From assembly GCA_024277195.1 (NCBI GenBank), contig JAJRVS010000015.1, positions 1 to 64,000 of the forward strand: a stretch of 64,000 nucleotides of DNA. The letters are read 5' to 3'. Below are positions 1 through 64,000 of the stretch, piece by piece; positions within the stretch are counted from its first letter, which is position 1, and each line of letters begins with the position of its first letter. This DNA comes from Verrucomicrobiota bacterium. GTDB taxonomy: Bacteria > Verrucomicrobiota > Verrucomicrobiia > Verrucomicrobiales > DEV007. Under the pieces are notes generated by a model, which was not told the DNA's origin, did no database searches, and saw only the letters and a program-made list of their open reading frames with translations. The position numbers and the translations under genes are program-made.

Positions 1-17
1 CTGAATCCTTTTTCCCC

Positions 18-2186
18 GTGCCTGACCATTTTCAATTATCCAGTGAGTTTGAACCTAAGGGGGATCAGGCTCAGGCGATTGCCAAGCTGAACAAATCCTT
101 GTCGGCGGGCAACAAACACCAGACTTTGCTGGGGGTGACGGGCTCGGGCAAAACCTTCACTATGGCGAATGTGATCGCCGAGCAGAATCGGGCGACGCTG
201 GTGATGTCGCATAACAAAACGCTGGCGGCGCAGCTGTATTCGGAATTTAAGAACTTTTTCCCCAACAATGCGGTGGAGTATTTTGTTTCTTATTTTGATT
301 ATTACCAGCCAGAGGCTTATTTGCCGCGTACGGATACCTATATCGAAAAGGATTCTTCGATCAATGAAGAGATCGAGCGCCATCGCCTGGCCTCGATGTC
401 TTCGCTGCTGACGCGTAAGGATGTGATTGTGGTGGCTTCGGTGTCGTGTATTTATGGTTTGGGGTCGCCGGATGATTATAAGGAGATGATGGTGCCGCTC
501 AGTATGGGAGCGGAACTGGATCGGGATGATTTTCTCAAGGATCTGGTGGCGATTCAATACGAGCGTAATGATATCGCTTTCACTCGGGGGAAATTTCGGG
601 TGCGGGGGGATGTGGTTGAAGTGTATCCCGCTTACCTTGATGAGGAGGCGATTCGGATCGAGTTTTTTGGTGATGAAATCGAACGCATTTCTTCTTTTGA
701 TCCGCTCACTGGGCATGTGGCGGGTCAGTTGGAGGATTACACCTTTTACCCAGCCAAGCAGTTTGTGACTCCTGCGCACAAACTGCAGGGTGCGATTAAG
801 TCGATTCGTTCGGAGATGAAGGAACGGGTCGAGTGGTTTGAGAGCAAGGACAGGTTGATCGAAGCGCAGCGGATCAGGATGCGCACGGATTACGACATCG
901 AGATGATGACCGAGATGGGTTTTTGCACGGGCATTGAGAATTACTCGCGCCATTTGACGGGACGCCCTGAGGGCTCGCGGCCGGGGACCTTGATCGATTT
1001 TTTCCCCGATGATTTCCTCACGGTGATCGATGAATCCCATGCTTCGGTGCCCCAGATTGGCGGTATGTATGCGGGAGATCATTCGCGTAAATCAGTGTTG
1101 GTGGATTTTGGTTTTCGCCTACCGAGCGCGATGGATAACCGTCCGCTGAAATTTGCCGAATTCATGCCGCTGACCAATCAACTGGTGTATGTGTCGGCTA
1201 CTCCCTCGCGATTCGAAATCGAAAATTCCCGGGTCGGCGGGCCGGAGTTCATTCCGTATAAAAACAGCAAAGCGCGTCAGGCGGAAGGGCCGGTGAAGTT
1301 ACGCTTGCCGAGGATATCGAGCACGGACCAGCCCGCTGAGAAATTTGATGTTAGTAAAAAGGGCAGCGATCTGATTGTGGAGCAGATCATTCGCCCGACA
1401 GGTTTGCTTGACCCGAAGATCACCCTGCGCCCGCTGGCGGAGCAAATCGATGAGACGATTGAGCTGTGCCGGCAGAAAACCGAGTTGGATGAGCGGGTAT
1501 TGGTTACCACGCTGACCAAACGAACAGCGGAGGATCTGACGGATTATTTGCGCCGGGTGGAGCTGCGGGTGCGTTATATTCATGCGGATATCGGAGCGAT
1601 TGAGCGGGTTGAGATATTGCGTGCTTTGCGCGCGGGGGAGTTTGATATTTTGATTGGGATTAATCTTTTGCGTGAAGGTCTGGATCTGCCAGAGGTTTCG
1701 CTGGTTTGTATTCTGGATGCGGACAAAGAAGGTTATTTGCGTTCAGAGACTTCATTGGTGCAGACGGCGGGGCGTGCGGCGCGGCATGTGAATGGGGAGG
1801 TGGTTTTGTTTGCGGATTATGTGACCAAGTCGATCCAGGCTTTGCTAAATTTGACCGAGTACCGTCGAGGCAAGCAGATGGCGTATAACGAGAAACATGG
1901 CATCACTCCGAGATCGGTGAAAAGGGCGGTGCAAAAATCCCTCCATGTTTATTCCGAAGGGCAGCAAGCCGAGGCTCCGGGATTACGTGAAACGAATGAG
2001 GATTTTGATGTGCTCGAAGTGATCCGCGAGCTGGAGGGGGAGATGCAGGAAGCCTCGCAGAAGCTTGAGTTTGAGCGCGCTGCTTTGTTGCGGGATCAGG
2101 TCAAGGAGTTGAAAATGCAGGCAGGCATTGAAGAAGCGGTGGATCCGGGTAAGAGCAAGACGACTTATCGCAAGCGTAAAAAATAA
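18..2186 (+). CDS. uvrB: UvrABC excinuclease subunit B
   Basis: UvrB is the damage-verifying helicase-like subunit of nucleotide excision repair; it receives damaged DNA from UvrA and recruits UvrC. The 722-residue product starts with the typical GDQ-Q-AI segment, has the Walker A loop GVTGSGKT near residue 40, the beta-hairpin tyrosine region (YFDYYQPEAY), the helicase motif DESH, the QTAGRAARH motif VI, and a C-terminal UVR domain (about residues 670-705) that binds UvrC. It is slightly longer than the usual 660-680 residues because of its C-terminal tail. The start is a GTG at position 18; the frame stays open to the window edge, so a start further upstream cannot be excluded. It converges on the haem protein gene 15 bases downstream. 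Confidence 0.97.
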   Translation: MPDHFQLSSEFEPKGDQAQAIAKLNKSLSAGNKHQTLLGVTGSGKTFTMANVIAEQNRATLVMSHNKTLAAQLYSEFKNFFPNNAVEYFVSYFDYYQPEAYLPRTDTYIEKDSSINEEIERHRLASMSSLLTRKDVIVVASVSCIYGLGSPDDYKEMMVPLSMGAELDRDDFLKDLVAIQYERNDIAFTRGKFRVRGDVVEVYPAYLDEEAIRIEFFGDEIERISSFDPLTGHVAGQLEDYTFYPAKQFVTPAHKLQGAIKSIRSEMKERVEWFESKDRLIEAQRIRMRTDYDIEMMTEMGFCTGIENYSRHLTGRPEGSRPGTLIDFFPDDFLTVIDESHASVPQIGGMYAGDHSRKSVLVDFGFRLPSAMDNRPLKFAEFMPLTNQLVYVSATPSRFEIENSRVGGPEFIPYKNSKARQAEGPVKLRLPRISSTDQPAEKFDVSKKGSDLIVEQIIRPTGLLDPKITLRPLAEQIDETIELCRQKTELDERVLVTTLTKRTAEDLTDYLRRVELRVRYIHADIGAIERVEILRALRAGEFDILIGINLLREGLDLPEVSLVCILDADKEGYLRSETSLVQTAGRAARHVNGEVVLFADYVTKSIQALLNLTEYRRGKQMAYNEKHGITPRSVKRAVQKSLHVYSEGQQAEAPGLRETNEDFDVLEVIRELEGEMQEASQKLEFERAALLRDQVKELKMQAGIEEAVDPGKSKTTYRKRKK

Positions 2187-2201
2187 CAGGTTGTCGTAAG
2201 C

Positions 2202-5192
2202 TTATTTTTTCAGGTTCAGCAAATAGCTCAGCAGGTCGCTCATTTGTTGCTGGTTGATGATTTGTTCCAAGCCTTCGGGCATCAGTGAGAGGCTGTTGCT
2301 GGTGATGTTCTTTATGTTCTGGCGAAGGAGGGTTTCCTGAATGCCTTCGGTGCGTTTCAGGGTGATGCTGGTGGGAGACTCAGTGACGATGAATCCTGAA
2401 ACGGAGCGTCCGTCGTTGAGTTCGACGATGTATTGCCGGTAGTTGGCTTGCACTTCACGGTTGGGGTCGAGAATGTGAGTCATCAGGTCGGCGGGACTGC
2501 GGTTCTGGATGGTGGCCAGGTTGGGGCCGACTTCGTTGCCGATTTTGCCGATTTGATGGCAGGCGATACAGACTTGTTGAGCAACTGTTTCCCCGCGTTT
2601 GTTATCGCCTTTCAACTGGAGGGCGGGTTGATAGGCTGCGATGACTTTATCGCGCGCGCGCGGAACGCTGCTGGCAAAAAGTTGTTGAGCTTGTTGACGG
2701 ATGGATTCATCCTTGTGTTTCATTAGCGCAGCACGACGGGCGGGGTCGATCTGGTCTGCGGTGAGTTTTTTATCAGCGATGCTATCGAGCAAAGCAGGAA
2801 TCCACGTCTTGCGTCCGAGCAAGGCTTCGACCGCCTCTTTCTGAACCGCTGGAGAAAGGTCAGGCAAAGCGCTGGCGATGCGTTTGGCTGTTTGCGCAGA
2901 AGCATATCCGGTCAGGGTGTTCAGCGCGGCCAACTGCACCTTGGGCGATTGGCTGCGGTTGAGCATTGCGGCGAGCGCATCTCCAGCATCAGCGAAGTTG
3001 GCGTGGGCGAGGATTTTGATAGCTTGCTGACGTTGGGCAGCGGAGGAAGACTTTTTGTTCAGGGTGGCTTTGGCTTTGCTGATCATAGTGGTTAGCAGAT
3101 CGGAGGCAGCTGCTGATTGAGCCAAATAGGGCGTGAGACTGGAGCGGGAACGCACCAAGCCGTCGCCGAGGCCGAGAATCAGAATGCGTTGGATTTTGGG
3201 ATCTTTCGCCGCAGAGCTGGTTTCCGCCAATTTAAGCATACGCATGATTTCTTTCTCTTGTTTGCGACTGCCGACTAGCTGGCTGAGTTCCTGTAGGAAT
3301 AGTAGGCCGTTTTTGCTGTTGATGAAGTCGTCGTTATTGGCGAGCAGTTGTTCGATCATCCCTGCGGCGAGATTGAGGGAAGAGCTCAGGATGGCGGTGC
3401 GCATCCAGTAGTCACCAGCGTCACGGCTGGCGATGCCGGCGAGTGCCGTGGCGGCCTGGGGATTGCTGATTTCGCCAAGGCTGAAGGCGGCTTGAAAGCG
3501 TACTCGGGAGTTGTTGTCTTGAGCCAGTTTGATCGTTTGTTGCTGTAGGGTCTCACTATCTGCGAGGTGGGGTTCGGCCAGTTTCAAGGCGTGCTCGCGC
3601 ACTCCGGCGGAGGGATCGGTAAGACCAATGAGAAGCTCCGGTTCGCCAAGAGCATTGAGGCGTGCCAAAGAGTGAAGGGCGTGCAAGCGGGCGAGGTCAT
3701 ACTGACTGTTTTTCACGAGGGCTCGCAAGGGAGGGATGGCTGCTTTATCCTGGCGCGAATAAATGAGACGTTGGGCGGTATCACGCCACCAGCCGTTGGG
3801 GTTTTCGAGAGCTTTGACCAGTTCGGCAGTGGTAGCAGAGCCCAATTTCGGTGGGGCCGGAGCTTTGAAACCTTTAGGAGCCAGACGATAAATGCGGCCA
3901 CGTTTGTGACCGCTTTGCAAGTCGATGGCCGCGAGAATTTGTGGTGTCATCGAAGTCGGGGTTTCGATAATCTCACGATACATATCGGCGATGTGAAGTG
4001 TGCCATCGGGGGCGTTGGTCAGATTGGTGGGGCGGAACCAGTTGTCCTTGGATCGCACGATTTCGGTTTCGATGTCCACTCGTTTGGAATCAAAGCTGAC
4101 CCCATTGGGTTCGAGGACTCGTCGGTGAATCAGATTGCTCTGCACTTCGCCGAAAAAGATGTTACCGCGGAACTCCGGCGGGTAGGCTGCTCCACGATAG
4201 ATGGTGACACCACTTACTGCGGTGAAAACATCGTCGGCTACATAGGAAGGTGCCCATTTGCGATCTAGAGAGCGGCGGTATTTTGAACGCGCTTCTCGCC
4301 AGGGTTCCGGCGGGCTGATACGATAGACCTTGTCTCCTTGCCAGATATTTTGACGCACTTTGGAAACCGGCAGATAGGGGTTTCGTGCCAGATAACGGGC
4401 GGGTAGAATGACATGCACGCCGGGTTTGGAGTTTTGGCAAAGGAAGCGGTTGTTCCAATCATCGAAGGTATTGCCAAATTGTTCGGAGCCGGAGAGGGCT
4501 TCAAATTTTTTGCTTACCGGATCGAACCGAAAGTCACGTCCACGCAGCGCCACCGTCTTGGCTTGCGGGTCACCCGCAGGCCGGATTTGTCCTCCCGAAC
4601 CGGAGCCCGCGCCATAGATCCAGTTGTCCAAGCCCCAGATCAGATTGTTGGCGGTTCCTTCTTCAGTGGTGAAACCAAATCCGGTGTAAATTTTTTGTCG
4701 CAGATCGGCGATACCATCCCCTGTGGTATCTTTCAGATACCACAGATCCGGAGAGGCGATGACAAAGATGCCGCCCTTCCATGACTGGATGCCGGTGGGC
4801 CAGGCGATGTCGTCAGCGAAAATCGTACTTTTTTCATAATGTCCATTGCCGTCGACGTCCTGCAACAGGCGGATGCGGCCGTTGACCTTGCCGCCTTTTT
4901 TGCCATCCCAGGGGAACTTTAAATACTCGGCGACAAATAGCAGGCCGTTTTCGTCATATTGGATGACGATAGGTTCCTGGATTTGCGGTTCGGAGGCGAC
5001 CAGTTGCATTTCGAATCCGGTGATGGTTTCAAATTTCTTGATGGATTCGACCGGAGCAGTTGCCGGCAGTTGAGGGATGACGAGTTTTTTTGTGCTGCTG
5101 GTTTTTTTATCCGCAGCAGAGATGGTGGAGTTTAACAGGCACAAGGTGGCAAAACTCGTGAAGGCGAGGTAGATGCGAGAGGGGGTTCTCAT
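2202..5192 (-). CDS. PVC-type haem-binding dehydrogenase-like protein with HEAT repeats
   Basis: Large exported protein of the family common in Planctomycetota and Verrucomicrobiota. The start is placed at 5192 because it begins a clear signal peptide (MRTPSRIYLAF...STISA); the frame extends to 5303 without signal-like sequence. In order it has an N-terminal beta-propeller resembling the membrane-bound dehydrogenase domain (about residues 60-430), a HEAT/ARM-like helical region (about 450-840), and a C-terminal c-type cytochrome domain with CIACH near residue 875. Family knowledge suggests a periplasmic redox enzyme in polysaccharide or sugar oxidation; the substrate is unknown. It is divergent from the SDR gene, whose start is 86 bases away, so both promoters must lie in that gap. 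Confidence 0.88.
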   Translation of the reverse strand: MRTPSRIYLAFTSFATLCLLNSTISAADKKTSSTKKLVIPQLPATAPVESIKKFETITGFEMQLVASEPQIQEPIVIQYDENGLLFVAEYLKFPWDGKKGGKVNGRIRLLQDVDGNGHYEKSTIFADDIAWPTGIQSWKGGIFVIASPDLWYLKDTTGDGIADLRQKIYTGFGFTTEEGTANNLIWGLDNWIYGAGSGSGGQIRPAGDPQAKTVALRGRDFRFDPVSKKFEALSGSEQFGNTFDDWNNRFLCQNSKPGVHVILPARYLARNPYLPVSKVRQNIWQGDKVYRISPPEPWREARSKYRRSLDRKWAPSYVADDVFTAVSGVTIYRGAAYPPEFRGNIFFGEVQSNLIHRRVLEPNGVSFDSKRVDIETEIVRSKDNWFRPTNLTNAPDGTLHIADMYREIIETPTSMTPQILAAIDLQSGHKRGRIYRLAPKGFKAPAPPKLGSATTAELVKALENPNGWWRDTAQRLIYSRQDKAAIPPLRALVKNSQYDLARLHALHSLARLNALGEPELLIGLTDPSAGVREHALKLAEPHLADSETLQQQTIKLAQDNNSRVRFQAAFSLGEISNPQAATALAGIASRDAGDYWMRTAILSSSLNLAAGMIEQLLANNDDFINSKNGLLFLQELSQLVGSRKQEKEIMRMLKLAETSSAAKDPKIQRILILGLGDGLVRSRSSLTPYLAQSAAASDLLTTMISKAKATLNKKSSSAAQRQQAIKILAHANFADAGDALAAMLNRSQSPKVQLAALNTLTGYASAQTAKRIASALPDLSPAVQKEAVEALLGRKTWIPALLDSIADKKLTADQIDPARRAALMKHKDESIRQQAQQLFASSVPRARDKVIAAYQPALQLKGDNKRGETVAQQVCIACHQIGKIGNEVGPNLATIQNRSPADLMTHILDPNREVQANYRQYIVELNDGRSVSGFIVTESPTSITLKRTEGIQETLLRQNIKNITSNSLSLMPEGLEQIINQQQMSDLLSYLLNLKK

Positions 5193-5278
5193 AGTGCTGG
5201 AAATTAAGGGCGTGTTTGCAATGGAGTCAACGATAAGAACTGGCTTGATGAAAGTGTGCTGAGAGGCGTCATTCGTGA

Positions 5279-6061
5279 ATGAGTATTTTTGATCGATTTT
5301 CATTGGAGGGGAAACGTTTGTTTATCACTGGAGGCAGCCGTGGACTGGGACGGGAGATGGCTCTGGCAATCGCGGATGCGGGAGCGGACGTGATTCTGTC
5401 CGGGCGCGATGGTGGGAGCCTAGAGGCAACTGCGAGTGAGATTCGAGCTTTGGGGCGCGAGGCGGTGACAATAGAAGCTGATATGGGCGATCCTGAAAAA
5501 TGTGAAGAGGTTTGCCAATTGATTTTGGATGAGCACGCACCAGTTGATATATTGCTTAACAATGTGGGAGGGCGTTTGATTGACACGGCGACGGAAGATC
5601 TGCCGCTTGGGGAGTGGCAAAAGATCATTGATCTAAATTTAACCAGTACCTTTGTATGCACCAAGATGATTGGTGGAGCGATGTTGGATAGTGAAAAGCC
5701 GGGTAGAGTGATCAATACAGCTTCGATGTCGGGCATGATTGCCAATCGGGGAATCGGCGGACGTTGTTATGAGACTTCAAAAGCGGCGGTGATTGCATTC
5801 ACTCGGGCAACGGCAGCGGATTGGGCTGCGCGAGGGGTGACGGTGAATGCTATTTGTCCTGGGGGATTCATGACCGCTCCGAATCAAAGGTGGTCAAAGG
5901 AAAACCCCGAAGTGATCGAGTCCTTTAATGCCCAGATCCCGATGGGTGAGTTTGGTCAACCGGAAGATCTCGGGCCCCTGGCGGTGTATCTGGCCAGCGA
6001 TGCGTCGCGCTACATGACGGGTGCTGCTCTGTTGATTGATGGAGGTTATACGCTTTGGTAA
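5279..6061 (+). CDS. SDR-family NAD(P)-dependent oxidoreductase
   Basis: Classical short-chain dehydrogenase of 260 residues, the normal family length, predicted cytoplasmic. The glycine-rich cofactor loop TGGSRGLG lies at residues 17-24, the NNVGG segment around 95, and the catalytic pair Y164/K168 in YETSK. The ending (YMTGAALLIDGGYTLW) is typical of the gluconate 5-dehydrogenase and 3-oxoacyl-ACP reductase subgroup. Its placement between a PVC haem protein and an amidohydrolase suggests sugar or sugar-acid oxidation rather than fatty-acid synthesis, which is an inference from context. The stop codon directly abuts that of the convergent amidohydrolase gene. Confidence 0.93.
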   Translation: MSIFDRFSLEGKRLFITGGSRGLGREMALAIADAGADVILSGRDGGSLEATASEIRALGREAVTIEADMGDPEKCEEVCQLILDEHAPVDILLNNVGGRLIDTATEDLPLGEWQKIIDLNLTSTFVCTKMIGGAMLDSEKPGRVINTASMSGMIANRGIGGRCYETSKAAVIAFTRATAADWAARGVTVNAICPGGFMTAPNQRWSKENPEVIESFNAQIPMGEFGQPEDLGPLAVYLASDASRYMTGAALLIDGGYTLW

Positions 6062-6988
6062 TTATCCATTGAAGAAGACTTTGGCAGCGGTGTCACGGAG
6101 AATCCAGTTTTTGTCTTTTTTGCTGAGGGAATCGTTGAGGCGGTTTTTGATCAGATTGATAGCGTCGGCGTAATTGTGGCCGCGCACCACTTGGTAGGGG
6201 CAGTCGCTGGCCCACATGATGCGATTGGCTCCGAAGGTGTCGCGCAGGCGGAGGATCATTGGACCTAGATCCGTGTAGGGGGCGGCTTTTTTGCCGAAGG
6301 CGTAGAAGGCGGAGGCTTTCACATGAGTATTTTTAAAGTCAGCTAATCGGCACAGTTGATCGAGATTGTTTTTTTCTATGGTGCCACTGGCTCCGATTCT
6401 AGAAAAATGATCAATGACGACAGGTGTTTTGGGGAACTCCTTGCACATCGCGGCGATGGCGGGCAGGGCTTCGGGGTTGGACAACGGACACATGGCGAGG
6501 CCGTTGTTGGCGGCATATTTCCACATCGTGCGCATACCGGGGGATTTCACCCAAGCTTCGACGGCTTCTTTTTTACCAGCACGAAGGCGGTACCCGCGAA
6601 CTCCTTGCTGGGTGAGTGTCTGCATCGTTTTCTCGATATCGGGAGCGTCTTGGTCGATGACTGCAACCCCGGAGAATACGCCTGGATATTTTTTGATCAT
6701 ATCGAGCATGTAGGAGTTGTCGTATTTGTAAAAACTCATTTGAATCAATACGATGCGTGTGACTCCTTCGGGTTGGCAATGGGCGAACAGTTGCTCCGGG
6801 GTGAAACTTGCCGGTTTCATATTCTCCTTTTTATAGGCTGAGTTGATCGGGTAGGATTTAGTGTCTGGAGTCCAGATATGTGAATGAGCATCGATCCATC
6901 CTGTTTTGAGGTCTGCTGCGGTAGCGGGTAATGCGCTTGTCAGGGCAGCAGCGGAAGAGGTGGTAAGGAATTTTCTACGAGTAAGCAT
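6062..6988 (-). CDS. Tat-exported amidohydrolase (TIM-barrel lactonase type)
   Basis: Metal-dependent hydrolase of the amidohydrolase 2 family, which includes lactonases and decarboxylases acting on sugar or aromatic acids. The N-terminus carries a twin-arginine-like signal (TRRKFLTTSSAAALTSALPATAA). The mature enzyme opens with the metal-binding DAHSHIW (H35 and H37), has VIDHFSRIG in the middle and the conserved WASDCPY near the C-terminus. Length 308 is normal. It follows the DUF1501 gene on the same strand after 93 bases, so co-transcription is possible. The neighbouring SDR could supply a lactone, but this is inference. Confidence 0.87.
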   Translation of the reverse strand: MLTRRKFLTTSSAAALTSALPATAADLKTGWIDAHSHIWTPDTKSYPINSAYKKENMKPASFTPEQLFAHCQPEGVTRIVLIQMSFYKYDNSYMLDMIKKYPGVFSGVAVIDQDAPDIEKTMQTLTQQGVRGYRLRAGKKEAVEAWVKSPGMRTMWKYAANNGLAMCPLSNPEALPAIAAMCKEFPKTPVVIDHFSRIGASGTIEKNNLDQLCRLADFKNTHVKASAFYAFGKKAAPYTDLGPMILRLRDTFGANRIMWASDCPYQVVRGHNYADAINLIKNRLNDSLSKKDKNWILRDTAAKVFFNG

Positions 6989-7081
6989 TGGAAGAAGGGT
7001 TCAGGATTCAGGGTTTAGAATGGAAAAACATAAGACCTATCCGCCTTCGCCCTGCGGGCTATGGCGCGACAGGCAGCCTCA

Positions 7082-8542
7082 TTAGGTGATGATCTCATTG
7101 ACCACATGGCCTTCGATGTCGGTGAGGCGGTAGTCGCGGCCTTGGAAGCGGAAGGTGAGTTTTTCGTGGTCGAAGCCGAGTTGATGGAGAATGGTGGCTT
7201 GCAGGTCGTGGACATGGACTTTGCCTTCGGTGATGGAAAATCCGAGTTCGTCGGTTTTGCCGTGGACGAGGCCGGCTTTGAAACCTCCACCCGCTACCCA
7301 CATGCTGAAGGCGTCGATATGGTGATCCCGTCCGACCAGAGACTTGCGCACTTCGCCCATCGGGGTGCGACCAAATTCCCCGCCCCAGATGACGATGGTA
7401 TTTTCGAGCAGGCCACGGTGTTTGAGGTCGGTGATCAAAGCTGCATTGGCGCGGTCAATTTGCAGGCACCGTTTTTCCAGAGGTGCACCAAGATTTTCGT
7501 TAGGGTTGCCGTGGTCATCCCAATCGGTGTGATAAAGTTGGATGAAGCGCACGCCGCGTTCGACCATACGGCGGGCGAGCAGGCAGTTGTTGGCGTAGGA
7601 GTTGGCTCCGGGCTGGGCACCATATCGTTCGAGCACAGCTTTGGGTTCTGATTTGATATCCATCAGTTCCGGGGCACTGGTCTGCATGCGGTAGGCCATT
7701 TCACCGGCAGCGATGCGGGTGGCGATTTCCGGATCACCGGTGCTTTCGAGACGCTTGCGGTTGAGCTCGCCGACGAGTTTGAAGAAGTCTTTCTGTGAGG
7801 TGGCATCGAAGCCCAGTGGGCTGTTGAGATTGAGAATGGGATCGCCGCTGCTGCGGAAGGGTACTCCCTGGTAGGAGGTCGGTAGGAATCCTGAAGACCA
7901 CAGCGCGTTGCCTGCCCGTGGACCGCGTGGGCCGGATTGCAGCACCACAAAGCCGGGCAGATCCTGGGAGTCGGATCCTAATCCATAAGTGACCCATGAT
8001 CCCATACTGGGTCGTCCGGGAACCTGGAAGCCAGTGTTCATGAACAGCTTGGCCGGACCGTGATTAAAAACATCGGTGGTCATGCCATCGAGGAAACAGA
8101 GGTCATCTGCGATGCGGGCGGTGTGGGGAAGTAACTCGGAAATGGCTTTGCCGCATTGGCCGTGTCTTTTGAAAGCTCTTTGAGAGCCTAGCAGTTTGGC
8201 GCCTTTGCCGATGAAGGCGAAATTTTTCTCTTTGGGAAAAAATGAATCGGGGGCTACTTGGCCGTTGAGCTCCCTGAGCTTGGGTTTGTCGCTGAGCAGT
8301 TCAAATTGACTGGGGCCGCCTGCCATGAACAGAAAGATGACGTTTTTTGCCTTGGGTGCGAAGTCGGGGCGGTTAGCGTTCTGCGCGGCTTGGGCTGCGT
8401 GGGTTTTTCCCGATCCGAGAAGGTTGGCCAGTGCGATCGATCCCAAACCGAGTCCGGAATCCTGGAAAAAATGCCTGCGGGTGCGGGTGAGTATAAAGTC
8501 GCTCTGGGCTTCGTCCAGTCTGTTTTGTTCGGCGGCGTTCAT
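7082..8542 (-). CDS. DUF1501 domain-containing protein (sulfatase-like, exported)
   Basis: DUF1501 proteins share the alkaline phosphatase/sulfatase fold, are usually exported by Tat, and are normally encoded just after a DUF1549/DUF1553 cytochrome. The N-terminus (TRTRRHFFQDSGLGLGSIALANLLG) is a probable Tat signal, and the conserved GGPSQFELLSDKP, YHTDWDDHG and WGGEFGRTP segments are present. The ATG at 8542 is preferred over a GTG at 8551, because the GTG overlaps the end of an upstream remnant reading frame and the ATG lies five bases after its TGA. The expected DUF1553 partner has been reduced to a short scar (see the pseudogene entry just upstream), so this gene is orphaned here. Its enzymatic activity is unknown. 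Confidence 0.9.
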   Translation of the reverse strand: MNAAEQNRLDEAQSDFILTRTRRHFFQDSGLGLGSIALANLLGSGKTHAAQAAQNANRPDFAPKAKNVIFLFMAGGPSQFELLSDKPKLRELNGQVAPDSFFPKEKNFAFIGKGAKLLGSQRAFKRHGQCGKAISELLPHTARIADDLCFLDGMTTDVFNHGPAKLFMNTGFQVPGRPSMGSWVTYGLGSDSQDLPGFVVLQSGPRGPRAGNALWSSGFLPTSYQGVPFRSSGDPILNLNSPLGFDATSQKDFFKLVGELNRKRLESTGDPEIATRIAAGEMAYRMQTSAPELMDIKSEPKAVLERYGAQPGANSYANNCLLARRMVERGVRFIQLYHTDWDDHGNPNENLGAPLEKRCLQIDRANAALITDLKHRGLLENTIVIWGGEFGRTPMGEVRKSLVGRDHHIDAFSMWVAGGGFKAGLVHGKTDELGFSITEGKVHVHDLQATILHQLGFDHEKLTFRFQGRDYRLTDIEGHVVNEIIT

Positions 8543-8547
8543 GGTTT

Positions 8548-8618
8548 TCACACGTGAGTGAGAAATTCGTCGGTATTCAGCGGAAAAGGCAAACGAGGGA
8601 TTGGAGAAAGAGTTTCAT
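8548..8618 (-). pseudogene. Start-plus-end scar of a DUF1553-type cytochrome gene (copy 1)
   Basis: Read on the minus strand, an ATG at 8618 opens a signal-peptide-like stretch (MKLFLQSLVCLF). After a frame change the sequence ends as LNTDEFLTHV-stop at 8548-8550. The motif NTDEFxT at a C-terminus is what the intact DUF1549/DUF1553 gene in this window has (LMNTDEFITRE-stop at 22225). The scar ends exactly where a DUF1553 gene should end in front of the DUF1501 start. The simplest reading is a large internal deletion that left the first 12-14 and last 10 codons. A second copy with the same junction lies at 14763-14834. Confidence 0.65.
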
Positions 8619-8682
8619 GGGGGTTTAGATTGGCCGCTTTTTAAATTTAGACGGATTCGGTCGGGATGCCAGATCTTTTGTG
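8548..8682. repeat. Two-copy ~135-base repeat including the DUF1553 scar (copy 1)
   Basis: The scar and about 64 bases upstream of its ATG match 14763-14898 closely. Both copies share AAATTTAGACGG, TTCGGTCGGGATGCC and TCTTTTGTG in the same order and spacing. Outside the block the similarity stops. The duplicated 5' flank suggests a conserved leader or promoter region of the lost gene. Confidence 0.75.
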
Positions 8683-8751
8683 CGTAGTAGGGATCAGGTA
8701 AGCCTTTTTCTGTGCCTTGAGGATTTAGACAGATCGCCTGGAAAGGTGAGT

Positions 8752-8876
8752 GAAATCCTTGGTTTTTGCCTGATCATTGATCTAGGTGACAGAAATGCCT
8801 CGTGTTCTAATCATAGAAGCTGGACTAGATTTGCCCTTCCCTCCTCCTTAACCTCCCCCAATCTCGGTTCGGCTAA
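8752..8876. repeat. Dispersed intergenic repeat, copy A
   Basis: About 125 bases closely similar to 9630-9752: both contain CTTGGTTTTT, CTGATCATT or CTGCTCATT, AGAAATG, CGTGTTCTAATCAT, AGATTTGC and CTCGGTTCGGCTAAT in order. This copy lacks two bases in the segment that forms a promoter-like -35/-10 pair in copy B. It stops at the 3' end of the following minus-strand gene and lacks the GAATAAGGCAG tail found in copies B and C. Confidence 0.75.
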
Positions 8877-9487
8877 TTATCACCTACGCGTTCAACCGGT
8901 GAATCTTTCGCATCAGGTATGATCAGCATGCTGGAATTCATATTTAACGGTCTTTTGCTGGCGCGGATTACCCCTTCTTTATTGATAGCCATGGCATAAA
9001 CATTTCCCTGTTTATTAGCTAGTTCGATCACGCCCGCTTCGATATCTGGTGCTAATAAACCTTGTTTCTCATCCCAGTTAAAAATAGCAGCAGAACGAAC
9101 GATGATCCCTTTATCATTGACTAGGACGACTTTGCCATTGCTTTTAACAAAAGGTATTTTTGTAGAATCATTGGGGGTTAAATTAATAATACTCGGTTGA
9201 CCAGTTACTATTTTGATCAGAGTGCTTGAATTGGGTTGGCTACATATTATTTCCATTTTTCCAGAATACACCGCTTCAGCAAAATCGGGAGTATCAACAT
9301 TGATGATAGCCTTGTTAGAATCTTGGTGAATAACGAAGGAGTCACTACCCTGATATTTTTGAAACGCGCCTCGGGCAGAGAGTTCCTGCCAAGTCGGATC
9401 TAGATGTTGTTTAGAAAGTTGAAAAAGTAAAAGGATAGCAAATGCCGTGTAAAGAAATAAACAAAAGGGAGCAAGATACTTTTTCAT
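8873..9487 (-). CDS. Hypothetical membrane-anchored protein
   Basis: The 204-residue product is not recognised. It has one N-terminal hydrophobic helix (about residues 5-24, rich in F and L) preceded by two lysines, consistent with a signal anchor, and a mainly beta-strand-like remainder with short repeating motifs around GK/GVI segments (about residues 110-185) that could form a small beta-propeller or beta-sandwich outside the membrane. Base composition is AT-rich relative to neighbours. The gene lies between copies A and B of a dispersed repeat, and its stop codon lies inside the end of copy A, so it may have arrived with, or between, those repeats. Confidence 0.7.
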   Translation of the reverse strand: MKKYLAPFCLFLYTAFAILLLFQLSKQHLDPTWQELSARGAFQKYQGSDSFVIHQDSNKAIINVDTPDFAEAVYSGKMEIICSQPNSSTLIKIVTGQPSIINLTPNDSTKIPFVKSNGKVVLVNDKGIIVRSAAIFNWDEKQGLLAPDIEAGVIELANKQGNVYAMAINKEGVIRASKRPLNMNSSMLIIPDAKDSPVERVGDN

Positions 9488-9623
9488 AACAAAAGGTAAC
9501 CTGCATTGCGGGCTAGCTAAAGAACAATTTTAAAATCAGACCGGCTGTTTTGTATTCAGCAGCAGGGGCAGAGTTGAGTAGTTGTACCTACACGATTCAG
9601 ACAGGCCATATTGAAAGGGGCGT

Positions 9624-9785
9624 AAAACCCTTGGTTTTTACCTGCTCATTGGTCTTGACGGTAGAAATGTCCCGTGTTCTAATCATGGGAGATGAATTAG
9701 ATTTGCTTCTTTCGTTCCCTGTAACCTCAATCAACCTCGGTTCGGCTAATGAGAATAAGGCAGGTGAGAAAGTAAATTCCTACAG
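9624..9785. repeat. Dispersed intergenic repeat, copy B
   Basis: The most complete copy of the family. It carries the 5' block shared with copy A and the 3' tail (AATGAGAATAAGGCAGGTGA then AAAG) shared with copies C and D. An open frame of 79 codons runs through it, but its translation follows the repeat and is not conserved in frame between copies, so no protein is called. Confidence 0.75.
9655..9683 (+). promoter_or_regulatory. Sigma70-like promoter inside repeat copy B
   Basis: TTGACG (9655-9660), a 17-base spacer, then TCTAAT (9678-9683) match the consensus -35 and -10 hexamers at five of six positions each with ideal spacing. It points toward the zinc-ribbon gene starting at 9836. Activity is inferred from sequence only. 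Confidence 0.4.
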
Positions 9786-9835
9786 TTAGTTAACAACCAA
9801 TGCTCTATCCATTGCGTTATCCTCACAAGATTCCC

Positions 9836-10291
9836 ATGAAAAAGCAGATTTCCTCTGAACGCAAAACCACTTATTACTTTGGCGGGCTGCTCATGGTGAT
9901 AGGAGGCCTCCTTTTTGCATCGAGCTTTGTTACGTTCTTTTCGAACTTTGGCAATTTCGACAACTTCGAATTCAATGCGAAGTCCATCTTTGGCCGTGCC
10001 TTGGCGGGCATGGCTTTCCTGATCGTGGGTGGAATCGTAAGGGCGGTCGGTGCTCGCGGACTGGCCGGTTCGGGTGTGATACTGGATCCCGACCGTGCCC
10101 GCAAGGATCTCGAGCCCTACTCACGCATGACGGGCGGCATGGTCAAGGACGCCCTCGACGAGGCTGATATCGATCTTGGAGCATGCAACTTGGAGTCCAC
10201 ACAACGAGTCGTTATGATCCGATGCCGCGAGTGCACCAAGCTCAACGAAGAAGATTCCAAGTTTTGCCAAGAGTGCGGCCAAGCTCTTTGA
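9836..10291 (+). CDS. Two-helix membrane protein with C-terminal zinc ribbon
   Basis: The start is set at 9836 (MKKQISSERK) rather than 9800, because the charged stretch directly precedes the first membrane helix; no strong ribosome binding site helps. Two transmembrane helices (about residues 14-36 and 50-72) are followed by a soluble segment and a C-terminal zinc ribbon with Cys pairs in CREC and CQEC about 14 residues apart. Zinc-ribbon proteins of this small type are often accessory components of membrane complexes; the role here is unknown. The gene stands alone between repeat copy B and the sulfatase fusion gene, and the repeat may provide its promoter. Confidence 0.78.
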   Translation: MKKQISSERKTTYYFGGLLMVIGGLLFASSFVTFFSNFGNFDNFEFNAKSIFGRALAGMAFLIVGGIVRAVGARGLAGSGVILDPDRARKDLEPYSRMTGGMVKDALDEADIDLGACNLESTQRVVMIRCRECTKLNEEDSKFCQECGQAL

Positions 10292-10384
10292 ATAAGAATT
10301 AGCTGAGTTTCGTGTTGTTGTTTCTAGAATTGTAGAGGCGTGTTCTCTTGTAGCGAGGTAGCCACAAACCCAGGCAAATGTAAT

Positions 10385-13126
10385 ATGAAAATAATTTCAA
10401 TAAAGGTGTCTATTCTCGCGGCACTCCTTTTTTCCGGTAATTTGCTACCTACCGATCTTATTGCTCAACGGGAAAGAGGAATAGACCGTCCTGATATGGT
10501 CATCTTTCTCTCGGACGATCACACCTGGCGAGACTCGTCGGTTTATGGCTCGCCGGACATTGAAACACCGAATATGGCTCGATTGGCAAAAGCGGGCATG
10601 ACTTTTCACAAAGCCTACGTTGCATCGCCCTCCTGCGCACCGAGCCGGGCAGCTCTTTTGACAGGACTTTATCCGGCTAACAATGGTGCAGAGCCGAACC
10701 ACTCCCGCCCGCGGGCTGATATTAAAAAGCTACCAGCCTATCTTCATGAGCTCGGATACGAAGTGGCTTCGTTTGGGAAAGTAGGTCATTATAAACAAAC
10801 GGCGGAATATGGATTCGATGTGGCTCGGCATTTTAATTACCACGAAGATATCGCCATCCCGAAAGCGCTCGATTGGCTGAAAGCGCGTGACAGCAAAAAA
10901 CCTCTTTGTCTTTTTGTCGGGACGAACTGGCCGCACGTCCCCTGGCCGGAGGACATCGGAAAAATCGATCCTGCAAAATTAAAAATACCGCCGAATCACG
11001 TTAGGAATCCAACCACTCGAAAATGGCGGGCACGCTATACTGCAGCGATTCACAAAATGGATCGCGAGTTGGGTGAGGTCTACGATCTCGCTCGGGAAAA
11101 ACTCGGTGACGATACTTTTTTTCTCCATACCAGCGACCATGGAGCGCAGTGGCCTTTTGGGAAATGGAATCTCTACGACGACGGAATCCGGACGCCGATG
11201 ATCGTTTCATGGCCTAGCCATATTAAGCGCGGAGTTCGCAGTGATGCCATGGTTTCGTGGATCGATATTCTGCCAACGCTGGTGGAGGTTGCCGGAGGAA
11301 AAAAACCGAAGCACATCGACGGTTATTCTTTTCTCCCCGTGCTGTTGGAGCAAACAAAGACCCACCGCGATGTTATTTTCACTACCCACAGCGGCGACGG
11401 GAACAACAATGTATATCCCATCCGTGCGGCCACGACACCTGACGGCTGGAAATATATTCGCAACCTTCACCCGGAATTTCGTTTCACCAGTCATGTGACA
11501 AAAAATCATGGCGATAATGGTTACTGGCAAAGTTGGGTGAACAAAGCCCAAACCGCGCCCGAAGCAAAACGTAAGGTGAAGCGATACCAACAGCGTCCTG
11601 CTGAAGAACTCTACTTCGTCACGGATGATCCCTACGAGCAAAACAATCTTGTCGCTGATCCGGCGCAAGCAGAACGTCTCGCAGGTTTACGTAAAAAAGT
11701 GGAGACGTGGATGAAGCAAACGAATGATCCCCAAGAGGTATTCGGCACTGCCAAGCGAATCGCCCAATCAGGGAAAGTAAACATCATCATCGTGTTTATC
11801 GACGATATGGGCTGGTCGGATCTTTCCTGTTTCGGAGGCAAAAGAGTAGAGACACAAAACATCGACCGCCTTGCCGCTGAAGGCATCAAATTCACAAATT
11901 TCTACGTCAACTCACCCATCTGCTCGCCATCACGGACAGCACTCACCACGGGTCAATATCCACAGCGATGGAAGATTGGTTCCTACCTCGCGAGGAGGAA
12001 GCTGAATCGTGAACGCGGCATGGCGCAATGGCTTGATCCTAAAGCCCCGGTCTTGGCTCGCGAACTTCGCCACGCCGGATACGCAACTGGGCATTTTGGG
12101 AAATGGCATATGGGTGGCCAACGAGATGTGGGTAATGCACCATTGATCGCAGAGTACGGATTCGACCGCAGCTTGACCAATTTTGAAGGACTTGGCCCGC
12201 GTATCCTCCCTCTGAAAGACGCCTACGACGGCAAGCCGCCAAAAAAACATGATCTCGGATCAGCCGACCTCGGCAAAGGTCCGATTATCTGGAAAGACCG
12301 CTCCGTCATCACTGCTGAGTTTGTCAAAGAAGCGGTGAAATTCATCGATCACGCACAGGTTACAGAGCAACCATTTTTTTTGAACCTGTGGCCTGACGAT
12401 GTTCATGGCCCCTGGTTCCCGCCAGAAGTCCTGCGCGATACCACCGACGGAAGCAAACGCGAGCTCTACTATGCTGTGCTCAAAGCCATGGACCAGCAGT
12501 TGGCTTTCCTTTTCGACCGGGTTAGGAATGATGAAAAATTGAAAAACAATACCCTTATCCTGATCGCATCCGACAATGGTCACGAAGATGGAGCGGGTTC
12601 TTCGGATCCTCTCCGAGGTTCCAAGACCTGGCTCTATGAAGGCGGAGTCCGTTCACCCCTCATCGTCTGGGGTCCGGGTATCATTGAGAGTGATGCAAGT
12701 GGTACAATAAATGACGAATCCATTTTCTGCTCATTGGATTTGAATCGATCTCTTTATGCCTTAACCGGCACAGAGCTTCCTAAAGGAGAAATACTCGATG
12801 GAGAGAATCTGGTTGATACGCTTCTTGGGAAAATAAAAAAAAGCCGCAAGGCACCCATCTTCTGGCGACGTCCGCCTGATCGTCCCGGCAGCAAAGAGGA
12901 GGATAACCCCGATCTTGCTGTCCGTGAAGGAAAGTGGAAATTTCTCATAAACTACGATGGCAGAGATCCACAACTCTACGATCTCGATGCGGACATTTCC
13001 GAAAGCAATAACCTGGCAGCAAAGAATCCCGAGATAGTGGAAAGATTAAAAAAATCCATTTGGAAATGGAATGCCGAACTGCCTGTCGATGCGGGTGATC
13101 CGGCATTTCAAAAAAAGCGGAAATAG
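10385..13126 (+). CDS. Tandem two-domain sulfatase (fusion of two sulfatases)
   Basis: A single 913-residue frame encodes two complete type I sulfatases. Domain 1 (about residues 35-455) resembles heparan N-sulfatase types: metal ligands in FLSDDH, the formylglycine site CAPSR at Cys84, and TSDHGAQWPFGKW. Domain 2 (about 464-905) has FIDDMGWSD, CSPSR at Cys513 and SDNGHEDGAG. Only one signal peptide is present, and the start at 10385 (MKIISIKVSILAALLFSGN) is chosen for it. Domain 2 has no signal of its own, so the protein is exported as one chain. Both Cys sites fit the C-x-P/A-x-R consensus for formylglycine formation. Probable role: desulfation of sulfated polysaccharides in the periplasm. 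A missed stop codon caused by sequencing error is the main alternative. Confidence 0.9.
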   Translation: MKIISIKVSILAALLFSGNLLPTDLIAQRERGIDRPDMVIFLSDDHTWRDSSVYGSPDIETPNMARLAKAGMTFHKAYVASPSCAPSRAALLTGLYPANNGAEPNHSRPRADIKKLPAYLHELGYEVASFGKVGHYKQTAEYGFDVARHFNYHEDIAIPKALDWLKARDSKKPLCLFVGTNWPHVPWPEDIGKIDPAKLKIPPNHVRNPTTRKWRARYTAAIHKMDRELGEVYDLAREKLGDDTFFLHTSDHGAQWPFGKWNLYDDGIRTPMIVSWPSHIKRGVRSDAMVSWIDILPTLVEVAGGKKPKHIDGYSFLPVLLEQTKTHRDVIFTTHSGDGNNNVYPIRAATTPDGWKYIRNLHPEFRFTSHVTKNHGDNGYWQSWVNKAQTAPEAKRKVKRYQQRPAEELYFVTDDPYEQNNLVADPAQAERLAGLRKKVETWMKQTNDPQEVFGTAKRIAQSGKVNIIIVFIDDMGWSDLSCFGGKRVETQNIDRLAAEGIKFTNFYVNSPICSPSRTALTTGQYPQRWKIGSYLARRKLNRERGMAQWLDPKAPVLARELRHAGYATGHFGKWHMGGQRDVGNAPLIAEYGFDRSLTNFEGLGPRILPLKDAYDGKPPKKHDLGSADLGKGPIIWKDRSVITAEFVKEAVKFIDHAQVTEQPFFLNLWPDDVHGPWFPPEVLRDTTDGSKRELYYAVLKAMDQQLAFLFDRVRNDEKLKNNTLILIASDNGHEDGAGSSDPLRGSKTWLYEGGVRSPLIVWGPGIIESDASGTINDESIFCSLDLNRSLYALTGTELPKGEILDGENLVDTLLGKIKKSRKAPIFWRRPPDRPGSKEEDNPDLAVREGKWKFLINYDGRDPQLYDLDADISESNNLAAKNPEIVERLKKSIWKWNAELPVDAGDPAFQKKRK

Positions 13127-13300
13127 AAAGCAAGCGATTGCACCAAAAGTGAACTCAGTTCAGAAAAACATAACAAAGAGCGAACGACCTTATCAATTGT
13201 GATCCTCCTGGGAAATCCCTCTCCGATACTCAATTGGATACTCTTCAACAACTGGCAAGCTGTGAAGCACAATCGAGAAACGATATCATCAAATAATTTT

Positions 13301-14668
13301 ATGAAGCGCATTATCCTCTTTCTGCTCATGCTCATTACTTGCCAGGTTCAGGCAGCTGAAAAGCCTCACATTATTTTCATGATGGCAGACGATCTCGGCT
13401 GGGGAGATGTTGGTTATCACTCTAGCAAAATTGCTACTCCGAATATCGACAAGCTGGCGAAACAAGGTGTTCGCTTGAATCAGTTTTATGTGCAGCCAGT
13501 GTGCTCCCCCACGCGCGGGGCCTTGATGACGGGGCGCTACCCGATGCGACTTGGCTTGCAATGTGGTGTTGTTCGCCCTTGGGCAAATCATGGCTTGCCA
13601 CTGGATGAACTTACTTTGCCGGAGGTTCTAGGAAAAGCTGGATACAAAACTGCGCTTGTCGGAAAATGGCATCTCGGCCACTTTTCGCCCGATTTCCTTC
13701 CGACTCATCGTGGTTTTGATCAGCAATATGGACATTACAACGGTGCGCTCGACTACTTCACCCATATTCGCGATGGAGGGCATGATTGGCATCGGAATGA
13801 CACCGCTAATTACGACGAAGGCTATTCGACTGATCTGATAGGCAAAGAAGCTGCTCGAATTATTGGCGAACATGACAAGTCTGATCCGCTTTTTCTTTAT
13901 GTTCCCTTTAACGCACCTCATACGCCTTTGCAGGCTCCCGAAGAATATATTGAGAGTTATACTCAATCCTTCAAAATTAAGAATCGCCGAATCTATGCGG
14001 CCATGGTCACCTGTATGGATGATGCCGTGGGAAAGATCATTGCTGCATTGCAGCAATATGATTTTCCTGTCGAAAACACCCTGATATTTTTCTGTTCAGA
14101 CAACGGGGGAATCAAAAAACTGGGTTCCAATGGAAAACTTCGTGATGGTAAGAGCTCCCTCTACGAAGGTGGAGTCCGGGTTCCGGCAATTGCCGTTTGG
14201 AAAGGGGAATTGAAAGCGAATACGGATGTGGATGAGCCACTTCATATCGTGGATATTTTCCCTACATTTGCGTATCTTGCCGGGGCAAAAGCAGATAACG
14301 CAAAAGCTCTCGATGGAATAAATGTCTGGCCAACCATTGCCAACGGCAAAGCGACTCCGCATGCATTCATCCTGCATAACGTGTCGCCTTTCGCTGGTGC
14401 GATCCGAATGGGTGACTGGAAATTGATTCACAATGGACATGTTCGGGCCAATGTGACGAGTGCTGACAGAAAGGAGATTTGGGAACTCTTCAACATCAAG
14501 AAGGACCCGTCAGAAACGAATGATGTCAGCAAAAAACGGCCTAAAGTTTTTGCAAGGTTGAAAGCGAAATTGGCCCAATTGGAAAGCGAAGCCGTCAAAG
14601 CAAACATTACCCCGAATCGGCCACCGGCAGCGTTTGTCGTCCCAAAAATCTGGGGGCAAAGTGAATGA
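13301..14668 (+). CDS. Secreted sulfatase (arylsulfatase B-like)
   Basis: Type I sulfatase of 455 residues with a signal peptide (MKRIILFLLMLITCQVQA); the start at 13301 is chosen for this, although the frame opens at 13199. Metal ligands appear in MMADDLGWGD, the formylglycine site is CSPTR at Cys68 followed by GALMTGRYP, and the later metal site is SDNGG. The KWHLGH motif and the order of blocks resemble GalNAc-4-sulfatase/arylsulfatase B members, suggesting a sulfated-glycan substrate. It follows the double sulfatase on the same strand after 174 bases with nothing recognisable between them, so it may form part of the same desulfation set. Confidence 0.93.
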   Translation: MKRIILFLLMLITCQVQAAEKPHIIFMMADDLGWGDVGYHSSKIATPNIDKLAKQGVRLNQFYVQPVCSPTRGALMTGRYPMRLGLQCGVVRPWANHGLPLDELTLPEVLGKAGYKTALVGKWHLGHFSPDFLPTHRGFDQQYGHYNGALDYFTHIRDGGHDWHRNDTANYDEGYSTDLIGKEAARIIGEHDKSDPLFLYVPFNAPHTPLQAPEEYIESYTQSFKIKNRRIYAAMVTCMDDAVGKIIAALQQYDFPVENTLIFFCSDNGGIKKLGSNGKLRDGKSSLYEGGVRVPAIAVWKGELKANTDVDEPLHIVDIFPTFAYLAGAKADNAKALDGINVWPTIANGKATPHAFILHNVSPFAGAIRMGDWKLIHNGHVRANVTSADRKEIWELFNIKKDPSETNDVSKKRPKVFARLKAKLAQLESEAVKANITPNRPPAAFVVPKIWGQSE

Positions 14669-14699
14669 AGTTCACGACACATTAAACCGTTTTGTTACT

Positions 14700-14762
14700 T
14701 TCAGCCAACTTCGCTTCGGTCAATGAGAATAAGGTGATTGAAAAAGCAGGTTTCTACCAGTG
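14700..14762. repeat. Dispersed intergenic repeat, copy D (3' part only)
   Basis: A partial copy holding only the tail shared by the family: CTTCGGTCAATGAGAATAAG, then GATTGAAAAAGCAGG and TTCTACCAGT. It directly abuts copy 2 of the DUF1553 scar. Confidence 0.6.
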
Positions 14763-14834
14763 TCACTCGCGTGTGATAAATTCATTGGTATTCAGCAGGC
14801 AAAGGCAAACGAGGGCTTGGAGGAAGCGTTTCAT
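14763..14834 (-). pseudogene. Start-plus-end scar of a DUF1553-type cytochrome gene (copy 2)
   Basis: A 23-codon frame joins a signal-peptide-like start (MKRFLQALVCLCLL) directly to NTNEFITRE-stop, the C-terminal signature of DUF1549/DUF1553 proteins (the intact gene in this window ends NTDEFITRE). The junction falls at the same place as in copy 1 at 8548-8618, but here the two parts stay in frame. A functional micropeptide is possible but less likely than a deletion scar. No DUF1501 gene follows this copy. Confidence 0.6.
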
Positions 14835-14898
14835 GGGGTCTTAGATCCGCCGCTTTTTAAATTTAGACGGGTTCGGTCGGGATGCCAGGTCTTTTGTG
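14763..14898. repeat. Two-copy ~135-base repeat including the DUF1553 scar (copy 2)
   Basis: Second copy of the block at 8548-8682, sharing both the scar and the sequence upstream of its ATG. Bases 14899-15145 contain no further recognisable feature and lead into the phospholipase gene. Confidence 0.75.
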
Positions 14899-15178
14899 AA
14901 TTGCTGGAATCAAGCAGGCATTTTGTCTGCGCCTGCATTGTTTGTGGGCTACTCCTATTCTGTTCATGAGAATAAAATATCACTGGGAATAAATAGTTGA
15001 AAGCAAAACATTGGAATCACAACCATACAAGTCACTGCTAGTTGAGATCAGGCGTTGGATGGATAGACATTAAAAAATAGTGTGGCTCGCACCTTTACTT
15101 AGCGATGTTTTTCTGCTTTTTTAAATCGGTCAGACTACTGAAAATATGGTGAGAGTGAAAGATGAAGAAAAAAGGCCT

Positions 15179-17278
15179 ATGAAATTGGGTTTGGCTCTGT
15201 CTGGAGGCGGGTTTAGGGCAACACTTTTTCACCTTGGCGTTGTCCGCTATTTTAAGGATGCTGGTTTACTTGAGTCGGTTTCCCACATAACCTCGGTTTC
15301 TGGAGGCAGCGTCTTCGCGGCGCACCTAGTCATGAACTGGAAGCGCTATAATGGAACCGACGAGGAGTTTGACAGCGTCGCTAGAGAGGTGCTCGATTTC
15401 ATCAAGCTAGATGTTCGCAACCGTATCATCCGCCGTTATCCCTTTACCTTTGCGCTGGGCACACTTCGTCGCCTTGCGCGTTTTGGTCCATTGCGAACGT
15501 TAAGCCGAACGGGATTACTTGAGAAACATTATCGCGAGTATCTTTACGGCGACACTTGCCTTTACGAGCTCCCGGATACGCCGGAGTTGCACATACTTAG
15601 TACAAATTTGAGTGAAGGGGGGCTTTTCTGTTTCTCGGGCAAAGGGATGTTTTGTGAGGAACGTATTAAAACCGGTGGGGGTGGCTTACGCCGAATTCCG
15701 GTTGGCCTTGCGACGGTGCCCATGGCAGTTGCAGCTTCTTCCGCCTTTCCGGGATTTTTTCCGCCGCTTGAATTGAATGCTGATGATATAGGCGAGACTG
15801 AGAGTGAGTTTCAGCGGCAGTATTTCACAGATGGTGGAGTTTACGACAATCTGGGGGCGCGGATGTTTCGCTATATAGAGGAGGGGGCTGTCAGTAACGA
15901 TGACGATGCCCCTGCCCCAAAGTTTGATGCGGTGTTTGCAAGTGATGCAGGCCGTCGCATCCAGGTTACTCAATCGGATAAGGCGAACTCCTTCCTGCGC
16001 ACGGCCATGCGGGCCTCAGACATACTAATGGACCGCGTCTGGCAATTCGAGAAGGAGCATTTTGAGGGGTGCGAGGAATTTTATTTTGTGCCGATCACGC
16101 GAATTGTCAGCCAGGAAGAAGATCCGACTGCACCGCATCCAAAGGTTCAAATACAGTTGAGCCGGGTTCGAACGGACCTTGATAGCTTCGACGATGTGGA
16201 GATGAGCGGACTGATTCGGCACGGTTACTGTGTTGCGCGGCAGATCATCGCGGAGCACCCAGTGCTGGCGGGTAATAGCAACGATGATCCTCCATGGGAT
16301 CCTCTAGCCAAGGGTAACGGCGAGTCAATCGAGACGAAGCCTCGACCTGGATCCAGTGCTTCGACCACGACACAAGATGCCCGCCGCTTACAGCGTTCGA
16401 CCCGTCGCAGTAATCGGTCACTTCTTTCTTGGAATGACTGGGTTTCTTATCTCTACTTGCCATTGATATTACTGATATTTGTTGGTTTACCGTTTTTCAC
16501 TTATAATACTTGGCAACAGGTAAGATTTAATCAATTACTGTCCGAGGCTATGCCGATCCATGTGGAAAAGCTTGTAGCCTTGCTTAGTAATGGTCAGGAA
16601 CCAACTTGGGTAGGCATGGACATCAACTCCGGTGAACTCGACCCCCTGTTTGCGGAAAGAGGACTCGACCTTATCAGTGACACACGAATTATCGATCTTC
16701 GTGGAATAATGGAATTACCCAGCGGAAAAGAGTCGATGGAAGAGACTATGGTTTACGTCCACCGGGTGATAGCTGTCCGCAAAGATGAACACGTGGAAGG
16801 TGAGACGGCACTGCGATTGCCATCTATGCGAGATGTCGCCGATCCTATTGTGCGATGTGATAATCCTGCGCTCAAGCCTGTTCTTGAACGATGTGAGATC
16901 TCAGGTGCTGGTGAGGGCGACCCAAAATATGCCTGGCAATTGAAACTCAACTTTGATGCGGTTCCAGTTGGTCATACGACACAGGTTATCGTCGAGGCTA
17001 TGTGGAAGGCTAAGTTGGCTACTAACATTAACGAACCGCAAGAGTGGTCAGCCTTTCAGGTCGATGCTGATCCGGAAGTGACTACCGCATGGATTCTGTT
17101 CCCTGCGTCATGGAAGGATTTGTCACTGCGTTTGGTAAGGTATCCTAACGGGGTTCCCGATAATCAGGAGTATGTGGAGGCCACTCATGAATCTTCAGTT
17201 TTCAAAGGCACGGTATACAACTGGGTCGAAGTGCATCCCAAGCAGGGATACACCTATACCTACCATCGAGCCAATTAA
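15179..17278 (+). CDS. Patatin-like phospholipase with transmembrane helix and extra C-terminal domain
   Basis: Patatin-family lipid acyl hydrolase using a Ser-Asp dyad. Numbered from an alternative start at 15146, the oxyanion loop SGGGFR is at residues 19-24, the nucleophile is Ser52 in SVSGGS (first Gly of G-x-S-x-G replaced by Ser), and the dyad Asp229 is in TDGGVYDNLG. The start at 15179 (MKLGLALSGGG) is preferred because AAAAAGG precedes it at a short distance and family members begin just before this strand; 15146 remains possible. After the catalytic domain, a low-complexity linker (about 380-425) leads to one membrane helix (about 432-455) and a ~250-residue domain I do not recognise. 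This layout suggests a membrane-tethered enzyme with its catalytic half in the cytoplasm. Confidence 0.88.
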   Translation: MKLGLALSGGGFRATLFHLGVVRYFKDAGLLESVSHITSVSGGSVFAAHLVMNWKRYNGTDEEFDSVAREVLDFIKLDVRNRIIRRYPFTFALGTLRRLARFGPLRTLSRTGLLEKHYREYLYGDTCLYELPDTPELHILSTNLSEGGLFCFSGKGMFCEERIKTGGGGLRRIPVGLATVPMAVAASSAFPGFFPPLELNADDIGETESEFQRQYFTDGGVYDNLGARMFRYIEEGAVSNDDDAPAPKFDAVFASDAGRRIQVTQSDKANSFLRTAMRASDILMDRVWQFEKEHFEGCEEFYFVPITRIVSQEEDPTAPHPKVQIQLSRVRTDLDSFDDVEMSGLIRHGYCVARQIIAEHPVLAGNSNDDPPWDPLAKGNGESIETKPRPGSSASTTTQDARRLQRSTRRSNRSLLSWNDWVSYLYLPLILLIFVGLPFFTYNTWQQVRFNQLLSEAMPIHVEKLVALLSNGQEPTWVGMDINSGELDPLFAERGLDLISDTRIIDLRGIMELPSGKESMEETMVYVHRVIAVRKDEHVEGETALRLPSMRDVADPIVRCDNPALKPVLERCEISGAGEGDPKYAWQLKLNFDAVPVGHTTQVIVEAMWKAKLATNINEPQEWSAFQVDADPEVTTAWILFPASWKDLSLRLVRYPNGVPDNQEYVEATHESSVFKGTVYNWVEVHPKQGYTYTYHRAN

Positions 17279-17309
17279 CTCGTTAGTAGATGAGCGGCAG
17301 GGGGGCAGA

Positions 17310-17331
17310 GGAAGATGTCTTCCCTTTTTTT
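17310..17331 (+). terminator. Rho-independent terminator after the phospholipase gene
   Basis: GGAAGATGTCTTCC (17310-17323) forms a short stem, followed by one C and a run of seven T. It lies 32 bases after the phospholipase stop and just before the end of the convergent DUF2314 gene. Confidence 0.65.
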
Positions 17332-17357
17332 GTTGAAAAGCTCCCTTACACGAATTT

Positions 17358-18368
17358 TTAATGCTTCGGCTTTGGCTGCGCGAGTTGGTCGAATACCTTG
17401 ATGGTGAAGCCCCCGACGGGTTTTTTCTCTTTGTTGAGGTAGATCCAGTCATCCACGTCTGCGACTGGTATGTGCAGATCTTGACCCATTTTGAGGTTCA
17501 TGACAGTAGACGGTTGGTTATCGAGCTGTCCATGGACTTTCATGTCATCAATTGAATCGACGATTAACCACAGGAACTCGGCGTTGTCGCCTTCGGCAAT
17601 CCGCCCTTTCACTGCGAATTCTGAGCCAGCCTTTTCACGGAAAGCATTAACGAAATCGTGCCAGCCTTTTTTTGCTTCGGCTTCGGCGGCAAGGAGTCGT
17701 GGATCATCGTTGCGAATGGAAACGATGCCGCCATCATCATCATCACTGGAACTGGCAAATGCTTGCAATGGATCATCACTGCTTAGTGCTTTCCCTGCGG
17801 CCTCGTTGTAGAGAGCGAAGTCGTCAATTTCAGGATTGTAAATCGCCAGTGCGCGGTGTCCTGCCAGCGCTGCGATGATCTTGCCCATATCTTGATAAGA
17901 ACGCCGGATGTCCTTCGGTTCTTCGGCTGAGGCCCAATCAATGGAAGCCCAGGCGTGATGCCCCGCCAGTGCCTTGCGTAACTCGGGCTGCTTGATGCCG
18001 TCGATCAACTTGTCGTGTTCCGGAATATATCTTTCAGGAATGAGGTTAACCACATAGCTGCCTGATTTTAGTTTAATGAGGAAATACGGTGGCTTCGCAA
18101 CGACAAAGTTGCCATCCTTTTCATCATGGCCGTGTTTGACCCCCAGTGCCTTATTGACTAGTGTGCCGAGAGTATGCTCATTCAGATCGCTTGGTTCATG
18201 CAACAGCACTACCAGAGAAATTAGCCGTTCAGTTTTTGCAGTTTTTTCGGTTTTTGCAGTGAGCGTGTCATCTGCAATGGATTTCACATTACTGAGCAAA
18301 GTGAAACAGAATGCGGCAGCGACAAAGTGAAGCCCACAGTGAATTTTGCGATAAGGGAAGATAATCAT
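17358..18368 (-). CDS. Exported DUF2314 domain-containing protein
   Basis: The 336-residue protein begins with a signal peptide (about residues 1-32, ending near SIADD). The C-terminal ~110 residues match the DUF2314 (YegJ-like) pattern: FLWLIVDS, the GQDLHIPVADVDDWIYL block and GGFTIKVF at the end. The middle contains an acidic run (SSSDDDDGG, about residues 205-213). DUF2314 proteins are widespread and of unknown function; some sit near ankyrin or immunity-type genes. Here the gene is followed by nothing on its strand and preceded by a Gly/Tyr-rich secreted protein, so context gives no firm clue. Confidence 0.8.
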   Translation of the reverse strand: MIIFPYRKIHCGLHFVAAAFCFTLLSNVKSIADDTLTAKTEKTAKTERLISLVVLLHEPSDLNEHTLGTLVNKALGVKHGHDEKDGNFVVAKPPYFLIKLKSGSYVVNLIPERYIPEHDKLIDGIKQPELRKALAGHHAWASIDWASAEEPKDIRRSYQDMGKIIAALAGHRALAIYNPEIDDFALYNEAAGKALSSDDPLQAFASSSDDDDGGIVSIRNDDPRLLAAEAEAKKGWHDFVNAFREKAGSEFAVKGRIAEGDNAEFLWLIVDSIDDMKVHGQLDNQPSTVMNLKMGQDLHIPVADVDDWIYLNKEKKPVGGFTIKVFDQLAQPKPKH

Positions 18369-18387
18369 GATGTGTTAGAATTGAAGA

Positions 18388-18765
18388 TTAGTGGCGTCTT
18401 CTGAGGAGGCTGAAGGCGGTGGAATAGATGGAGCGCTGTCTGCGGTGCCCGCCAGAATAACCATAAGAACGGGAACGCCCGCCACTAGAGTGTCCATATC
18501 CGGAGCGCCCAGAATAGCCGCTGGTGTAGACTTGATGTACGTTGCGGCGGCTGTAGCCATGCCCGCCGTTACTGTAGCTGCGAACAGGGTTGCTGTAACT
18601 ATGCCCGCCACCATAACCCGAGCCTTGCCCGAGGTAGCCGTGACTGTTGTAGCGCTGGGGTGAATATTGGTGTGGGCTGTATGCTCTAGTGTATTGAGGC
18701 GAGGCTATGGAAAGCGAGCTAGCGGCGAAAGCGCAGACCAGAATGGTAATAAATAGTTTGTTCAT
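18388..18765 (-). CDS. Small secreted Gly/Ser/Tyr-rich protein
   Basis: The 125-residue product starts at an ATG at 18765 (MNKLFITILVCAFAASSLSIA) with a clear signal peptide; a TTG five codons upstream is less likely. The mature part is low in complexity, dominated by G, S, Y, H and R with repeated SYSN/GYGG/SGYS-type units, and ends in an Arg/His cluster (LLRRRH). Such composition is seen in surface or matrix proteins and in unstructured exported proteins. No family is recognised. A good promoter lies upstream (18826-18855). Confidence 0.65.
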   Translation of the reverse strand: MNKLFITILVCAFAASSLSIASPQYTRAYSPHQYSPQRYNSHGYLGQGSGYGGGHSYSNPVRSYSNGGHGYSRRNVHQVYTSGYSGRSGYGHSSGGRSRSYGYSGGHRRQRSIYSTAFSLLRRRH

Positions 18766-18825
18766 GATGAGGGTTCTCAATTTGTTGATTGCCGAGAATT
18801 ACTTTTACTTCTTCTAAGTCTACTC

Positions 18826-18855
18826 ATTGTATTGATGGAATGTCAATCTTATCAA
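18826..18855 (-). promoter_or_regulatory. Sigma70-like promoter for the Gly/Tyr-rich protein gene
   Basis: On the minus strand TTGATA (18850-18855), an 18-base spacer and TACAAT (18826-18831) match -35 and -10 hexamers. The -10 is about 60 bases upstream of the ATG at 18765. Confidence 0.4.
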
Positions 18856-18924
18856 ATTTATTACAGACGACTCACGGAAATCTCAGAAAACTCGTCCCAA
18901 ATCCTCTATTTGAGTGCTTAGCAG

Positions 18925-19063
18925 GCTTGACGGTAGAAAAATACCGTGTTTGTGTTTGGGTATGAACGGAAACGGCTGCTTTCTCCCCCTCTTACCCCCC
19001 TCCAAGCTCGGTTCGGCCAATAATAATAAGGCAGTTAAAAAAGCAAGCTTCTAGCAGTCGCTG
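18925..19063. repeat. Dispersed intergenic repeat, copy C
   Basis: Shares GCTTGACGGTAGAAA, CCGTGTT, CTCGGTTCGGCCAAT, AATAAGGCAG and the TTCTAGCAGT end with the other copies. The -10-like TCTAAT of copy B is not conserved here. It sits upstream of the kinase gene. The remaining bases 18856-18924 and 19064-19147 show nothing recognisable. Confidence 0.7.
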
Positions 19064-19147
19064 ACAGCAAAATCATCACTTGCACTGGAGCACTTTTGAT
19101 CTCAATCGGCACTCTTCCCGTTAAGTAAACCCCATACAAGTCCTCTC

Positions 19148-20173
19148 GTGACACACGTTACTGAAGCATCATCGCCCAACGCCGATTCCATGCGCAGGCA
19201 ACTGCTCACAGATGGCTATATCAACGACCCCGAAGCAGGAATCACCGCGTTGACAGGAGGGGTGTCGAGTGACATCTACCGAGTCAACGATGGTGAACGT
19301 GTATTTGTCATAAAGCGGGCGTTGGAAAAATTACGCGTAAAGGATGATTGGTATGCCGACATATCCCGCAACCGTTTTGAACTCGCCTATCTGCAATGTG
19401 TTGCCAAATTTATACCCGATGCCGTGCCTGAAGTTCTGTTTTCAAATGCAGAACATGGCTACTTTGCGATGGAATTCCTTGGTGAAGATTTTTCCAATTG
19501 GAAAGAACTTCTACTAGCAGGCGTTTGTGAAAGCTGCCACGCTTCAACCGCCGGGAAAATACTGGCTACTATCCATCGGCAAACCTGGGGTGATAAAAAA
19601 ATTCAGGCTGATTTTGAAAGTAAGGAAAATTTCCATCAACTACGCATAGAACCTTACCTTCTCACTACGGCGGAACGACACCCCGAGCTCTCCACCTGCA
19701 TTCGTGCAGAAGCAAAGCGTCTGAGTCAAACGCAGATCTGCCTTGTGCACGGAGACTACAGCCCGAAAAACTTAATGCTCTCCAGCGGACGCCTCGTTAT
19801 ATTAGACTGTGAAGTTGCTTGGTATGGTGACCCGGTTTTTGATATTGCTTTCCTGCTCAATCATCTGCTACTCAAATCCCTCCACCTCGACAAAAACCAG
19901 GCTTCATGCATCGAACTGGCCCAGACCGCATGGAAGGCCTATCGAGATGAGCTGGGAGAGACTCCTATCGGCTCTGTGGTGGAACCTTTTCTGCATATTC
20001 TCCTTCCCATGCTTATGCTCGCCCGCGTTGACGGGAAATCACCCGCAGAATACCTAGATGATGAACAAAAAAAACAAGCTGTGCGTAATTTCACTTATCA
20101 GGTATTGAGAGACACACCGAAAGATGTCACTGAATTGTTCGACAAATGGAGGGAGTTTTTGGAACATCGCTGA
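19148..20173 (+). CDS. Aminoglycoside phosphotransferase-like small-molecule kinase
   Basis: Kinase of the APH/choline kinase fold, predicted cytoplasmic. It has the nucleotide-loop region TALTGGVSSDIYRV (about residues 33-46), the presumed ATP lysine in FVIKRA, the catalytic loop LVHGDYSPKNLML (Brenner motif HGD-x4-N) and the metal-binding ILDCEVAWYGDPVFDIA (DCE where DFE/DWE is usual). The start is a GTG at 19148; the ATG at 19190 is an alternative. It is followed after 65 bases by an enolase paralogue and then a HAD phosphatase on the same strand. The kinase probably phosphorylates a small hydroxylated metabolite; antibiotic resistance is possible but not favoured by the neighbours. Confidence 0.85.
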   Translation: MTHVTEASSPNADSMRRQLLTDGYINDPEAGITALTGGVSSDIYRVNDGERVFVIKRALEKLRVKDDWYADISRNRFELAYLQCVAKFIPDAVPEVLFSNAEHGYFAMEFLGEDFSNWKELLLAGVCESCHASTAGKILATIHRQTWGDKKIQADFESKENFHQLRIEPYLLTTAERHPELSTCIRAEAKRLSQTQICLVHGDYSPKNLMLSSGRLVILDCEVAWYGDPVFDIAFLLNHLLLKSLHLDKNQASCIELAQTAWKAYRDELGETPIGSVVEPFLHILLPMLMLARVDGKSPAEYLDDEQKKQAVRNFTYQVLRDTPKDVTELFDKWREFLEHR

Positions 20174-20238
20174 CTACATGGTGAACCTGAAAAATATCCG
20201 TTACATTAACTCAATCCAGGGCTCGGTTGCCCGCTTCT

Positions 20239-21537
20239 ATGAAAATAAAAAAAATTTCAGCGATTCAGATTTTTGATTCTCGTGGTTACCCTACGATCGA
20301 AACGGAAATTGAGCTTGAGAACGGTGTTCGCGCAAGCGGCATTGTGCCTTCTGGAGCCTCTACCGGGCAATACGAAGCTTTGGAACTGCGTGACGGTGAT
20401 CCAGTCCAGTGGCGTGGAAAATCTGTTTTCAAGGCCATCGGACACGTTGAAGGTGAAATATCGGAGCTTGTGTGTGGGCGTGACGTCGACGACCAACGCG
20501 GGATCGACGAAGCCATGATTGCCCTCGATGGAACAGAAAATAAAGCACGTCTGGGTGCGAATGCGATTCTCTCAGTATCGATGGCGGCCGCAAGCGCCGC
20601 CGCCAAAGCCAAGGGTGAAGCTCTCTACACTACCCTCGGCTTAGGTAAGGGCATATTGCTGCCACTACCGGAAATACAGATTATTGGCGGCGGTGCCCAT
20701 GCCAACTGGCGCACCGACATACAGGATTTCATGATCATTGCCAAGGCTGCAAAAACTTACCGAGAGGCACTGGAAATTACTTTTAATATTTACCATGCAG
20801 CGGGGGACATCCTTCATGAACAAGGTCGTCGTTTTGGACTCGCCGACGAAGGGGGATACTGGCCCGAATTAACCAGCAATGAAGAAGCTTTCGAACTTAT
20901 TATAAGCGCAATTGAGCGCGCCGGCTACACTCCGGGTGTTGACGCCTCAATTTCACTCGACATCGCCGCCAGTGATCTCTACGATCACAGTAACCATAGT
21001 TACTGCTTTCCTTCGGAAAATAGGAGTTTCACTTCAGCTGAATTTTCCGACCTCATAATTGACTGGTGTCAACGTTATCCCGTGATCTCCATTGAGGATC
21101 CAGCAGCTGACACCGATTGGGAAGCCTGGATAAAAATTAAAACCTCCATCGGGCGGAAGGTACAAATCATCGGTGATGATCTATTCACTACTAATCTTGG
21201 ACGTATTCGCAAAGGTATTGAAAAAAATGCTGCCAACGCCGTTCTGATTAAACTCAACCAGATTGGAACGGTCTCCGAAACGCTTGATGCTATCCGCCTG
21301 ACTCAAGATGCGGGGTGGTTGCCGGTCATCTCCGCACGCTCCGGTGAAACCGAAGATACATTCATTGCTCATCTGGCGGTTGCCACCAACGCTGGGCAGC
21401 TCAAAGTAGGTTCCTTCGCACGTAGCGAACGCATGGCAAAATGGAATGAAGTGCTGCGTATCGAGCGTCACCTTGGCGAGCGATCCCAGTTCAAAGGTGC
21501 AGAAATTTACCAAACTATTCACCCGAAAAAAACATAA
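20239..21537 (+). CDS. Enolase paralogue with altered active site
   Basis: 432-residue member of the enolase family, starting at the ATG at 20239 (MKIKKISAIQIFDSRGYPT). Retained features: the mobile loop SGASTGQYEALELRDGD, GGGAHANW (His159 of yeast enolase), DEGG with Glu204 (yeast Glu211), the metal ligands in LDIAASD, SIEDP and GDDLF, Lys338 (yeast Lys345) and Lys389 (yeast Lys396). Changed: QDFMI instead of QEFMI (yeast Glu168 to Asp), and SARSGETED instead of SHRSGETED (yeast His373 to Ala, here residue 366). Both positions contact substrate or help catalysis in canonical enolase, so a related but different phosphorylated 2-hydroxy acid is plausible. It lies between a kinase and a HAD protein. 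A housekeeping enolase is presumably elsewhere in the genome. Confidence 0.88.
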   Translation: MKIKKISAIQIFDSRGYPTIETEIELENGVRASGIVPSGASTGQYEALELRDGDPVQWRGKSVFKAIGHVEGEISELVCGRDVDDQRGIDEAMIALDGTENKARLGANAILSVSMAAASAAAKAKGEALYTTLGLGKGILLPLPEIQIIGGGAHANWRTDIQDFMIIAKAAKTYREALEITFNIYHAAGDILHEQGRRFGLADEGGYWPELTSNEEAFELIISAIERAGYTPGVDASISLDIAASDLYDHSNHSYCFPSENRSFTSAEFSDLIIDWCQRYPVISIEDPAADTDWEAWIKIKTSIGRKVQIIGDDLFTTNLGRIRKGIEKNAANAVLIKLNQIGTVSETLDAIRLTQDAGWLPVISARSGETEDTFIAHLAVATNAGQLKVGSFARSERMAKWNEVLRIERHLGERSQFKGAEIYQTIHPKKT

Positions 21538-21640
21538 TTTAAGAATATGCTAGAAAAAAGGTCAGTCAAGAATGGCACTGTATTAAGGGTGGGGAGGGGT
21601 TTTGTTTTACAAAAAAAATGGAGGGAAATAATCAACAAAC

Positions 21641-22201
21641 ATGACGGATAACTATCAGACTGAATTGAACTACCAGTTACCTGGCAAGGGGCATGAGAAA
21701 CATATCTTCATGGATCTTGATGAGACTCTGATCCATTACTCCAAATTAGAAGATGTAGTCTATACGGGACCGTATGTGACTTATGGCTTGCAAGGGCGTT
21801 TGATGTTTCTTCGACCAGAAGCTCACCGGTTATTGAGTATATGCAGACAATGGGCTGACAAGGTGGTGATGTGCACCTTTGCTGGAGATGTCTATGCTTG
21901 CTTGGCCAATGAGGCTTTTGCACTAGGTTTTCAGAAAGATGAAATGATCACTGTCGAGCTGCTATCTGTCTCCAAAGAAGCTCTTGGCCCCGAGGGCATA
22001 CTGATCGATAATTTGCCAGCGAAGCATGAAAATACAATGATCAAAATGCATGTCTTAGGTATAGATGGAAAGCGTTTGATCCAGATTCCAGAATTTGTAC
22101 ATCCAGAATTTGTGGAGCTTTCCAGTTTTCTTGATGAGTTACCGGGTTTGTTAGATGAATCCTTGGCAACTGAATCTTCGCAGGATGAAGATCAGGACTG
22201 A
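21641..22201 (+). CDS. HAD-superfamily NLI/FCP1-like phosphatase
   Basis: The 186-residue product begins its core with HIFMDLDETLIH, the HAD motif I with the two catalytic aspartates (DxDET), followed by a GLQGRLMFLRPEAHRLL block and VVMCTFAGD (motif II Thr), and a later GILIDNLP (motif III/IV region). This order and size match the NLI-interacting factor (FCP1/SCP-like) phosphatase family. Bacterial members are poorly characterised. It could act on a small phosphorylated metabolite from the preceding kinase/enolase pair or on a protein. It is 103 bases after the enolase paralogue; the gap contains GGAGG 19 bases before the ATG. Confidence 0.8.
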   Translation: MTDNYQTELNYQLPGKGHEKHIFMDLDETLIHYSKLEDVVYTGPYVTYGLQGRLMFLRPEAHRLLSICRQWADKVVMCTFAGDVYACLANEAFALGFQKDEMITVELLSVSKEALGPEGILIDNLPAKHENTMIKMHVLGIDGKRLIQIPEFVHPEFVELSSFLDELPGLLDESLATESSQDEDQD

Positions 22202-22224
22202 GTAGAAAGTGAATCCCTAGCCCT

Positions 22225-25200
22225 TTACTCGCGGGTGATAAATTCGTCGGTGTTCATCAATGCTCGGGCTACGGCTGTCCATGAGGCGGCGGTGGCGCTG
22301 TCATAAGCACTGGGTGTTGCTGAGGGGGCAAGGGCTTTGGCTGCCTGGGCATCTTTGGTAAAGTGTTGTTTTTGGAGTTTTTGAAAGGTGGAAACGCTGT
22401 CGATTTCATCGTTGGAAGGCTGCCTAGAATAACAGAGAACATAAGCTCGCCGTATCCGTCTTTGTCGGGATTTGGCATCATTACCTGGGATTTCTGTCAT
22501 GATGCGCCGAGCTAGGCCTTGGCACATTTCAAAAAGTGCGGCGTCATTGGCTAGAGTGAGCGATTGGAGCGGAGTATTGGAGCGGGAGCGTTGGGTGCAG
22601 ACCGCTTGGAAATCGGGGGAGTCGAAGGTGGTTAGCATGGGGTAGGGGGCGCTGCGGTAGAATTGGGTGTAGAGCGCACGGCGGAAACGGTTGTCATTAG
22701 TTTCGGCTTTCCAGCTTTTTTTGTTCTGGGTGAAAGCGTAAACGCCACTGGGTTGCGGAGGGCGGACGCTGGGGCCGCCGATGGTGGCGGTCAGCAGCCC
22801 ACTGGCTGATAATGAGGCGTCGCGGATGATCTCGGCATCGAAGCGGATCCGATTTTGACGGGCCAGTAGGATGTTGTGAGCATCGATCCCATTCAGCTCA
22901 GGGCGAGCGTGTGAGGATTGGCGGTAGGTGGCGGAAGTGACGATCAATTGGTGCAGCTTGCGCATCGACCAGCCGTTGCGGATGAATTGCCCGGCCAACC
23001 AATCGAGCAAGGCGGGGTGGGTCGGGTAGGAGCCTTGGGTGCCAAAATCATTTTCGGTAGCAACCAGGCCATGACCGAAGTAGCGCATCCAAACACGGTT
23101 CACCGTTACTCTTGGAGTTAGTGGGTTGTCGGGGCTGACCAGCCAATGAGCGAGGTCGAGACGAGTGGCTTGTTGATGGTCATCAATTGTCAGGGAGTTG
23201 AGAATTTTTGGAACGCCGGATTTGAGCGGACCTGCTTTTTTATCAGGTAGGAGAAAGTTGCCTCGGGTGAGCAGGTAGGTGTTGCGCGGTTGTTTTAGCT
23301 CACGGGTGATCATCATTCTGGCCGCAGGACCCATTCCCAATTGGCCTTTGAGCTGATCTATTTTTATTAGTGCTGCTTTGTGTTCGGTATCGGCGGCGGC
23401 GAAGGCTTCGTTGGCAAGTTTCTTTTGGGTTTTATTTCGTTTTTCGGGTGCGATACGCAGAGTGACCAGCACTTGTTCGTCTTTGATCGATGCCGGAGCG
23501 CTGGTGCTGCCGTCGATGGCAAAACGGCCGATATTATAATGATCGTTTTTATCATGGCGCAGAATGATTCGGAGACTGTCCTTGTTAGGCATCAAGGGGT
23601 GGGCAAAAACAAAGTCGGCTTCGTGTTCGGCGTTCATTCTGGCTCCGCGAGCAGAACCTTTGCCGACATTGATTGCCCAGCCGGTTTCGGGATTGTTGTC
23701 GATGGTTCCAGAGACGGCAAAACCGGGTTGTGAGTGATCGGCCTGGGCGTGTTTGATGAGGATACGTTGGTTGCCTTGCCAGACTTCGAAAGCGGTGAGC
23801 ACAAAATTGCCGTTGTCGGCGAGGCCTGGCCCTGTTTTGGGCAGGATGGTATTAGGCAGAACCCGTAGACGTATAGCGGAAAGCACTTCAGCGGGTTTTA
23901 GGCTGATTTCATAAACTTCGCGGGCGGCCCCTTTGCTTGCGAGCAAGGAGCCGTCATCGAGTTTTCTCAAGGGGGCGCCTCCGTGAGCTTTGAAAGAGCG
24001 CGCCGTCAGTAGTTTCCATTGGGCAGTGGAATGGGATTGGCTTTCGCGGATGATGTTTTTCTCCCAAGTGGTTTGGCGTAAAGTTTTGGCGCGATCGAGG
24101 GCAGCGAGTTCGTTACGGGCATTTTTGAGTTGCTGTGAGATTTTAGGATCAAATTCGTCGATGAAAAGTTCGCGTTGATTCACCTCGAGCGTCGGGCCGG
24201 TATTGTTGACATCCTCGGTGCTGTTAAAAAAAGCGAACAGTTGGTAAAATTCCTTTTGGCTGATCGGGTCAAATTTATGATTGTGGCATTGCGCGCAGCC
24301 GACAGTGAGCCCTAACCAAACAGCACTGGTGGTATTGACCCGGTCGATGACTTCCTCGATACGGAACTGTTCATCATCGGTTCCACCTTCTTGATTGATC
24401 AGAGTATTGCGGTGGAATCCTGTGGCGACGAGCTGCGATTTGCTGGGCTCGGGCAATAGGTCGCCGGCGATCTGCTCGATAGTGAATTGGTCAAAAGGCA
24501 GATCATCACCCACCGCACGGATCACCCAGTCACGGTAGGGCCACATCAGGCGGTCTCCGTCAATGGTATACCCATTCGAATCAGCGTAGCGTGCCTGATC
24601 GAGCCAGTGTCGCCCCCAGCGTTCGCCATAGTGGGGGCTATTGAGCAGGGCGTCGACCAGTTGTAAGTATGTGCCGTCTGGATTGTCGGCATAGCTATCG
24701 CGAAACTTTTTGACCAATTCAGGAGGAGGCAAGAGGCCGAGCAAATCGACGTAAAGGCGGCGCACCAAAGTGGATGGATTTGCTTCGGGAGCGAGGGCAA
24801 AACCTTTTTTTTCCAGCTTGGCGAGGATGAAATGATCGATAGGATTTTTGATTGTGTTTTCACCTTTGACTTGTGGAGGCACTTCGTCGGCAAGCGGAAG
24901 GAAGGCCCAGTGGGCTTGATACTCGGCACCATCGGCGATCCATCGTTTGAGTAGATTTTTTTCCTTGTCAGTCAGGCTTTTGTTCGCCTTTGGTGGTGGC
25001 ATGACTTCATCCTTGTCCTGATGAAAAATTCGCGAGATGAGCTCGGATTTCTGAGGCTTTCCGGCAACGATGGCGACATGGTTCCCAAGATCGGCGGTTG
25101 AGCCCGCCGCGGTATCGAGCCGCAGATCTGCTTCACGCGCTTCTTCGTCGGGGCCGTGGCAATGAAAACATTTATCTGACAGGATCGGCAAAATGTCGCG

Positions 25201-25329
25201 GTTGAACTGAATTTCAGTTGGTGCGGAAAAACAGGGAATGATCCCAGTCAGGCAAAGCCCAAAGCTGAACGCTATAAAGGCGGTCAGTTTTGATATGGCT
25301 CTTATGGTGTTAAATGGGAGGGGATTCAT
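22225..25329 (-). CDS. DUF1549/DUF1553 protein with PVC-type cytochrome c domain
   Basis: Exported 1034-residue protein with the standard order of the PSD1 family: signal peptide (about residues 1-36), cytochrome c domain with CFHCH at residues 54-58, DUF1549 (about 155-365, with HWLDQARYADSNGY and the CAQCH site), a middle carbohydrate-binding-like region, and DUF1553 (about 700-960), ending NTDEFITRE. Members are usually paired with DUF1501 proteins and implicated by genomics in sulfated polysaccharide catabolism; biochemistry is lacking. No DUF1501 gene follows on this strand. Its ATG overlaps by four bases (ATGA) the stop codon of an esterase remnant upstream, which shows it was once the second gene of an operon. 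Confidence 0.93.
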   Translation of the reverse strand: MNPLPFNTIRAISKLTAFIAFSFGLCLTGIIPCFSAPTEIQFNRDILPILSDKCFHCHGPDEEAREADLRLDTAAGSTADLGNHVAIVAGKPQKSELISRIFHQDKDEVMPPPKANKSLTDKEKNLLKRWIADGAEYQAHWAFLPLADEVPPQVKGENTIKNPIDHFILAKLEKKGFALAPEANPSTLVRRLYVDLLGLLPPPELVKKFRDSYADNPDGTYLQLVDALLNSPHYGERWGRHWLDQARYADSNGYTIDGDRLMWPYRDWVIRAVGDDLPFDQFTIEQIAGDLLPEPSKSQLVATGFHRNTLINQEGGTDDEQFRIEEVIDRVNTTSAVWLGLTVGCAQCHNHKFDPISQKEFYQLFAFFNSTEDVNNTGPTLEVNQRELFIDEFDPKISQQLKNARNELAALDRAKTLRQTTWEKNIIRESQSHSTAQWKLLTARSFKAHGGAPLRKLDDGSLLASKGAAREVYEISLKPAEVLSAIRLRVLPNTILPKTGPGLADNGNFVLTAFEVWQGNQRILIKHAQADHSQPGFAVSGTIDNNPETGWAINVGKGSARGARMNAEHEADFVFAHPLMPNKDSLRIILRHDKNDHYNIGRFAIDGSTSAPASIKDEQVLVTLRIAPEKRNKTQKKLANEAFAAADTEHKAALIKIDQLKGQLGMGPAARMMITRELKQPRNTYLLTRGNFLLPDKKAGPLKSGVPKILNSLTIDDHQQATRLDLAHWLVSPDNPLTPRVTVNRVWMRYFGHGLVATENDFGTQGSYPTHPALLDWLAGQFIRNGWSMRKLHQLIVTSATYRQSSHARPELNGIDAHNILLARQNRIRFDAEIIRDASLSASGLLTATIGGPSVRPPQPSGVYAFTQNKKSWKAETNDNRFRRALYTQFYRSAPYPMLTTFDSPDFQAVCTQRSRSNTPLQSLTLANDAALFEMCQGLARRIMTEIPGNDAKSRQRRIRRAYVLCYSRQPSNDEIDSVSTFQKLQKQHFTKDAQAAKALAPSATPSAYDSATAASWTAVARALMNTDEFITRE

Positions 25330-25480
25330 TTTTCGCTTAATTTTTCGCGGGGAAGCAGTAGAGAGCTGTTGTTGTTTGCAGTGCCTTCAAGGTAGCCGAT
25401 TTTCACCAGAAATGCATCTGTCTTGCGTAAAGTAGCGAGGAAAGTATCACTTTTGCCTTTGTTATCCTTAAAATGATCAC
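25326..25480 (-). pseudogene. 3' remnant of an alpha/beta hydrolase (esterase) gene
   Basis: The minus-strand frame ending at 25326 reads ...SDTFLATLRKTDAFLVKIG and then YLEG before a diverged tail. It aligns with the C-terminus of the intact esterase at 32662-33573, which reads LRKTDAFFVTIGYLKG at the same place. About 50 codons survive; upstream of about 25480 the similarity is lost and no start or catalytic motif is present. The TGA overlaps the ATG of the DUF1553 gene (ATGA), so reading-frame coupling has outlived the gene body. Confidence 0.75.
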
Positions 25481-25934
25481 TTTCTTTTGAGATGGTTCTT
25501 TTTAATGATAACTGTTTTTAGCAACAGTTATTATGCGTTCCATCTATCGTCCCCGCCGTTCATGTGTCTCACTACACTGGTAAATCGACAGGGTTAATCT
25601 AAGTGAGGTATGGTTAGAATTTTTCACGGATTCTATTTTAGGTCCGACACAGGGAGTAGGGCAATTTAAGCAGAGAAAATAACAATATCCAAGTGGTAGG
25701 ATATATTAGAGCCACTAATCTGGTTTAACCCCAAGTGGAAACTTTCTAATAATTGGAGAAGAAGTTTCCTTCCCTAAAACGAGAATGGCTGATCTTCCCA
25801 GTAAGAGATCCCATTCAGAAAGCATCAGTCTGCGATAGGGCTGATTTAAAAATAGCCGTTTACCCCCATGCTTTCATCTCCCCCCCCAGCCTTTGATAAC
25901 AGGGCAAGGCAACAAAAAAAACCGATCGAAGAAT
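25481..25934. other. Intergenic region between divergent cytochrome and DUF1800 genes
   Basis: About 450 AT-rich bases. It holds a small hairpin (AACTGTT, six-base loop, AACAGTT at about 25514-25533) and two related GTGGAAACTTTC/GAAGAAGTTTCC-like stretches near 25733 and 25757. No gene is seen. It must contain the promoter of the DUF1800 gene. Confidence 0.4.
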
Positions 25935-28307
25935 ATGAAAAAACGAACAAAACACTATTCGTGGATACTCGCCATGATTTCACTTGGCCTTTTTACTGCC
26001 AGTCTGGCACAGGGGGCTGCAGCGAAGAAAAAAGCAGAGAAAAAAATCGATCCGATTCTCGAAAAAGCCCAGAAAGTGGAAAAATCTACCAAGGAAGTAG
26101 AGCGATCGCGTGAGATGGCTCGTTCCGCAACGCGTGAAATTGCGCGTTCAGAACGCAATCGTGCCGAGGATGATCTGCAAAAATGGCAAATAGTGAAGAA
26201 GTCTCTCAAGCAGGCCATTGCCGAAAAGCAACCCGAAACCCGTTTGGCCATATTGCGAAAGGCGGAGAAAGATCGTGAGAAAACGAGGTGGGATACGGCG
26301 GGGCGTTTGATCGCTGATACGATTACAGCAAATGAAAAGTCGAATGAGTTGTTTGGCTCGGAGATCGATCTTCGCGATAAAATGGCGGCAACCCGTATGG
26401 TTGAACTGAGGCTTTTAGAGAACAAAGCGAAAATTTCAGCAAAATGCACGGTCGATCTGACACTGCAGGAGAATAAGGAGAAAGAAGCAAAAGCCCAGGC
26501 TAAGATTGCCGATGCTCTGCAAAGACAAATTTATGCCTTGGAGGCGATCAGGGAAATGGAAATTCGCGAGTGGGCGGCCATCCGCAAAGACACGGCTGAG
26601 GAACTTGTCGAACAGAGTGGTGAGGCTGCCCGGATTGCAAAAGAAATTGCCGCCGTGGACAGTGATCCGGCACACAAAAAACAATTGCAACAATTCATCA
26701 AGCAACAGGAGAAACAAAAGGCTGATGCCGACAAGATTGTCGCTAATGCGATAAAGACGATTGACAGCGCAGTTGCCAAAGTCTACCCCCTGCGCGTTGC
26801 TGCGATGGGTGGCTTGAAGCCTCTGGCTCCGAATAAATGGGACTACGCCAAGGCGCGCCATCTGCTGGTAAGAGCTGGCTTTGGAGGCACTCCCCAGGAA
26901 GTTGAGAAGCTCCGTGCCATGGGGCTTTACAAGGCGGTTGATTATTTGGTGGAGTACTACCGCCAACCTTCGAACGGACCTTCACTTGATCTTACCCCTA
27001 AACTCATGGTTGATCCACTGAAAGGTAAGATGAGAATTCGCGGTAAAGGTAACCGTGCGGTTGGACTGGATCCCCGATCCGTGGAAGCTAACCAGCGTAC
27101 CCAGATCCGCCGCTGGTGGCTGCAGCGTATGGTTGAATCCAATCGTCCGTTACAGGAAAAGCTGGCACTTTTCTGGCACGGGCACTTTGCCAGTCAGGAC
27201 AGCGTGGTACAGAACAGCTACACTATGCTTGGTCAAAACCAGTTCTTCCGCAAACAGGCCGCGGGGAATTTTGGTGCCTTGCTCTACGGCATTGTCCATG
27301 ACCCGGCAATGATCCGCTATCTGGACAATAACAAGAACGCCAAAGGCAAGCCCAACGAGAACCTAGCCCGTGAAATCATGGAACTGTTCTCGATGGGAGT
27401 TGATCAGGGGTACACACAGAAAGACATCGTCGAGGCTGCCCGTGCGCTGACCGGTTACAATTATGACAATGCCACCGGTACCTATCGCTTTCTTTACAAC
27501 CAACATGATACCACTGATAAAACCATTTTTGGCAAAAAGGGGCCGTGGACAGGTGACGATCTGGTGAGGTTGATTTTGGAGAAACCGGAAACCGCACGCT
27601 TCGTCTCTCATAAGCTGTGGGAATATTTCGCCTATGAAGATCCGAGCAAACCCACGACGGAAAGGCTAGCCGCTGTGCTCAGAGATCGTAAGTATGCATT
27701 GGAACCCATGCTGAAAAACCTTTTTCTTTCGGAGGAATTTTACAGTAGCCGCGCCATGGGTAAGCAGATCAAAAGTCCGGTAGAACTGATGGTAGGATTG
27801 CTACGGGATCTGGGAGCAAAACCACTCTCCAGCCCCCAGTTAATCGGAACCCCCTTGCCAAAATCAGACGGTATGCGCATCGTTGTGGAACAACCGCTCA
27901 CCAACTACGAAGCACTCGACACGGCGCTGCAGGAAATGGGCATGCAACTGTTGGAACCGCCGGATGTGAAAGGCTGGCGCTACGGTCGTCCGTGGATCAG
28001 CTCGCAGCGAATGTTTGTCCGCTACAATGCGGTAGCGAGCTTGATCGACGCAGTTGGTAACGAGGGCGTCGACGTAGTGGCGCTGCTTCAGGGCGGGGGG
28101 TGTAAAAACGCATCCGAAGCGGTGGACTATCTGGCCAAGTCTTTTCTGACCTTGCCCCTGGATGCAGAAAAACGCAAAAGCTTGATCACTCATCTCGGCA
28201 AATTGCCACCCTGTGGAGAATGGTCAAAGCAGCGTAACAAAGTTAACCAGAAGCTCCGCTCAATGTTAATGCTGATGCTGTGCGTGCCGGAGCACCAGAT
28301 TTCATAA
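25935..28307 (+). CDS. Exported DUF1800 protein with long N-terminal coiled coil
   Basis: The start at 25935 (MKKRTKHYSWILAMISLGLF) gives a signal peptide. Residues of about 30-285 are almost entirely charged and helical (K, E, R, A, Q rich, few prolines), predicted as long coiled coil. The DUF1800 domain follows from about residue 295 (RHLLVRAGFGGTPQEVEKL) to the end, with the conserved LFWHGHFAS, NENLAREIMELFSMG, LTGY and GWRYGRPWIS segments. DUF1800 proteins are exported, uncharacterised, and almost always encoded next to a DUF1501 gene, as here 44 bases downstream. Total length 790 is well above the usual 450-550 because of the helical extension. Confidence 0.9.
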   Translation: MKKRTKHYSWILAMISLGLFTASLAQGAAAKKKAEKKIDPILEKAQKVEKSTKEVERSREMARSATREIARSERNRAEDDLQKWQIVKKSLKQAIAEKQPETRLAILRKAEKDREKTRWDTAGRLIADTITANEKSNELFGSEIDLRDKMAATRMVELRLLENKAKISAKCTVDLTLQENKEKEAKAQAKIADALQRQIYALEAIREMEIREWAAIRKDTAEELVEQSGEAARIAKEIAAVDSDPAHKKQLQQFIKQQEKQKADADKIVANAIKTIDSAVAKVYPLRVAAMGGLKPLAPNKWDYAKARHLLVRAGFGGTPQEVEKLRAMGLYKAVDYLVEYYRQPSNGPSLDLTPKLMVDPLKGKMRIRGKGNRAVGLDPRSVEANQRTQIRRWWLQRMVESNRPLQEKLALFWHGHFASQDSVVQNSYTMLGQNQFFRKQAAGNFGALLYGIVHDPAMIRYLDNNKNAKGKPNENLAREIMELFSMGVDQGYTQKDIVEAARALTGYNYDNATGTYRFLYNQHDTTDKTIFGKKGPWTGDDLVRLILEKPETARFVSHKLWEYFAYEDPSKPTTERLAAVLRDRKYALEPMLKNLFLSEEFYSSRAMGKQIKSPVELMVGLLRDLGAKPLSSPQLIGTPLPKSDGMRIVVEQPLTNYEALDTALQEMGMQLLEPPDVKGWRYGRPWISSQRMFVRYNAVASLIDAVGNEGVDVVALLQGGGCKNASEAVDYLAKSFLTLPLDAEKRKSLITHLGKLPPCGEWSKQRNKVNQKLRSMLMLMLCVPEHQIS

Positions 28308-28351
28308 CCCGACGAGAAACCCATTCTACCAAACTGAAAAAATAATCCATT

Positions 28352-29617
28352 ATGAAAATCCCCAATATTGTAACTCGGCGCGAGTTTTTAAATCGCGGTT
28401 TAGGAATCGTAGGAGTCGGCGCTACTCTGCCGAATTTCGTTCTGCGCACAGCCATGGCTGGACCACCAGCTGGTTCGGACGACCGCATCGTAGTATCCCT
28501 GCTCCTGACTGGTGGCCCCGATGGTTTGGCGGTCGTGCCACCTTATGCAAACGATGAGTATTACAAGTTGCGCAAGGTATTGGGTATTCCGGCCAAGGAT
28601 GTGCTCAAACTCAACGACGAAGTAGGTTTGCACCCGAGCCTGAAACGCTTCAAAAAAATGCATGATGAGGGCTCACTCGCCGTGGTACTTGGAACTGGTT
28701 ATCCAGGTTTTAACCTCAGTCATTTCAGGGGGCGTGAGGTCTGGGAAGCAGGTGAAAAAGGTGTTCGAACCGGTAAACCGGGCGCCACCGGCTGGTTGGG
28801 ACGTTTTGTGGATTACTCCTGCAAAGACACCTCCCCAACGCGAAATATCGCTGTGGGCCCCGGTGGTCTGCCTCTGGGACTCACTGGGATGGAACATCCC
28901 GGCATAGGCTTTGTGAACCCTGACTCATTCCGTTTCAACGGCAGCCATAATGATCGCGAGAAGACGCTCTATGCCAAGCTTAACCAGATGCAGAAGGGAA
29001 TGAAAAAAGATCCCAAGATGGATCTCCAGTTCGTCACTCAAACGGCAGTCAATGCAAACTCCGCCAGTGGAGAGCTTGGCGAATTGGCCAGCAACTATAA
29101 AACACCGATTGAGTATCCGGATACTCAATTCGGCAACTCGGTGAAGACTATTGCCGCTTTCATCAATGGTGGACTCGATGCACGTGCCTTTTATGCTGCG
29201 CAGGGAATAGCCGTTTTTGGTGGTTATGATACTCACGCCGACCAACCACGCCGACTCTCACAGTTGCTGGACGAACTCGACAACACCGTGGGGGCTTTTT
29301 ACGAAGACCTCGCCCGCGGAGGAAATGCGGATCGAGTACTAACATACACTTACAGTGAGTTCGGTCGCCGCGCCGCGGAGAACTACAGCGGGGGAACCGA
29401 TCACGGCCAGGCGCAACCGATGTTTATCATGGGGCCCGGTGTAAAGGCCGGCGTCCATGGCACGCAACCGAGCCTCACCGACCTTGACAAAACCGGCAAT
29501 CTGAAATCCTCAGTGGATTTCCGCAATGTTTATGCCGGCATCCTGGAGAAATGGTTGAAAATACCTACTGAGAAAATATTGAGCAAAAAATTTCCACAAG
29601 TGGACATCATTGCCTGA
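28352..29617 (+). CDS. DUF1501 domain-containing protein paired with DUF1800
   Basis: The 421-residue protein has a Tat signal (TRREFLNRGLGIVGVGATLP) and the DUF1501 blocks LLLTGGPDGLAVVPPY, YPGFNLSHFRGREVWE, GGYDTHADQ, YSEFGRRAAENYSGGTDHG. The sulfatase/phosphatase-like fold is known for the family; activity is not. Together with the preceding gene it forms the typical DUF1800-DUF1501 operon. Bases 29618-29903 downstream contain only unconserved short frames on both strands. Confidence 0.92.
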   Translation: MKIPNIVTRREFLNRGLGIVGVGATLPNFVLRTAMAGPPAGSDDRIVVSLLLTGGPDGLAVVPPYANDEYYKLRKVLGIPAKDVLKLNDEVGLHPSLKRFKKMHDEGSLAVVLGTGYPGFNLSHFRGREVWEAGEKGVRTGKPGATGWLGRFVDYSCKDTSPTRNIAVGPGGLPLGLTGMEHPGIGFVNPDSFRFNGSHNDREKTLYAKLNQMQKGMKKDPKMDLQFVTQTAVNANSASGELGELASNYKTPIEYPDTQFGNSVKTIAAFINGGLDARAFYAAQGIAVFGGYDTHADQPRRLSQLLDELDNTVGAFYEDLARGGNADRVLTYTYSEFGRRAAENYSGGTDHGQAQPMFIMGPGVKAGVHGTQPSLTDLDKTGNLKSSVDFRNVYAGILEKWLKIPTEKILSKKFPQVDIIA

Positions 29618-29903
29618 TGAAAAACATCAAAAGGCAGGTTGAATTTTCTGCATCTTTCTCAAAATACAGCATCTAATTAGCTCCCATGTCTTCCGCTGAA
29701 GTCATGGGGTTAATTCTATTTAAGACGAGCCTGCTTTCACCTTCTTCAGCAAATTTGCAGGTTATTTTGCTCAAATTGGCGCCCATTTTTGAGGCTGTTA
29801 GTATTCGCAGCATATTACAGGACGATTCTCCCAGTATTGACGCTGCGATCCTTGTCACTTATATTTTGGCGTTTAATCCAACTGCTTCCATTTTACAGCA
29901 ATC

Positions 29904-31415
29904 ATGAAAATCGTCTCCCCCATTCAACTTTTCGTTTTTCTTTTGCTCACCTCGTTTAGCAATCTTCACGCCGTCGATAAAACAAAAAAGCTCAACGTGC
30001 TTTTCATAGCTGCAGACGACCTGCGTCCGCAACTTAATTGTTATGGACACAGTGAGATGATCACGCCGAACATCGACGCGCTCGCTGCCCGCGGCATGGT
30101 GTTCGAACGCGCTTATTGCCAAGCGGCGGTCTGCCGTGCCAGTCGGGCTTCCCTGCTCACCGGCCTTCGGCCGGATAGCACCGAGATCTGGTCGAACGGA
30201 TCCCGTCACAAACATTTTCGCGATCACTTGACCGACGTTGTCACTCTTCCCGAACAATTTAAAAATCATGGTTATCGTTCCCAGGCTTTTGGCAAACTCT
30301 ACCACGGAGCTTTTGCTGTGCGTAATAAATGGAATGATCCCAAGTCATGGTCTGATCCTGCCTGGTTAAATGAACCACGTTATTATTACTCCGAAGAGGG
30401 CATTAGGGTTGCCCGTGGCGTTTTTGCTAGAAAAACAAAAGCCAAAGGTGACAAAATCGATGACTGGGTAAACCACTTCGTGCTCGGCCTGTCCCACGAA
30501 GCCCCCGATGTAGCGGATGATGTTCTGCAAGATGGGCAAATTGCTCTCCAAGGCATTGCCGCTCTGCGCAAACTCAAGGACGAACCTTTTTTTCTTGCTC
30601 TCGGATTTCTCAAACCGCATCTGCCTTTCATCGCGCCAAAAAAATACTGGGATATGTATCCACCGAAAAAGGTCCGGGTGGCCACGAATCGTGAAGCTCC
30701 TAAAGATGCCCCGAAATTTGCATCTACCAATTGGGGGCACCCCCGGACTTACACAGATTTTCCAGGTAAGGGAGAACCTTCCGATGAACTCGTTCTCGAA
30801 CTCACTCGTGGTTACGCGGCATGTGTCACCTATGTTGATGCCCAGGTCGGTCGTGTTCTAGACGAACTTGATCGTTTGGGGCTCCGGGATAGCACGATTG
30901 TCGTTCTCTGGGGTGACCATGGCTGGCATCTCGGCGAAAATCACATTTGGGGTAAAGCTACCAATTTTGAGCTCTCAGCCCACGCACCCCTCATTGTGAG
31001 TGATCCCCGAATGAAAGCTGCTGGCCAGAAAACCCCGGCTCTGGTGGAGTTTGTCGACATTTATCCGACTCTGTGTGAACTTGCCGACCTGCCTCTTCCC
31101 GATTTTCTTGAAGGAACAAGTTTTGCTCCCTTGCTCGACAAGCCCACTCAAGAATGGAAGAGCGCCGCCTTCAGCCAATACCCCAATCAATCCCACATGG
31201 GGCGCTCAATTCGCACCGACCGCTACCGCTTCACTCGCTGGACCAAAACCGGAAAGCCTGAGAGGGTCGGAGGGCTGGAGCTTTATGATCACAAAACCGA
31301 TCCTCAGGAGAATGTTAACATCGCCAACTTACCGGAAAATGCAGAGTTGGTAAAAAAGCTGACGGAAAAGCTAAGATCAGGGTGGCGGGCAGCTTTGCCA
31401 CCTAAGAGCAAGTGA
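29904..31415 (+). CDS. Secreted sulfatase (iduronate-2-sulfatase-like)
   Basis: 503-residue type I sulfatase with a signal peptide (about residues 1-24). It has FIAADDLRPQLNCYG, a formylglycine site CRASR at Cys77 (alanine in place of proline, still within C-x-P/A-x-R), the GKLYHG segment, GFLKPHLPFIAPKKYWD and WGDHGWHLGE. This block order is characteristic of iduronate-2-sulfatase-like enzymes. The likely role is periplasmic desulfation of uronic-acid-containing sulfated glycans, but substrate assignment from sequence is unsafe. It stands alone on its strand after the DUF1800/DUF1501 pair. Confidence 0.93.
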   Translation: MKIVSPIQLFVFLLLTSFSNLHAVDKTKKLNVLFIAADDLRPQLNCYGHSEMITPNIDALAARGMVFERAYCQAAVCRASRASLLTGLRPDSTEIWSNGSRHKHFRDHLTDVVTLPEQFKNHGYRSQAFGKLYHGAFAVRNKWNDPKSWSDPAWLNEPRYYYSEEGIRVARGVFARKTKAKGDKIDDWVNHFVLGLSHEAPDVADDVLQDGQIALQGIAALRKLKDEPFFLALGFLKPHLPFIAPKKYWDMYPPKKVRVATNREAPKDAPKFASTNWGHPRTYTDFPGKGEPSDELVLELTRGYAACVTYVDAQVGRVLDELDRLGLRDSTIVVLWGDHGWHLGENHIWGKATNFELSAHAPLIVSDPRMKAAGQKTPALVEFVDIYPTLCELADLPLPDFLEGTSFAPLLDKPTQEWKSAAFSQYPNQSHMGRSIRTDRYRFTRWTKTGKPERVGGLELYDHKTDPQENVNIANLPENAELVKKLTEKLRSGWRAALPPKSK

Positions 31416-31489
31416 TTCAAATGGGATTACAAATCATTCTCACGGGTGTTGGGCCATCTACACAACAATTTCAATAAACACTTCTGGAA

Positions 31490-31915
31490 ATGGGTATTCT
31501 TAAAAAACTAAAATACTTCTTCAGCGGTCAACCGCCAAAATGGTCAACTTCTGAAATGATCAAGTCGTTAAGCCATGATGAAATTGGTGTGGAACTTGCG
31601 ACAGCTGTAGCCAAAGAGCTTAAAAATGGCAAGCAGCTTTATTATGCTCATCCTGATTACTGTGGACATGGATTGGTATATAAAGACGAAAAATACTGCA
31701 TTGTTTTTGTTCAAGATGGTTGCATCGACTATGCTTATGTCATTATCGATTTTGATAGTCCTGATGAATTTATTGCCTATTTAAGTAAGCAATGTGATTT
31801 TTCTTTAGCTGGGGCCCAATCCTCAGTTCCAGAACTTCATGTCACCGATTTATTTTCACTCAACAATCAAAGATTAAGCAAAAAAAGATTAATTGAATTT
31901 TGCCAATTCAGATAA
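31490..31915 (+). CDS. Hypothetical cytoplasmic protein
   Basis: 141 residues, no signal or membrane segment, not recognised. It is AT-rich compared with the catabolic genes around it, with codon use typical of a recently acquired gene. It contains a GHGLVYKDEKYCIVFVQDG beta-rich centre and an acidic FDSPDEFIAYL helix, a pattern reminiscent of small immunity-type or SMI1-like proteins, but the resemblance is weak and no toxin gene is adjacent. GGAA lies six bases before the ATG. It is followed by copy F of the dispersed repeat. Confidence 0.6.
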   Translation: MGILKKLKYFFSGQPPKWSTSEMIKSLSHDEIGVELATAVAKELKNGKQLYYAHPDYCGHGLVYKDEKYCIVFVQDGCIDYAYVIIDFDSPDEFIAYLSKQCDFSLAGAQSSVPELHVTDLFSLNNQRLSKKRLIEFCQFR

Positions 31916-31929
31916 ATAGCAATAGGTCA

Positions 31930-32032
31930 TTTTTTGCTCCTCTCCAACTCAAGTTTGGAAATGAAACTTTATTCGCCGAGGCTACGGCGGGCAAGAGGGC
32001 AGGGTGAGTGAAAAAAATCCTAGCAGTAACTC
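31930..32032. repeat. Dispersed intergenic repeat, copy F
   Basis: Related to copy E (32540-32655) in the 3' part: GGGCAAGAGGGCAGGG/GACCAAGAGGGCGGGG, then GTGAAAAAA and TCCTAGCAGT. The terminal CTAGCAGT is shared with copy C. The 5' part is distinct and contains CGAGGCTACGGCGGGCAAGA. Confidence 0.55.
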
Positions 32033-32121
32033 CTTTTGTCTTGTATGCCAAAAATCGCACCGCGTTTTAGATCGCATACAGAGTTGTCGACAAGCTCTGA
32101 AATCAGCTAAACGGTAACAGC

Positions 32122-32391
32122 TTATTTATTAGGAGTAGAAGCTAAGAAGAGCCGGTGCTCGACAAGCAAGGCGTTCAGCGCTACGGCATCTTTAGCTTGG
32201 GCGGCCTGGCGCAGCTGATAAACCACTTCGGGTGCAGGGATGCGGCCAGGAAAAGAAATAGCTCCAGTAGAACTGAGCATTATCGGTGCAGGTCGAAGAG
32301 GAGCTGCATCATGCTGCATCCCCATCTTTCCGATGAAAGCCATCGAAATTATGGTAGTTATGGCTACAAGAGTAAATAGTAGTTTAAACAT
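32122..32391 (-). CDS. Small exported or membrane-anchored hypothetical protein
   Basis: 89 residues with an N-terminal hydrophobic helix (LLFTLVAITTIISMAFI) that could be a signal anchor, then a soluble tail ending in an Ala/Leu-rich amphipathic helix (VYQLRQAAQAKDAVALNALL). No family is recognised. The ATG at 32391 has an AT-rich upstream region containing an eight-base inverted repeat (TCTACCAA at 32409, TTGGTAGA at 32449) that could be an operator. Confidence 0.5.
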   Translation of the reverse strand: MFKLLFTLVAITTIISMAFIGKMGMQHDAAPLRPAPIMLSSTGAISFPGRIPAPEVVYQLRQAAQAKDAVALNALLVEHRLFLASTPNK

Positions 32392-32539
32392 ACAAACAAA
32401 TATTAATTTCTACCAAAGTTTAACAATCAATTATCAACTTTTAAGCAGTTGGTAGATCAAAAGCAATAAAAAAATAAGGTTTTTTTAAATAAAATTAGAA
32501 ATTTAGGGGCTTTTGCGTGCCATCGGGGCAGCCTTGTGG

Positions 32540-32655
32540 GCTAATGTTTTTAGTGATGCTAACGACTGTTGCTTGCCTCCGCAACCTCAGGAAACCTCCT
32601 TCACAGAGGTTAGGGAGACCAAGAGGGCGGGGAGGTGAAAAAACAAACTCCTAGC
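32540..32655. repeat. Dispersed intergenic repeat, copy E
   Basis: Copy E shares its 3' half with copy F and the CTAGCAGT terminus with copy C. It includes ACCTCC...GGAGGT-like arms (CTCCTTCACAGAGGTTAGGGAG). It lies just beyond the 3' end of the esterase gene. Confidence 0.5.
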
Positions 32656-32661
32656 AGTCAG

Positions 32662-33573
32662 TCATTTTTTCTTTTTGCCAGTGGAGGCTGCGTTGAGTTG
32701 TTGCTCGGTGGGCTGGCCTTTCAGATAGCCGATTGTCACGAAAAAGGCGTCGGTTTTGCGCAGGATATCGAGGAAGATCTCACTGCCGCCTTTGCCTTCG
32801 TTGAAAAATCCGTGGGGTTGATCCTGATAGAGATGCAGTTCGGATTTGATGCCAAGCGCTTGCATCGTGGCTTTGAATTTTTTCGCGGTGGTTACGGGGA
32901 TCAATTTGTCCTTGGTGCCGAGGAAAACAATCGTTGGTGGAGAGCTTTTGTCGAGGTTGTGCAGCGGGGATATTTCTTTCCAGTAGTCCTTGACCCGACT
33001 GTTGCCGTATCCTTGGGGTCCGTTGTCATAGACAGGATTGTAGAGCGCCAGGGCATTGGCTTTTGAACTGACGGTCGAGTCTCCGGCGTCATCATCGAGT
33101 CCTTTGACGATGCCAGTGGCAGCGGCGACGTGTCCGCCTGCAGATCCTCCTCCGGCAGCGATGCGGTTCGGGTCGATGCCGAGTTGCTTGGCATGTTCAC
33201 GCACCCAGCGCAGTGCTGATTTTCCATCGGCGACACATTCCCTGGGGGTGGTTTTTTGCCGACTGGCGACACGGTAGTCGGCAAGGATGGCGACCATGCC
33301 ACGCGAGGCGAGGTAAGCGGCGTGCTGTTTGAATTGCCCGGTGCTGCCTCCGTTCCATCCACCGCCAAAGAAAAAGACGATAGCGGCACGTTTGTCCTTG
33401 GCCGGGTCATGGCCTTGGGGATTAAAAATGTAGAGGTAGAGATCATCGCCGGAGGCGTGTTTGTAAATCTCGGCTGTGGCACCCGGGTAATTGGCTTTAG
33501 TCGTTTTGGCTCCAGCGGGCAGAGTGGAGACCAGTAGGCAGATAGAGGTGATGGTAGCTAGGAGGCGGGTCAT
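32662..33573 (-). CDS. Exported alpha/beta hydrolase (acetyl-esterase type)
   Basis: 303-residue serine hydrolase with a signal peptide (about residues 1-22). The oxyanion segment is FFFGGGWNGGS, the nucleophile is Ser144 in GGGSAGGHVA, and a late Asp/His pair sits in GTKDKLIPV and QPHGFFNEG. The pattern resembles the BD-FAE/acetyl xylan esterase-like group, so removal of acetyl groups from polysaccharide or sialic acid is a plausible role. It is the last gene of the minus-strand operon with the oxidoreductase, PVC haem protein and broken glycoside hydrolase. A remnant of a paralogue survives at 25326-25480. Confidence 0.88.
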   Translation of the reverse strand: MTRLLATITSICLLVSTLPAGAKTTKANYPGATAEIYKHASGDDLYLYIFNPQGHDPAKDKRAAIVFFFGGGWNGGSTGQFKQHAAYLASRGMVAILADYRVASRQKTTPRECVADGKSALRWVREHAKQLGIDPNRIAAGGGSAGGHVAAATGIVKGLDDDAGDSTVSSKANALALYNPVYDNGPQGYGNSRVKDYWKEISPLHNLDKSSPPTIVFLGTKDKLIPVTTAKKFKATMQALGIKSELHLYQDQPHGFFNEGKGGSEIFLDILRKTDAFFVTIGYLKGQPTEQQLNAASTGKKKK

Positions 33574-33600
33574 GGTGTTTTTTATTAGAGTCTGGGAAGT

Positions 33601-34053
33601 TTAGTCACTGTTCAGTGAGGATGCTAGATTGATTTTTGCAATATGTTGATCCATGGCTTGCAGGTAGTCGGTGTTCACCGAAATGTCTTTTTTGCCCAAG
33701 TAAACTGGAGCGGACAAGGTCTTGCTGCCCCCGCGCCACTGGGTGCTGACAAACTGGATGGCAGTGAAATCCTGTTTTTTGTGGGTGAGCAGATAACGCT
33801 GCCAATCATCGTCCTTAGCCCGTAATACGCCATTCCATGCGGTGTCAGCCAGCCAGAAAAAAGGGCTGCCATCGGGATTGGCCAGATAGGTTTGGGCGGG
33901 AGATATTTTTAGTGGGCCGGAGAGTGAGTTGGTATTTTTTTCTTCATCACGGCATTCGAAGCTTCCCGCTTTGTTGTGCAGTCCTGTGTCGCTGGCAGGG
34001 TGGCAGGAAGATTGCCAAGTCCATTTGCCGCAGGAACTAAAGGGGTCGCTCAC
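33601..34053 (-). pseudogene. Internal fragment of a DUF5060/DUF4038 glycoside hydrolase
   Basis: The 150-residue frame contains the end of a DUF5060-like region (GKWTWQSSCHPASDTGLHNK) and the start of a DUF4038 barrel (GPLKIS..., SPFFWLADTAWNG, YLLTHKKQDFTAIQFV, DYLQAMDQHIAKIN) and then stops. Intact family members are several hundred residues longer with a signal peptide and the catalytic acids in the missing part. Both ends are therefore lost. The ATG overlaps the stop of the preceding PVC gene (ATGA), so translation may still occur, but the product cannot be a complete enzyme. Confidence 0.75.
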
Positions 34054-36665
34054 TTGGCGTTGGGCTGGGTTGCAGAGTTTTGCAGGAAGGCGAGCAGGTC
34101 GCGTAGCTCACGGTCGGTCAGGGTCAGGGGCAGTCCTCCGGGCATGAAGGACATGGGCAGATCCTGAATGGATTTCACCTCGTCTCGCTTGAAGGTATAG
34201 TTGAGTCCTCGGGCATCGCGGATTTGTTCGTTGACGTAGGAGCGCAGGCGGATGCCGGTATAAACGCTGCCGTCATTGAGAGTAATCATTCGTGGTAGAA
34301 ATTGGGGAGCAATGTCTTTATTGGGATTGAGGATGGCTTCGAGCAGCCAGGCGCGGTCCCCGAGATCGCCGACTTTACTCAGGTCGGGTCCGACCACATT
34401 GCCGCGTCCGCCATAGCGGTGGCAGTTGGAGCAGAGGGCGATTTTGCTGTGGTTGAAAATACGCCATCCGGCTTGTGGGTCGGCAGGAGTTTTGATCGCG
34501 TCGAGACGTTTTAACCAGGCAGCGGTATCGGTCAGCGCGGGGCGACCGGCCATCAGCGATGCGGGGTCAAGCAGGGCGGCAAACAGAGGTGCTGAGTCGG
34601 AGTGGTTTTTTGCGATTTGTTTCAGTTGCTCAGTTTGTTCAGGATTGAGCTGCGTTGAGCGCAAAGCCCGTAAGGCGGATTCGCGTAGTTCTTGATGAGT
34701 GTTCTCTGCTAGACTGATCAGCAGTTTAGTATGTTGATCAGCAACCGAGGCGAGTCCGCTAATGGCTTCGCAGCGGAGTTGAATATCCAGATTTTTATTG
34801 CCTGCGGTTTTTGCCAGTAGCTTTTGTCCTGCTTTAGGGTTGGCTGCCAAGGTGCGCAAGGCTTCCATAGAGAGTGGCAAATGGTCGCTGGTCAGCATTT
34901 CTTCTAGAACTTCGAGGGTGAGCCCTTTAGGGAATTTAACTGCAGGTGTTTCGCCGTTTTTTGGAGCGTTTTTTTGTCGAGAGGGCAAGAGGCGCAAGGC
35001 ATAGGTGCGGATGGCTGGAGGGCTGGATTTATCGAGTACACGACTCAATAGAGTTTCTTTGTCGCGCAAACCGATATCAGACTTGCCGAGCAGGGTATTG
35101 CGAGCGGCGAGGGCGGCTTCGAACACGTCGTAGTCCAATTCGTTGCGGTTGAGGATCTGATCAACCTGGGGCAGGAAGTCTTTGAGCTCTTCATCGGCGA
35201 TCCAGCGTAGGGTTTCAAATTGCACGGCGGGGTTTTCGTCGGTAAGCAGGGCTGGCACCCAGGTTCCAGGGGGTGATTTGGCCAGTTTCAGTGCGATGAC
35301 GGCTTGCACGCGATCCTGTTCGCCGAGCTTTTGGATCTGGTCGAGTTTCCAAGTGGAGCTGCTGTTTTTCAGCGCTGAAAGGGCAGCGCTGACGATGAAA
35401 GGATCTTGATGGTGACTGAGTTCGAAGAGCTTGTCCTGGCTGAAGTCTTGCTTGCCTACACGCAATTTGGCGGCAAGCTGGGCGGCTTCGTTTTTGCTTT
35501 CGAGTTCCATGGGTCCAATCCATTTGGCTTTTTTTAGATCGATCTCCATTTTCCACAAACGGCCATAACCGTGAACCGGGTAACGTCCGTCTACCCAATC
35601 GGTGAGATACCAGACAAGGGTGTCGGCGGTTGACGAGCTTTTATCCCGGGCGATGCAGGCGGGGCGGAAATAACGTGAGCCGTGAGCCAGAGTGATTTGC
35701 TTGGCGGTGTAAGAGGCTCCTTTGGGGCTGAGTGGAAAAAAATCGATACGGTGATCGCCCCACGAGGGAACCAAAAGGCCTCTGCCCAAGGTGACGATGC
35801 CGCAAGGGGCTTCACCGGAGGGGTGGATCATCGGCAGGGTGCCGCGACCTTCGCCGTTCCATGAAACAAAAGGGTGATGGGCTTCGTGTCCATACTGACG
35901 GCGGAATCCGTAGTCGCCGTCCTGGACGATGTGCAGCACCTTGCAGGGCGGGTGCTCACCGGGGTCGTTTTCAGCGGCAAAAATTTCACCGTCTTTGCGC
36001 ACTATGATGCCAAAAGGGTTCCACAGACCTTCGGCGACTTGACGCAGATTGCTGCCGTCGGCTTTGCAGCGGAACACTCCACCGCGGGCGGCTCCCTTGA
36101 TGGATTTGCCGTCGTGAGCGGTCAGCGTCCAGGCTTTGGCAAAATTTTCACCGAGACCAAAAACCAGATCGCCGTTGGTGGGGTCCCATGCGATGCCAGA
36201 GACTGCATTGTGCGGGTAGTCAGCTTCCGAATCGAGCGTGATCAGGGTTTCTTCCAAATCGCCCTTACCGTCACCGTCGCTGTCTTTGATGCGCAGGATC
36301 CGGTCGCGTTCGGAGAGATAAACCCAGCCGTCGGCACCAAATTCGAGATCCATGGTTAGGTCGGTTTTGTCATAAAAAAGATGGCGTTTGCCGTTTTTAT
36401 CAAAGATCAGGATCTGGTCATGGGAGGGGCCTAGGTATCCCCGGGGTGGCATGTGGGTATTGCTGGAGATGACCCAGACCCGTCCTTTGGAATCGACATC
36501 GAGCCCGATCGGAGTGACGATGTCCGGCTGCTGTGCGATCATGGTGAGGGTGACACCGGGTTGCAGGGTTTTGACTTCAGCCTGGTGGTCGTCGGCTGCC
36601 GTACTGGGGAGAGAGCTGGAGGCTAGCAGGCAGAGGGTGGTGAGGGTGGTTAGTTTTTTTGTCAT
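34050..36665 (-). CDS. PVC-type haem-binding dehydrogenase-like protein with HEAT repeats
   Basis: 871-residue exported protein of the same class as the one at 2202-5192 but clearly a distinct paralogue. Signal peptide about residues 1-23; beta-propeller of the membrane-bound dehydrogenase type about 30-375 (LDVDSKGRVWVISS, DGWVYLSERDRILRI, GDLVFGLGENFA, WNPFGI, ENDPGEHPPC); HEAT region about 395-690; C-terminal cytochrome domain with CSNCH near residue 745 and FMPGGLPLTLTDRELRDLLAFL at the end. Probably a periplasmic oxidoreductase. It follows the Gfo/Idh/MocA gene by 36 bases in the same operon, consistent with stepwise oxidation of a sugar. Confidence 0.9.
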   Translation of the reverse strand: MTKKLTTLTTLCLLASSSLPSTAADDHQAEVKTLQPGVTLTMIAQQPDIVTPIGLDVDSKGRVWVISSNTHMPPRGYLGPSHDQILIFDKNGKRHLFYDKTDLTMDLEFGADGWVYLSERDRILRIKDSDGDGKGDLEETLITLDSEADYPHNAVSGIAWDPTNGDLVFGLGENFAKAWTLTAHDGKSIKGAARGGVFRCKADGSNLRQVAEGLWNPFGIIVRKDGEIFAAENDPGEHPPCKVLHIVQDGDYGFRRQYGHEAHHPFVSWNGEGRGTLPMIHPSGEAPCGIVTLGRGLLVPSWGDHRIDFFPLSPKGASYTAKQITLAHGSRYFRPACIARDKSSSTADTLVWYLTDWVDGRYPVHGYGRLWKMEIDLKKAKWIGPMELESKNEAAQLAAKLRVGKQDFSQDKLFELSHHQDPFIVSAALSALKNSSSTWKLDQIQKLGEQDRVQAVIALKLAKSPPGTWVPALLTDENPAVQFETLRWIADEELKDFLPQVDQILNRNELDYDVFEAALAARNTLLGKSDIGLRDKETLLSRVLDKSSPPAIRTYALRLLPSRQKNAPKNGETPAVKFPKGLTLEVLEEMLTSDHLPLSMEALRTLAANPKAGQKLLAKTAGNKNLDIQLRCEAISGLASVADQHTKLLISLAENTHQELRESALRALRSTQLNPEQTEQLKQIAKNHSDSAPLFAALLDPASLMAGRPALTDTAAWLKRLDAIKTPADPQAGWRIFNHSKIALCSNCHRYGGRGNVVGPDLSKVGDLGDRAWLLEAILNPNKDIAPQFLPRMITLNDGSVYTGIRLRSYVNEQIRDARGLNYTFKRDEVKSIQDLPMSFMPGGLPLTLTDRELRDLLAFLQNSATQPNAK

Positions 36666-36701
36666 GATTTGAATGGTGGCAAAATTTAATAAAAGGGAAG
36701 T

Positions 36702-37814
36702 TTATCGGATGTGCTGGCTTTGGCCGGTTTCAGCGGCGCGGTAAGCACCATAAACCGTTTTCAGAACTTGCAAACTATCATTGGCCGTCAAGGGCGCTTC
36801 ACCTTTTCCTATAGCGGCACGCACGCACGCAGCGACAAAGGGGGAATAACCCTGCGGGCCATCGGGTGGTAGGTATTCGATGATATCGGGTTTGTCACCC
36901 TTGCTGCTGTACCAGCGCAGCGGGGCTTTGCCTGCACCTCCGTGACGATTGATTTCCAGCCAGCCGTCCGAGCCCCAGATTTTGATGTGGGAATGGTAAC
37001 CTTTGTCCAGATAAAACCCGGAGGTCACGGTGCTAAAACTGCCGTTGTCAAACTTGATCGCCAGCGCGGCAGAGTCTTCGACATCGAGTGGTTGACCACC
37101 AACATTGCCGGCGAATCCCGCCACATCGGTGATTTTGGACTTGGTCAGATACATCGCCAAATCCAACCAATGGATACCCAGCCAGATCAGGTGGCCCCCA
37201 CCAGCGCGGTCTTTTTGGGCATACCACTTTTTGTGATAGCTTTTTGATTTTAATCGCGTCTGGTCGGCGATCAGGTGAAGCTCCATACCGTAGATTTTTC
37301 CGATCAAGCCCTCTTCAATAATGCGTTTGGCTTCCTGGCTTTCCGGGTTGAGTCGGTTGGCTAGGGCGAGCATCAGCAGTAGTTTTTTGGCATTGGCTTT
37401 TTTGGTCAGCTTGGCGAACTCTTCGGCGTTCAGGCAGGCGGGTTTTTCCGCCATCACGTGACAACCGGCGTCGAGGGCTAGATTGATAGCTGGTGGCGCG
37501 ATGGCAGCCTCCAGACTGACCAGGGCCATTACCGCTTGCTCTTTTTTCAGCATCTCGGCTGGATCGGTGTAGGTAGCGGTCAGTTTGTCACCGAGGTGTT
37601 TGCGTGCGAGTTCGATGGTCTCGCCGCTGGGGTCGGAGAGCACAACGGAGTCGACGTCCTCGGCTTGGGCCAGAGCTGGAAAATAGGCGCTGAGGTGGGC
37701 ACCTTCGGCGTTGGTGATGACGGCGATCACAGTTTTTCCAGTGTTTTGAGCGTAGGCTGTCTGAGCGGCAATGAAACTGCCTGCGAGAGCTTGGGTGAAG
37801 GTTCTTCTTTTCAT
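36702..37814 (-). CDS. Exported Gfo/Idh/MocA-family oxidoreductase
   Basis: 370-residue NAD(P)-dependent sugar oxidoreductase. The N-terminus (MKRRTFTQALAGSFIAAQTAYA) looks like a Tat signal, as in the glycoside-hydrolase-109-like and other exported members of the family. The Rossmann half includes VIAVITNAEGAH and the conserved MAEKPACLN (E-K-P motif); the C-terminal half has GGHLIWLGIHWLDLAMYL with the family's catalytic His region. First gene of the operon leading to the PVC haem protein, hydrolase fragment and esterase. Its start codon is the last of four ATGs in a tandem repeat of ATGACCCC. Confidence 0.88.
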   Translation of the reverse strand: MKRRTFTQALAGSFIAAQTAYAQNTGKTVIAVITNAEGAHLSAYFPALAQAEDVDSVVLSDPSGETIELARKHLGDKLTATYTDPAEMLKKEQAVMALVSLEAAIAPPAINLALDAGCHVMAEKPACLNAEEFAKLTKKANAKKLLLMLALANRLNPESQEAKRIIEEGLIGKIYGMELHLIADQTRLKSKSYHKKWYAQKDRAGGGHLIWLGIHWLDLAMYLTKSKITDVAGFAGNVGGQPLDVEDSAALAIKFDNGSFSTVTSGFYLDKGYHSHIKIWGSDGWLEINRHGGAGKAPLRWYSSKGDKPDIIEYLPPDGPQGYSPFVAACVRAAIGKGEAPLTANDSLQVLKTVYGAYRAAETGQSQHIR

Positions 37815-37843
37815 GGGGTCATGGGGTCATGGGGTCATGGGGG
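37812..37843 (-). repeat. Tandem repeat ATGACCCC overlapping the oxidoreductase start codon
   Basis: On the minus strand the eight-base unit ATGACCCC occurs three times directly before the real ATG at 37814. Each upstream ATG opens a three-codon frame (Met-Thr-Pro-stop) whose TGA overlaps the next ATG. The block may influence initiation, or may be slipped-strand expansion without a role. Bases 37844-38015 show nothing further. Confidence 0.7.
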
Positions 37844-38015
37844 GGCTTATTCTTTGCTAGATGCAGGGGGGAGGCTTCGTTCAACAGGTCATTATTCTGG
37901 AGTGTCCGGCTTGATGCCTACGATGTCCAGAGGGATTGGCGTTTGGTTCTTTCATGAGCTGTCCTGCTAGGGGGATTTTTTTACATTTTTTTGAAATGAC
38001 TTTTGTGCCTGAAAC

Positions 38016-38034
38016 GTCACAAAGAATGATTGGT
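38016..38034 (+). promoter_or_regulatory. Shared upstream motif of the two porin genes (copy 1)
   Basis: GTCACAAAxAAxxATTGGT occurs 73 bases before the first porin start and again 66 bases before the second porin (42704-42722), with 16 of 19 positions identical. The sequences around it differ, so it is a candidate binding site for a common regulator. Confidence 0.4.
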
Positions 38035-38107
38035 CACAGCGTGGGCGGGCGGCTAAGAGAGGGATGTCCACCGAAATGGGGGGCAAAAAAAGTAGCAAAT
38101 TAAAAAT

Positions 38108-39289
38108 ATGAAATTGAAAAACATGGGACAAGGAAAGTGGAGAGATCTACTTTGCGGAGTTGGTTTGGTTTTGATCGCCAATACGATTTCTGCAGGTGAG
38201 GACGCGCCGATGGCTTTGAAACCTGAAGAGGCGCAGAGCAAAGCAGCTTGGTCGTATCTCAATCTTTGGGATCATACTACTTTGTATTCAAGCAAAGAGG
38301 CTTCTTTCATCCAGGAGGTCAAAATCATTGGCAGGTATCATGGCCAATATTATTACGATTCTTCTGACCGCGGGCATTCAGCAGGGTGGGAAAACCGTCG
38401 TTTTCGTCCTGGTTTCGCGGTGAAGTTTTGGAATAAATTCAAGTTCCAAGGTGAAATCAATCTGGCAGATGTGAGAAATCTGGATGGCCCATTTTTTAAA
38501 AGTTGGGACAACCTTTATTTACAGTGGGACCCTACTAAAAAACTTCGTTTTAAGTTTGGTCGGCAAAAATCGGATACGACTCAAGAGCGTTATGTCTCTT
38601 CCAAGTATATTATAACGGCGGAACGTTCCCTGCTGGTTAATCAGTTGACCTCAGATAAAATTTTGGGAGCTTCGTTTAGGTATAAATTTAATGATAAATT
38701 TTCTCTGCAAAGCGGGATTTATTCTTCGCCACTGGATAATAAGCTTAATAGTTATGAAGGAAGCGGAGGCGTAGCGGCTTTATTTAAGTTTGGTTATAAG
38801 ATGAATGAACATACTCAGGCTTACCTGGATTATTGGTATGCGGATCGTCAAGGTGGTGCACTAGAGATAAAGGATTACAAACATGTGCTCTCTTTGAATA
38901 CGACAAATAAGTGGGATGATGTCGGCCTCAATACCGACCTGATTTATGGCAGCGGAACGGGTACGAGGGATGGGCAAGAAGTGTTTGGTTTGATGTTGAT
39001 GCCTTGGTATCAAATCACAGATAAATTGCAAGGAGTCTTCAGATATCAGTTAGGATCTTCTAATTCTGCAAACGGGATGAGTTTGTCGAAGCGTTACGAC
39101 CGTTTAGCTGTTACCGATGGTGGAGGAACTAGAGGGGATTTGTATAATGCGTTCTATCTCGGCATGAACTACAAAATCAACGGAGATAAGCTGAAGTTGA
39201 TGGCGGGTATTGAGTATGGGCGCATGACTGGTGGGGTAGATAGTTTTTCCGGAGTGACCCCTTGGGTAGGGGTCCGGACTTTCTGGTAG
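38108..39289 (+). CDS. Outer-membrane porin (phosphate-selective porin O/P-like)
   Basis: 393-residue beta-barrel protein with a signal peptide (cleavage near ISAGED). The body alternates hydrophobic and polar residues in strands, contains the FKFGRQKSDTTQERYVSS segment similar to the GRQK/GRFK region of the Porin_O_P family, and ends in an aromatic residue (GVRTFW), as outer-membrane barrels do. A clear paralogue lies at 42789-43994 (both share WSYLNLWDHT, GRQKS, ITDGGG/VTDGGG and the DGFSG/DSFSG ending). The position next to carbonic anhydrase, SulP and Dab genes suggests an anion or bicarbonate entry channel; this is inference. Confidence 0.82.
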   Translation: MKLKNMGQGKWRDLLCGVGLVLIANTISAGEDAPMALKPEEAQSKAAWSYLNLWDHTTLYSSKEASFIQEVKIIGRYHGQYYYDSSDRGHSAGWENRRFRPGFAVKFWNKFKFQGEINLADVRNLDGPFFKSWDNLYLQWDPTKKLRFKFGRQKSDTTQERYVSSKYIITAERSLLVNQLTSDKILGASFRYKFNDKFSLQSGIYSSPLDNKLNSYEGSGGVAALFKFGYKMNEHTQAYLDYWYADRQGGALEIKDYKHVLSLNTTNKWDDVGLNTDLIYGSGTGTRDGQEVFGLMLMPWYQITDKLQGVFRYQLGSSNSANGMSLSKRYDRLAVTDGGGTRGDLYNAFYLGMNYKINGDKLKLMAGIEYGRMTGGVDSFSGVTPWVGVRTFW

Positions 39290-39327
39290 CAGTTCCTTGG
39301 GGATACCCTTACTTTTGGTAATGGAGC

Positions 39328-39360
39328 GGGGTCTTTCCGAAAGGGAAGGCCCTACTTTTG
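39328..39360. terminator. Bidirectional terminator between porin and beta-carbonic anhydrase
   Basis: A ten-pair stem (GGGTCTTTCC at 39329-39338, GGGAAGGCCC at 39343-39352, two G-U pairs) with a GAAA loop, followed by TACTTTTG. It lies between two convergent genes. Confidence 0.55.
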
Positions 39361-39369
39361 TTGAGTAGT

Positions 39370-39990
39370 TCAGTCTTTGGAGAAAAACTCCACTTCTCCG
39401 GAAGCAACGTCATAGATGGCTCCAACGATTTCGATTTGTCCTTCGCTTTCAAGTTCGGCCAAAATGGGACTTTCTGCTTGGATTCGCTCGATCGACAGTT
39501 TTACATTTTGAATGGCGACGCTTTCGATTTCGGCTTCGCTCATCGGGTCTTCGCCAGTTCTGATGAAATTAACAGCGGGTCTGACTTTACTGAGCAAGGC
39601 CGTGATGTTGCCCAGTTCAACGTTGTTGCAAGCGGCGTTGACGGCACCGCATTTGGTGTGTCCTAGGACAACTACGATTTTTGAACCGGCGACCTTACAG
39701 GCATATTCCATTGAGCCGAGCACATCCTCATTGACGATGTTACCGGCGACGCGGACGCTGAATACGTCTCCGATCCCCTGATCGAATACGAGTTCTGCGG
39801 GAACCCGTGAATCGATGCAAGACAGAATCACGGCAAAGGGGTATTGCCCTTGGCTGGTGGCGAGAACCTGTTCTTGTAGATTGCGCTGAACCTTTAGGTT
39901 CTGGACAAAACGTTGATTTCCCTCCTGTAGAATTCGGTGGGATTCTTTTGGAGTTAGGTTCTGTTGGGTTTCTTGGGTTTGTGTTCTCAT
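39370..39990 (-). CDS. Beta-class carbonic anhydrase
   Basis: 206-residue cytoplasmic zinc enzyme interconverting CO2 and bicarbonate. Zinc ligands Cys58, His111 and Cys114 (SCIDSR and GHTKCGA) and the Asp60-Arg62 dyad are all present, with GNIVNEDVLGSMEYA between them. Length is normal for the class. It ends the same-strand pair SulP-carbonic anhydrase (6 bases apart), an arrangement known from SulP-type bicarbonate transporters, and so supports bicarbonate rather than sulfate as the transporter's substrate. Confidence 0.94.
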   Translation of the reverse strand: MRTQTQETQQNLTPKESHRILQEGNQRFVQNLKVQRNLQEQVLATSQGQYPFAVILSCIDSRVPAELVFDQGIGDVFSVRVAGNIVNEDVLGSMEYACKVAGSKIVVVLGHTKCGAVNAACNNVELGNITALLSKVRPAVNFIRTGEDPMSEAEIESVAIQNVKLSIERIQAESPILAELESEGQIEIVGAIYDVASGEVEFFSKD

Positions 39991-39996
39991 GGCTGA

Positions 39997-41592
39997 TTAT
40001 TTTTTGTCGTTGGCTAATCTGAAATGTTGAATTGGGCTGTCTTGTTTGTGGTCGTAGAGGTCAATGATGGCCACTTCGATATTTCGGTTTTTGGAGCTAA
40101 TCACAAAGTCTTCGATGATCTCGACCACGTCGTAGTGGATGAATTTGGTATTGCTGGCATCGATTTCCACCGAAGTGCCATTTGGAATTTGTTCCAGAGT
40201 TTTGAGGATGGAGGCTTTGTTCAGAAAGGTGACATCTTCGGAGAGAATGATGCGGAGATTCTCTTTGCCTTTCAGGTTTTCTTTTTGCATTTTGAAAGGC
40301 ACGCTGAAGTTGTTTTTCAGAATGACAAATATAGCAATCGCCATGCCCATCGCGATGCCAGTGAGCAGGTCGGTGAATACGATGCCGATCACGGTGATGG
40401 TGAAAGGGATGAACTGTCCGAGCCCGTCTTGATACATCTTTTTGAAGAGCGCGGGTTTGGCGAGTTTGTAACCCACGACTAGTAGTATAGCGGCCAGAAC
40501 TCCGAGCGGTATGAGGTTTAGTATTTTGGGGATGGCGAGCACACTGATCAGTAGCAAGATGCCGTGGATGATGGCCGAGGCTTTGGTTTTGCCACCGGAT
40601 TGGTGGTTGGCCGAGCTTCTGACGATGACCTGGGTCAGGGGCAGTCCGCCTACAAAACCAGCGATGATGTTGCCGACTCCCTGGGCTTTCAGTTCCCGGT
40701 TGGTAGGGGTGATCCTTTTTAATTTGTCTAGTTTGTCCGAGGCTTCGACACAAAGCAGGGTTTCAAGACTGGCAACGACAGCGATCACAATCCCGGTGGT
40801 GTAAACGGCCGGGTTGGACAGTGCGCTGAAATCGGGCAGGGCAAAATTACCGATAAAGCTGTTGAAACTATCAGGGACAGGCACTTTTACCAAGTGATCG
40901 ACGCTGATCGCAAGATTGGAGCTGGTAGCAAAAACTTTGTTTAAAATAATCCCTACGATAACCACTACCAGAGGGCCTTGAACCAGTTTGGTGAATTTTA
41001 ATTTTTTGAAAAAAGCGGTTTCCCAGAGAATGAGAAGGATTAACGAGGTCACGGATACGATGAGAACTCCTGGGCTGATAAATTGCAGCATATGTGACAA
41101 TTCTTCGAGAGTATTGTGGCCGTCCCCCTGTTGGAAAGCGAAGTCACCTTCGGAGACTTTGTCGTAACCCAGGGCATGGGGGATTTGTTTTAGAAAAATA
41201 ATGACTCCGATTCCGGCCAGCATGCCGTGGATCACCGAAGATGGAAAAAAGTAGGCAATGATGCCGGCTTTCGCAAAACCCATGATCAATTGGATGATGC
41301 CGGCGATGATCACAGCGACGAGGAATATCTCAAAGGCTCCCAGTTCGGTGATCGCGTTCAGAACAATCACGGCTAGACCTGCTGCTGGACCACTCACTCC
41401 CAGAGGCGATCCACTGAGAGAACCAACGATCAGCCCTCCGATAATACCGCTGATCAGTCCGGCAAATAGAGGCGCGCCTGATGCCAACGCAATGCCCAGA
41501 CATAGAGGCAGAGCGACTAAAAAAACCACCAAACCAGCTGGAAGATCATCTTTTAAGTGTTTCAGTGGGCTTAAATTGTTGTCAGAATTCAT
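39997..41592 (-). CDS. SulP-family anion transporter, probable bicarbonate transporter
   Basis: 531-residue inner-membrane protein with the SulP core of about 14 helices (residues 1-410; PAGLVVFLVALPLCLGIALASG, SGPAAGLAVIVL) and a C-terminal STAS domain (about 430-520; VEIDASNTKFIHYDVVEII). SulP members carry sulfate, bicarbonate or other anions, and BicA is a sodium-dependent bicarbonate carrier of this family. The directly following beta-carbonic anhydrase and the nearby DabAB genes favour bicarbonate. It is divergent from a LysR regulator 127 bases away. Confidence 0.92.
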   Translation of the reverse strand: MNSDNNLSPLKHLKDDLPAGLVVFLVALPLCLGIALASGAPLFAGLISGIIGGLIVGSLSGSPLGVSGPAAGLAVIVLNAITELGAFEIFLVAVIIAGIIQLIMGFAKAGIIAYFFPSSVIHGMLAGIGVIIFLKQIPHALGYDKVSEGDFAFQQGDGHNTLEELSHMLQFISPGVLIVSVTSLILLILWETAFFKKLKFTKLVQGPLVVVIVGIILNKVFATSSNLAISVDHLVKVPVPDSFNSFIGNFALPDFSALSNPAVYTTGIVIAVVASLETLLCVEASDKLDKLKRITPTNRELKAQGVGNIIAGFVGGLPLTQVIVRSSANHQSGGKTKASAIIHGILLLISVLAIPKILNLIPLGVLAAILLVVGYKLAKPALFKKMYQDGLGQFIPFTITVIGIVFTDLLTGIAMGMAIAIFVILKNNFSVPFKMQKENLKGKENLRIILSEDVTFLNKASILKTLEQIPNGTSVEIDASNTKFIHYDVVEIIEDFVISSKNRNIEVAIIDLYDHKQDSPIQHFRLANDKK

Positions 41593-41669
41593 CGTTTTTG
41601 TTTTAGTGGGAGTTCAGTGAGGGAGGCTGGATTTTATTGACTGAAGAGATTCTACGTTTGGATATTATA

Positions 41670-41699
41670 TTGACAAATTGAAAATAAGAGTGTTTATCC
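41670..41699 (+). promoter_or_regulatory. Possible promoter of the LysR regulator gene
   Basis: TTGACA (41670-41675) is a perfect -35 hexamer, with a weak TTATCC-type -10 about 18 bases on, ahead of the ATG at 41720. The gap is shared with the divergent SulP gene, the usual place for LysR operator sites. Confidence 0.3.
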
Positions 41700-41719
41700 A
41701 TAGGTTAAACCTAATCGTT

Positions 41720-42658
41720 ATGGACTGGCTCAATTATCATCATCTTTATTATTTCTGGGTGGCGGCGAAGGAGGGAAGCATTGGTAAAGCCAGTCAAATG
41801 TTGAATTTATCGCAACCGACGGTGAGTACGCAGATCAAGGCCTTGGAGGCCAATTTGGAAGAACCTTTGTTTGTGAGGGGGCGTGGTGGGCTGACTTTGA
41901 CAGATTCTGGTCGTCTGGCTTTTGATTATGCGGATGAAATTTTCACTTTAGGCAAGGAGCTCAGGGAAAGTCTGAAGGGGATTGGTTCGGATCGCCCGGC
42001 TCGATTGAGGGTGGGGATATCGGACGTATTGCCAAAATTGGTTTCCCATCGCCTGCTCGCTCCAGCATTGAAGATGGACAAGCCGGTTCGTTTGATTTGT
42101 GAGGAGGGGAAAACGGAGGAATTACTGACCGATCTGTCTATTCAACGTTTGGATCTGGTTATTGCAGATGCCCCGATTGGGGGGGCTGTCAGGATCAAGG
42201 CTTTTAATCATTTTCTTGGATCGAGTGGGGTGACTTTTTTTGGCACGAAAGATTTGGCGCATCGCTACCGGCAAGGTTTCCCAGATTCCATTTCAGACGC
42301 GCCGTTGTTGGTGCCGTCAGAGGGAACGCTGTTACGTCGATCCATTGACCGTTGGATGTCAGCGAAGGGATACATTCCTCTGATTCGCGCTGAATTTCAT
42401 GACAGTGCGCTGCTCAAGGAATTTGGCAGTGATGGCGCGGGTTTGTTTGTCGGGCCGACTATCATCGAGGATGAGATTTGCAGGGAATACAATGTCGAAA
42501 AAGTGGGGCGGACGGATGAAATATTGGAGTCTTTTTACGCGATCACAGTGGAGCGCAAGCTGCATCACCCTATCGCCCTGGCTATTACCCGGACAGCACG
42601 GAAAAAGCTGTTTGGTGGGGAGGGCGCGGTCAAATCGGAAAAAAAGAGGCGAGATTAA
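41720..42658 (+). CDS. LysR-family regulator, NhaR-like
   Basis: The start at 41720 (MDWLNYHHLYYFWVAAKEGS) matches the NhaR N-terminus; the frame opens earlier at 41678. The winged helix-turn-helix spans about residues 5-65 (SQPTVSTQIKALE is the recognition region), followed by a substrate-binding domain to about residue 295. NhaR of E. coli senses sodium and activates nhaA. Here the gene sits divergently from a SulP transporter and directly upstream of a porin gene in the inorganic-carbon island, so it is the best candidate regulator of the island, perhaps linking sodium to sodium-dependent bicarbonate uptake. Length 312 is normal. Confidence 0.92.
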   Translation: MDWLNYHHLYYFWVAAKEGSIGKASQMLNLSQPTVSTQIKALEANLEEPLFVRGRGGLTLTDSGRLAFDYADEIFTLGKELRESLKGIGSDRPARLRVGISDVLPKLVSHRLLAPALKMDKPVRLICEEGKTEELLTDLSIQRLDLVIADAPIGGAVRIKAFNHFLGSSGVTFFGTKDLAHRYRQGFPDSISDAPLLVPSEGTLLRRSIDRWMSAKGYIPLIRAEFHDSALLKEFGSDGAGLFVGPTIIEDEICREYNVEKVGRTDEILESFYAITVERKLHHPIALAITRTARKKLFGGEGAVKSEKKRRD

Positions 42659-42703
42659 GGGAGGGAGCAGCAGGGTTATTAAGAGATTGTATGTGACCTA
42701 ATT

Positions 42704-42722
42704 GTCACAAATAAGAATTGGT
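42704..42722 (+). promoter_or_regulatory. Shared upstream motif of the two porin genes (copy 2)
   Basis: Second occurrence of GTCACAAAxAAxxATTGGT, 66 bases before the ATG of the second porin gene and just after the LysR stop codon. Confidence 0.4.
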
Positions 42723-42788
42723 TATTTGTAATGATTCATGATAGAGGCTGATTACCTTGACGTGAACAAAGCAAATAGTGGTGAGAAA

Positions 42789-43994
42789 ATGAGAGAAAAG
42801 AGAGTAAAAACGATAAAAACCAGACGAGTCGGACAGACGGTGTGGGCTTCTCTGTGTTGGCTTTTGTTGCTGGGGAACGTGGTTTTTGCGGGTACGGAGG
42901 CTTCAAAAAACGTTGAGACTATGACTGGGGAGGGCGCTGTTTCGGATCAGTCCTGGTCTTATCTGAACTTGTGGGATCATACCGTCTGGTATGACAATGA
43001 GGAGAACCCTTTTTTACAGAAGGTTACTTTTATAGGTCGTTTTCACGGTCAAGGTTATTACGTTGACTCGGATCGTGGCAGTGCCACCGGCTGGGAGGAA
43101 AGACGAATTCGACCTGGATTCAAGATTGCTTTTCTGAGTCAATTCACTTTGGTGTTGGAGGCGAATATTAAAGGAGTAGATAATCTTCACGGAGAGTATC
43201 TCAAGGGGTGGGACAACTTCTATATCGACTGGAAGCCAAATAAGGATTTAAAGTTCCGAGTAGGGCGTCAGAAGTCCAATACTTCCCGGGAACGATTCAC
43301 CTCTTCGAGATTCGTATTGCCCTTTAACCGTTCACGTTTGGTGCTGCAGTCGACGGTAGACAAGATTATGGGCGCGTCGGTGTTTTATAATATTACAGAC
43401 AAAGTGACTATTCAGACCGGTATTTTTTCAGATTTGCTCGACGGAAAATTTAAGGAGTTTGAAAATAGTGGTAGTGTCGCGGCCCTGTTGAAGTTGGGTT
43501 ATAAAGTAAATGAGAATACCCAGACCTACCTTGACTACTGGTGGTCGGATCCTAAAATTGGATCTAGGGAGATGCGCCCTTATGAGCATGTGGTGTCGCT
43601 GAATTCAAAAAGCAAATGGGACGGTTATGGCTTGATCACAGATATGCTCTATACCGTGGGAGCAGCTGAAAGAGATGGGCAAAGTGCTTTCGGGATTGTG
43701 TTTATGCCGTGGGTTGAGCTCACTCCAAAACTCAGGGGAGTATTTCGTTATCAATTAGCCGCATCGAATTCGGACACGGGAATAGCTCTGCAAAAGCGCT
43801 ATGAAACCGAGGCGATAACGGACGGCGGAGGAAAAGAGGGGAGAATCTACAATGCGTTTTACACGGGACTGGATTACCGGCTTAATGGTGAACGCCTGAA
43901 AGTGATGATCGGATCGGAGTATTCCAACATGAGTGGAGGTGCGGATGGTTTTTCCGGGTGGACTCATTTTGCCGGAGTTAGAACTTGGTGGTAG
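42789..43994 (+). CDS. Outer-membrane porin, paralogue of the upstream porin
   Basis: 401-residue barrel protein; the start at 42789 (MREKRVKTIKTRR) is chosen because GGTGA lies five bases upstream and it begins a signal peptide ending at VVFAGTEA. It matches the first porin across the whole length (WSYLNLWDHT, GRQKSNTSRERFTSSRF, TYLDYWW, ITDGGG, DGFSG, C-terminal RTWW). Porin_O_P-like membership is inferred from length, strand pattern and the GRQK region. It is the first of three same-strand genes with DUF2490 and alpha-carbonic anhydrase, so it probably brings substrate to the periplasm where the anhydrase acts. Confidence 0.82.
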   Translation: MREKRVKTIKTRRVGQTVWASLCWLLLLGNVVFAGTEASKNVETMTGEGAVSDQSWSYLNLWDHTVWYDNEENPFLQKVTFIGRFHGQGYYVDSDRGSATGWEERRIRPGFKIAFLSQFTLVLEANIKGVDNLHGEYLKGWDNFYIDWKPNKDLKFRVGRQKSNTSRERFTSSRFVLPFNRSRLVLQSTVDKIMGASVFYNITDKVTIQTGIFSDLLDGKFKEFENSGSVAALLKLGYKVNENTQTYLDYWWSDPKIGSREMRPYEHVVSLNSKSKWDGYGLITDMLYTVGAAERDGQSAFGIVFMPWVELTPKLRGVFRYQLAASNSDTGIALQKRYETEAITDGGGKEGRIYNAFYTGLDYRLNGERLKVMIGSEYSNMSGGADGFSGWTHFAGVRTWW

Positions 43995-44045
43995 GAAATT
44001 AATTTTTTTGCTAGACTAGCGATTAGAGGTGGCTGAAAGATAGCC

Positions 44046-44744
44046 ATGGCAAAACATTTCATTATTCTTGTGGTCTTGCTTGTTTGCTCGACCGCACAAA
44101 AAGGGCTGGGGCAAGTCGATGGTGGTCAACTTGGCTCGTGGTATATGTATTTCTGGGATGCTCCGATCAAAGATTCCCAATGGGGATTTCAAGGGGACTT
44201 TCAGCATCGCAGTTGGGGCGTTCCCCAGGATCTCGAACAGCGTTTGTTGCGTGGGGGGATCACCTATCGACCGGTCGACACAAAACTGAAGTTCACTTTA
44301 GGATCGGCTTATGTGTTAAGTGGTGATTTCGGTGAAAGTGATTCGAACAGTGAGGAGTGGCGGATTTATCAAGAGTTGCTTTTTCCACAAAAGCTAGGCA
44401 GCCGCTTTCATTTTAATCATCGTTTTCGTTTTGAGCAACGATTTGTGGAGAATCAGGATTTCAGAACACGTCTCAGGTATAATATATTCCTGAACATTCC
44501 GTTGAACATGAAGGAGATTGATGAGGGAGCTGTTTATCTGGCTTTTTACAATGAGTTGTTTCTCAATATGCAGAAAAACATTGGCAATGGGAAAAGTGTG
44601 GATCTTTTTGACCGCAACCGCGTATATGGAGGTTTAGGTTATGCCGTTAAGAAAAACTTTAGAGTGCAGTTTGCCTACATGCAGCAAACCACCAGTGATT
44701 GGAACAAGGGGCAGTTGCAGTTTAGTATTCATCATAAATTTTAA
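44046..44744 (+). CDS. DUF2490 outer-membrane-type protein
   Basis: 232 residues with a signal peptide (about 1-22) and a beta-strand-rich body ending in HHKF, as in small outer-membrane barrels. Motifs LGSWYMYFWDAPIKDSQWGF, RFHFNHRFRFEQRF and LRYNIFLNIPLN identify DUF2490. Function unknown for the family. A paralogue with the same motifs lies at 52338-53084 on the other side of the Dab genes, so one DUF2490 gene accompanies each half of the island. Confidence 0.88.
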   Translation: MAKHFIILVVLLVCSTAQKGLGQVDGGQLGSWYMYFWDAPIKDSQWGFQGDFQHRSWGVPQDLEQRLLRGGITYRPVDTKLKFTLGSAYVLSGDFGESDSNSEEWRIYQELLFPQKLGSRFHFNHRFRFEQRFVENQDFRTRLRYNIFLNIPLNMKEIDEGAVYLAFYNELFLNMQKNIGNGKSVDLFDRNRVYGGLGYAVKKNFRVQFAYMQQTTSDWNKGQLQFSIHHKF

Positions 44745-44759
44745 ACCACTCTGATTTTA

Positions 44760-45554
44760 ATGCGTTTTTTAATAGCTGTCGTTTTGTTTGTTGTATCTTG
44801 TGGCCCGGCCGAAAAGGTTAAATCTGAGCATTATTATTTTAAAAAAACAGCTCACCACCCTGATGCTCACTGGAGTTACGAAGGAGCTACTGGGCCTGAA
44901 TACTGGGGCAAGTTGAGTGCCAGTTATAGTTTGGCGGATACTGGGAAAAAGCAATCTCCTGTGAATATTGATACCAGTAAGCTGGTGGCGGACAAACTGC
45001 CGGAGCTCATTTTTAGCTACCGCAGCAAAGAGCGGCCGGATTTCATTAATAATGGCCATACTTTGCAACATCAGCAGGAGGAGGATGGCAGTGAGATTGA
45101 AGTAGCAGGCAAGCATTACAAGTTGGAGCAGTTTCATCTGCATTCACCCAGTGAACACACTGTAGACGGAAAATATTTCCCGGTTGAGCTGCACATGGTG
45201 CATAAAGCGGAAGATGGAGAAGTTGCCGTTCTTGCTATTTTCTATAAAGCCGGCGAGTCGTCACAAGCTTTGAAGTATGTGGCGCACGCAAAATTACCGG
45301 AGAAAGAGGGGGATAAAACGGTGATGAAACAAGGGATTCGTTTGAGAGATTTGGTGCCTGCCCAGCCGGATTATTATACTTATTCAGGATCATTTACCAC
45401 TCCACCCTGTAGCGAGGGGGTGAAGTGGTTTATTCTGAAACAAGCGCTTGAAGCCGAGGAGAAACTGCTAGATACGATAGCAGAAATACTCAAGCACAAT
45501 AATCGTCCCGCCCAGGACTTGGAGGGGCGGGAGGTACATGGTTTTGGGGGTTAG
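44760..45554 (+). CDS. Alpha-class carbonic anhydrase, lipoprotein
   Basis: 264-residue zinc enzyme, probably anchored in the periplasm: the N-terminus is a lipoprotein signal with lipobox FVVSC (Cys14). Zinc ligands are His126, His128 (EQFHLHSPSEH) and His145 (ELHMVH). The proton-shuttle His100 in NNGHTLQ and the TTPPCSEGV segment are present. It would convert CO2 and bicarbonate in the periplasm, complementing the cytoplasmic beta enzyme. It ends 15 bases from the convergent dabB gene. Confidence 0.95.
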   Translation: MRFLIAVVLFVVSCGPAEKVKSEHYYFKKTAHHPDAHWSYEGATGPEYWGKLSASYSLADTGKKQSPVNIDTSKLVADKLPELIFSYRSKERPDFINNGHTLQHQQEEDGSEIEVAGKHYKLEQFHLHSPSEHTVDGKYFPVELHMVHKAEDGEVAVLAIFYKAGESSQALKYVAHAKLPEKEGDKTVMKQGIRLRDLVPAQPDYYTYSGSFTTPPCSEGVKWFILKQALEAEEKLLDTIAEILKHNNRPAQDLEGREVHGFGG

Positions 45555-45569
45555 TGGAGGAGGGGCGGC

Positions 45570-47444
45570 TTACGAGGAGCGGAAAGCAAAGTCGTGGTAG
45601 TCGCTTTTGTGCTGTCCTAAAAACAGGCGTGAATAGATCCGGTAAACGACCAAACCATCCAAGACCAGGCAGAGGACTAACATGATAACCAGGGGGAATT
45701 GGTTTTCGTAAATGTGTCCTAACATCAGGTCTTCACCAATGAAGGTGGGGGTGATGGGGAATCCTGATATGCCTAGGCAGGCTAATACAAAAACAAACGC
45801 GAGTCTGGGGAATTCATAGCAGTGGCCATGGAATTGATCGAGGCTTATGTTTTTCCCTTTTGATTTGAGTCTGTAAATAACAAGCAGGCCAACGATACCT
45901 GAAACAAAAATTCCGCTTAGGAAAATATGGACCTGGGAGAAGTCAAACTCTTCGTTGAAGCCAAATGACAGCGAGAGGAATAATTGGCTTAAGATGATAA
46001 GCAACCATGCATTCAAAACTGACTTACGTTTCACGAAGGCTTTGAGGATTAATGAGAAGCTCAATACCGCAAAAATTTCAGGGATGTATTTTATTATTTG
46101 AACGGGAACCATTTCTTTATTGTAAACTCCGGCAAGTCCTAAAAAAAAGATGGGGAAATAAATTGCAAAAACAATTTTAGGGGAAATAAAATTGATCAAG
46201 TTGCCCAGTTTTTTCAGCGGATTCCACAAGAAATTATACATGAAAGTATCGAGGTTGAACTCTTTGATACTGAGAATATACACTGACAATTTCAAGCGAT
46301 CCCAGAACGAATCTTTGCGCTGGGCAGCAGGTGGGGAAAAATTGAAAAACTGGTTATGGATCTTGTAACTCAAGATGGATGGGGAAATAAGCAGTTGGTG
46401 GGTGCGCAGCATGGCATTGCCCACTAGATGGATCATGGCCAGCCAGTACAAACCGAATGATACTTCGATGAACATGAGGCCGATTTGAACCAACGAAGCA
46501 TAGGCTATCTGTGTTTTAATAGTAGATTGAACCTTGGCGGTGAACCCTGACAAGATCACGGTTATCAGACCAATGCCTCCGATGATAAAGTGAAACCAGT
46601 AGTTGCCTACCCATAAGGGCGATATCCGGATCAAAAGAAAAACCCCGATATGCGCCGAGAGTGATCCATAAAAAATAGAACTGGAAGTTGTGGGGCCCTC
46701 CATGGCGCGAGGCAACCATGATGAAAAAGGGAACTGGGCGGATTTGACCATGGCGGCCAGCAAGAACAGCCCAGGGATCAAATATTGATAGAACGGTTCA
46801 TTGTTAATATGATGATGGGAGCTTTCCAGTCCGTGAAGATCCCTGAAATTGATACTGTAGCCAAAATAATGATGGCTCAACCAGATCCCTAAAAGGATCG
46901 CCACATCAGCAACTCGATAGAGGGAGACCACCTTCAGGGCATTTTTTACCGGCAGATAGCGGTCGCGGTAAAAGCCGATCAGGAAAAAAGAAGTGACACC
47001 GAGGATTTCCCATCCTAGGAAAATGGTCTCCAGATTACCTGCCATCAATACCAGTAACAGACCGAAGTAGAAAAATTTGATGTTATTAAAAAACCGCTTA
47101 AAACCTTTTTCCCGATGCATGTAATTCTTGCTGAACATGACAATGATGCCGGTTAAGAAAGTTGCGGTTAATAAATAGACCAGACTGTAGCCATCGATCA
47201 AAAAGCTGATCGAAAAGTCAGCCTTTCCGGTGTGGTATAAAACCGGGCCTTCTACAAAAATGGGCTGGAATCCATTCCAAACCCAGATGATGGCCACGAC
47301 AACCAGAATCAGGTAATCAATCGCTACACCTGTTATAGATGTGGTGAAGATGGCTTTTTCGTTGTCATTGGGAAAAAGATAACTGATGATCAATGATAAA
47401 AAAGGAATGAGCAGCAAGGCATATAATAAATAACTTATGTTCAT
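45570..47444 (-). CDS. dabB: DabB-type membrane subunit of a DAB inorganic-carbon transporter
   Basis: 624-residue integral membrane protein related to NuoL/MrpA antiporter subunits. It has the FLGWEILGVTSFFLIGFYRDR block (the membrane Glu) and KSAQFPFSSWLPRAMEGPT, the lysine-bearing helix typical of proton-conducting subunits, with about 14 predicted helices. Standing alone with DabA and without other complex I or Mrp subunits, it fits DabB, the proton-channel partner of the two-subunit DAB (DABs accumulate bicarbonate) pump, rather than NADH dehydrogenase. The gap to dabA is 6 bases, supporting one transcript and a complex. Confidence 0.88.
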   Translation of the reverse strand: MNISYLLYALLLIPFLSLIISYLFPNDNEKAIFTTSITGVAIDYLILVVVAIIWVWNGFQPIFVEGPVLYHTGKADFSISFLIDGYSLVYLLTATFLTGIIVMFSKNYMHREKGFKRFFNNIKFFYFGLLLVLMAGNLETIFLGWEILGVTSFFLIGFYRDRYLPVKNALKVVSLYRVADVAILLGIWLSHHYFGYSINFRDLHGLESSHHHINNEPFYQYLIPGLFLLAAMVKSAQFPFSSWLPRAMEGPTTSSSIFYGSLSAHIGVFLLIRISPLWVGNYWFHFIIGGIGLITVILSGFTAKVQSTIKTQIAYASLVQIGLMFIEVSFGLYWLAMIHLVGNAMLRTHQLLISPSILSYKIHNQFFNFSPPAAQRKDSFWDRLKLSVYILSIKEFNLDTFMYNFLWNPLKKLGNLINFISPKIVFAIYFPIFFLGLAGVYNKEMVPVQIIKYIPEIFAVLSFSLILKAFVKRKSVLNAWLLIILSQLFLSLSFGFNEEFDFSQVHIFLSGIFVSGIVGLLVIYRLKSKGKNISLDQFHGHCYEFPRLAFVFVLACLGISGFPITPTFIGEDLMLGHIYENQFPLVIMLVLCLVLDGLVVYRIYSRLFLGQHKSDYHDFAFRSS

Positions 47445-47450
47445 GGTATG

Positions 47451-50000
47451 TTATTTTGAATAAACGTAGGTTGGGATGTTTTCCTCGGTGGCATCGAGGA
47501 TGTGGTTGGTTTTCATCTCCGGCCTTTCTTTGATCACCCTGTTGATGTCATCGGTGAGTAAGACTTCTTTCAGAGGAGTGTATTTTTCGAAGTTGCCATT
47601 GCGGAATAAATACAGATTGCTGTCTTCAGGAGAAATGGAGATCAGATGAATCCAGCCTTTATCAAACCAGTCATAAATGGCGGCTGAAGACTTGATGATC
47701 TTGAGAATGACCTCTGGACGATGCTCTATCATCATCAATAACCGAACCGGGTCATGATTCTCGATCATTTGCAATGGCAGGCCTGTTCGGATATCACCAT
47801 CACTGCTATTGGTCACGCCGATGAGTCCGGTTACATTGTGAGGCAACTTTGTTCCTGCGCCCATTTTTTCAATGTCCATTCTTGAAAAATAATACTCCAG
47901 GTTGATACCGCCACAAACCCCAGGCAGTGGCCCAAGAACCTGGGCCAATACTTGCCCTTCGGGATCAGTGCTGCAATCATACGATTGTAAAAATGCGCGA
48001 CGATCTAGAAACAGGCCTTTGATTTTATCTATCGAACCTATGTGGCACAGGGCATTGGTGCCGTGCCCTAATTCCGGGCGCGGTTCAAAATAGGAGACGG
48101 ACCGCTGTTTGACCTGTTTGCGAATATTCTTCAGATCTTTGTTGATGTTGATGGAAGAAAAGCGCCGACCTCGTTCCTTTGCATTGTGATCAAGTGCCGT
48201 TTCAAAGACCGTCTTGTTGAGAGTATGTGCTTTTTCATGGCTGACTGAGAGCAGGTCTTCGTCATAAAAGGCTACTTCATCACTGGCGGTGTCATGCATG
48301 GCGGCAATGAAGCGGGTGGTTTGTGGAATGACCAGACCTCTCTCAACCAAAATTTTTCGGACTTCTTCATGATTGGCCATGAATGCATAAACACGGGCGT
48401 TGACTGCGCCGGGCCTTCCACTGCAAGCCCCGCAATCATGGGCTCCATGGTGGGGATTGTTCGCACTGCTGCTACCGTGGGCGACAATGTAAACAATGGG
48501 CGCGAAATCCTGGATCAATCCGATTCCCTTTAAAATAGGTTCGACTACGTCGGCCATTTCGTGGACTTGATAACCGACTTGAACCCCATTCTCGATTTCG
48601 TCCGGGCTCTGGTTTTCGATTAACAACTTGCCATTCACGTCCATGTGCGCAAAAGCATCGGATATGTCCGCTTGCATCTTCGGGTTGGCCAAATCCAAGG
48701 TCATTTTGAATCCTGCCAACAAACCAATGGAGAAAACAGAGGCTACTCCGTGGAAAAAAGAATGGGTTTTGTTGTTGTGAAAAATCTCATGTTTCCTGAC
48801 ATGGTTGGATTCCACCTCTTTGATCAGATGAGTGGGTTCGAGGGCTACCGGACAATTTTTGTCATAGAATTTTCCGCCGAAGGGCTGGAAGTAAATAGCC
48901 GCACCGAAAAATCCAGGCGCTCCATAGGTGATGCATTGTGGGTCAGCACTCTCCAGATGTCTGCGGTAGGAGCACTCCCGGTCATCCACACAAAACACCG
49001 CTTGAAAACTCGCCGTGCTTTGATTTGAAGTGCTGCCGTTTTTTGCTGAATAGACCACTCCCGACAGAACATCATCGTAATAATCCCATTCAAATGCTTC
49101 CTGCCAGAGTTGCAGTATTTGTTCCAGTTCGTCATGCTTTACCGGGGATAGGTAATCCATGGGAACTTCGGTGAAATCGAGCGCCAGGGGATTCCATTTG
49201 TTTCCCAAGGTTTTATCAAGAGCGTCGATTTCCAACAACAGTTCGAGCAGAATCAGATCCTGAAATTTGACATTCTTTTTGTAAAAGATGCTGTCGGGAT
49301 TTTCTTCAATGACAGCCACAATGCCACTCCAGCCTTTGTGTGAGAATTGTTGGTCAAAGAGGTAGTTTTTGTAGTAATCAGGATTGCCTACTACGATAGC
49401 TAGCAGTTTTTCTATGGATAGATCGTTTTCGAAGAGCAGTTGCTTGGCTCTTTTTGATTTAAAAAAACTGGTAAAGCTGTTTTTTTCCAGGATGCGAATG
49501 GCCTCGATGAGGCCTTCGGTTTCAAAGGGGAAGTGCCACAGCGCGATTCCCTGATCCAGAAAGCTACCCAGGATTCGGAACAGCAGTGGTTGAACCAGGT
49601 TGTCGAGGCCGATTTTGTATTGTTTTTTCCATTCTTTCCTCAGTTTGCCAACTCGTGGGTTATAGTGGTGCTTGAGATCCGCGTTCAGCATCTTATCCAG
49701 ATACTCTTCGATCTTGTTGGGGCCTTTGCTGCGCTCGATAACCTGCTCAATAATTTCTTTCCGGATCCTGCCTTGGTGGTGCAGTTTGCGATAATTATTG
49801 ATATTGAAGGTGACGTGGAAGCCAAATATCTTCGAGGCACTGAATATGCCGTCGAAGAATTCCTTGTCCTGAAACGAATGCAATGAGTTGTGGTGCACAA
49901 AATCCTTCAAAGTAGATTGTGCCGGCAGATAGTGCTTCAACTGGTGAAGCACTTCGCTTTCATTGAACAGGCTTTTTTTCATTTCTGTAGGATTTAGCAT
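47451..50000 (-). CDS. dabA: DabA (DUF2309) catalytic subunit of a DAB inorganic-carbon transporter
   Basis: 849-residue protein of the DUF2309 family, a distant beta-carbonic-anhydrase relative. The four zinc-site residues known from the characterised DabA of Halothiobacillus are all found with the same spacing: Cys337 and Asp339 (FCVDDRECSYRRHLE), His508 (IVAHGS) and Cys523 (HDCGACSGRPGAVNARV); the pairs are two and fifteen residues apart as expected. DabA hydrates CO2 vectorially in the cytoplasm, driven by the ion gradient through DabB. Its start overlaps the SulP stop by seven bases, showing co-translation with a SulP transporter. Family length fits. Confidence 0.95.
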   Translation of the reverse strand: MLNPTEMKKSLFNESEVLHQLKHYLPAQSTLKDFVHHNSLHSFQDKEFFDGIFSASKIFGFHVTFNINNYRKLHHQGRIRKEIIEQVIERSKGPNKIEEYLDKMLNADLKHHYNPRVGKLRKEWKKQYKIGLDNLVQPLLFRILGSFLDQGIALWHFPFETEGLIEAIRILEKNSFTSFFKSKRAKQLLFENDLSIEKLLAIVVGNPDYYKNYLFDQQFSHKGWSGIVAVIEENPDSIFYKKNVKFQDLILLELLLEIDALDKTLGNKWNPLALDFTEVPMDYLSPVKHDELEQILQLWQEAFEWDYYDDVLSGVVYSAKNGSTSNQSTASFQAVFCVDDRECSYRRHLESADPQCITYGAPGFFGAAIYFQPFGGKFYDKNCPVALEPTHLIKEVESNHVRKHEIFHNNKTHSFFHGVASVFSIGLLAGFKMTLDLANPKMQADISDAFAHMDVNGKLLIENQSPDEIENGVQVGYQVHEMADVVEPILKGIGLIQDFAPIVYIVAHGSSSANNPHHGAHDCGACSGRPGAVNARVYAFMANHEEVRKILVERGLVIPQTTRFIAAMHDTASDEVAFYDEDLLSVSHEKAHTLNKTVFETALDHNAKERGRRFSSININKDLKNIRKQVKQRSVSYFEPRPELGHGTNALCHIGSIDKIKGLFLDRRAFLQSYDCSTDPEGQVLAQVLGPLPGVCGGINLEYYFSRMDIEKMGAGTKLPHNVTGLIGVTNSSDGDIRTGLPLQMIENHDPVRLLMMIEHRPEVILKIIKSSAAIYDWFDKGWIHLISISPEDSNLYLFRNGNFEKYTPLKEVLLTDDINRVIKERPEMKTNHILDATEENIPTYVYSK

Positions 50001-51589
50001 GTTCTTTTATGGGCTGCCAGGTCATGCCCCGATAGTGGGGTTAGTTTATCAAGGCCTAGAATATTCACCGTTCCTCCATCTTCTTCATAATCGTGTTTGA
50101 AGTGGTGAAGGTTGTCCAAGAAGGAGTGATCGACCAATTTCACACTGTCTGAGAGCTCAATGTCGATATGTTTTTTACCAGGAATACTGTCGATGTGTTT
50201 TTTAACGCCTAAATAGTTGGAGAAGAGGGCCGCGTTGTTGATGGTGATGGTGTAGTTTTCAGAATCACTATTTTCCACATTCACCGAGGCTTTGAATAGA
50301 TGCCGGGCACGAACACCCCGCACGGTATGGATCACCAGTTTCAACAGGATGCCGGCGGCAATCCCTAACAACAGATCTTCTGCGAGAGTGACGATGATCG
50401 TAGTTGAAAATATGGCCAGTTGGTCTTTGCCGATTTTCGACATGTGTAGGAACTCCTTTGGGTGGGCCAGATTGATGCCGACGGAAATAAGCATGGCGGC
50501 CAAAGCTGCATTGGGGATCATTTCCAGGACGGGGTAGGCCACTAATACGAAGACCAAAAGAAATACACCGTGGAAAAAGTTGGCCCAGCGGGTTTTTGCC
50601 CCGTTTTTGATGTTGGCCGAACTTCTGGCTACTTCAGAGATCATGGGGTAACCGCCGAGGAAGGCTGAAAGCGTGTTGCCAATCCCGATCGCAATCAAAT
50701 CCCGATTTGGGGAGGACTTTCTTTTGTAAGGGTCGAGCAGATCGATCGCTTTGACCGTCAATAGGCTTTCCAAGGTGCCCACCAAAGACAACATGATTAC
50801 ATATTTTATGAATACGCCGGTGTGGCTGACACCTTCGAAACTCGCATTGATGGCAAGACTGTCTATCAGGCTGCCCACCTTGACTAGGGTGTAAACCGGT
50901 TCAGTGGTGGTGAAATTCATGAAGAGGCCTGCAGGAATCGCAAACAGGAGAACGATGAGAGGGGCGGGGAATTTGGAGAGGATCCGGTGTTTGATGCGTG
51001 GCCATCCCAGCATGATGGCGAGACTGATCAGGCCGACAAGAGTGGCACGCGGGTCAAGGTTCGAGATAAATTTCGGGATGTCGTAGAACAATTCAAAGGG
51101 CCCTTCACCTTTACTCAAGCTGGGGTTGTCATTTAATAAAACGGGGATTTGCTTGGCGATAATGATCAGTCCGATCGCAGCCAACATGCCGTGAATGGCG
51201 GACAGGGGAAAGAAATCCACGTATTTGCCGAGCTTGGTGACCCCAAATATTATTTGCAGGATTCCAGCCGCCACCATGGCGCCTGCGGCCATTTTCCATC
51301 CTTCAACCCCGCCGCCAAATTCCGCCACCGCTCCAGCGACGATCACGATGAGTCCTGCTGCCGGGCCTTTGATGGATAATTTGCATCCAGTGAAAAAGGT
51401 AATTAGGACACCGCCGATAATCGCTGAGATAACTCCCATCAGAGGGGGGATGCCAGAGGCTTGGGCGATGCCTAGACTTAGTGGCAGCGCGAGTAAAAAG
51501 ATGCTGAATCCTGAGCTCAAGTCAGAGCTGAAATTTTCCTTGAGTCCTTCCAACCAGTCTTTGGGGGGTGTTGTTTTTGTAGCGTTCAT
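49994..51589 (-). CDS. SulP-family anion transporter in operon with dabAB
   Basis: 531-residue inner-membrane protein, a paralogue of the SulP at 39997-41592. Core helices include GFSIFLLALPLSLGIAQASG and SIKGPAAGLIVIV; the C-terminal STAS-like domain (about 435-520) has IELSDSVKLVDHSFLDNL. Its stop overlaps the dabA start (ATGCTAA), so it is part of the Dab operon. Substrate is inferred to be bicarbonate from this coupling; sulfate cannot be excluded. The 216 bases upstream contain three small hairpins and an element shared with another leader in the island. Confidence 0.92.
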   Translation of the reverse strand: MNATKTTPPKDWLEGLKENFSSDLSSGFSIFLLALPLSLGIAQASGIPPLMGVISAIIGGVLITFFTGCKLSIKGPAAGLIVIVAGAVAEFGGGVEGWKMAAGAMVAAGILQIIFGVTKLGKYVDFFPLSAIHGMLAAIGLIIIAKQIPVLLNDNPSLSKGEGPFELFYDIPKFISNLDPRATLVGLISLAIMLGWPRIKHRILSKFPAPLIVLLFAIPAGLFMNFTTTEPVYTLVKVGSLIDSLAINASFEGVSHTGVFIKYVIMLSLVGTLESLLTVKAIDLLDPYKRKSSPNRDLIAIGIGNTLSAFLGGYPMISEVARSSANIKNGAKTRWANFFHGVFLLVFVLVAYPVLEMIPNAALAAMLISVGINLAHPKEFLHMSKIGKDQLAIFSTTIIVTLAEDLLLGIAAGILLKLVIHTVRGVRARHLFKASVNVENSDSENYTITINNAALFSNYLGVKKHIDSIPGKKHIDIELSDSVKLVDHSFLDNLHHFKHDYEEDGGTVNILGLDKLTPLSGHDLAAHKRTC

Positions 51590-51639
51590 TGTATTTTGTA
51601 AAAAGAGTTCTTCTGTTATTTGTGAATTTGGTGAGTAGC

Positions 51640-51712
51640 GGCATCACCACTTGCTGGTGAAATGCCGCGGATAAGCTTGCAGGAAACAAGCGCAGGGCGT
51701 GAAGTGCCCTGG
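51640..51712 (-). promoter_or_regulatory. Cluster of three hairpins in the leader of the SulP-dabAB operon
   Basis: Consecutive inverted repeats: 51640-51668 (CGGCAT/ATGCCG plus inner CACCA/TGGTG), 51676-51692 (GCTTG/CAAGC) and 51694-51712 (CAGGGC/GCCCTG). They lie 51 to 123 bases before the SulP start on the mRNA, with no T-run, so they could be a structured leader rather than a terminator. Confidence 0.45.
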
Positions 51713-51757
51713 AGAGGGGAATCGATTATGGTTTGAGTGCCGGTGAGCCTATGGTCA

Positions 51758-51779
51758 GGCTTGTGGCAATCAGACGAGC
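51758..51779. promoter_or_regulatory. Leader element shared with the DUF2490 leader (copy 1)
   Basis: GGCTTGT, then GCAA and AGACGAGC, with nearly the same spacing, also occur at 53164-53183. Each lies in the non-coding stretch between a small membrane-protein gene and the next gene of the operon. Confidence 0.4.
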
Positions 51780-51805
51780 ATCTACCCTTTCCTCAGTGTG
51801 AGGGT

Positions 51806-52159
51806 TTAACAGAAGTGGAGCTTCAAATTACAATATAAGATGTAATAGGGGAAATTCGCCAGGGCTTGAGCTTGGGCATGAGGGCGGCGCAAGTGTTGAG
51901 TGCGGCCGGAATAAACCGGAACCCTCAAGCCGGAATCTGCCAGTGACTGTGGAAACTTATCGCCGCCGTCACCGCCACCGGATTTTAAGCGTTGGCCACC
52001 GGATGAATCAGAGTGGTCTATTTCAAGCTCTTTGGACTCGATCGATTCTTCCTCTATTTCGGCTTGAGGCAGATATTGCGGCGCTTCATTTACGATCAAG
52101 AAGGACCCCGCAATGATGAAAACCAGAAAAATCCAGCTATGTGCTTTTAGTAATTTCAT
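51806..52159 (-). CDS. Small single-helix protein with conserved YYILYCN C-terminus (paralogue 2)
   Basis: 117 residues, unrecognised. One N-terminal membrane helix (SWIFLVFIIAGSFLIV), an acidic segment with SKELEIDHSDSS, then a basic low-complexity part and the ending PYYILYCNLKLHFC. A paralogue at 53286-53633 shares HxWIFL(V/I), PQAEI, SKELEI(D/G), SDSS, LKSG and PYYILYCNxKLxxC. The protein is encoded upstream of the SulP-dabAB operon. The two terminal cysteines, absent elsewhere in this copy, could bind metal or form a disulfide; the topology (N-terminal anchor) would place them in the periplasm if the helix is uncleaved. Confidence 0.65.
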   Translation of the reverse strand: MKLLKAHSWIFLVFIIAGSFLIVNEAPQYLPQAEIEEESIESKELEIDHSDSSGGQRLKSGGGDGGDKFPQSLADSGLRVPVYSGRTQHLRRPHAQAQALANFPYYILYCNLKLHFC

Positions 52160-52186
52160 TCAGCAGGGCTCCCTGAGGGCATTTCC

Positions 52187-52225
52187 AATTCGTAATGATT
52201 AGCAAGCGATTTGCAAATACGAATT
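52187..52225 (-). promoter_or_regulatory. Dyad upstream of small membrane-protein gene 2
   Basis: AATTCGTA (52187-52194) and TACGAATT (52218-52225) form an eight-base inverted repeat around an inner GCAA/TTGC pair, 28 to 66 bases before the ATG at 52159. It could be an operator or part of the promoter. Confidence 0.35.
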
Positions 52226-52292
52226 CTAGAGAAACCATACAAGGGACATGAGTTATTAGCAGTGGATCGCATGGCTTTCAAATTTTTTCTTT

Positions 52293-52320
52293 ATTCCTTG
52301 GGGCTTAAGCCCCAAGGAAT
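52293..52320. terminator. 28-base perfect palindrome after the DUF2490 gene
   Basis: The sequence is perfectly self-complementary around GCTTAAGC with a CCTTGGGG/CCCCAAGG stem. It lies 18 bases beyond the DUF2490 stop codon. No T-run follows on the minus strand, so it may act as a transcript-stabilising or pausing hairpin instead of a classical terminator. Confidence 0.5.
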
Positions 52321-52337
52321 TGGTAAGAAAACCAGCT

Positions 52338-53084
52338 TTAGAAACTATGGTGAACACTGAACTGCATTTGGTTTTTGCTCCAGTCAGGAGTGGTGTGGTG
52401 CATGATGCCGAGTTGCACCTTGAACTGTTTGTTAATCGCATATCCAAGGGCAGCGTAGGCCCAGTTGCGGTCAAAAAATCCCACGGACTTGCCATTGCCA
52501 ATATTGCTTTGGCCATTGAAGAACACTTCGTTGTAAAAGGCTAGATAGACCGTGCCACTTTCGATGGAGGTGTTGTTGAGAGGAATGTTCAGGAATAAAT
52601 TGTAGCGGTAACGGGTGCGGAAGTTTTGATTACCGATGAAGCGCTGCTCAAAGCGAAAACGGTGGGTAAAATAAAAGCGGTTGCCTATTTTTTTCGGGAT
52701 CAGGGCTTCCTGGTAGATTCGATGTTCCCAGGAAGTCGAATCATCATTACCAAAAACTCCGGACAAAAAATCGGCATAACCCATGGTGAGTTTGATATCT
52801 GTCTCGGGCAGGGTGTAAGTGAGTCCGCCGCGTAAAATACGCTGTTCGAAGTCATCAATGGCATTCCAACTGCGGTATTGGAAGTCGCCCTGAAATCCCC
52901 AGCGAGAGTCCTTGATGCTGGTATTCCAGAAATACATGTACCAAGTTCCTAGTTGATCTTCGTCGACTTGGCTGAAGAGTTTTGCGGGAGTGATGAAGGT
53001 GAATAGAATGGTGGCAAGAAGGCAATATTTTTTCAGTGATGTTTCAAGCTGAAGTTTGGGTCGAATTATTTTTATAGAATGCAT
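52338..53084 (-). CDS. DUF2490 outer-membrane-type protein, second paralogue
   Basis: 248 residues from the ATG at 53084; a hydrophobic segment at about residues 19-38 serves as signal peptide (the frame itself opens at 53138 but without signal-like sequence). It shares with the DUF2490 protein at 44046 the motifs LGTWYMYFWNTSIKDSRWGF, QRILRGGLTY, HRFRFEQRF and RYNLFLNIPLN, plus the HHSF ending of outer-membrane proteins. Function unknown. It is encoded between the two small membrane-protein paralogues upstream of the Dab operon. Confidence 0.86.
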   Translation of the reverse strand: MHSIKIIRPKLQLETSLKKYCLLATILFTFITPAKLFSQVDEDQLGTWYMYFWNTSIKDSRWGFQGDFQYRSWNAIDDFEQRILRGGLTYTLPETDIKLTMGYADFLSGVFGNDDSTSWEHRIYQEALIPKKIGNRFYFTHRFRFEQRFIGNQNFRTRYRYNLFLNIPLNNTSIESGTVYLAFYNEVFFNGQSNIGNGKSVGFFDRNWAYAALGYAINKQFKVQLGIMHHTTPDWSKNQMQFSVHHSF

Positions 53085-53163
53085 ATTTTGTAAAAAAGTG
53101 GTTTGTATTGGGTGAGTAGCTGGTGCATTTGTTGCCACCCAGGGGTGAGTATGCAGCGCTTGT

Positions 53164-53183
53164 GGCTTGTCGCAAAGACGAGC
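53164..53183. promoter_or_regulatory. Leader element shared with the SulP leader (copy 2)
   Basis: Second copy of GGCTTGT...GCAA...AGACGAGC, in the 200-base leader before the DUF2490 start. Both leaders also share GGTGAGTAGC and a TTTTGTAAAAA stretch nearer the following gene. Confidence 0.4.
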
Positions 53184-53285
53184 GGGCTTGAAAAAAAAGG
53201 CACGTCAAATGGCAAGAAGCCAAGCGTGTCGATCAACAGGCGTGGGTGCCAAGGTAGCTATTCCTGGATCCGCAGTGGTGAAACT

Positions 53286-53633
53286 TCAGCAGGAGGGCAG
53301 TTTCGGATTACAGTATAAGATGTAATAGGGGGAGTGATCCAGAGGGTGAGGCAGAGTTCGTAATCGAAGCAGTTTTACCTCGCGATTGAAAGCCGGTGCT
53401 GTCTGCTCACTGGAATTCACCAGTGAGGGAGGCAGGTCATTCCCTCCGTCTCCCGATTTCAGGTGGCGGTCTGCGGATGAATCCGATTGGCCGATTTCGA
53501 GTTCTTTCGAATCGTTGCAGCACTCATCTATCTCGGCCTGAGGTGAAAAGAGTTGAGAGCTGCCATCGATCAAACAAGAGCCTGCCAGGATCAGGATGAG
53601 AAAAATCCAGCGATGTGATTTCAACCATTTCAT
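53286..53633 (-). CDS. Small single-helix protein with conserved YYILYCN C-terminus (paralogue 1)
   Basis: 115 residues from the ATG at 53633 (MKWLKSHRWIFLILILAGS); an earlier in-frame start at 53684 would add a charged extension before the helix. Composition and order match paralogue 2: membrane helix, PQAEIDECCNDSKELEIG, SDSS, LKSGDGG, a variable basic section, and PYYILYCNPKLPSC at the end. Extra cysteines occur here (ECC, SC). It is the first gene of the minus-strand run small protein - DUF2490 - small protein - SulP - dabA - dabB. No known family is recognised. Bases 53634-53876 upstream contain only a small AAGCAC/GTGCTT hairpin near 53727. Confidence 0.65.
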   Translation of the reverse strand: MKWLKSHRWIFLILILAGSCLIDGSSQLFSPQAEIDECCNDSKELEIGQSDSSADRHLKSGDGGNDLPPSLVNSSEQTAPAFNREVKLLRLRTLPHPLDHSPYYILYCNPKLPSC

Positions 53634-53876
53634 TCGACGAAATTTCCTAGAGCTGTCTCTGCTTTGTGTTGAGTCTTCATTCATTCACACTTGCGAAAAA
53701 TTGAAAAACTTCAGACAACCTGTTCAAGCACTTAGCGGTGCTTGGGGGGTATTTCAAATTATTTTGTCATTTTGCAAGTGAGAATGGCGCGAATCGGCTA
53801 GACTGATTGCAGGTAAATCAGTTTACAGGGGGGATGCTACCCTTTACCCGTGCCGTTCAGCTATCACAAAAAAACG

Positions 53877-55067
53877 ATGAAAATAAAACGGCGTTACAGA
53901 TCATTCAAAAGCATCGGCCTGATCATTTTGTTGTCGAGCTGTGTGGTCATGGTTCGGGCGCAGAAGGAGGTATCGGTGAAGGTGGTCAAGCCCGAGCGTC
54001 AGACTTTGACTCTCTCGATCACCCAACCGGCGACGCTGCACCCTTATTATGAAGCGAATCTGGCTTCGAGGATCACCGGTTATGTGGAGTCGGTGGCAGT
54101 TGATATCGGCGATGCGGTCAAAAAGGGGGATACGCTGGCAGTGATCGATGCCCCGGAGAGGGTCAAGCAGCATGAGCGCAAGTTGGCTGAGGTGGAATTT
54201 CTCAAATTCAAGCAAGAGCAATTGAAAGCCGGGGTGGCAGTGGCAGTGGCGCAGGCCAAAGCGGATGCCCTGGAGTTTGAGCGGGTCAAGCGTCTGGCGG
54301 GGACTGGAGCGGTCACGCAGAAAGCCAAGGATGAATCCGAACGCCGGATGGAAAGCTCGAAGGCTGGGTTGGCAGTGGTCGAGGCTGAGGTGAAAAGCGC
54401 GGCAGCTTCGGTGGTGGTGGCGCAGAAGGAAACCGAGGAGATCAAAGCGATGATGGATTTTGCTACGCTGAAGGCTCCTTTTGACGGAGTGGTGACGATG
54501 CGTGCGGTTGATCCGGGGGATCTGGTCAAAGCTGCGGATACTTCGTCATCGCGCAAGTCACTATTTCAAATTGCCAAACTTGATCGTTTGCGGGTGCGTG
54601 TGGCGATTCCGGAGCGCTCGGCGGTGTGGGTGGACGTGGGGGATGAGGCTGCGTTCTCCTGTCGTGCGGTGAAGGAAATTTTGAAAGGCGAAGTGGCGCG
54701 CTTCTCTCGCTCAATCGATACCCAGACCGGTTCGATGCGGGTGGAGATCGATTTGGACAATTCCAAGGGCAAGTTGCTACCAGGCATGTTCGGGGAAGCG
54801 ACGATTCAGCTTGAGGAAATCGAGCAGGCGCTGGTCTTGCCGGCGCAATTGGTGCGTTTCGACGAGAGCGGCATTGTGGCCACGGTCTATGTGATCGAGA
54901 ATGGCAAGGTCAAAGTAAGGGCGGTAAAAACGGGAGCCGATGATGGTTTGCGTATTCAAATCGTGGAAGGCTTGACGGGCAGTGAACAAGTGGCCGCCGG
55001 ACAAATTGGCCGGCTCGCTGAAGGCTCTGCGGTAAAAGTGATTTCCGTTGAGAGTGGTTCCAAATAA
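53877..55067 (+). CDS. RND efflux periplasmic adaptor (membrane-fusion protein)
   Basis: 396-residue adaptor linking an RND pump to an outer-membrane channel. The start at 53877 (MKIKRRYRSFKSIGLIILLSSC) gives a lipoprotein-like signal (LSSC). Then come a lipoyl-like half (ASRITGYVESVAVDIGDAVKKGDTLAVID), a long coiled-coil hairpin (about residues 85-180), the second lipoyl half (ATLKAPFDGVVTMRAVDPGDLV), a beta-barrel domain and the membrane-proximal domain (LPAQLVRFDESG). It is the first gene of a three-gene operon, 17 bases before the permease. Confidence 0.93.
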   Translation: MKIKRRYRSFKSIGLIILLSSCVVMVRAQKEVSVKVVKPERQTLTLSITQPATLHPYYEANLASRITGYVESVAVDIGDAVKKGDTLAVIDAPERVKQHERKLAEVEFLKFKQEQLKAGVAVAVAQAKADALEFERVKRLAGTGAVTQKAKDESERRMESSKAGLAVVEAEVKSAAASVVVAQKETEEIKAMMDFATLKAPFDGVVTMRAVDPGDLVKAADTSSSRKSLFQIAKLDRLRVRVAIPERSAVWVDVGDEAAFSCRAVKEILKGEVARFSRSIDTQTGSMRVEIDLDNSKGKLLPGMFGEATIQLEEIEQALVLPAQLVRFDESGIVATVYVIENGKVKVRAVKTGADDGLRIQIVEGLTGSEQVAAGQIGRLAEGSAVKVISVESGSK

Positions 55068-55084
55068 ATAAATAACTACTGCTC

Positions 55085-58000
55085 ATGCCACTTGTTCGTT
55101 TCGCCATTCGCAATCCTTATGCCGTGCTCGCTATGGTGCTGGCATTGTCCTTTCTCGGATTGACCGTCTATCCGAAAATTTCCGCCGACATCCTGCCTGA
55201 CTTCAGGAAGCCGGTGATCGTGAGCTTTTTTTCCTATCCCGGTTTGCCCACTTTGGAGATGGAAAAGTCGGTGACTTCGCGAGTGGAGCGGGCGCTGACT
55301 CTGGCCAGTAATCGCGAGCGCATCGAATCGCGTACCATGCCGGGGGCGGCGATGTTGAAAATCACTTTCGAGGCGGGAACGGATTCCTCGGCGGCGATGA
55401 ATGATATTTTCAACTACGAACTCAGTGACATGTTTCACTTGCCGCCGGGCATTGAGTTTCCTTTCACTTTGAGTAGCGAGCCTGCCAATATGCCGGTTAT
55501 GCTCGGAGCGATTTCCGGGGAGGGGCTCAGTGAATCGGAGCTTTATACGATTGGATACTACGCAGTTAGAAATAAAATGGGTGGTTTGAAGGGGGTGCAG
55601 ATCCCGCATCCTTTTGGTGGAAAGTTCCGTCAAATCATGACCTATGTCGATCCGATGAAATTGGCAGCTTACAATCTGACCTTCACTGACGTGGTCGAGG
55701 CTTTGAAGCGTTCGAACATCGTTCTGGCCGGTGGCACGATGGAAATCGGTGATACTAATTATCAGGTTCACCCGATCAATACGCTCAAGGATGTCGAAGA
55801 AATCGACAATGTGGTGGTCACCGTGCGTGATGGTCAGCCCGTGTTTATCAAGGATCTTGGCCACACCGAGGATGACGCTGCCATTCAGTATAACATCGTC
55901 AGGGTGAACGGAAACCGTTCGGTTTACGTGCCGTTGTTGCGTGAACCCGGTCAGAATACGATTCAGGTGGTCGACCGGATCAGAAAAGGCATCGCTGAGG
56001 AGATTCCGAAAATGAAACAGCGCGGGGATATTCCCGAAGCCACCCGGGTGGATCTGGTCAGTGATCAATCGACTTACATTCGTCAGGCTATTGGCAATCT
56101 GCAGATGCAGGTTTTGCTTGGAGCTTTGTTGGTGGTCATCATTGTGATTCTATTTCTGCGCCGCTTGCGTCCTGCGCTGGCGATTTTGTTGATGCTGCCG
56201 TTGGCCTTGTTAACTGGATTGCTGGGTTTTTTCTTCACTGGGGAAACTATCAATGTCATGACTCTTGGCGGTCTGGCACTTGCGGTCGGCACGGTGGTTG
56301 ATGCCGGCATTGTGGTGGTTGAAAACATCATTCGTCATCGTGCGATGGGAAAAGATCCGGTGACTGCTGCGGAGCAGGGCACGTCCGAAGTGGCCGCGCC
56401 GGTATTTGCAGGGACGATCACTACTTTGGTGATTTTCATCCCGGTTATTTTTCTTAATGGCATGGTTAAATTTCTTTTCATGCCATTGGCGCTGGCTGCT
56501 GCTATCACGATTGCGGCATCCTATGTCATTGCGATGACGGTGGGGCCTGCTTTTTGCGCCAGGTTCCTCGGCAAGCTTGAGGCGGATTCGGAAAAACAGC
56601 CAAATGAGAGTGATGATAAAAAGGAGGCCAAGGGGGGCTACGAAAAATTACTGACGGTGGCCATGCGCGGGGGAGTGTTCACAGTTGCGGCGATCGGGGG
56701 TGTCACGCTTGCTCTTTTTCTCCTTTTTCCGGCCTTGGGCACGGAGTTGTTTCCCGAAGTGGATGCGGGAACTTTTGAGGTTCGTATCAAAACGGTGCCT
56801 GGCACTCGTTTGGGAAAAACCGAGGAGCTGGTAGCCCGTCTGGAGAACTCGATCACGGAGACCATTGGTGAAGACCAGGTTCAGTCGATCATTTCCAATA
56901 TCGGTTTGCCGGTGGGGAAGGCGGCGGGTTTCTCGACTATTCTCAGTTCTAATTCAGGCACGGATACCGCCTACATCATTGTTAATCTTCATAGCAAGGG
57001 GCGCAAGCGTTCGACAGCGTCCTACGTCAGTGAGTTGCGTAAAAAGTGGAAGACAAATTTCCGAGATGAGAAATTTCTTTTTGTCACTGGCGGCATTATT
57101 AATGCGGCCCTTAATGAAGGTTCGCCTTCGCCGATCGATATCGAAATTAAAACCGGTAAGCTGTCCACTGGTCGTGAGGCGGCCGAAATTATCGAAGCTG
57201 CCATGCAGGATATTCCGGGTGCGGTTGATGTTCAGATTGCCCAGATGCTTGATTACCCGCAACTCGATATCAAGGTGGATCGCACACGGGCGGCTTTTTA
57301 CGGATTGTCACAGGATGAAATCGCTAAGAATGTGCTGACCGCTTACGGATCGAGCACGGGTTACACTTCGATGATCTGGGTCGGTGCTGATGGTAAGGAT
57401 TTTTTCATGGGAGTGCAGCTCGGCGATAACCGTGCTGATAGCCTCGATGAATTGCGCAACTTGCCGTTGAGGGTTCAGACTGATGAGGGATCAACAACGA
57501 TTCCCTTATCTAATGTAGCTGAAATCAAACGGGTTAATATCCCGGGTGAAATCGCTCATGCCGATATCTCGCGGGTGAACAATGTTTACATCAATGTCGA
57601 AGGGCGTGATCTGGGCTCGGTCGTCGATGATGTGGAAAAACGACTCGCCGAACTCGACTTGCCGAAGGGGGTGACGGTATCAACCCAGGGGCCGGTCAAG
57701 ACCATGCGTGAAGGCGCGGCCAATCTGGCTTATGGATTGCTGGTGGCGGTGGTATTGGTTTTTCTGATTCTGATGGCTCAGTTCAAGTCCTTTGTTGATC
57801 CGCTGATCATCATACTGGCGGTGCCGCTGGCCCTTGCGGGAGTGGTGCTGATTTTGTTCATCACTGGCACAACTTTGAATATCCAGTCTTTCATGGGGTC
57901 GTTGCTGCTGATCGGGGTGGTGGTCAATAACAGTATTTTGTTGGTCGAATTTGCCAATATCAAATTGCGCGAGGGGCATAGTCCCTTTGATGCGGCTTTT

Positions 58001-58222
58001 GCGGCGGCGCGGATTCGGGTGCGGCCTATTTTGATGACCTCGGCCACACTGCTGGCTTCCATGGCTCCTTTTGCTTTTGCGCTTTTGCCGGGTAATGAAG
58101 CGATGATTCCCTTGGCGCGTGCGGTGATCGGTGGCATGCTGGTATCGACGGTGCTGACGCTCTTTTTGGTGCCGTGTGTTTTTGCCCTGGTTAAACGTAA
58201 ATTGGTGGAGGTGAGTGTGTGA
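55085..58222 (+). CDS. RND-family efflux permease
   Basis: 1045-residue inner-membrane proton-driven pump of the AcrB/MexB superfamily with twelve helices and two large periplasmic loops. Recognisable parts: N-terminal helix with NPYAVLAMVLALSFLGL, TM4 with GTVVDAGIVVVENI (a single Asp where AcrB has the Asp407-Asp408 pair, more like CusA/CzcA), the GPAFCARF turn, and the second half mirroring the first (GVVVNNSILLVEFAN). Substrates cannot be told from sequence; the single TM4 Asp makes either multidrug or metal export possible. Tightly co-encoded with adaptor and TolC-type protein. Confidence 0.95.
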   Translation: MPLVRFAIRNPYAVLAMVLALSFLGLTVYPKISADILPDFRKPVIVSFFSYPGLPTLEMEKSVTSRVERALTLASNRERIESRTMPGAAMLKITFEAGTDSSAAMNDIFNYELSDMFHLPPGIEFPFTLSSEPANMPVMLGAISGEGLSESELYTIGYYAVRNKMGGLKGVQIPHPFGGKFRQIMTYVDPMKLAAYNLTFTDVVEALKRSNIVLAGGTMEIGDTNYQVHPINTLKDVEEIDNVVVTVRDGQPVFIKDLGHTEDDAAIQYNIVRVNGNRSVYVPLLREPGQNTIQVVDRIRKGIAEEIPKMKQRGDIPEATRVDLVSDQSTYIRQAIGNLQMQVLLGALLVVIIVILFLRRLRPALAILLMLPLALLTGLLGFFFTGETINVMTLGGLALAVGTVVDAGIVVVENIIRHRAMGKDPVTAAEQGTSEVAAPVFAGTITTLVIFIPVIFLNGMVKFLFMPLALAAAITIAASYVIAMTVGPAFCARFLGKLEADSEKQPNESDDKKEAKGGYEKLLTVAMRGGVFTVAAIGGVTLALFLLFPALGTELFPEVDAGTFEVRIKTVPGTRLGKTEELVARLENSITETIGEDQVQSIISNIGLPVGKAAGFSTILSSNSGTDTAYIIVNLHSKGRKRSTASYVSELRKKWKTNFRDEKFLFVTGGIINAALNEGSPSPIDIEIKTGKLSTGREAAEIIEAAMQDIPGAVDVQIAQMLDYPQLDIKVDRTRAAFYGLSQDEIAKNVLTAYGSSTGYTSMIWVGADGKDFFMGVQLGDNRADSLDELRNLPLRVQTDEGSTTIPLSNVAEIKRVNIPGEIAHADISRVNNVYINVEGRDLGSVVDDVEKRLAELDLPKGVTVSTQGPVKTMREGAANLAYGLLVAVVLVFLILMAQFKSFVDPLIIILAVPLALAGVVLILFITGTTLNIQSFMGSLLLIGVVVNNSILLVEFANIKLREGHSPFDAAFAAARIRVRPILMTSATLLASMAPFAFALLPGNEAMIPLARAVIGGMLVSTVLTLFLVPCVFALVKRKLVEVSV

Positions 58223-58255
58223 TTTGGGTTGGGTGGAGCAATTGAAATTTTGATA

Positions 58256-59608
58256 ATGAAAAGATCCTTTTTAATTCATTTGGCCGGCGTGTTTTTTATC
58301 GGCTCGCTTTTGGCTGGCGAGGATGACCCCTATCGCATCGACCTTGCTGCTGCCTTGAAACTTGCGGATGCTGATAATACCCGGATCGCGTTGGCCAGGG
58401 AGCGGATCAAACAAGCCGAAGCGGAACTGAGTTTGGCTAAAATTTTAATCCTGCCCGACATTTCTGTTGGCGCGAGTTACAATCGCCACGACGGGCCTTT
58501 GCAAGCGAGCAGTGGTGACATTTTGGATGTCAAACGCAGTGCGGGTTATGCTGGCTTGGGATCCGGGGCGGTAGGAGCAGGTGATATGCAGGTTTCGGGA
58601 ATCGGATTGAACGTCGATCTGGGCGAGGCTTTTTACGCACCCCTGGTGGCTCGTCAGAACTTATTGGCGGTGAAAGCTGAAAGCGACGCAGTTAAAAACC
58701 AGACTTTACTGATGGTGGCGGCAGCTTATTTTGAATTGGTCAGGGCGCAGGGTAATCTTGAGGTTGCTTTGGAGGCGCATAAAAATGCCAGTGAGCTCGC
58801 TAAGACCACCAAGAGTTTTGCTGATAGCGGTCAGGGGCTGACTTCCGACAGCGAACGCAGTGGAGTGGAAGCTTTGATTCGCCAGCGAGGCATCGCCGTG
58901 GCACGCGAGGTGTTGGCGGTGCGCTCGGTGGAGTTGGCACGGTTGCTGCGTTTGACGATGGGCACCCAGTTGAGGGCGACGTCGAGCCCGGAGGCGCGTG
59001 TGCAATGGGTTGATGCCTCGCGCAGCGCCGAAGAGTTGATCGCAGAAGCTCTGGTCAATCGTCCGGAGTTGAAGGCGGGCGCGGCCCAGCTCAAAGGTGC
59101 TGAGCAGAGTTTGAACCGGACTAAGTTGGCTCCGTTGTTTCCCAAGATCAGTGTTGGGGCGAGTTACGGAGAATTTGCAGGTGGTCGTGGATCGACGATT
59201 AGTAGTGCGGGTAACCGGACGGATCTCAGTGTGGGGGTTTATTGGACTCTGGATGGTTTGGGGTTTGGGCAGCATGCCCGGGTGAAAGGAAAAAAATCGC
59301 TGCGGGAGCAGGCAAGGTTGTTGCGTTTGGATCTTAAGGACGGGGTTGCTGCTGATGTGTTTAATGCGCTCGCCGCGGTGCAGAATAGGAAGTCGCAAAT
59401 TGCGGCCGTTGCCGGAGCCGTTAATAAAGCCCGGCGCTCTTACGAACTGAACCGGACGCGGGTTTTTGAGAATCAAGGTTTGCCAATCGAAACCCTACAA
59501 GCGATTCAATCGCTGGCGACGGCACAAGCGATGCATCGTGATGCGGTGATTGATTATAACCTTGCGCAGTTCCAGTTGTACACTGCGTTGGGGCAACCGG
59601 GGGAGTAG
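58256..59608 (+). CDS. TolC-family outer-membrane channel
   Basis: 450-residue outer-membrane factor completing the RND system. The start at 58256 (MKRSFLIHLAGVFFIGSLLA) gives a signal peptide. Two OEP repeats are visible: about residues 25-220 (IDLAAALKLADADNTRIALARERIKQAEAEL) and about 250-445 (AEELIAEALVNRPELKAGAAQLKGAEQSL), each ending in long helices rich in Ala, Gln and Lys. The gene follows the permease by 33 bases. Confidence 0.93.
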   Translation: MKRSFLIHLAGVFFIGSLLAGEDDPYRIDLAAALKLADADNTRIALARERIKQAEAELSLAKILILPDISVGASYNRHDGPLQASSGDILDVKRSAGYAGLGSGAVGAGDMQVSGIGLNVDLGEAFYAPLVARQNLLAVKAESDAVKNQTLLMVAAAYFELVRAQGNLEVALEAHKNASELAKTTKSFADSGQGLTSDSERSGVEALIRQRGIAVAREVLAVRSVELARLLRLTMGTQLRATSSPEARVQWVDASRSAEELIAEALVNRPELKAGAAQLKGAEQSLNRTKLAPLFPKISVGASYGEFAGGRGSTISSAGNRTDLSVGVYWTLDGLGFGQHARVKGKKSLREQARLLRLDLKDGVAADVFNALAAVQNRKSQIAAVAGAVNKARRSYELNRTRVFENQGLPIETLQAIQSLATAQAMHRDAVIDYNLAQFQLYTALGQPGE

Positions 59609-59625
59609 GTAATAGGAGGGGTGCT

Positions 59626-60126
59626 ATGAATGAGCAAAAAACGCTTTTGGACACGATAGTGGAGATGTTGGCGTTTCACGTGACGTGGACACCTTACCAG
59701 TTATCGGCAATTATATTTTGGACGCTGGTGTTCCATTTTGCTGCGTTTTTGAAATGGCGATCATTCAATGAAGGATTGGTGATCGTGATCAGTGCCTGTT
59801 ATTTGGTGGTCAACCAGGTGTGTTGGTTTTATTATTTGTTCAGTGCCAGTTGGGCGCCGGGTGAGGGTTTCTCTGGCTTTGAAGCGTTTTCTTTTTTGCC
59901 CTACTATTCATTGGCTTTTGGTGCGCTTGCGCTTTTGGCATTGCTTGGCAATGCTGTAATTATTTCAAGAAAACGCAGGGAGTATGGTTGGCGCCGTTGG
60001 GTCGCTGCTTTGCTGGCTTGTTTGCTGTTGATAGTGGCGGTATTGGTTTCAGCAGCAACCCCGATCACTTTCAGGCGCGATTTTGAGTTGGAAATGAAAA
60101 AGGAGGGTAATCTGGAGCGGCAGTGA
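59626..60126 (+). CDS. Four-helix hypothetical membrane protein
   Basis: 166 residues with four predicted helices (about 21-40, 48-68, 92-112, 122-142), start supported by AGGAGGG seven bases upstream, one of the clearest ribosome binding sites in the window. Not recognised. It follows the TolC-type gene after 17 bases and could be co-transcribed, but its connection to efflux is unproved. Confidence 0.7.
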   Translation: MNEQKTLLDTIVEMLAFHVTWTPYQLSAIIFWTLVFHFAAFLKWRSFNEGLVIVISACYLVVNQVCWFYYLFSASWAPGEGFSGFEAFSFLPYYSLAFGALALLALLGNAVIISRKRREYGWRRWVAALLACLLLIVAVLVSAATPITFRRDFELEMKKEGNLERQ

Positions 60127-60180
60127 TATCCTTGTTTCTCACGGTTGACCCGTTGAGTGGCGAGGTGTTAACTTGAGTTG

Positions 60181-60603
60181 ATGAAAAACTCCTATTACGT
60201 TTGTTTGTTATTGCCTCTTTTGCTGGTGTCTTGTGCTACGGTTGAAAGGGATGTCCGCATCTCTGTTCGCGATGCGGAAAGCAAGAGCGCGGTTGATAAT
60301 GGAACATTGATTTTTGACCGACCGAGTTTTTCGTCGTGGTATTTTTCATTGGATCCGGTCAGGGCTCGAAAATTTAAAATTGATGATCAAGGCACGGCAT
60401 CGATTGATGACCTGAAGGATGTGGTGTGGTCGATGAAAGCTGATGTGAGTGGTTATGATCCGGCCGTTTCGGTATTTTCACTGCCCGAGGTCAAGCAGCT
60501 AGGGCCGGAAAATTGGCGGAAGATGGCGGTGGAGCAAAAAACGCAGCCAGAATCCCCCGGGAAAAAACTTGAATACCGAATTGAAATTGCTGGTGATGAA
60601 TAG
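60181..60603 (+). CDS. Small lipoprotein of unknown function
   Basis: 140 residues from the ATG at 60181 (MKNSYYVCLLLPLLLVSC), with a lipobox LVSC, so probably anchored to a membrane. The rest (VRISVRDAESKSAVDNGTLIFDRP) looks like a small beta-sandwich similar in pattern to carboxypeptidase-regulatory-like folds, but this is a loose impression. It overlaps by four bases the region where a fragmentary frame begins. Confidence 0.6.
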   Translation: MKNSYYVCLLLPLLLVSCATVERDVRISVRDAESKSAVDNGTLIFDRPSFSSWYFSLDPVRARKFKIDDQGTASIDDLKDVVWSMKADVSGYDPAVSVFSLPEVKQLGPENWRKMAVEQKTQPESPGKKLEYRIEIAGDE

Positions 60604-60878
60604 AGTTTCTGTTTTTTGATGATAGTGGGAATCCTATTGTTTATCATCCGGCGGAAACTGCGGTGAGGAGGATCGGTGCGGCAGCTGTTCCCTTTTTGCT
60701 TGAAAGTATTAAAGTCGAAACAGATCTGGTGAAGGTGAATCAAAGCTGCATGGTGTTGAAGTTGATTCTTCTAGGTGAGCCGTATCGGTATTTTTCTCTT
60801 GTTAGTCCGTTCCTGTCCAGTTTTGATGCTGAAAAAAGGCAAATCGTTAGAGAGACTGCGGTGGTTATTTGGCAGTAG
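60600..60878 (+). pseudogene. Fragment of a HEAT-like protein
   Basis: The frame is open from 60600 to the stop at 60876-60878 but contains no ATG in the conserved-looking part; a GTG at 60663 is the only ordinary start. The translation (DDSGNPIVYHPAETAVRRIG, then AAAVPFLLESIKVETDLVKV) looks like one or two HEAT-type helical repeats cut at both ends. I read it as a remnant, though translation from the GTG as a 71-residue protein is possible. Confidence 0.4.
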
Positions 60879-60981
60879 ATTTTATGAACAGTCGGGTATT
60901 TTACCAATTCCCTAGGCTAGCATAGCGGCGGCCCCTTGGACCCGTGAATCGCGCATTAGCGGGGGGAGGGGGCACAATATT

Positions 60982-61180
60982 AAGCTGCTGACCGTTATGC
61001 GTTGCGCCCTTGCAGGGCTGGAAGAATTGGGCTTTTTACCCAGCGCTTCGCACTGGGCTATATCATTGAGCACCGTTGGTGCAAAAGAGATGAAAGCAAA
61101 CTGTCCTGTAAGGACAATATGTGATAGCCCAGTGCGAAGCGCTGGGGTTAAATCGGTTTTATTGTCAGCCCTAAAAGGGC
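60982..61180. repeat. Cruciform REP-like repeat, copy 1
   Basis: About 200 bases closely similar to 63767-63955. A perfect 23-base inverted repeat (61039-61061 with 61124-61146, built on CCCAGCGCTTCGCACTGGG) encloses two small hairpins, GCACC/GGTGC (61070-61082) and TGTCCT/AGGACA (61102-61116). GCCCT/AGGGC hairpins flank it on both sides (61006-61018 and 61168-61180). Each arm of the large repeat can also fold on itself. Bases 60879-60981 and 61181-61340 show no gene. Confidence 0.85.
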
Positions 61181-61340
61181 GACATGATGTTGATGGGTGA
61201 TAAGGTAGCTTTCAATAAACAATGGCTAACTTTTTTGTTCTGCACCCATAGCGGGGGCAGTCGGAGAAAGGTTGCCCGATATTTTTTTGGAAGTACTGAT
61301 GAACTTCGGTGGACACTGGTTTGTTTTTCCCGATCTGAAT

Positions 61341-62582
61341 CTACTCAGTCTCTTTGGGTAGTTTGATGGTGAAGGGGTCAAGATTGGCCAGCTCAGTGGC
61401 GAGTTCTTTACCGGGCTTGTCCCTTCCCATCGCAAAAGCCAGGCCTCCTCCTGTTGCTAACAGGCTCCAGTAGTTTGCGGCAGCCTTGTCCTTGGCCAGT
61501 TGGGGATCTTTTTTGTAGCACCATGCGATGGTTTTTAACGAGGACGTATTGCCCTGAATCCAAGCGGCTTTGGCCAGGAGTAGTGACATTTTGTGGTTTT
61601 TTTTCACTCCAATTCCATCCGAGTAAAAATAGGCCAGTTGTCCCAGTGCAAATGAGTGTCCAGTGGCTGCGGCCTTTTGCAATAGTGCCACACCCGCCGG
61701 GCGATTGATTGGGTATCCATAAGAGCCGTTGAGCAGAGCCAGTCCTTTTTCCATAAATCCCAGACTATGTCCGGTTGCCACCGCATTCTCGACCCACTTT
61801 TGGGCTTCTTGTTCGGACGAGCCCTCGACTTTAAGTCTTTCGTAAAAGGCTGCCAAGTTAACCATTGCGTAGATGTCCCCTCCTTTTGCCGCGCGTCGAG
61901 TCCAAGACATTGCCTGAGCCGCATCTTTGCCACGCGGAGCTTGACCGACAGCCAACATGAATCCTAGATCCTTCATGCCGCTCGCGAGTCCCATCTCGGC
62001 GGCTTCGCGGTAATGTTTGATAGCTGACTCCGGGGAGCTCTGTTGCTCTTTGGCGCCCACTTCTACCAAGGCCTGGGCGAAACCTGCCTTTGCACTGTCA
62101 CGGAGATGTTCCCTGGCGTATTTCCCAGCTATTTTATAGGCATCCGAACTGTCTTTGAAGCTGCTCATGGAGATGGCTCCATTTTCGTCTGCTTCACTGA
62201 GATAGCTTAGCATATACGAGTCTAGGGCTGAGCGTGGTTGTCGTTTTTCCAAGGCTTTGCGAAGCTTAACATTGCACGCCCAGCGTATCTTCTGGTCACG
62301 TCGCACACCTGCTCCATCCATGTGGCAACGCATTAGTATAAAGGTGGCCAGGAGGTCACCCTTATTGTGTCCTGCGAGTGCGGTGTGATATGTTTCAAAG
62401 TCCGGAAGGAGGAAGAATCGAGCAAAGGCATAATGTCCATCCCGGGGAGCGTTAGCATCGGTTATTAGTTCCTGGTATCGTCCATTACCAAGCAATTGAT
62501 CGCGGCTACCCGCTGCCTTGCAAGGAGTTGAATAAATGCAAAAAAAGCACACAGGAACTAAAGCGGTTAAGAGCATTTTCAT
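61341..62582 (-). CDS. Exported Sel1-repeat protein
   Basis: 413 residues from the ATG at 62582 (MKMLLTALVPVCFFCIYSTPCKA), a signal peptide; 12 residues further upstream the frame has no signal-like sequence. The body consists of Sel1/TPR-like repeats from about residue 165 to 360, for example SPESAIKHYREAAEMGLASG, then MKDLGFMLAVG and AGVALLQKAAATGHSFALGQ followed by LAYFYSDGIGVKKN. Sel1 repeats form helical scaffolds for protein-protein contacts, often in envelope or signalling proteins. The C-terminus (LANLDPFTIKLPKETE) is unremarkable. It is monocistronic, with a cruciform repeat downstream. Confidence 0.85.
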   Translation of the reverse strand: MKMLLTALVPVCFFCIYSTPCKAAGSRDQLLGNGRYQELITDANAPRDGHYAFARFFLLPDFETYHTALAGHNKGDLLATFILMRCHMDGAGVRRDQKIRWACNVKLRKALEKRQPRSALDSYMLSYLSEADENGAISMSSFKDSSDAYKIAGKYAREHLRDSAKAGFAQALVEVGAKEQQSSPESAIKHYREAAEMGLASGMKDLGFMLAVGQAPRGKDAAQAMSWTRRAAKGGDIYAMVNLAAFYERLKVEGSSEQEAQKWVENAVATGHSLGFMEKGLALLNGSYGYPINRPAGVALLQKAAATGHSFALGQLAYFYSDGIGVKKNHKMSLLLAKAAWIQGNTSSLKTIAWCYKKDPQLAKDKAAANYWSLLATGGGLAFAMGRDKPGKELATELANLDPFTIKLPKETE

Positions 62583-62681
62583 GAATGTGAGGCTAACATT
62601 GTCCTGTAGCTTGTTCAAACAGTAGCAGTTGTTCGGTCAATGATTTCTTGCACCGCTCTTGGGATTCTCTAACTTCCTGCA

Positions 62682-63701
62682 ATGTCTATATCACCTCGCG
62701 CCATCGATGCTTTGAAGCTGGTTTCCGATTTGCAGTCACGCTTCGTGAAGGGGTTGGAGGCGGTGTCCTGTGGAAACGAGGTGGCGGTGGATTTTGCTTT
62801 GACGCAGTGGTTGCGTGATGGGGGGACTCATGGTGGGGGCAATCGTTATACGGCGTCGGACGGTGTTTTTTTTGACCGGGCTTCGGTGAATGTATCACAG
62901 ATCCATTATGAGGACCTTGCTGAAAAGAAGCTGGCTTCGGCGACTGCCATATCGACGATCATCCATCCGAGCAACCCTCATTGTCCGTCGGTGCATATCC
63001 ATATCAGTTGGACCGAGATGAAAGAGGGGGCGGGTTATTGGCGTATCATGGCGGATTTGAATCCTTCAGTGGTGCACGAAGCCTATCGTGATGAGTTTAT
63101 TGAACTCATGCAGCAAGCCGCCCCTTTACAGTATGAAGAGGCATCGGCTCAGGGGGATCGTTATTTTTTCATCCCGGCACTGGATCGCCACCGTGGAGTC
63201 GCCCATTTTTATCTGGAGAGCTACCGCAGGGATGATGCGCTTGCCGACAGGGCGTTGGCTGAGGTTTTTGGCAAGGCGGTGATCGATGGTTATTTGGAGA
63301 TCATTAGGAAAGCGTCGCAGGGCTATCCGGATTTTGATGAAGCGGATCGCTCGGAGCAGTTGGCTTACCACACGTTGTATTTGTTCCAGGTTCTGACCCT
63401 CGACCGGGGAACCACTTCAGGGCTGTTGGTTCATGATCAGAATGATCTTGGTATCATGGGGTCGCTGCCAGCTCATGTGGATCGGGATTTGCTCGCGAGT
63501 TGGAAGGAGAGAGTGGTGCCACTACAGCAGGGTTTGGTGCAAGTGTTGCTTGATGCCTTGCCTGAGGATGGGGTGGTGACGGATGAGGTGAAGTTGGAGT
63601 TGGCTAAGGCGGTGCGGGAGCACTATAGAAAAAATCCAGATGCGCTGTCATTTCAGGCTTCGGGAAATGTGGTTCCGCCTACGGTTGAGAATCATAGGTA
63701 G
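62682..63701 (+). CDS. hemF: Oxygen-dependent coproporphyrinogen III oxidase-like protein
   Basis: 339-residue protein matching the HemF family, which decarboxylates coproporphyrinogen III to protoporphyrinogen IX in haem synthesis using oxygen. Matching blocks are GGTHGGGNRYTASDGVFFDRASVNVS, ASATAISTIIHPSNPHCPSVHIHIS, YFFIPALDRHRGVAHFY and RGTTSGLLVHDQNDLGIMGSLP. The family's conserved His in the HxN-type segment is represented by VHIHIS. The N-terminus is shorter than in some members. The presence of several cytochrome-type proteins in this window fits an active haem pathway. Start ATG at 62682 has no strong ribosome binding site. Confidence 0.85.
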   Translation: MSISPRAIDALKLVSDLQSRFVKGLEAVSCGNEVAVDFALTQWLRDGGTHGGGNRYTASDGVFFDRASVNVSQIHYEDLAEKKLASATAISTIIHPSNPHCPSVHIHISWTEMKEGAGYWRIMADLNPSVVHEAYRDEFIELMQQAAPLQYEEASAQGDRYFFIPALDRHRGVAHFYLESYRRDDALADRALAEVFGKAVIDGYLEIIRKASQGYPDFDEADRSEQLAYHTLYLFQVLTLDRGTTSGLLVHDQNDLGIMGSLPAHVDRDLLASWKERVVPLQQGLVQVLLDALPEDGVVTDEVKLELAKAVREHYRKNPDALSFQASGNVVPPTVENHR

Positions 63702-63766
63702 TCGTTAGGGGAGAGGGAACCACCAATGGACACGAAGAAACACTAAGAGGGTAAGGCAAAATGGTT

Positions 63767-63955
63767 AAGCTGCTGACCGCTATGCGTTTCGCCCTTGCAG
63801 GGCTGGGAGAATTGGATTTTTTACCCAGCGCTTCGCACTGGGCTATAACATTGAGCACCGTTGGTGCAAAGGAGATGAAAGCCAACTGTCCTGTAAGGAC
63901 AAAATGAGGGAGCCCAGTGCGAAGCGCTGGGGTTAAATCGTTTTTATTGACAGCC
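63767..63955. repeat. Cruciform REP-like repeat, copy 2
   Basis: Second copy of the element at 60982. The large arms here are 21 bases (63824-63844 and 63911-63931), and the GCCCT/AGGGC hairpin (63791-63803), GCACC/GGTGC and TGTCCT/AGGACA hairpins are kept. The last GCCCT/AGGGC hairpin is lost; after GCCCTGAG the similarity ends. Bases 63956-64000 show nothing. Confidence 0.85.
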
Positions 63956-64000
63956 CTGAGCAGCAGTGTAGCGGCACCGAAACAAAGTGGAGATCGCCGG

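Follow-up and report, generated by a model that had tools for sequence, protein, structure and literature searches.

A composite locus with a probable role in inorganic-carbon supply

A block of 13 genes (38108–53684) in the 64,000-nucleotide stretch of Verrucomicrobiota DNA analysed here (the window; contig JAJRVS010000015.1, assembly GCA_024277195.1, genome G000) is, judged by sequence comparison, a composite of a native half and an acquired dab half, and probably forms an inorganic-carbon supply locus serving heterotrophic carboxylation, with pyruvate carboxylase as the main consumer. The observations behind this reading are the gene content, the active-site residues, the synteny with sister genomes, the foreign DabA and the recurrent linkage of DUF2490, SulP and dab genes. 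Open frames exist for all 13 genes, and Pfam agrees with the names of 11 of them (two Porin_O_P, Pro_CA, two Sulfate_transp, LysR, two DUF2490, Carb_anhydrase, Proton_antipo for DabB and PF10070 for DabA), which confirms the block and its gene names as given in the earlier note. GC content is 43–50% at 38–54 kb, 54–55% at 34–38 kb and 49–54% at 54–64 kb; it is weak evidence because the 8–34 kb stretch is also low (46–53%). Rfam matched only mir-463 and sR14 within 37800–54000, both below their gathering scores. The assemblies behind all comparisons are drafts, mostly of metagenome type.

The native half and pyruvate carboxylase

The native half consists of a LysR regulator (41720–42658, + strand; read from an ATG, with an upstream TTG at 41678 possible) divergent from SulP1 (39997–41592, −), which lies 6 bp upstream of a cytoplasmic beta-carbonic anhydrase (39370–39990, −), together with porin2 (42738–43994, +), DUF2490a (44046–44744, +) and an exported, lipoprotein-like alpha-carbonic anhydrase (44760–45554, +). 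Orthologues occur in two sister genomes, G007 and G211. LysR matches the sister copies at 87–89%, SulP1 at 84–85% and the beta-carbonic anhydrase at 80–83%, the last being copies within a pyruvate-carboxylase run of both genomes; DUF2490a, porin2 and the alpha-carbonic anhydrase match G007 at 77%, 72% and 68%, with the porin there directly following pyruvate carboxylase. On a single G211 contig (L134), the divergent LysR and SulP1 are followed by beta-carbonic anhydrase, pyruvate carboxylase and the start of a porin, where the contig is cut. G007 carries the divergent LysR, SulP1, beta-carbonic anhydrase, a second SulP and beta-carbonic anhydrase and pyruvate carboxylase on one contig (C146), and pyruvate carboxylase, porin2, DUF2490a and alpha-carbonic anhydrase, with HlyD and AcrB further on, on another (C102); the two contig ends share an exact 141-bp overlap. 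Gfo, HlyD and AcrB also flank the window block, and the pyruvate carboxylase of G000 is on a different contig (C185), outside the window. No dabA was found in the G007 genome, and G211 has one on a contig other than that of the pyruvate-carboxylase run. A single ancient unit centred on DabAB was therefore rejected, as the orthologues of porin2, DUF2490a, the alpha-carbonic anhydrase, SulP1, the beta-carbonic anhydrase and LysR are all found in the dabA-less G007.

Both carbonic anhydrases match their families and carry zinc-site motifs, read on alignments: CxDxR and HxxC are visible in the beta enzyme, and QFHLHSPSEH...ELHMVH of the alpha enzyme aligns to a solved bacterial alpha-carbonic anhydrase. 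The alpha enzyme had been called periplasmic; its identity stands, while an exported lipoprotein fits better than a plain periplasmic protein because a lipobox-like stretch (VVSCG) is seen by eye at the N-terminus. The regulator had been called NhaR-like, a likeness that holds, although the curated NhaR model of NCBIfam is narrowly missed (211.9 bits against a cut-off of 219).

Bicarbonate is a substrate of pyruvate carboxylase (PMC10880623). No match to the RuBisCO profile PF00016 was found in G000 (95.55% complete; the control matched in 5 of 14), so that the earlier remark on the lack of RuBisCO nearby is true genome-wide. Carboxylation other than that of RuBisCO is supported by this result together with the contiguity of pyruvate carboxylase and the native half in the sisters. 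Alternatively, the organism could be a hidden autotroph or mixotroph with CO2 fixation independent of RuBisCO, and the locus an ordinary CO2-concentrating mechanism; toolkit genes of this kind are described as especially abundant in autotrophs (PMC10880623), and our enzyme search covered RuBisCO only. We consider this very improbable in view of the missing PF00016 match, the presence of an anaplerotic enzyme in the sister runs and the Pfam names of the flanks (Gfo/Idh/MocA, apiosidase-like, DUF7133), which suggest an organic-matter degrader.

A general linkage of such genes to pyruvate carboxylase was rejected: of 20 pyruvate-carboxylase neighbourhoods examined outside the genus (236 genomes), none has a SulP, carbonic anhydrase, porin, DUF2490 or dab gene, and one has a LysR-family gene. 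SulP1 and the beta-carbonic anhydrase have links beyond pyruvate carboxylase, since similar genes (48–49% and 48–52%, respectively) each lie near 3 of 20 canonical dab loci of the window's order. Our literature search found no report of a pyruvate-carboxylase linkage.

The acquired dab half

The acquired half, all on the − strand, reads small2 (53286–53684), DUF2490b (52338–53084), small1 (51806–52159), SulP2 (49994–51589), DabA (47451–50000) and DabB (45570–47444), with SulP2 overlapping the dabA start by 7 bp. DabA, a zinc subunit of the Bacteroidota type, matches PF10070 at 670.7 bits and aligns to the solved DabA2 (9rd0) with an E-value of 2.5e-64 and 221 bits. Counted on the alignment, C337, D339, H508 and C523 fall on the DabA2 ligands C351, D353, H524 and C539, bearing out the claim that all four zinc-site residues are kept, and R341 aligns with R355, so that the Asp–Arg dyad is kept as well; the five residues are invariant in a 17-row alignment of the window and 16 relatives. 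A DabB of the NuoL/Mrp kind (PF00361) adjoins DabA, as in a DAB complex. Transmembrane finger helices of DabA are described in PMC13144422, which gives CO2 as the substrate of DAB2 and Na+ plus bicarbonate as that proposed for MpsAB. Should DabAB take CO2, the porins would serve the SulPs and not DabAB.

In a quick DabA tree of 57 rows (without L018 and without L098, which is identical to L002; 12 selected canonical rows of the window's order; 14 inner forks open), the window DabA nests inside Bacteroidota, with an SH-aLRT of 100 for the window and L002 with L003 and L004, and the dab half looks borrowed from that phylum. Of the 27 Bacteroidota loci of the window type that we examined (17 from a pattern scan and 10 from evenly drawn genomes), 24 have SulP near dab and 13 have DUF2490 there; in nine opened loci of the canonical type, neither was found (0/9 each). 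SulP2 is fused to DabA in L011 according to Pfam, and in L014 and L016 by frame length and profile; such fusions skew our local SulP profile toward DabA, and its matches on DabA frames were disregarded. The expectation in the earlier note that the neighbouring genes accompany dabAB in relatives thus held in Bacteroidota for SulP, DUF2490 and the small protein but not for porin, alpha-carbonic anhydrase and LysR (0/27 each), with beta-carbonic anhydrase in 6 of 27; 'absent' here can mean 'off contig' because locus lengths differ.

Bacteroidota-like sequence inside a Verrucomicrobiota bin could also be a mis-assembled or mis-binned fragment. We give this scarcely any credence: the separately assembled congener G211 (L002) has SulP2, DabA and DabB at 85–93% to the window, inside the 74–94% span of its other genes here, and the window contig is continuous from native genes across dab to the native HlyD and AcrB.

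Outer-membrane proteins and SulP transporters

The block opens with porin1 (38108–39289, +), a Porin_O_P protein at 50% to its paralogue porin2; a search of porin2 against PDB sequences gave no match up to an E-value of 1. The two DUF2490 proteins (60% to each other) match PF10677 at 164–165 bits, and DUF2490a is a predicted outer-membrane barrel. DUF2490 corresponds to TC 1.B.81, entered in PMC4827864 as a putative outer-membrane porin family without established function, and our literature search found no carbon role for it. The AlphaFold model of DUF2490b is a 12-strand barrel (pLDDT 81.6), closest to PcoB (Z 18.1), then to KdgM (15.2) and NanC (14.9).

The window's order, too, shows a link between DUF2490 and dab or SulP. 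Of 43 strong DUF2490 genes of this order, 23 have a dabA at a distance of 15 kb or less (21 of 41 once the window's own pair is set aside), as against 2 of 46 weaker ones. These distances combine two draws whose genome sets are not identical (224 genomes for DUF2490, 239 for dabA) and leave out a few short dabA fragments and three DUF2490 matches of 32–39 bits, none of which is on a contig with a counted dabA. DUF2490 as a solely carbon-linked family was rejected: among 20 Bacteroidota copies, sampled as every eighth among the matches listed, SulP and/or carbonic anhydrase was near 3 and neither was near 17.

These 17 copies are in keeping with a different role, in which SulP, porin and DUF2490 carry other anions (sulfate, phosphate or dicarboxylates), only DabAB and the carbonic anhydrases concern CO2, and their proximity is incidental or serves pH or Na+ balance through the NhaR-like regulator and DabB, an antiporter relative. 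In NCBIfam, SulP2 comes closest to DauA, a carrier of C4-dicarboxylates, with a score far below the curated cut-off (the scan covered SulP2, not SulP1); Porin_O_P is named after phosphate channels; and Na+ transport by MpsABC is reported (PMC6689103). We nevertheless regard this role as unlikely, considering that most window-type loci have SulP close to DabA or fused to it, that two carbonic anhydrase classes share the same runs and that pyruvate carboxylase stands within those of the sisters. No paper joining SulP with anaplerosis and proteorhodopsin was found in our literature search, which also yielded nothing of use on bicarbonate at the outer membrane.

Small proteins and leader

The small proteins (49% to each other) have no match above the curated cut-offs in Pfam or NCBIfam, the best being at chance level (E 0.07), and structure prediction for the small protein gave no usable model (pLDDT 60.8, pTM 0.24). 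On arrest peptides in Bacteroidetes, our literature search brought up one paper, on ribosome rescue. Small1 has an N-terminal hydrophobic helix, an acidic middle and a C-terminal motif, YYILYCNLKL, near the stop. Between small1 and SulP2 lies a structured leader (51590–51805, −; junction z −5.6); the RNA-fold test covered 14 of 21 small-protein junctions of alignment A3, leaving out L014, L015, L086–L089 and L091, and because the loci are related its p value is not a strict one. A small leader-like protein is found in 19 of the 27 window-type loci by a motif pattern composed after the sequences were viewed. The pattern matches 25 of 1364 frames of 85–220 aa in 101 loci, 19 of them ahead of a window-type dabA; some loci overlap, and the remaining matches may be the same genes counted again.

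A small-protein profile matched at E ≤0.01 in 15 of 395 Bacteroidota genomes. The six best matches are training rows and were discounted; four of the other nine were opened, and the five unopened ones have E-values of 0.001–0.008, two with internal stops. The homologues in L180, L181 and L182 lie immediately in front of operons that look like RND efflux, recognised visually by gene order, size and N-termini, and that in L183 is in another setting. The idea of dab-specific subunits was rejected as stated, given these three homologues heading efflux-type operons.

Proposed function and significance

In the composite locus that we favour, the native Porin_O_P porin and DUF2490 would pass bicarbonate across the outer membrane, the exported alpha-carbonic anhydrase would keep CO2 and bicarbonate equilibrated outside the inner membrane, SulP1 would import bicarbonate and the beta-carbonic anhydrase would equilibrate it inside the cell, with the divergent LysR as the putative regulator. 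The main consumer would be pyruvate carboxylase, probably along with other biotin carboxylases. The Bacteroidota-type dab operon would add an energy-coupled DabAB pump raising internal bicarbonate, and bring its own SulP, DUF2490 and small leader-like proteins. Substrates, transport direction, regulation and the benefit to pyruvate carboxylase in the window strain itself are what we infer from gene context. The bicarbonate route for non-RuBisCO carboxylation proposed in the earlier note thus agrees with the gene context and is sharpened to pyruvate carboxylase, with transport as its inferred part, but does not stand as one ancient unit.

A more tentative and rather doubtful extension is that some heterotrophs possess a three-compartment inorganic-carbon supply dedicated to pyruvate carboxylase, in which DUF2490 is an outer-membrane channel purpose-built for bicarbonate. 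The supply would be rewired between species by exchange of dab operons, and its transporter genes would be headed by a family of small leader proteins, which may use nascent-chain stalling to sense export or membrane energy. DAB pumps outside autotrophs are known; the pyruvate-carboxylase run names a likely consumer in Gram-negative heterotrophs, and the locus bears on the question of how bicarbonate crosses their outer membrane. The repeated DUF2490–SulP–dab linkage in two phyla suggests a function for an outer-membrane family without one. Both hypotheses are testable by heterologous expression and bear on the extent of anaplerotic CO2 uptake in heterotrophs.

Comparison with known systems

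The predicted DUF2490 fold is similar to the 12-strand channels KdgM and NanC, although PcoB ranks higher and a common barrel fold shows no function. A likeness of the small proteins to leader peptides such as SecM, VemP and TnaC, with the conserved C-terminal motif as the putative site of ribosome stalling, is circumstantial. With BicA and other SulP-type bicarbonate transporters, the window shares the SulP family, and SulP1 and SulP2 are only putative bicarbonate carriers; they have no RuBisCO nearby, and SulP2 scores 149.6 bits against the BicA model (NF050096; cut-off 880), a bicarbonate substrate still being possible. In Thiomicrospira pelophila, SulP-CS rescues E. coli lacking carbonic anhydrase, whereas a second SulP is reported not to (PMC12628692). 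Unlike RuBisCO autotrophs with a CO2-concentrating mechanism, the window genome has no RuBisCO match. Zinc ligands, the Asp–Arg dyad and a NuoL/Mrp-type DabB are common to the DAB2 complex (DabA2/DabB2) of Halothiobacillus neapolitanus, from which the window DabA is distant in sequence (221 bits) and the locus differs in its dabA–dabB order, its upstream, overlapping or fused SulP, its DUF2490 and small leader-like protein, and a genome without RuBisCO.

That DAB/MpsAB serves carboxylations in heterotrophs is already published (PMC6689103, PMC8552792). MpsAB substitutes for carbonic anhydrase in E. coli, allowing growth in air (PMC6689103). The two are described as seldom coexisting; a cytoplasmic carbonic anhydrase is expected to drain, and may waste, an accumulated pool, and some Firmicutes do have carbonic anhydrase genes beside MpsAB (PMC8552792). 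MpsAB of Staphylococcus aureus resembles the window pair in being of the DAB type and in belonging to a heterotroph, whose carboxylations it provides with bicarbonate (PMC6689103, PMC8552792); the host is Gram-positive and without outer-membrane parts, whereas the window has two carbonic anhydrases, two SulPs and porins.

Composition of the block and its native half

Open frames and Pfam matches within 38108-53684 give 13 genes, all of them listed in an earlier note. From left to right these are porin1 (+), a beta-carbonic anhydrase (beta-CA, -), SulP1 (-), LysR (+), porin2 (+), DUF2490a (+), an alpha-CA (+), DabB (-), DabA (-), SulP2 (-), small1 (51806-52159, -), DUF2490b (-) and small2 (53286-53684, -). 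According to Pfam, genes for Gfo/Idh/MocA and DUF7133 proteins lie to the left of the block and an HlyD-AcrB pair to its right. The genome (422 contigs, 5.49 Mb) has a single DabA, the one in the window, and the previously noted absence of RuBisCO nearby extends to the whole assembly, where a genome-wide search at 95.55% completeness found no RuBisCO large subunit.

The native half of the block, from beta-CA to alpha-CA without porin1, belongs with pyruvate carboxylase in this genus, represented by three genomes in the collection examined. In one sister genome (G211, locus L134), LysR (+) is followed on the opposite strand by SulP1 and beta-CA, 85% and 83% identical to the window copies, then by pyruvate carboxylase and the first part of a porin, which the contig end cuts off; the dabA of this genome is on a different contig. 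In the other (G007), one contig (L135) carries Gfo, LysR (89%), SulP1 (84%), beta-CA (80%), a further pair of SulP and beta-CA genes, and the beginning of pyruvate carboxylase. Another (L126) carries the remainder of that gene (PYC_OADA, biotin carboxylase C-terminus and biotinyl domains), porin2 (72%), DUF2490a (77%), alpha-CA (68%), three other genes, HlyD (81%) and AcrB (92%). Since exactly 141 identical bases are common to both contig ends, the two contigs were taken as neighbours. The window and G007 agree in their flanks, Gfo at one end and HlyD-AcrB at the opposite end, whereas in the window LysR-SulP1-beta-CA is inverted, porin1 is additional, pyruvate carboxylase is gone (it is located on contig C185) and the dab operon occupies the place of the three other genes. 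G007 has no DabA. Of 20 pyruvate carboxylase neighbourhoods opened outside the genus, one contained a LysR-family gene and none a SulP, CA, porin, DUF2490 or dab gene, so the linkage is recent or genus-specific.

Origin of the dab half

The dab half (small2 to DabB) is, judged by sequence relationships, foreign to the host lineage. The window DabA is full length and, aligned to the solved DabA2, retains the four zinc-site residues claimed for it (C337, D339, H508 and C523) together with R341; all five are invariant across 17 aligned rows of the window and its relatives. Its closest locus (L002, 92%) is identical in sequence to a contig of G211, and the next relatives are from Bacteroidota (76% falling to 48%), while other DabA proteins of its own order share about 25-34% identity. 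In a 57-sequence tree, the window and L002 proteins are nested among 26 Bacteroidota sequences, grouping with L003 and L004 with an SH-aLRT of 100. A profile search matched DabA in 30 of 395 Bacteroidota genomes, with scores in two classes: the window type (>1100 bits, 11 genomes) and the remaining matches (≤318 bits). SulP2, DabA and DabB of the congener diverge by 7-15% from the window copies; other genes of both genomes span that range too, which argues against contamination.

DabA occurs in 74 of 239 genomes of the window's order. Of 20 such dab regions opened (L102-L121), 17 have a LysR gene (32-38% to the window LysR) in divergent orientation to dabB, three have SulP1-like genes (48-49%) and three beta-CA (48-52%), so these neighbours of dab are not unique to the window; porin, alpha-CA and small protein were found in none. 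Among 27 window-type Bacteroidota loci (L003-L019, L082-L091), SulP was near 24, DUF2490 near 13 and beta-CA near six, a small protein preceded dabA or SulP-dabA in 19, and porin, alpha-CA and LysR were near none. The joint organisation with dabAB proposed earlier therefore holds in relatives for SulP, small protein and DUF2490, and fails for the porin. Nine canonical-type dab loci had neither SulP nor DUF2490. A SulP-DabA fusion, a single frame of 1393 residues (L011:8345-12526; Pfam), suggests that SulP and DabA of the window type work together; like-sized frames (about 1390-1410 residues) at L014:441-4601 and L016:8303-12529 match both profiles. SulP frames of 720-737 residues in L003, L005-L010, L013, L084 and L085 have a C-terminal extension of ~200 residues, and the one copy scanned (L007) has SulP and STAS domains in Pfam.

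DUF2490 proteins

DUF2490 was matched in 80 of 224 genomes of the order, above cut-off in 65. Of 43 copies scoring >140 bits, 23 have a dabA within 15 kb on their contig, or 21 of 41 once the window's own pair is set aside, and for 19 of the 23 the distance is 2.5-5 kb; for weaker copies (41-88 bits) the count within 15 kb is 2 of 46. In the seven dabA-near loci opened outside the genus (L106, L201-L206), the accompanying DabA is of a third and longer kind, about 955-985 residues (e.g. L106:7445-10399), with its gene divergent from a SulP-DUF2490 pair in six; in L204, DUF2490 is downstream of dab. SulP was near 15 of 20 DUF2490 loci opened in the order: 9 of 14 picked for having no close dabA on the contig, and all six picked for having one. 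Among Bacteroidota copies sampled at even steps, SulP and/or CA was near 3 of 20, indicating a family broader than carbon. Profile hits also placed dabAB-free SulP-DUF2490-beta-CA runs on one strand in Bacteroidota (L207:3851-10167, L208:4469-10263). LysR proteins near SulP-DUF2490 or DUF2490 loci of the order (L190, L196, L200, L206) are nearer to the window LysR (41-45%) than those beside canonical dab (32-38%).

The predicted structure of DUF2490b is a 12-strand barrel (pLDDT 81.6), with PcoB, KdgM and NanC as nearest solved barrels. R142, R144, E146 and R148 alternate along one strand, with R158 and R160 on the next, placing these charged residues on one face; across 12 rows R142, E146, R158 and R160 never vary, and conservation of R144 and R148 is at least 90%. 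In the model this face is probably the lumen, in line with an anion channel; arginine lines the pores of KdgM and NanC.

Small proteins ahead of transport genes

The small1/small2 family had nothing over cut-off in Pfam or NCBIfam. Its members combine a hydrophobic N-terminus, an acidic and variable middle and a C-terminal motif resembling Y-[IL]-x-[FY]-[CH]-x-[LW]-K. The distance from the start of the motif to the stop is 11-12 residues in 23 of 25 proteins and 16 and 17 residues in the other two, and synonymous codons vary. For the L005/L008 pair, dN/dS is 0.23 for the small protein, 0.06 for dabA and 0.15 for DUF2490, so the small gene is very likely genuine. Three RND-efflux-like operons in other Bacteroidota genomes also begin with a member of the family; locations outside the window include L180:527-1015, L181:9446-9907, L182:9423-9821 and L183:728-1096. 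Predicted folding is stronger between the motif and the next start codon than at 75 other gene starts in these loci (median z about -2.0 versus -0.2; Mann-Whitney p 1e-6, with rows that are not independent). By eye, the leaders before SulP2 (51590-51650) and DUF2490b (53085-53130) are alike just upstream of the start codons, which would fit a joint duplication of the small gene and its leader. Regulatory nascent chains (SecM, VemP, TnaC) are marked by the same features: a conserved tail at fixed distance from the stop, an N-terminus for export, a structured leader and placement before unrelated transport genes. By this analogy the family offers candidate leader regulators, probably exported, as a lead rather than a result.

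Proposed route for inorganic carbon

Bicarbonate would enter through porin and DUF2490 at the outer membrane, exported alpha-CA would interconvert bicarbonate and CO2 outside, and SulP1 and SulP2 may import bicarbonate across the inner membrane. If DAB2-like, DabAB would take CO2 and release bicarbonate inside at the expense of membrane energy; if it acts as proposed for MpsAB, it would take up bicarbonate with Na+ (both accounts appear in PMC13144422). Beta-CA would equilibrate CO2 and bicarbonate in the cytoplasm, and pyruvate carboxylase, a bicarbonate consumer according to PMC10880623, and other biotin carboxylases would use the bicarbonate. An internal CA drains an accumulated bicarbonate pool (PMC8552792), so native SulP1-beta-CA and acquired dab genes would be expected to be used under different conditions, and LysR could switch between them.

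Relation to known systems

The open-licence literature searched, as far as its text was available, gave no report of a gene run joining pyruvate carboxylase with SulP and CA, and two papers that name DUF2490, one of which (PMC4827864) presents it as a putative porin family whose function is not established. Passages of PMC6689103, PMC8552792 and PMC13144422 already describe DAB/MpsAB homologues in heterotrophs, their interchangeability with carbonic anhydrase and CA genes beside MpsAB, and those of PMC12628692 show that DAC, and likewise one SulP, rescues E. coli lacking CA.

Follow-up and report, generated by a model that had tools for sequence, protein, structure and literature searches.

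The window, that is, the whole 64,000-nucleotide stretch of Verrucomicrobiota DNA analysed here, carries two small related open reading frames (ORFs), A and B, which head two different genes on the same strand, and the question is what such a pair could be doing there. We refer to both, and to their homologues, as leaders, a name that describes their position.

The two leaders and their surroundings

Leaders A and B (Table 1) are 49% identical (E = 2e-33) and share every block listed in a preliminary description of this DNA, namely PQAEI, SKELEI, SDSS, LKS-G and the C-terminal PYYILYCN-x-KL-xx-C; across this last motif the nucleotide alignment contains a 25-nt run with one difference. An upstream ATG at 53684 offers leader A an alternative start, which would lengthen it to 132 aa. 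Both leaders have a Shine-Dalgarno-like sequence (AGGA/GGGAG) 5' of the ATG, and the sulP and DUF2490 starts have none, as read from the window. Neither leader matched a family in Pfam or NCBIfam, in keeping with the same description, which had recognised none. The predicted model of B consists of a single N-terminal helix (8-23) with no folded domain (pTM 0.27). A lipoprotein reading was rejected, as A contains AGSC but B has AGSF. The host genome holds A and B and no third copy among the matches read in a genome-wide scan, and genome scans with two degenerate DNA forms of the C-terminal core returned, among the matches read, no further leader-sized ORF ending in it.

Pfam searches confirm the minus-strand order A, DUF2490, B, SulP, DabA and DabB, and with it the earlier placement of A before DUF2490 and of B before SulP-dabAB. 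The window SulP is 61-64% identical to the SulP of other leader-headed operons. The segments before the two downstream starts share direct repeats, so that the duplicated unit comprises the leader ORF together with its spacer, now lying ahead of unrelated genes. A perfect 28-nt palindrome, lacking a T-run when read on the minus strand, may keep the two leader units apart.

The carbon-uptake island around the leaders spans window positions 37000-53633 and also holds two porin-like genes. DUF2490 is probably a member of the carbon-uptake set, because it recurs in or next to Bacteroidota dab operons (L087, L088, L091, L105, L110, L113, L127, L149 and L164).

Table 1. Features discussed in the text, in window coordinates unless a locus is named
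Feature	Position	Strand	Remarks
Leader ORF A	53286..53633	-	115 aa; precedes DUF2490; hydrophobic N terminus, acidic middle, conserved C terminus
A, last 14 conserved codons	53289..53330	-	PYYILYCNPKLPSC, stop directly after
DUF2490 gene	52338..53084	-	248 aa from ATG; first after leader A; PF10677, 2.6e-48
Perfect 28-nt palindrome	52293..52320		ATTCCTTGGGGCTT/AAGCCCCAAGGAAT; just after DUF2490 stop, before leader B
Leader ORF B	51806..52159	-	117 aa; precedes sulP-dabA-dabB
B, last 14 conserved codons	51809..51850	-	PYYILYCNLKLHFC, stop directly after
5' arm of predicted helix	51808..51815	-	CTTCTGTT; last codons and stop of leader B
Strong hairpin	51638..51668	-	GCGGCATTTCACC-AGCAA-GTGGTGATGCCGC; between leader B and sulP
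Pre-sulP spacer segment	51592..51639	-	CTACTCACC..AAT..CA and TTTTTACAAAATA shared with 53084-53120 before DUF2490 (direct repeats)
3' arm of predicted helix	51610..51617	-	AACAGAAG; ends ~20 nt before SulP start codon
sulP (bicarbonate-type SulP relative)	49994..51589	-	first after leader B; PF00916
dabA	47451..50000	-	PF10070
dabB	45570..47444	-	PF00361
alpha-carbonic anhydrase	44760-45554		adjoins dabB
Second DUF2490	44046-44744		carbon-uptake island
NhaR-like LysR regulator	41678-42658		carbon-uptake island
Second SulP	39997-41592		carbon-uptake island
beta-carbonic anhydrase	39370-39990		with second SulP
HlyD-RND-TolC efflux set	53850-59608	+	divergent from leader A
SulP-DabA fusion ORFs	L052 7483-11775; L090 5971-10152; L105 5860-10131; L091 441-4601; L111 5971-10122; L166 246-4421		

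A family found by position

When the two-sequence alignment of A and B was used as the query, no homologue was found in 387 genomes of the order, in viral contigs or in 84,980 GTDB genomes, because the fast-evolving middle dominates such a query. The conserved part of the family is limited to ~8-14 C-terminal residues, and homologues are mostly <25% identical to the window copy. The route that worked was to locate orthologues of the neighbouring DabA and SulP and then read the DNA upstream. The nearest DabA orthologues (61% identity) have a small ORF directly upstream of their SulP, ending before the stop in VPKYVLYRCLRLDC and AKRYLLFCCLKVDC, as compared with PYYILYCNLKLHFC in the window. A SulP alignment, scanned across GTDB, yielded 80 loci, mostly from Bacteroidota, where the leaders end in IPLYDLYCNWKFHLS (Flavobacterium), LPPLYDFFHSWKIHLS (Algoriphagus), TPFFILFRNIRL (Aquirufa), LKRYLLFHALKLDC (Lewinella) and VKRFILYCSLKLHC (Arcicella). 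Among loci of the same order with ~40% identical DabA (L025-L051), the upstream DNA was mostly too short for a call; of two relatives from the window's genus, one (G002, whose contig is that of L089) breaks off inside sulP and the other gave no DabA match. No Pfam or NCBIfam family is common to the members, and the leader has no match above chance in Rfam. The family shows how position can reveal homologues that a sequence search misses.

The C-terminal core reads [YF]-[IDL]-L-[FY]-[CHR]-x-[WLI]-[KR] and lies 1-8 residues from the stop; a looser form, [YF]-x-L-[FY]-x-x-[WLI]-[KR], describes the family. Position 5 varies among Cys, His, Arg and Gln (Cys in 27/59) and position 7 among Trp, Leu and Ile (Trp in 29/59), and the peptide ends in Cys, Ser, Leu or Ile. 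Most leaders are 97-180 aa long, with an N-terminal hydrophobic segment by hydropathy in 61 of 64 and an acidic patch in 59 of 64; the hydrophobic segment is separated from the core by 60-141 residues (median 90). Small proteins with a hydrophobic N-terminal segment, a variable middle and conservation at the extreme C terminus, as first described from the two window copies, thus form a real family. The cysteine-bearing sensing tip suggested at the same time lacks general support: terminal cysteines are not universal, being replaced elsewhere by Ser, Leu or Ile, and metal or thiol sensing is unsupported as a general property.

One leader departs from this plan. In G174 (L059), the orthologue of the G148 leader has lost the stop after the core and gained 22 extra residues, and the Y of its core is changed to S. 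Either this leader is decaying or the core need not sit at the stop; the stop loss implies that the position of the core at the stop is not absolute.

The initial filter was a hand-made pattern, and circularity was checked by two scoring tests. A position-specific scoring matrix (PSSM) of the 8-residue core, trained on Bacteroidota leaders only, ranked B first (24.0 bits) and A second (18.9 bits) among the 208 window ORFs of 60-250 aa, the next scoring 7.2; it also placed the leaders first at three other Verrucomicrobiota loci, all those tested. With leave-one-out matrices, 61 of 65 leaders reached at least 12 bits versus 0 of 753 control ORFs (80-180 aa) from the same loci.

Codon comparisons separate the end of the leader from the rest. 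Among 29 related pairs, dN over the last 14 codons is mostly 0-0.06, with dS of about 0.3-1, whereas dN outside the C terminus is mostly 0.1-0.8. Synonymous and amino-acid differences number 73:29 at the C terminus versus 394:1547 elsewhere, counts that are descriptive as the pairs overlap, and between A and B the last 15 codons give a dN/dS of 0.14/0.88. By these comparisons the C-terminal peptide, beyond the RNA alone, is under purifying selection, and the remainder appears weakly constrained. The two checks proposed in the preliminary description, a search for homologues outside this genome and for protein-level selection among close relatives, thus both gave a positive answer, the latter at the C terminus.

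The leader is the first ORF, on the same strand, in 62 of 65 operons of the sulP-dabA-dabB type from Bacteroidota and Verrucomicrobiota. It stays 5'-most in both gene orders, sulP-dabA-dabB and dabA-dabB-sulP, and a spacer of 32-301 nt (median 95) separates it from the first gene. Three operons have no counted leader: L140 and L158, with <280 nt of upstream DNA, and L136, which is doubtful. In the last of these, from Phycisphaerales, the ORF has the right build but was not counted, its core scoring only 4.3 bits. None of eight solitary sulP loci has a leader; by the search used, six of these genomes lack DabA and the other two, both Verrucomicrobiota, have distant DabA only. In two genomes where the sulP contig provides no upstream DNA, the leader precedes dabA on another contig. 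The fixed leading place and the absence at solitary sulP link the leader to the start of the dab operon rather than to SulP. A contact with SulP or DUF2490, also suggested earlier, is not supported by these data, in which the gene that follows varies (sulP, dabA or DUF2490) over ~60 operons and solitary sulP has no leader.

Several leader-headed operons, in Lewinella and relatives and in one genome of the window's own family, encode a SulP-DabA fusion as one ORF of ~1390-1430 aa (Table 1). The fused ORFs suggest that SulP and DabA act as one complex.

Pairing between the leader end and the next start

At copy B, the end of the leader is predicted to pair with the spacer close to the sulP start. 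The helix CTTCTGTT/AACAGAAG has a duplex energy of -11.5 (z = -5.3), and 0 of 100 shuffles were as low; the region holding the hairpin between leader B and sulP folds with z = -5.6. Copy A, before DUF2490, gives no pairing signal (z = -0.8). Of the 64 loci in total, 20 rank within the best 5% of the duplex shuffle test versus ~3 expected, about two thirds being unremarkable, and spacers in several clades fold better than their shuffles.

Two clades contribute further detail. In ten loci of Algoriphagus type, CTGAG in the final leader codons pairs with a CTCAG lying a short way 5' of the dabA start; this structure carries compensatory changes at a level reached by 0 of 500 shuffles. At twelve Flavobacterium loci the helix joins TTAATAC, a segment that takes in the stop codon, to a non-coding GTATTAA that does not vary, and the dabA start codon lies in another hairpin (96% of cells paired). 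Covariation in Flavobacterium is weak, because the arms do not vary, most paired columns being invariant. A stem-loop at the start of the next gene is thus clear in Algoriphagus, in Flavobacterium and at copy B, though not in every clade.

An intrinsic terminator or attenuator in the spacers was considered and rejected, as two terminator-like sites were found versus three expected by chance. A small hairpin can arise within the core codons themselves, ATTACA..TGTAAT in the window (51809-51850 and 53289-53330) and TTTTCATTCCTGGAAAA in Algoriphagus (L094, L124 and relatives); it might act as a pause hairpin or simply follow from the codons chosen.

Candidate mechanism and alternatives

The fixed 5' place, the divergent remainder, the long spacer and the RNA pairing fit a cis-acting leader better than a transporter subunit. 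A and B are probably cis-acting, export-coupled leader peptides, in which a ribosome pause at the C terminus opens translation of the gene downstream. As the leader is translated, its N-terminal hydrophobic segment would engage the membrane or Sec machinery with the C terminus still in the exit tunnel, and the conserved core would cause the ribosome to pause near the leader end, under a condition sensed via export or via the acidic middle. The paused ribosome would sit over the helix's 5' arm and free the next start, allowing translation of sulP-dabA-dabB for copy B or of DUF2490 for copy A; if no pause occurs, the helix would re-form and expression would remain low. Since a ribosome halted at the core would mask this arm, arrest should switch the operon on. 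We infer the arrest, its direction, the coupling to export and the signal, which would most plausibly be inorganic-carbon supply, pH or membrane energisation. Against an arrest, the core resembles no tested arrest sequence, with neither RAPP nor a proline-rich end, RNA pairing is missing in some clades, and the core of the G174 leader is not at the stop.

Similar designs are known. CutF from Rhodobacter capsulatus (PMC9973294) and CruR/DUF2946 from Bordetella pertussis (PMC9426467) are likewise small ORFs that head an operon and carry an N-terminal export signal, and like the present leaders they combine a conserved C-terminal stalling-type motif with transport or homeostasis targets, not Sec genes. 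CutF also has an mRNA stem-loop before the next gene (PMC9973294), as is predicted for several clades here. However, CutF and CruR bind copper by CxxC/CxxxC and have proline-rich or RAPP ends, neither of which is conserved in the present family: among the C termini compared, PP or RAPP within the last 15 residues is not a feature of the leaders, PP adjoining the core only in some Algoriphagus, and they match neither DUF2946 nor any other family model. Their target is inorganic-carbon uptake, whereas the main text of the CutF paper (PMC9973294) mentions neither SulP nor DUF2309.

Export-coupled arrest peptides are recognised by four criteria, namely a place as the upstream ORF of secA, secDF or yidC, an N-terminal signal or transmembrane segment, a conserved C terminus and a spacer of >30 residues (PMC10987492). 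With the Sec/YidC-linked class that includes SecM, VemP and MifM (Fujiwara et al. 2024, PMC10987492), the leaders share three of these four: the N-terminal localisation signal, the conserved C terminus and the spacer of >30 residues, the latter resembling secretion-type arrest peptides (PMC10987492) in its 60-141 residues (median 90). They differ in the remaining one, as their next gene is sulP, dabA or DUF2490, and their core bears no relation to RAPP, KYxIW, LPPP, NSP-stop, NAP-stop or DGMK-stop (PMC10987492). Since the defining points fail, that is, the downstream gene, the RAPP or proline-rich end and the match to DUF2946, the leaders would function like the known families and not be members of them. 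By this analogy, it is likely that they work as CutF, SecM and VemP do, with a new motif and a new target.

The leader could instead be a small stable membrane protein, an accessory subunit or partner of DAB/SulP whose core docks on DabA or DabB, as its hydrophobic segment, its tie to dab operons and its absence at solitary sulP would allow. DAB1 is known in a three-component form that includes, as an additional small transmembrane protein, hneap_0908 (PMC13144422), and that protein is, like the leaders, small, hydrophobic and encoded with dabA and dabB. By description the two are nevertheless set apart: hneap_0908 is counted as a subunit and its locus number places it between dabA1 and dabB1, not ahead of them, whereas the leader comes first in its operon and is followed by a spacer of regulatory appearance. 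A subunit is also unlikely in that the leader is always first, with a long spacer, while the other genes swap order; all but ~8-14 residues are free to vary, an extra copy stands ahead of DUF2490, RNA pairing spans the leader end and no folded domain is predicted.

An attenuator of amino-acid supply, in which scarce charged tRNA (Cys, Trp or Tyr) stalls the ribosome as in polycysteine leaders, would suit the enrichment of the rare Cys and Trp in the core and the sulfate-transporter homologue downstream in the window. It is very improbable, however, since none of the codons is shared by every member, the leaders are mostly 97-180 aa long with a hydrophobic segment, and the target is carbon uptake. 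Equally hard to credit is a nucleic-acid element, either an operator or a riboregulator, that is open in frame by chance and whose peptide is irrelevant. The window motif codons do contain ATTACA-N8-TGTAAT, A and B share their 25-nt run, and in some clades hairpins extend over the motif codons, but close pairs show synonymous codon changes with the residues kept, it is at the amino-acid level that the core is recovered from one phylum to another, and Rfam gave no match. The precursor of a secreted peptide or pheromone, with a signal sequence, a spacer and a C-terminal mature peptide, has the least chance of all: it shares the signal-like N-terminal helix, variable middle and conserved C terminus, but no adjoining processing or export genes were seen, the linkage is to carbon uptake, and each operon has a single copy, always in the leading place, with RNA coupling to the next gene.

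Returning to the cis-acting, export-coupled leader, we found no report of carbon uptake under leader-peptide ribosome stalling in the literature searched, outside which most subscription journals lay, and the newest structural paper describes the regulation of DAB-type complexes as open (PMC13144422). It is possible, and we suggest it tentatively, that the family forms a new class of nascent-chain sensor in Bacteroidota and Verrucomicrobiota, one that halts the ribosome in response to inorganic-carbon supply, pH or membrane energisation while it is itself being exported, and in this way determines the DAB/SulP level. If true, carbon uptake would for the first time be seen under the control of an arrest peptide, one with a new arrest sequence, and the leaders would offer a ready test system. 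Nascent-chain control would then reach beyond protein secretion and copper to the supply of carbon, and many heterotrophic Bacteroidota and some Verrucomicrobiota would tune their carbon uptake by an export-monitored leader peptide.
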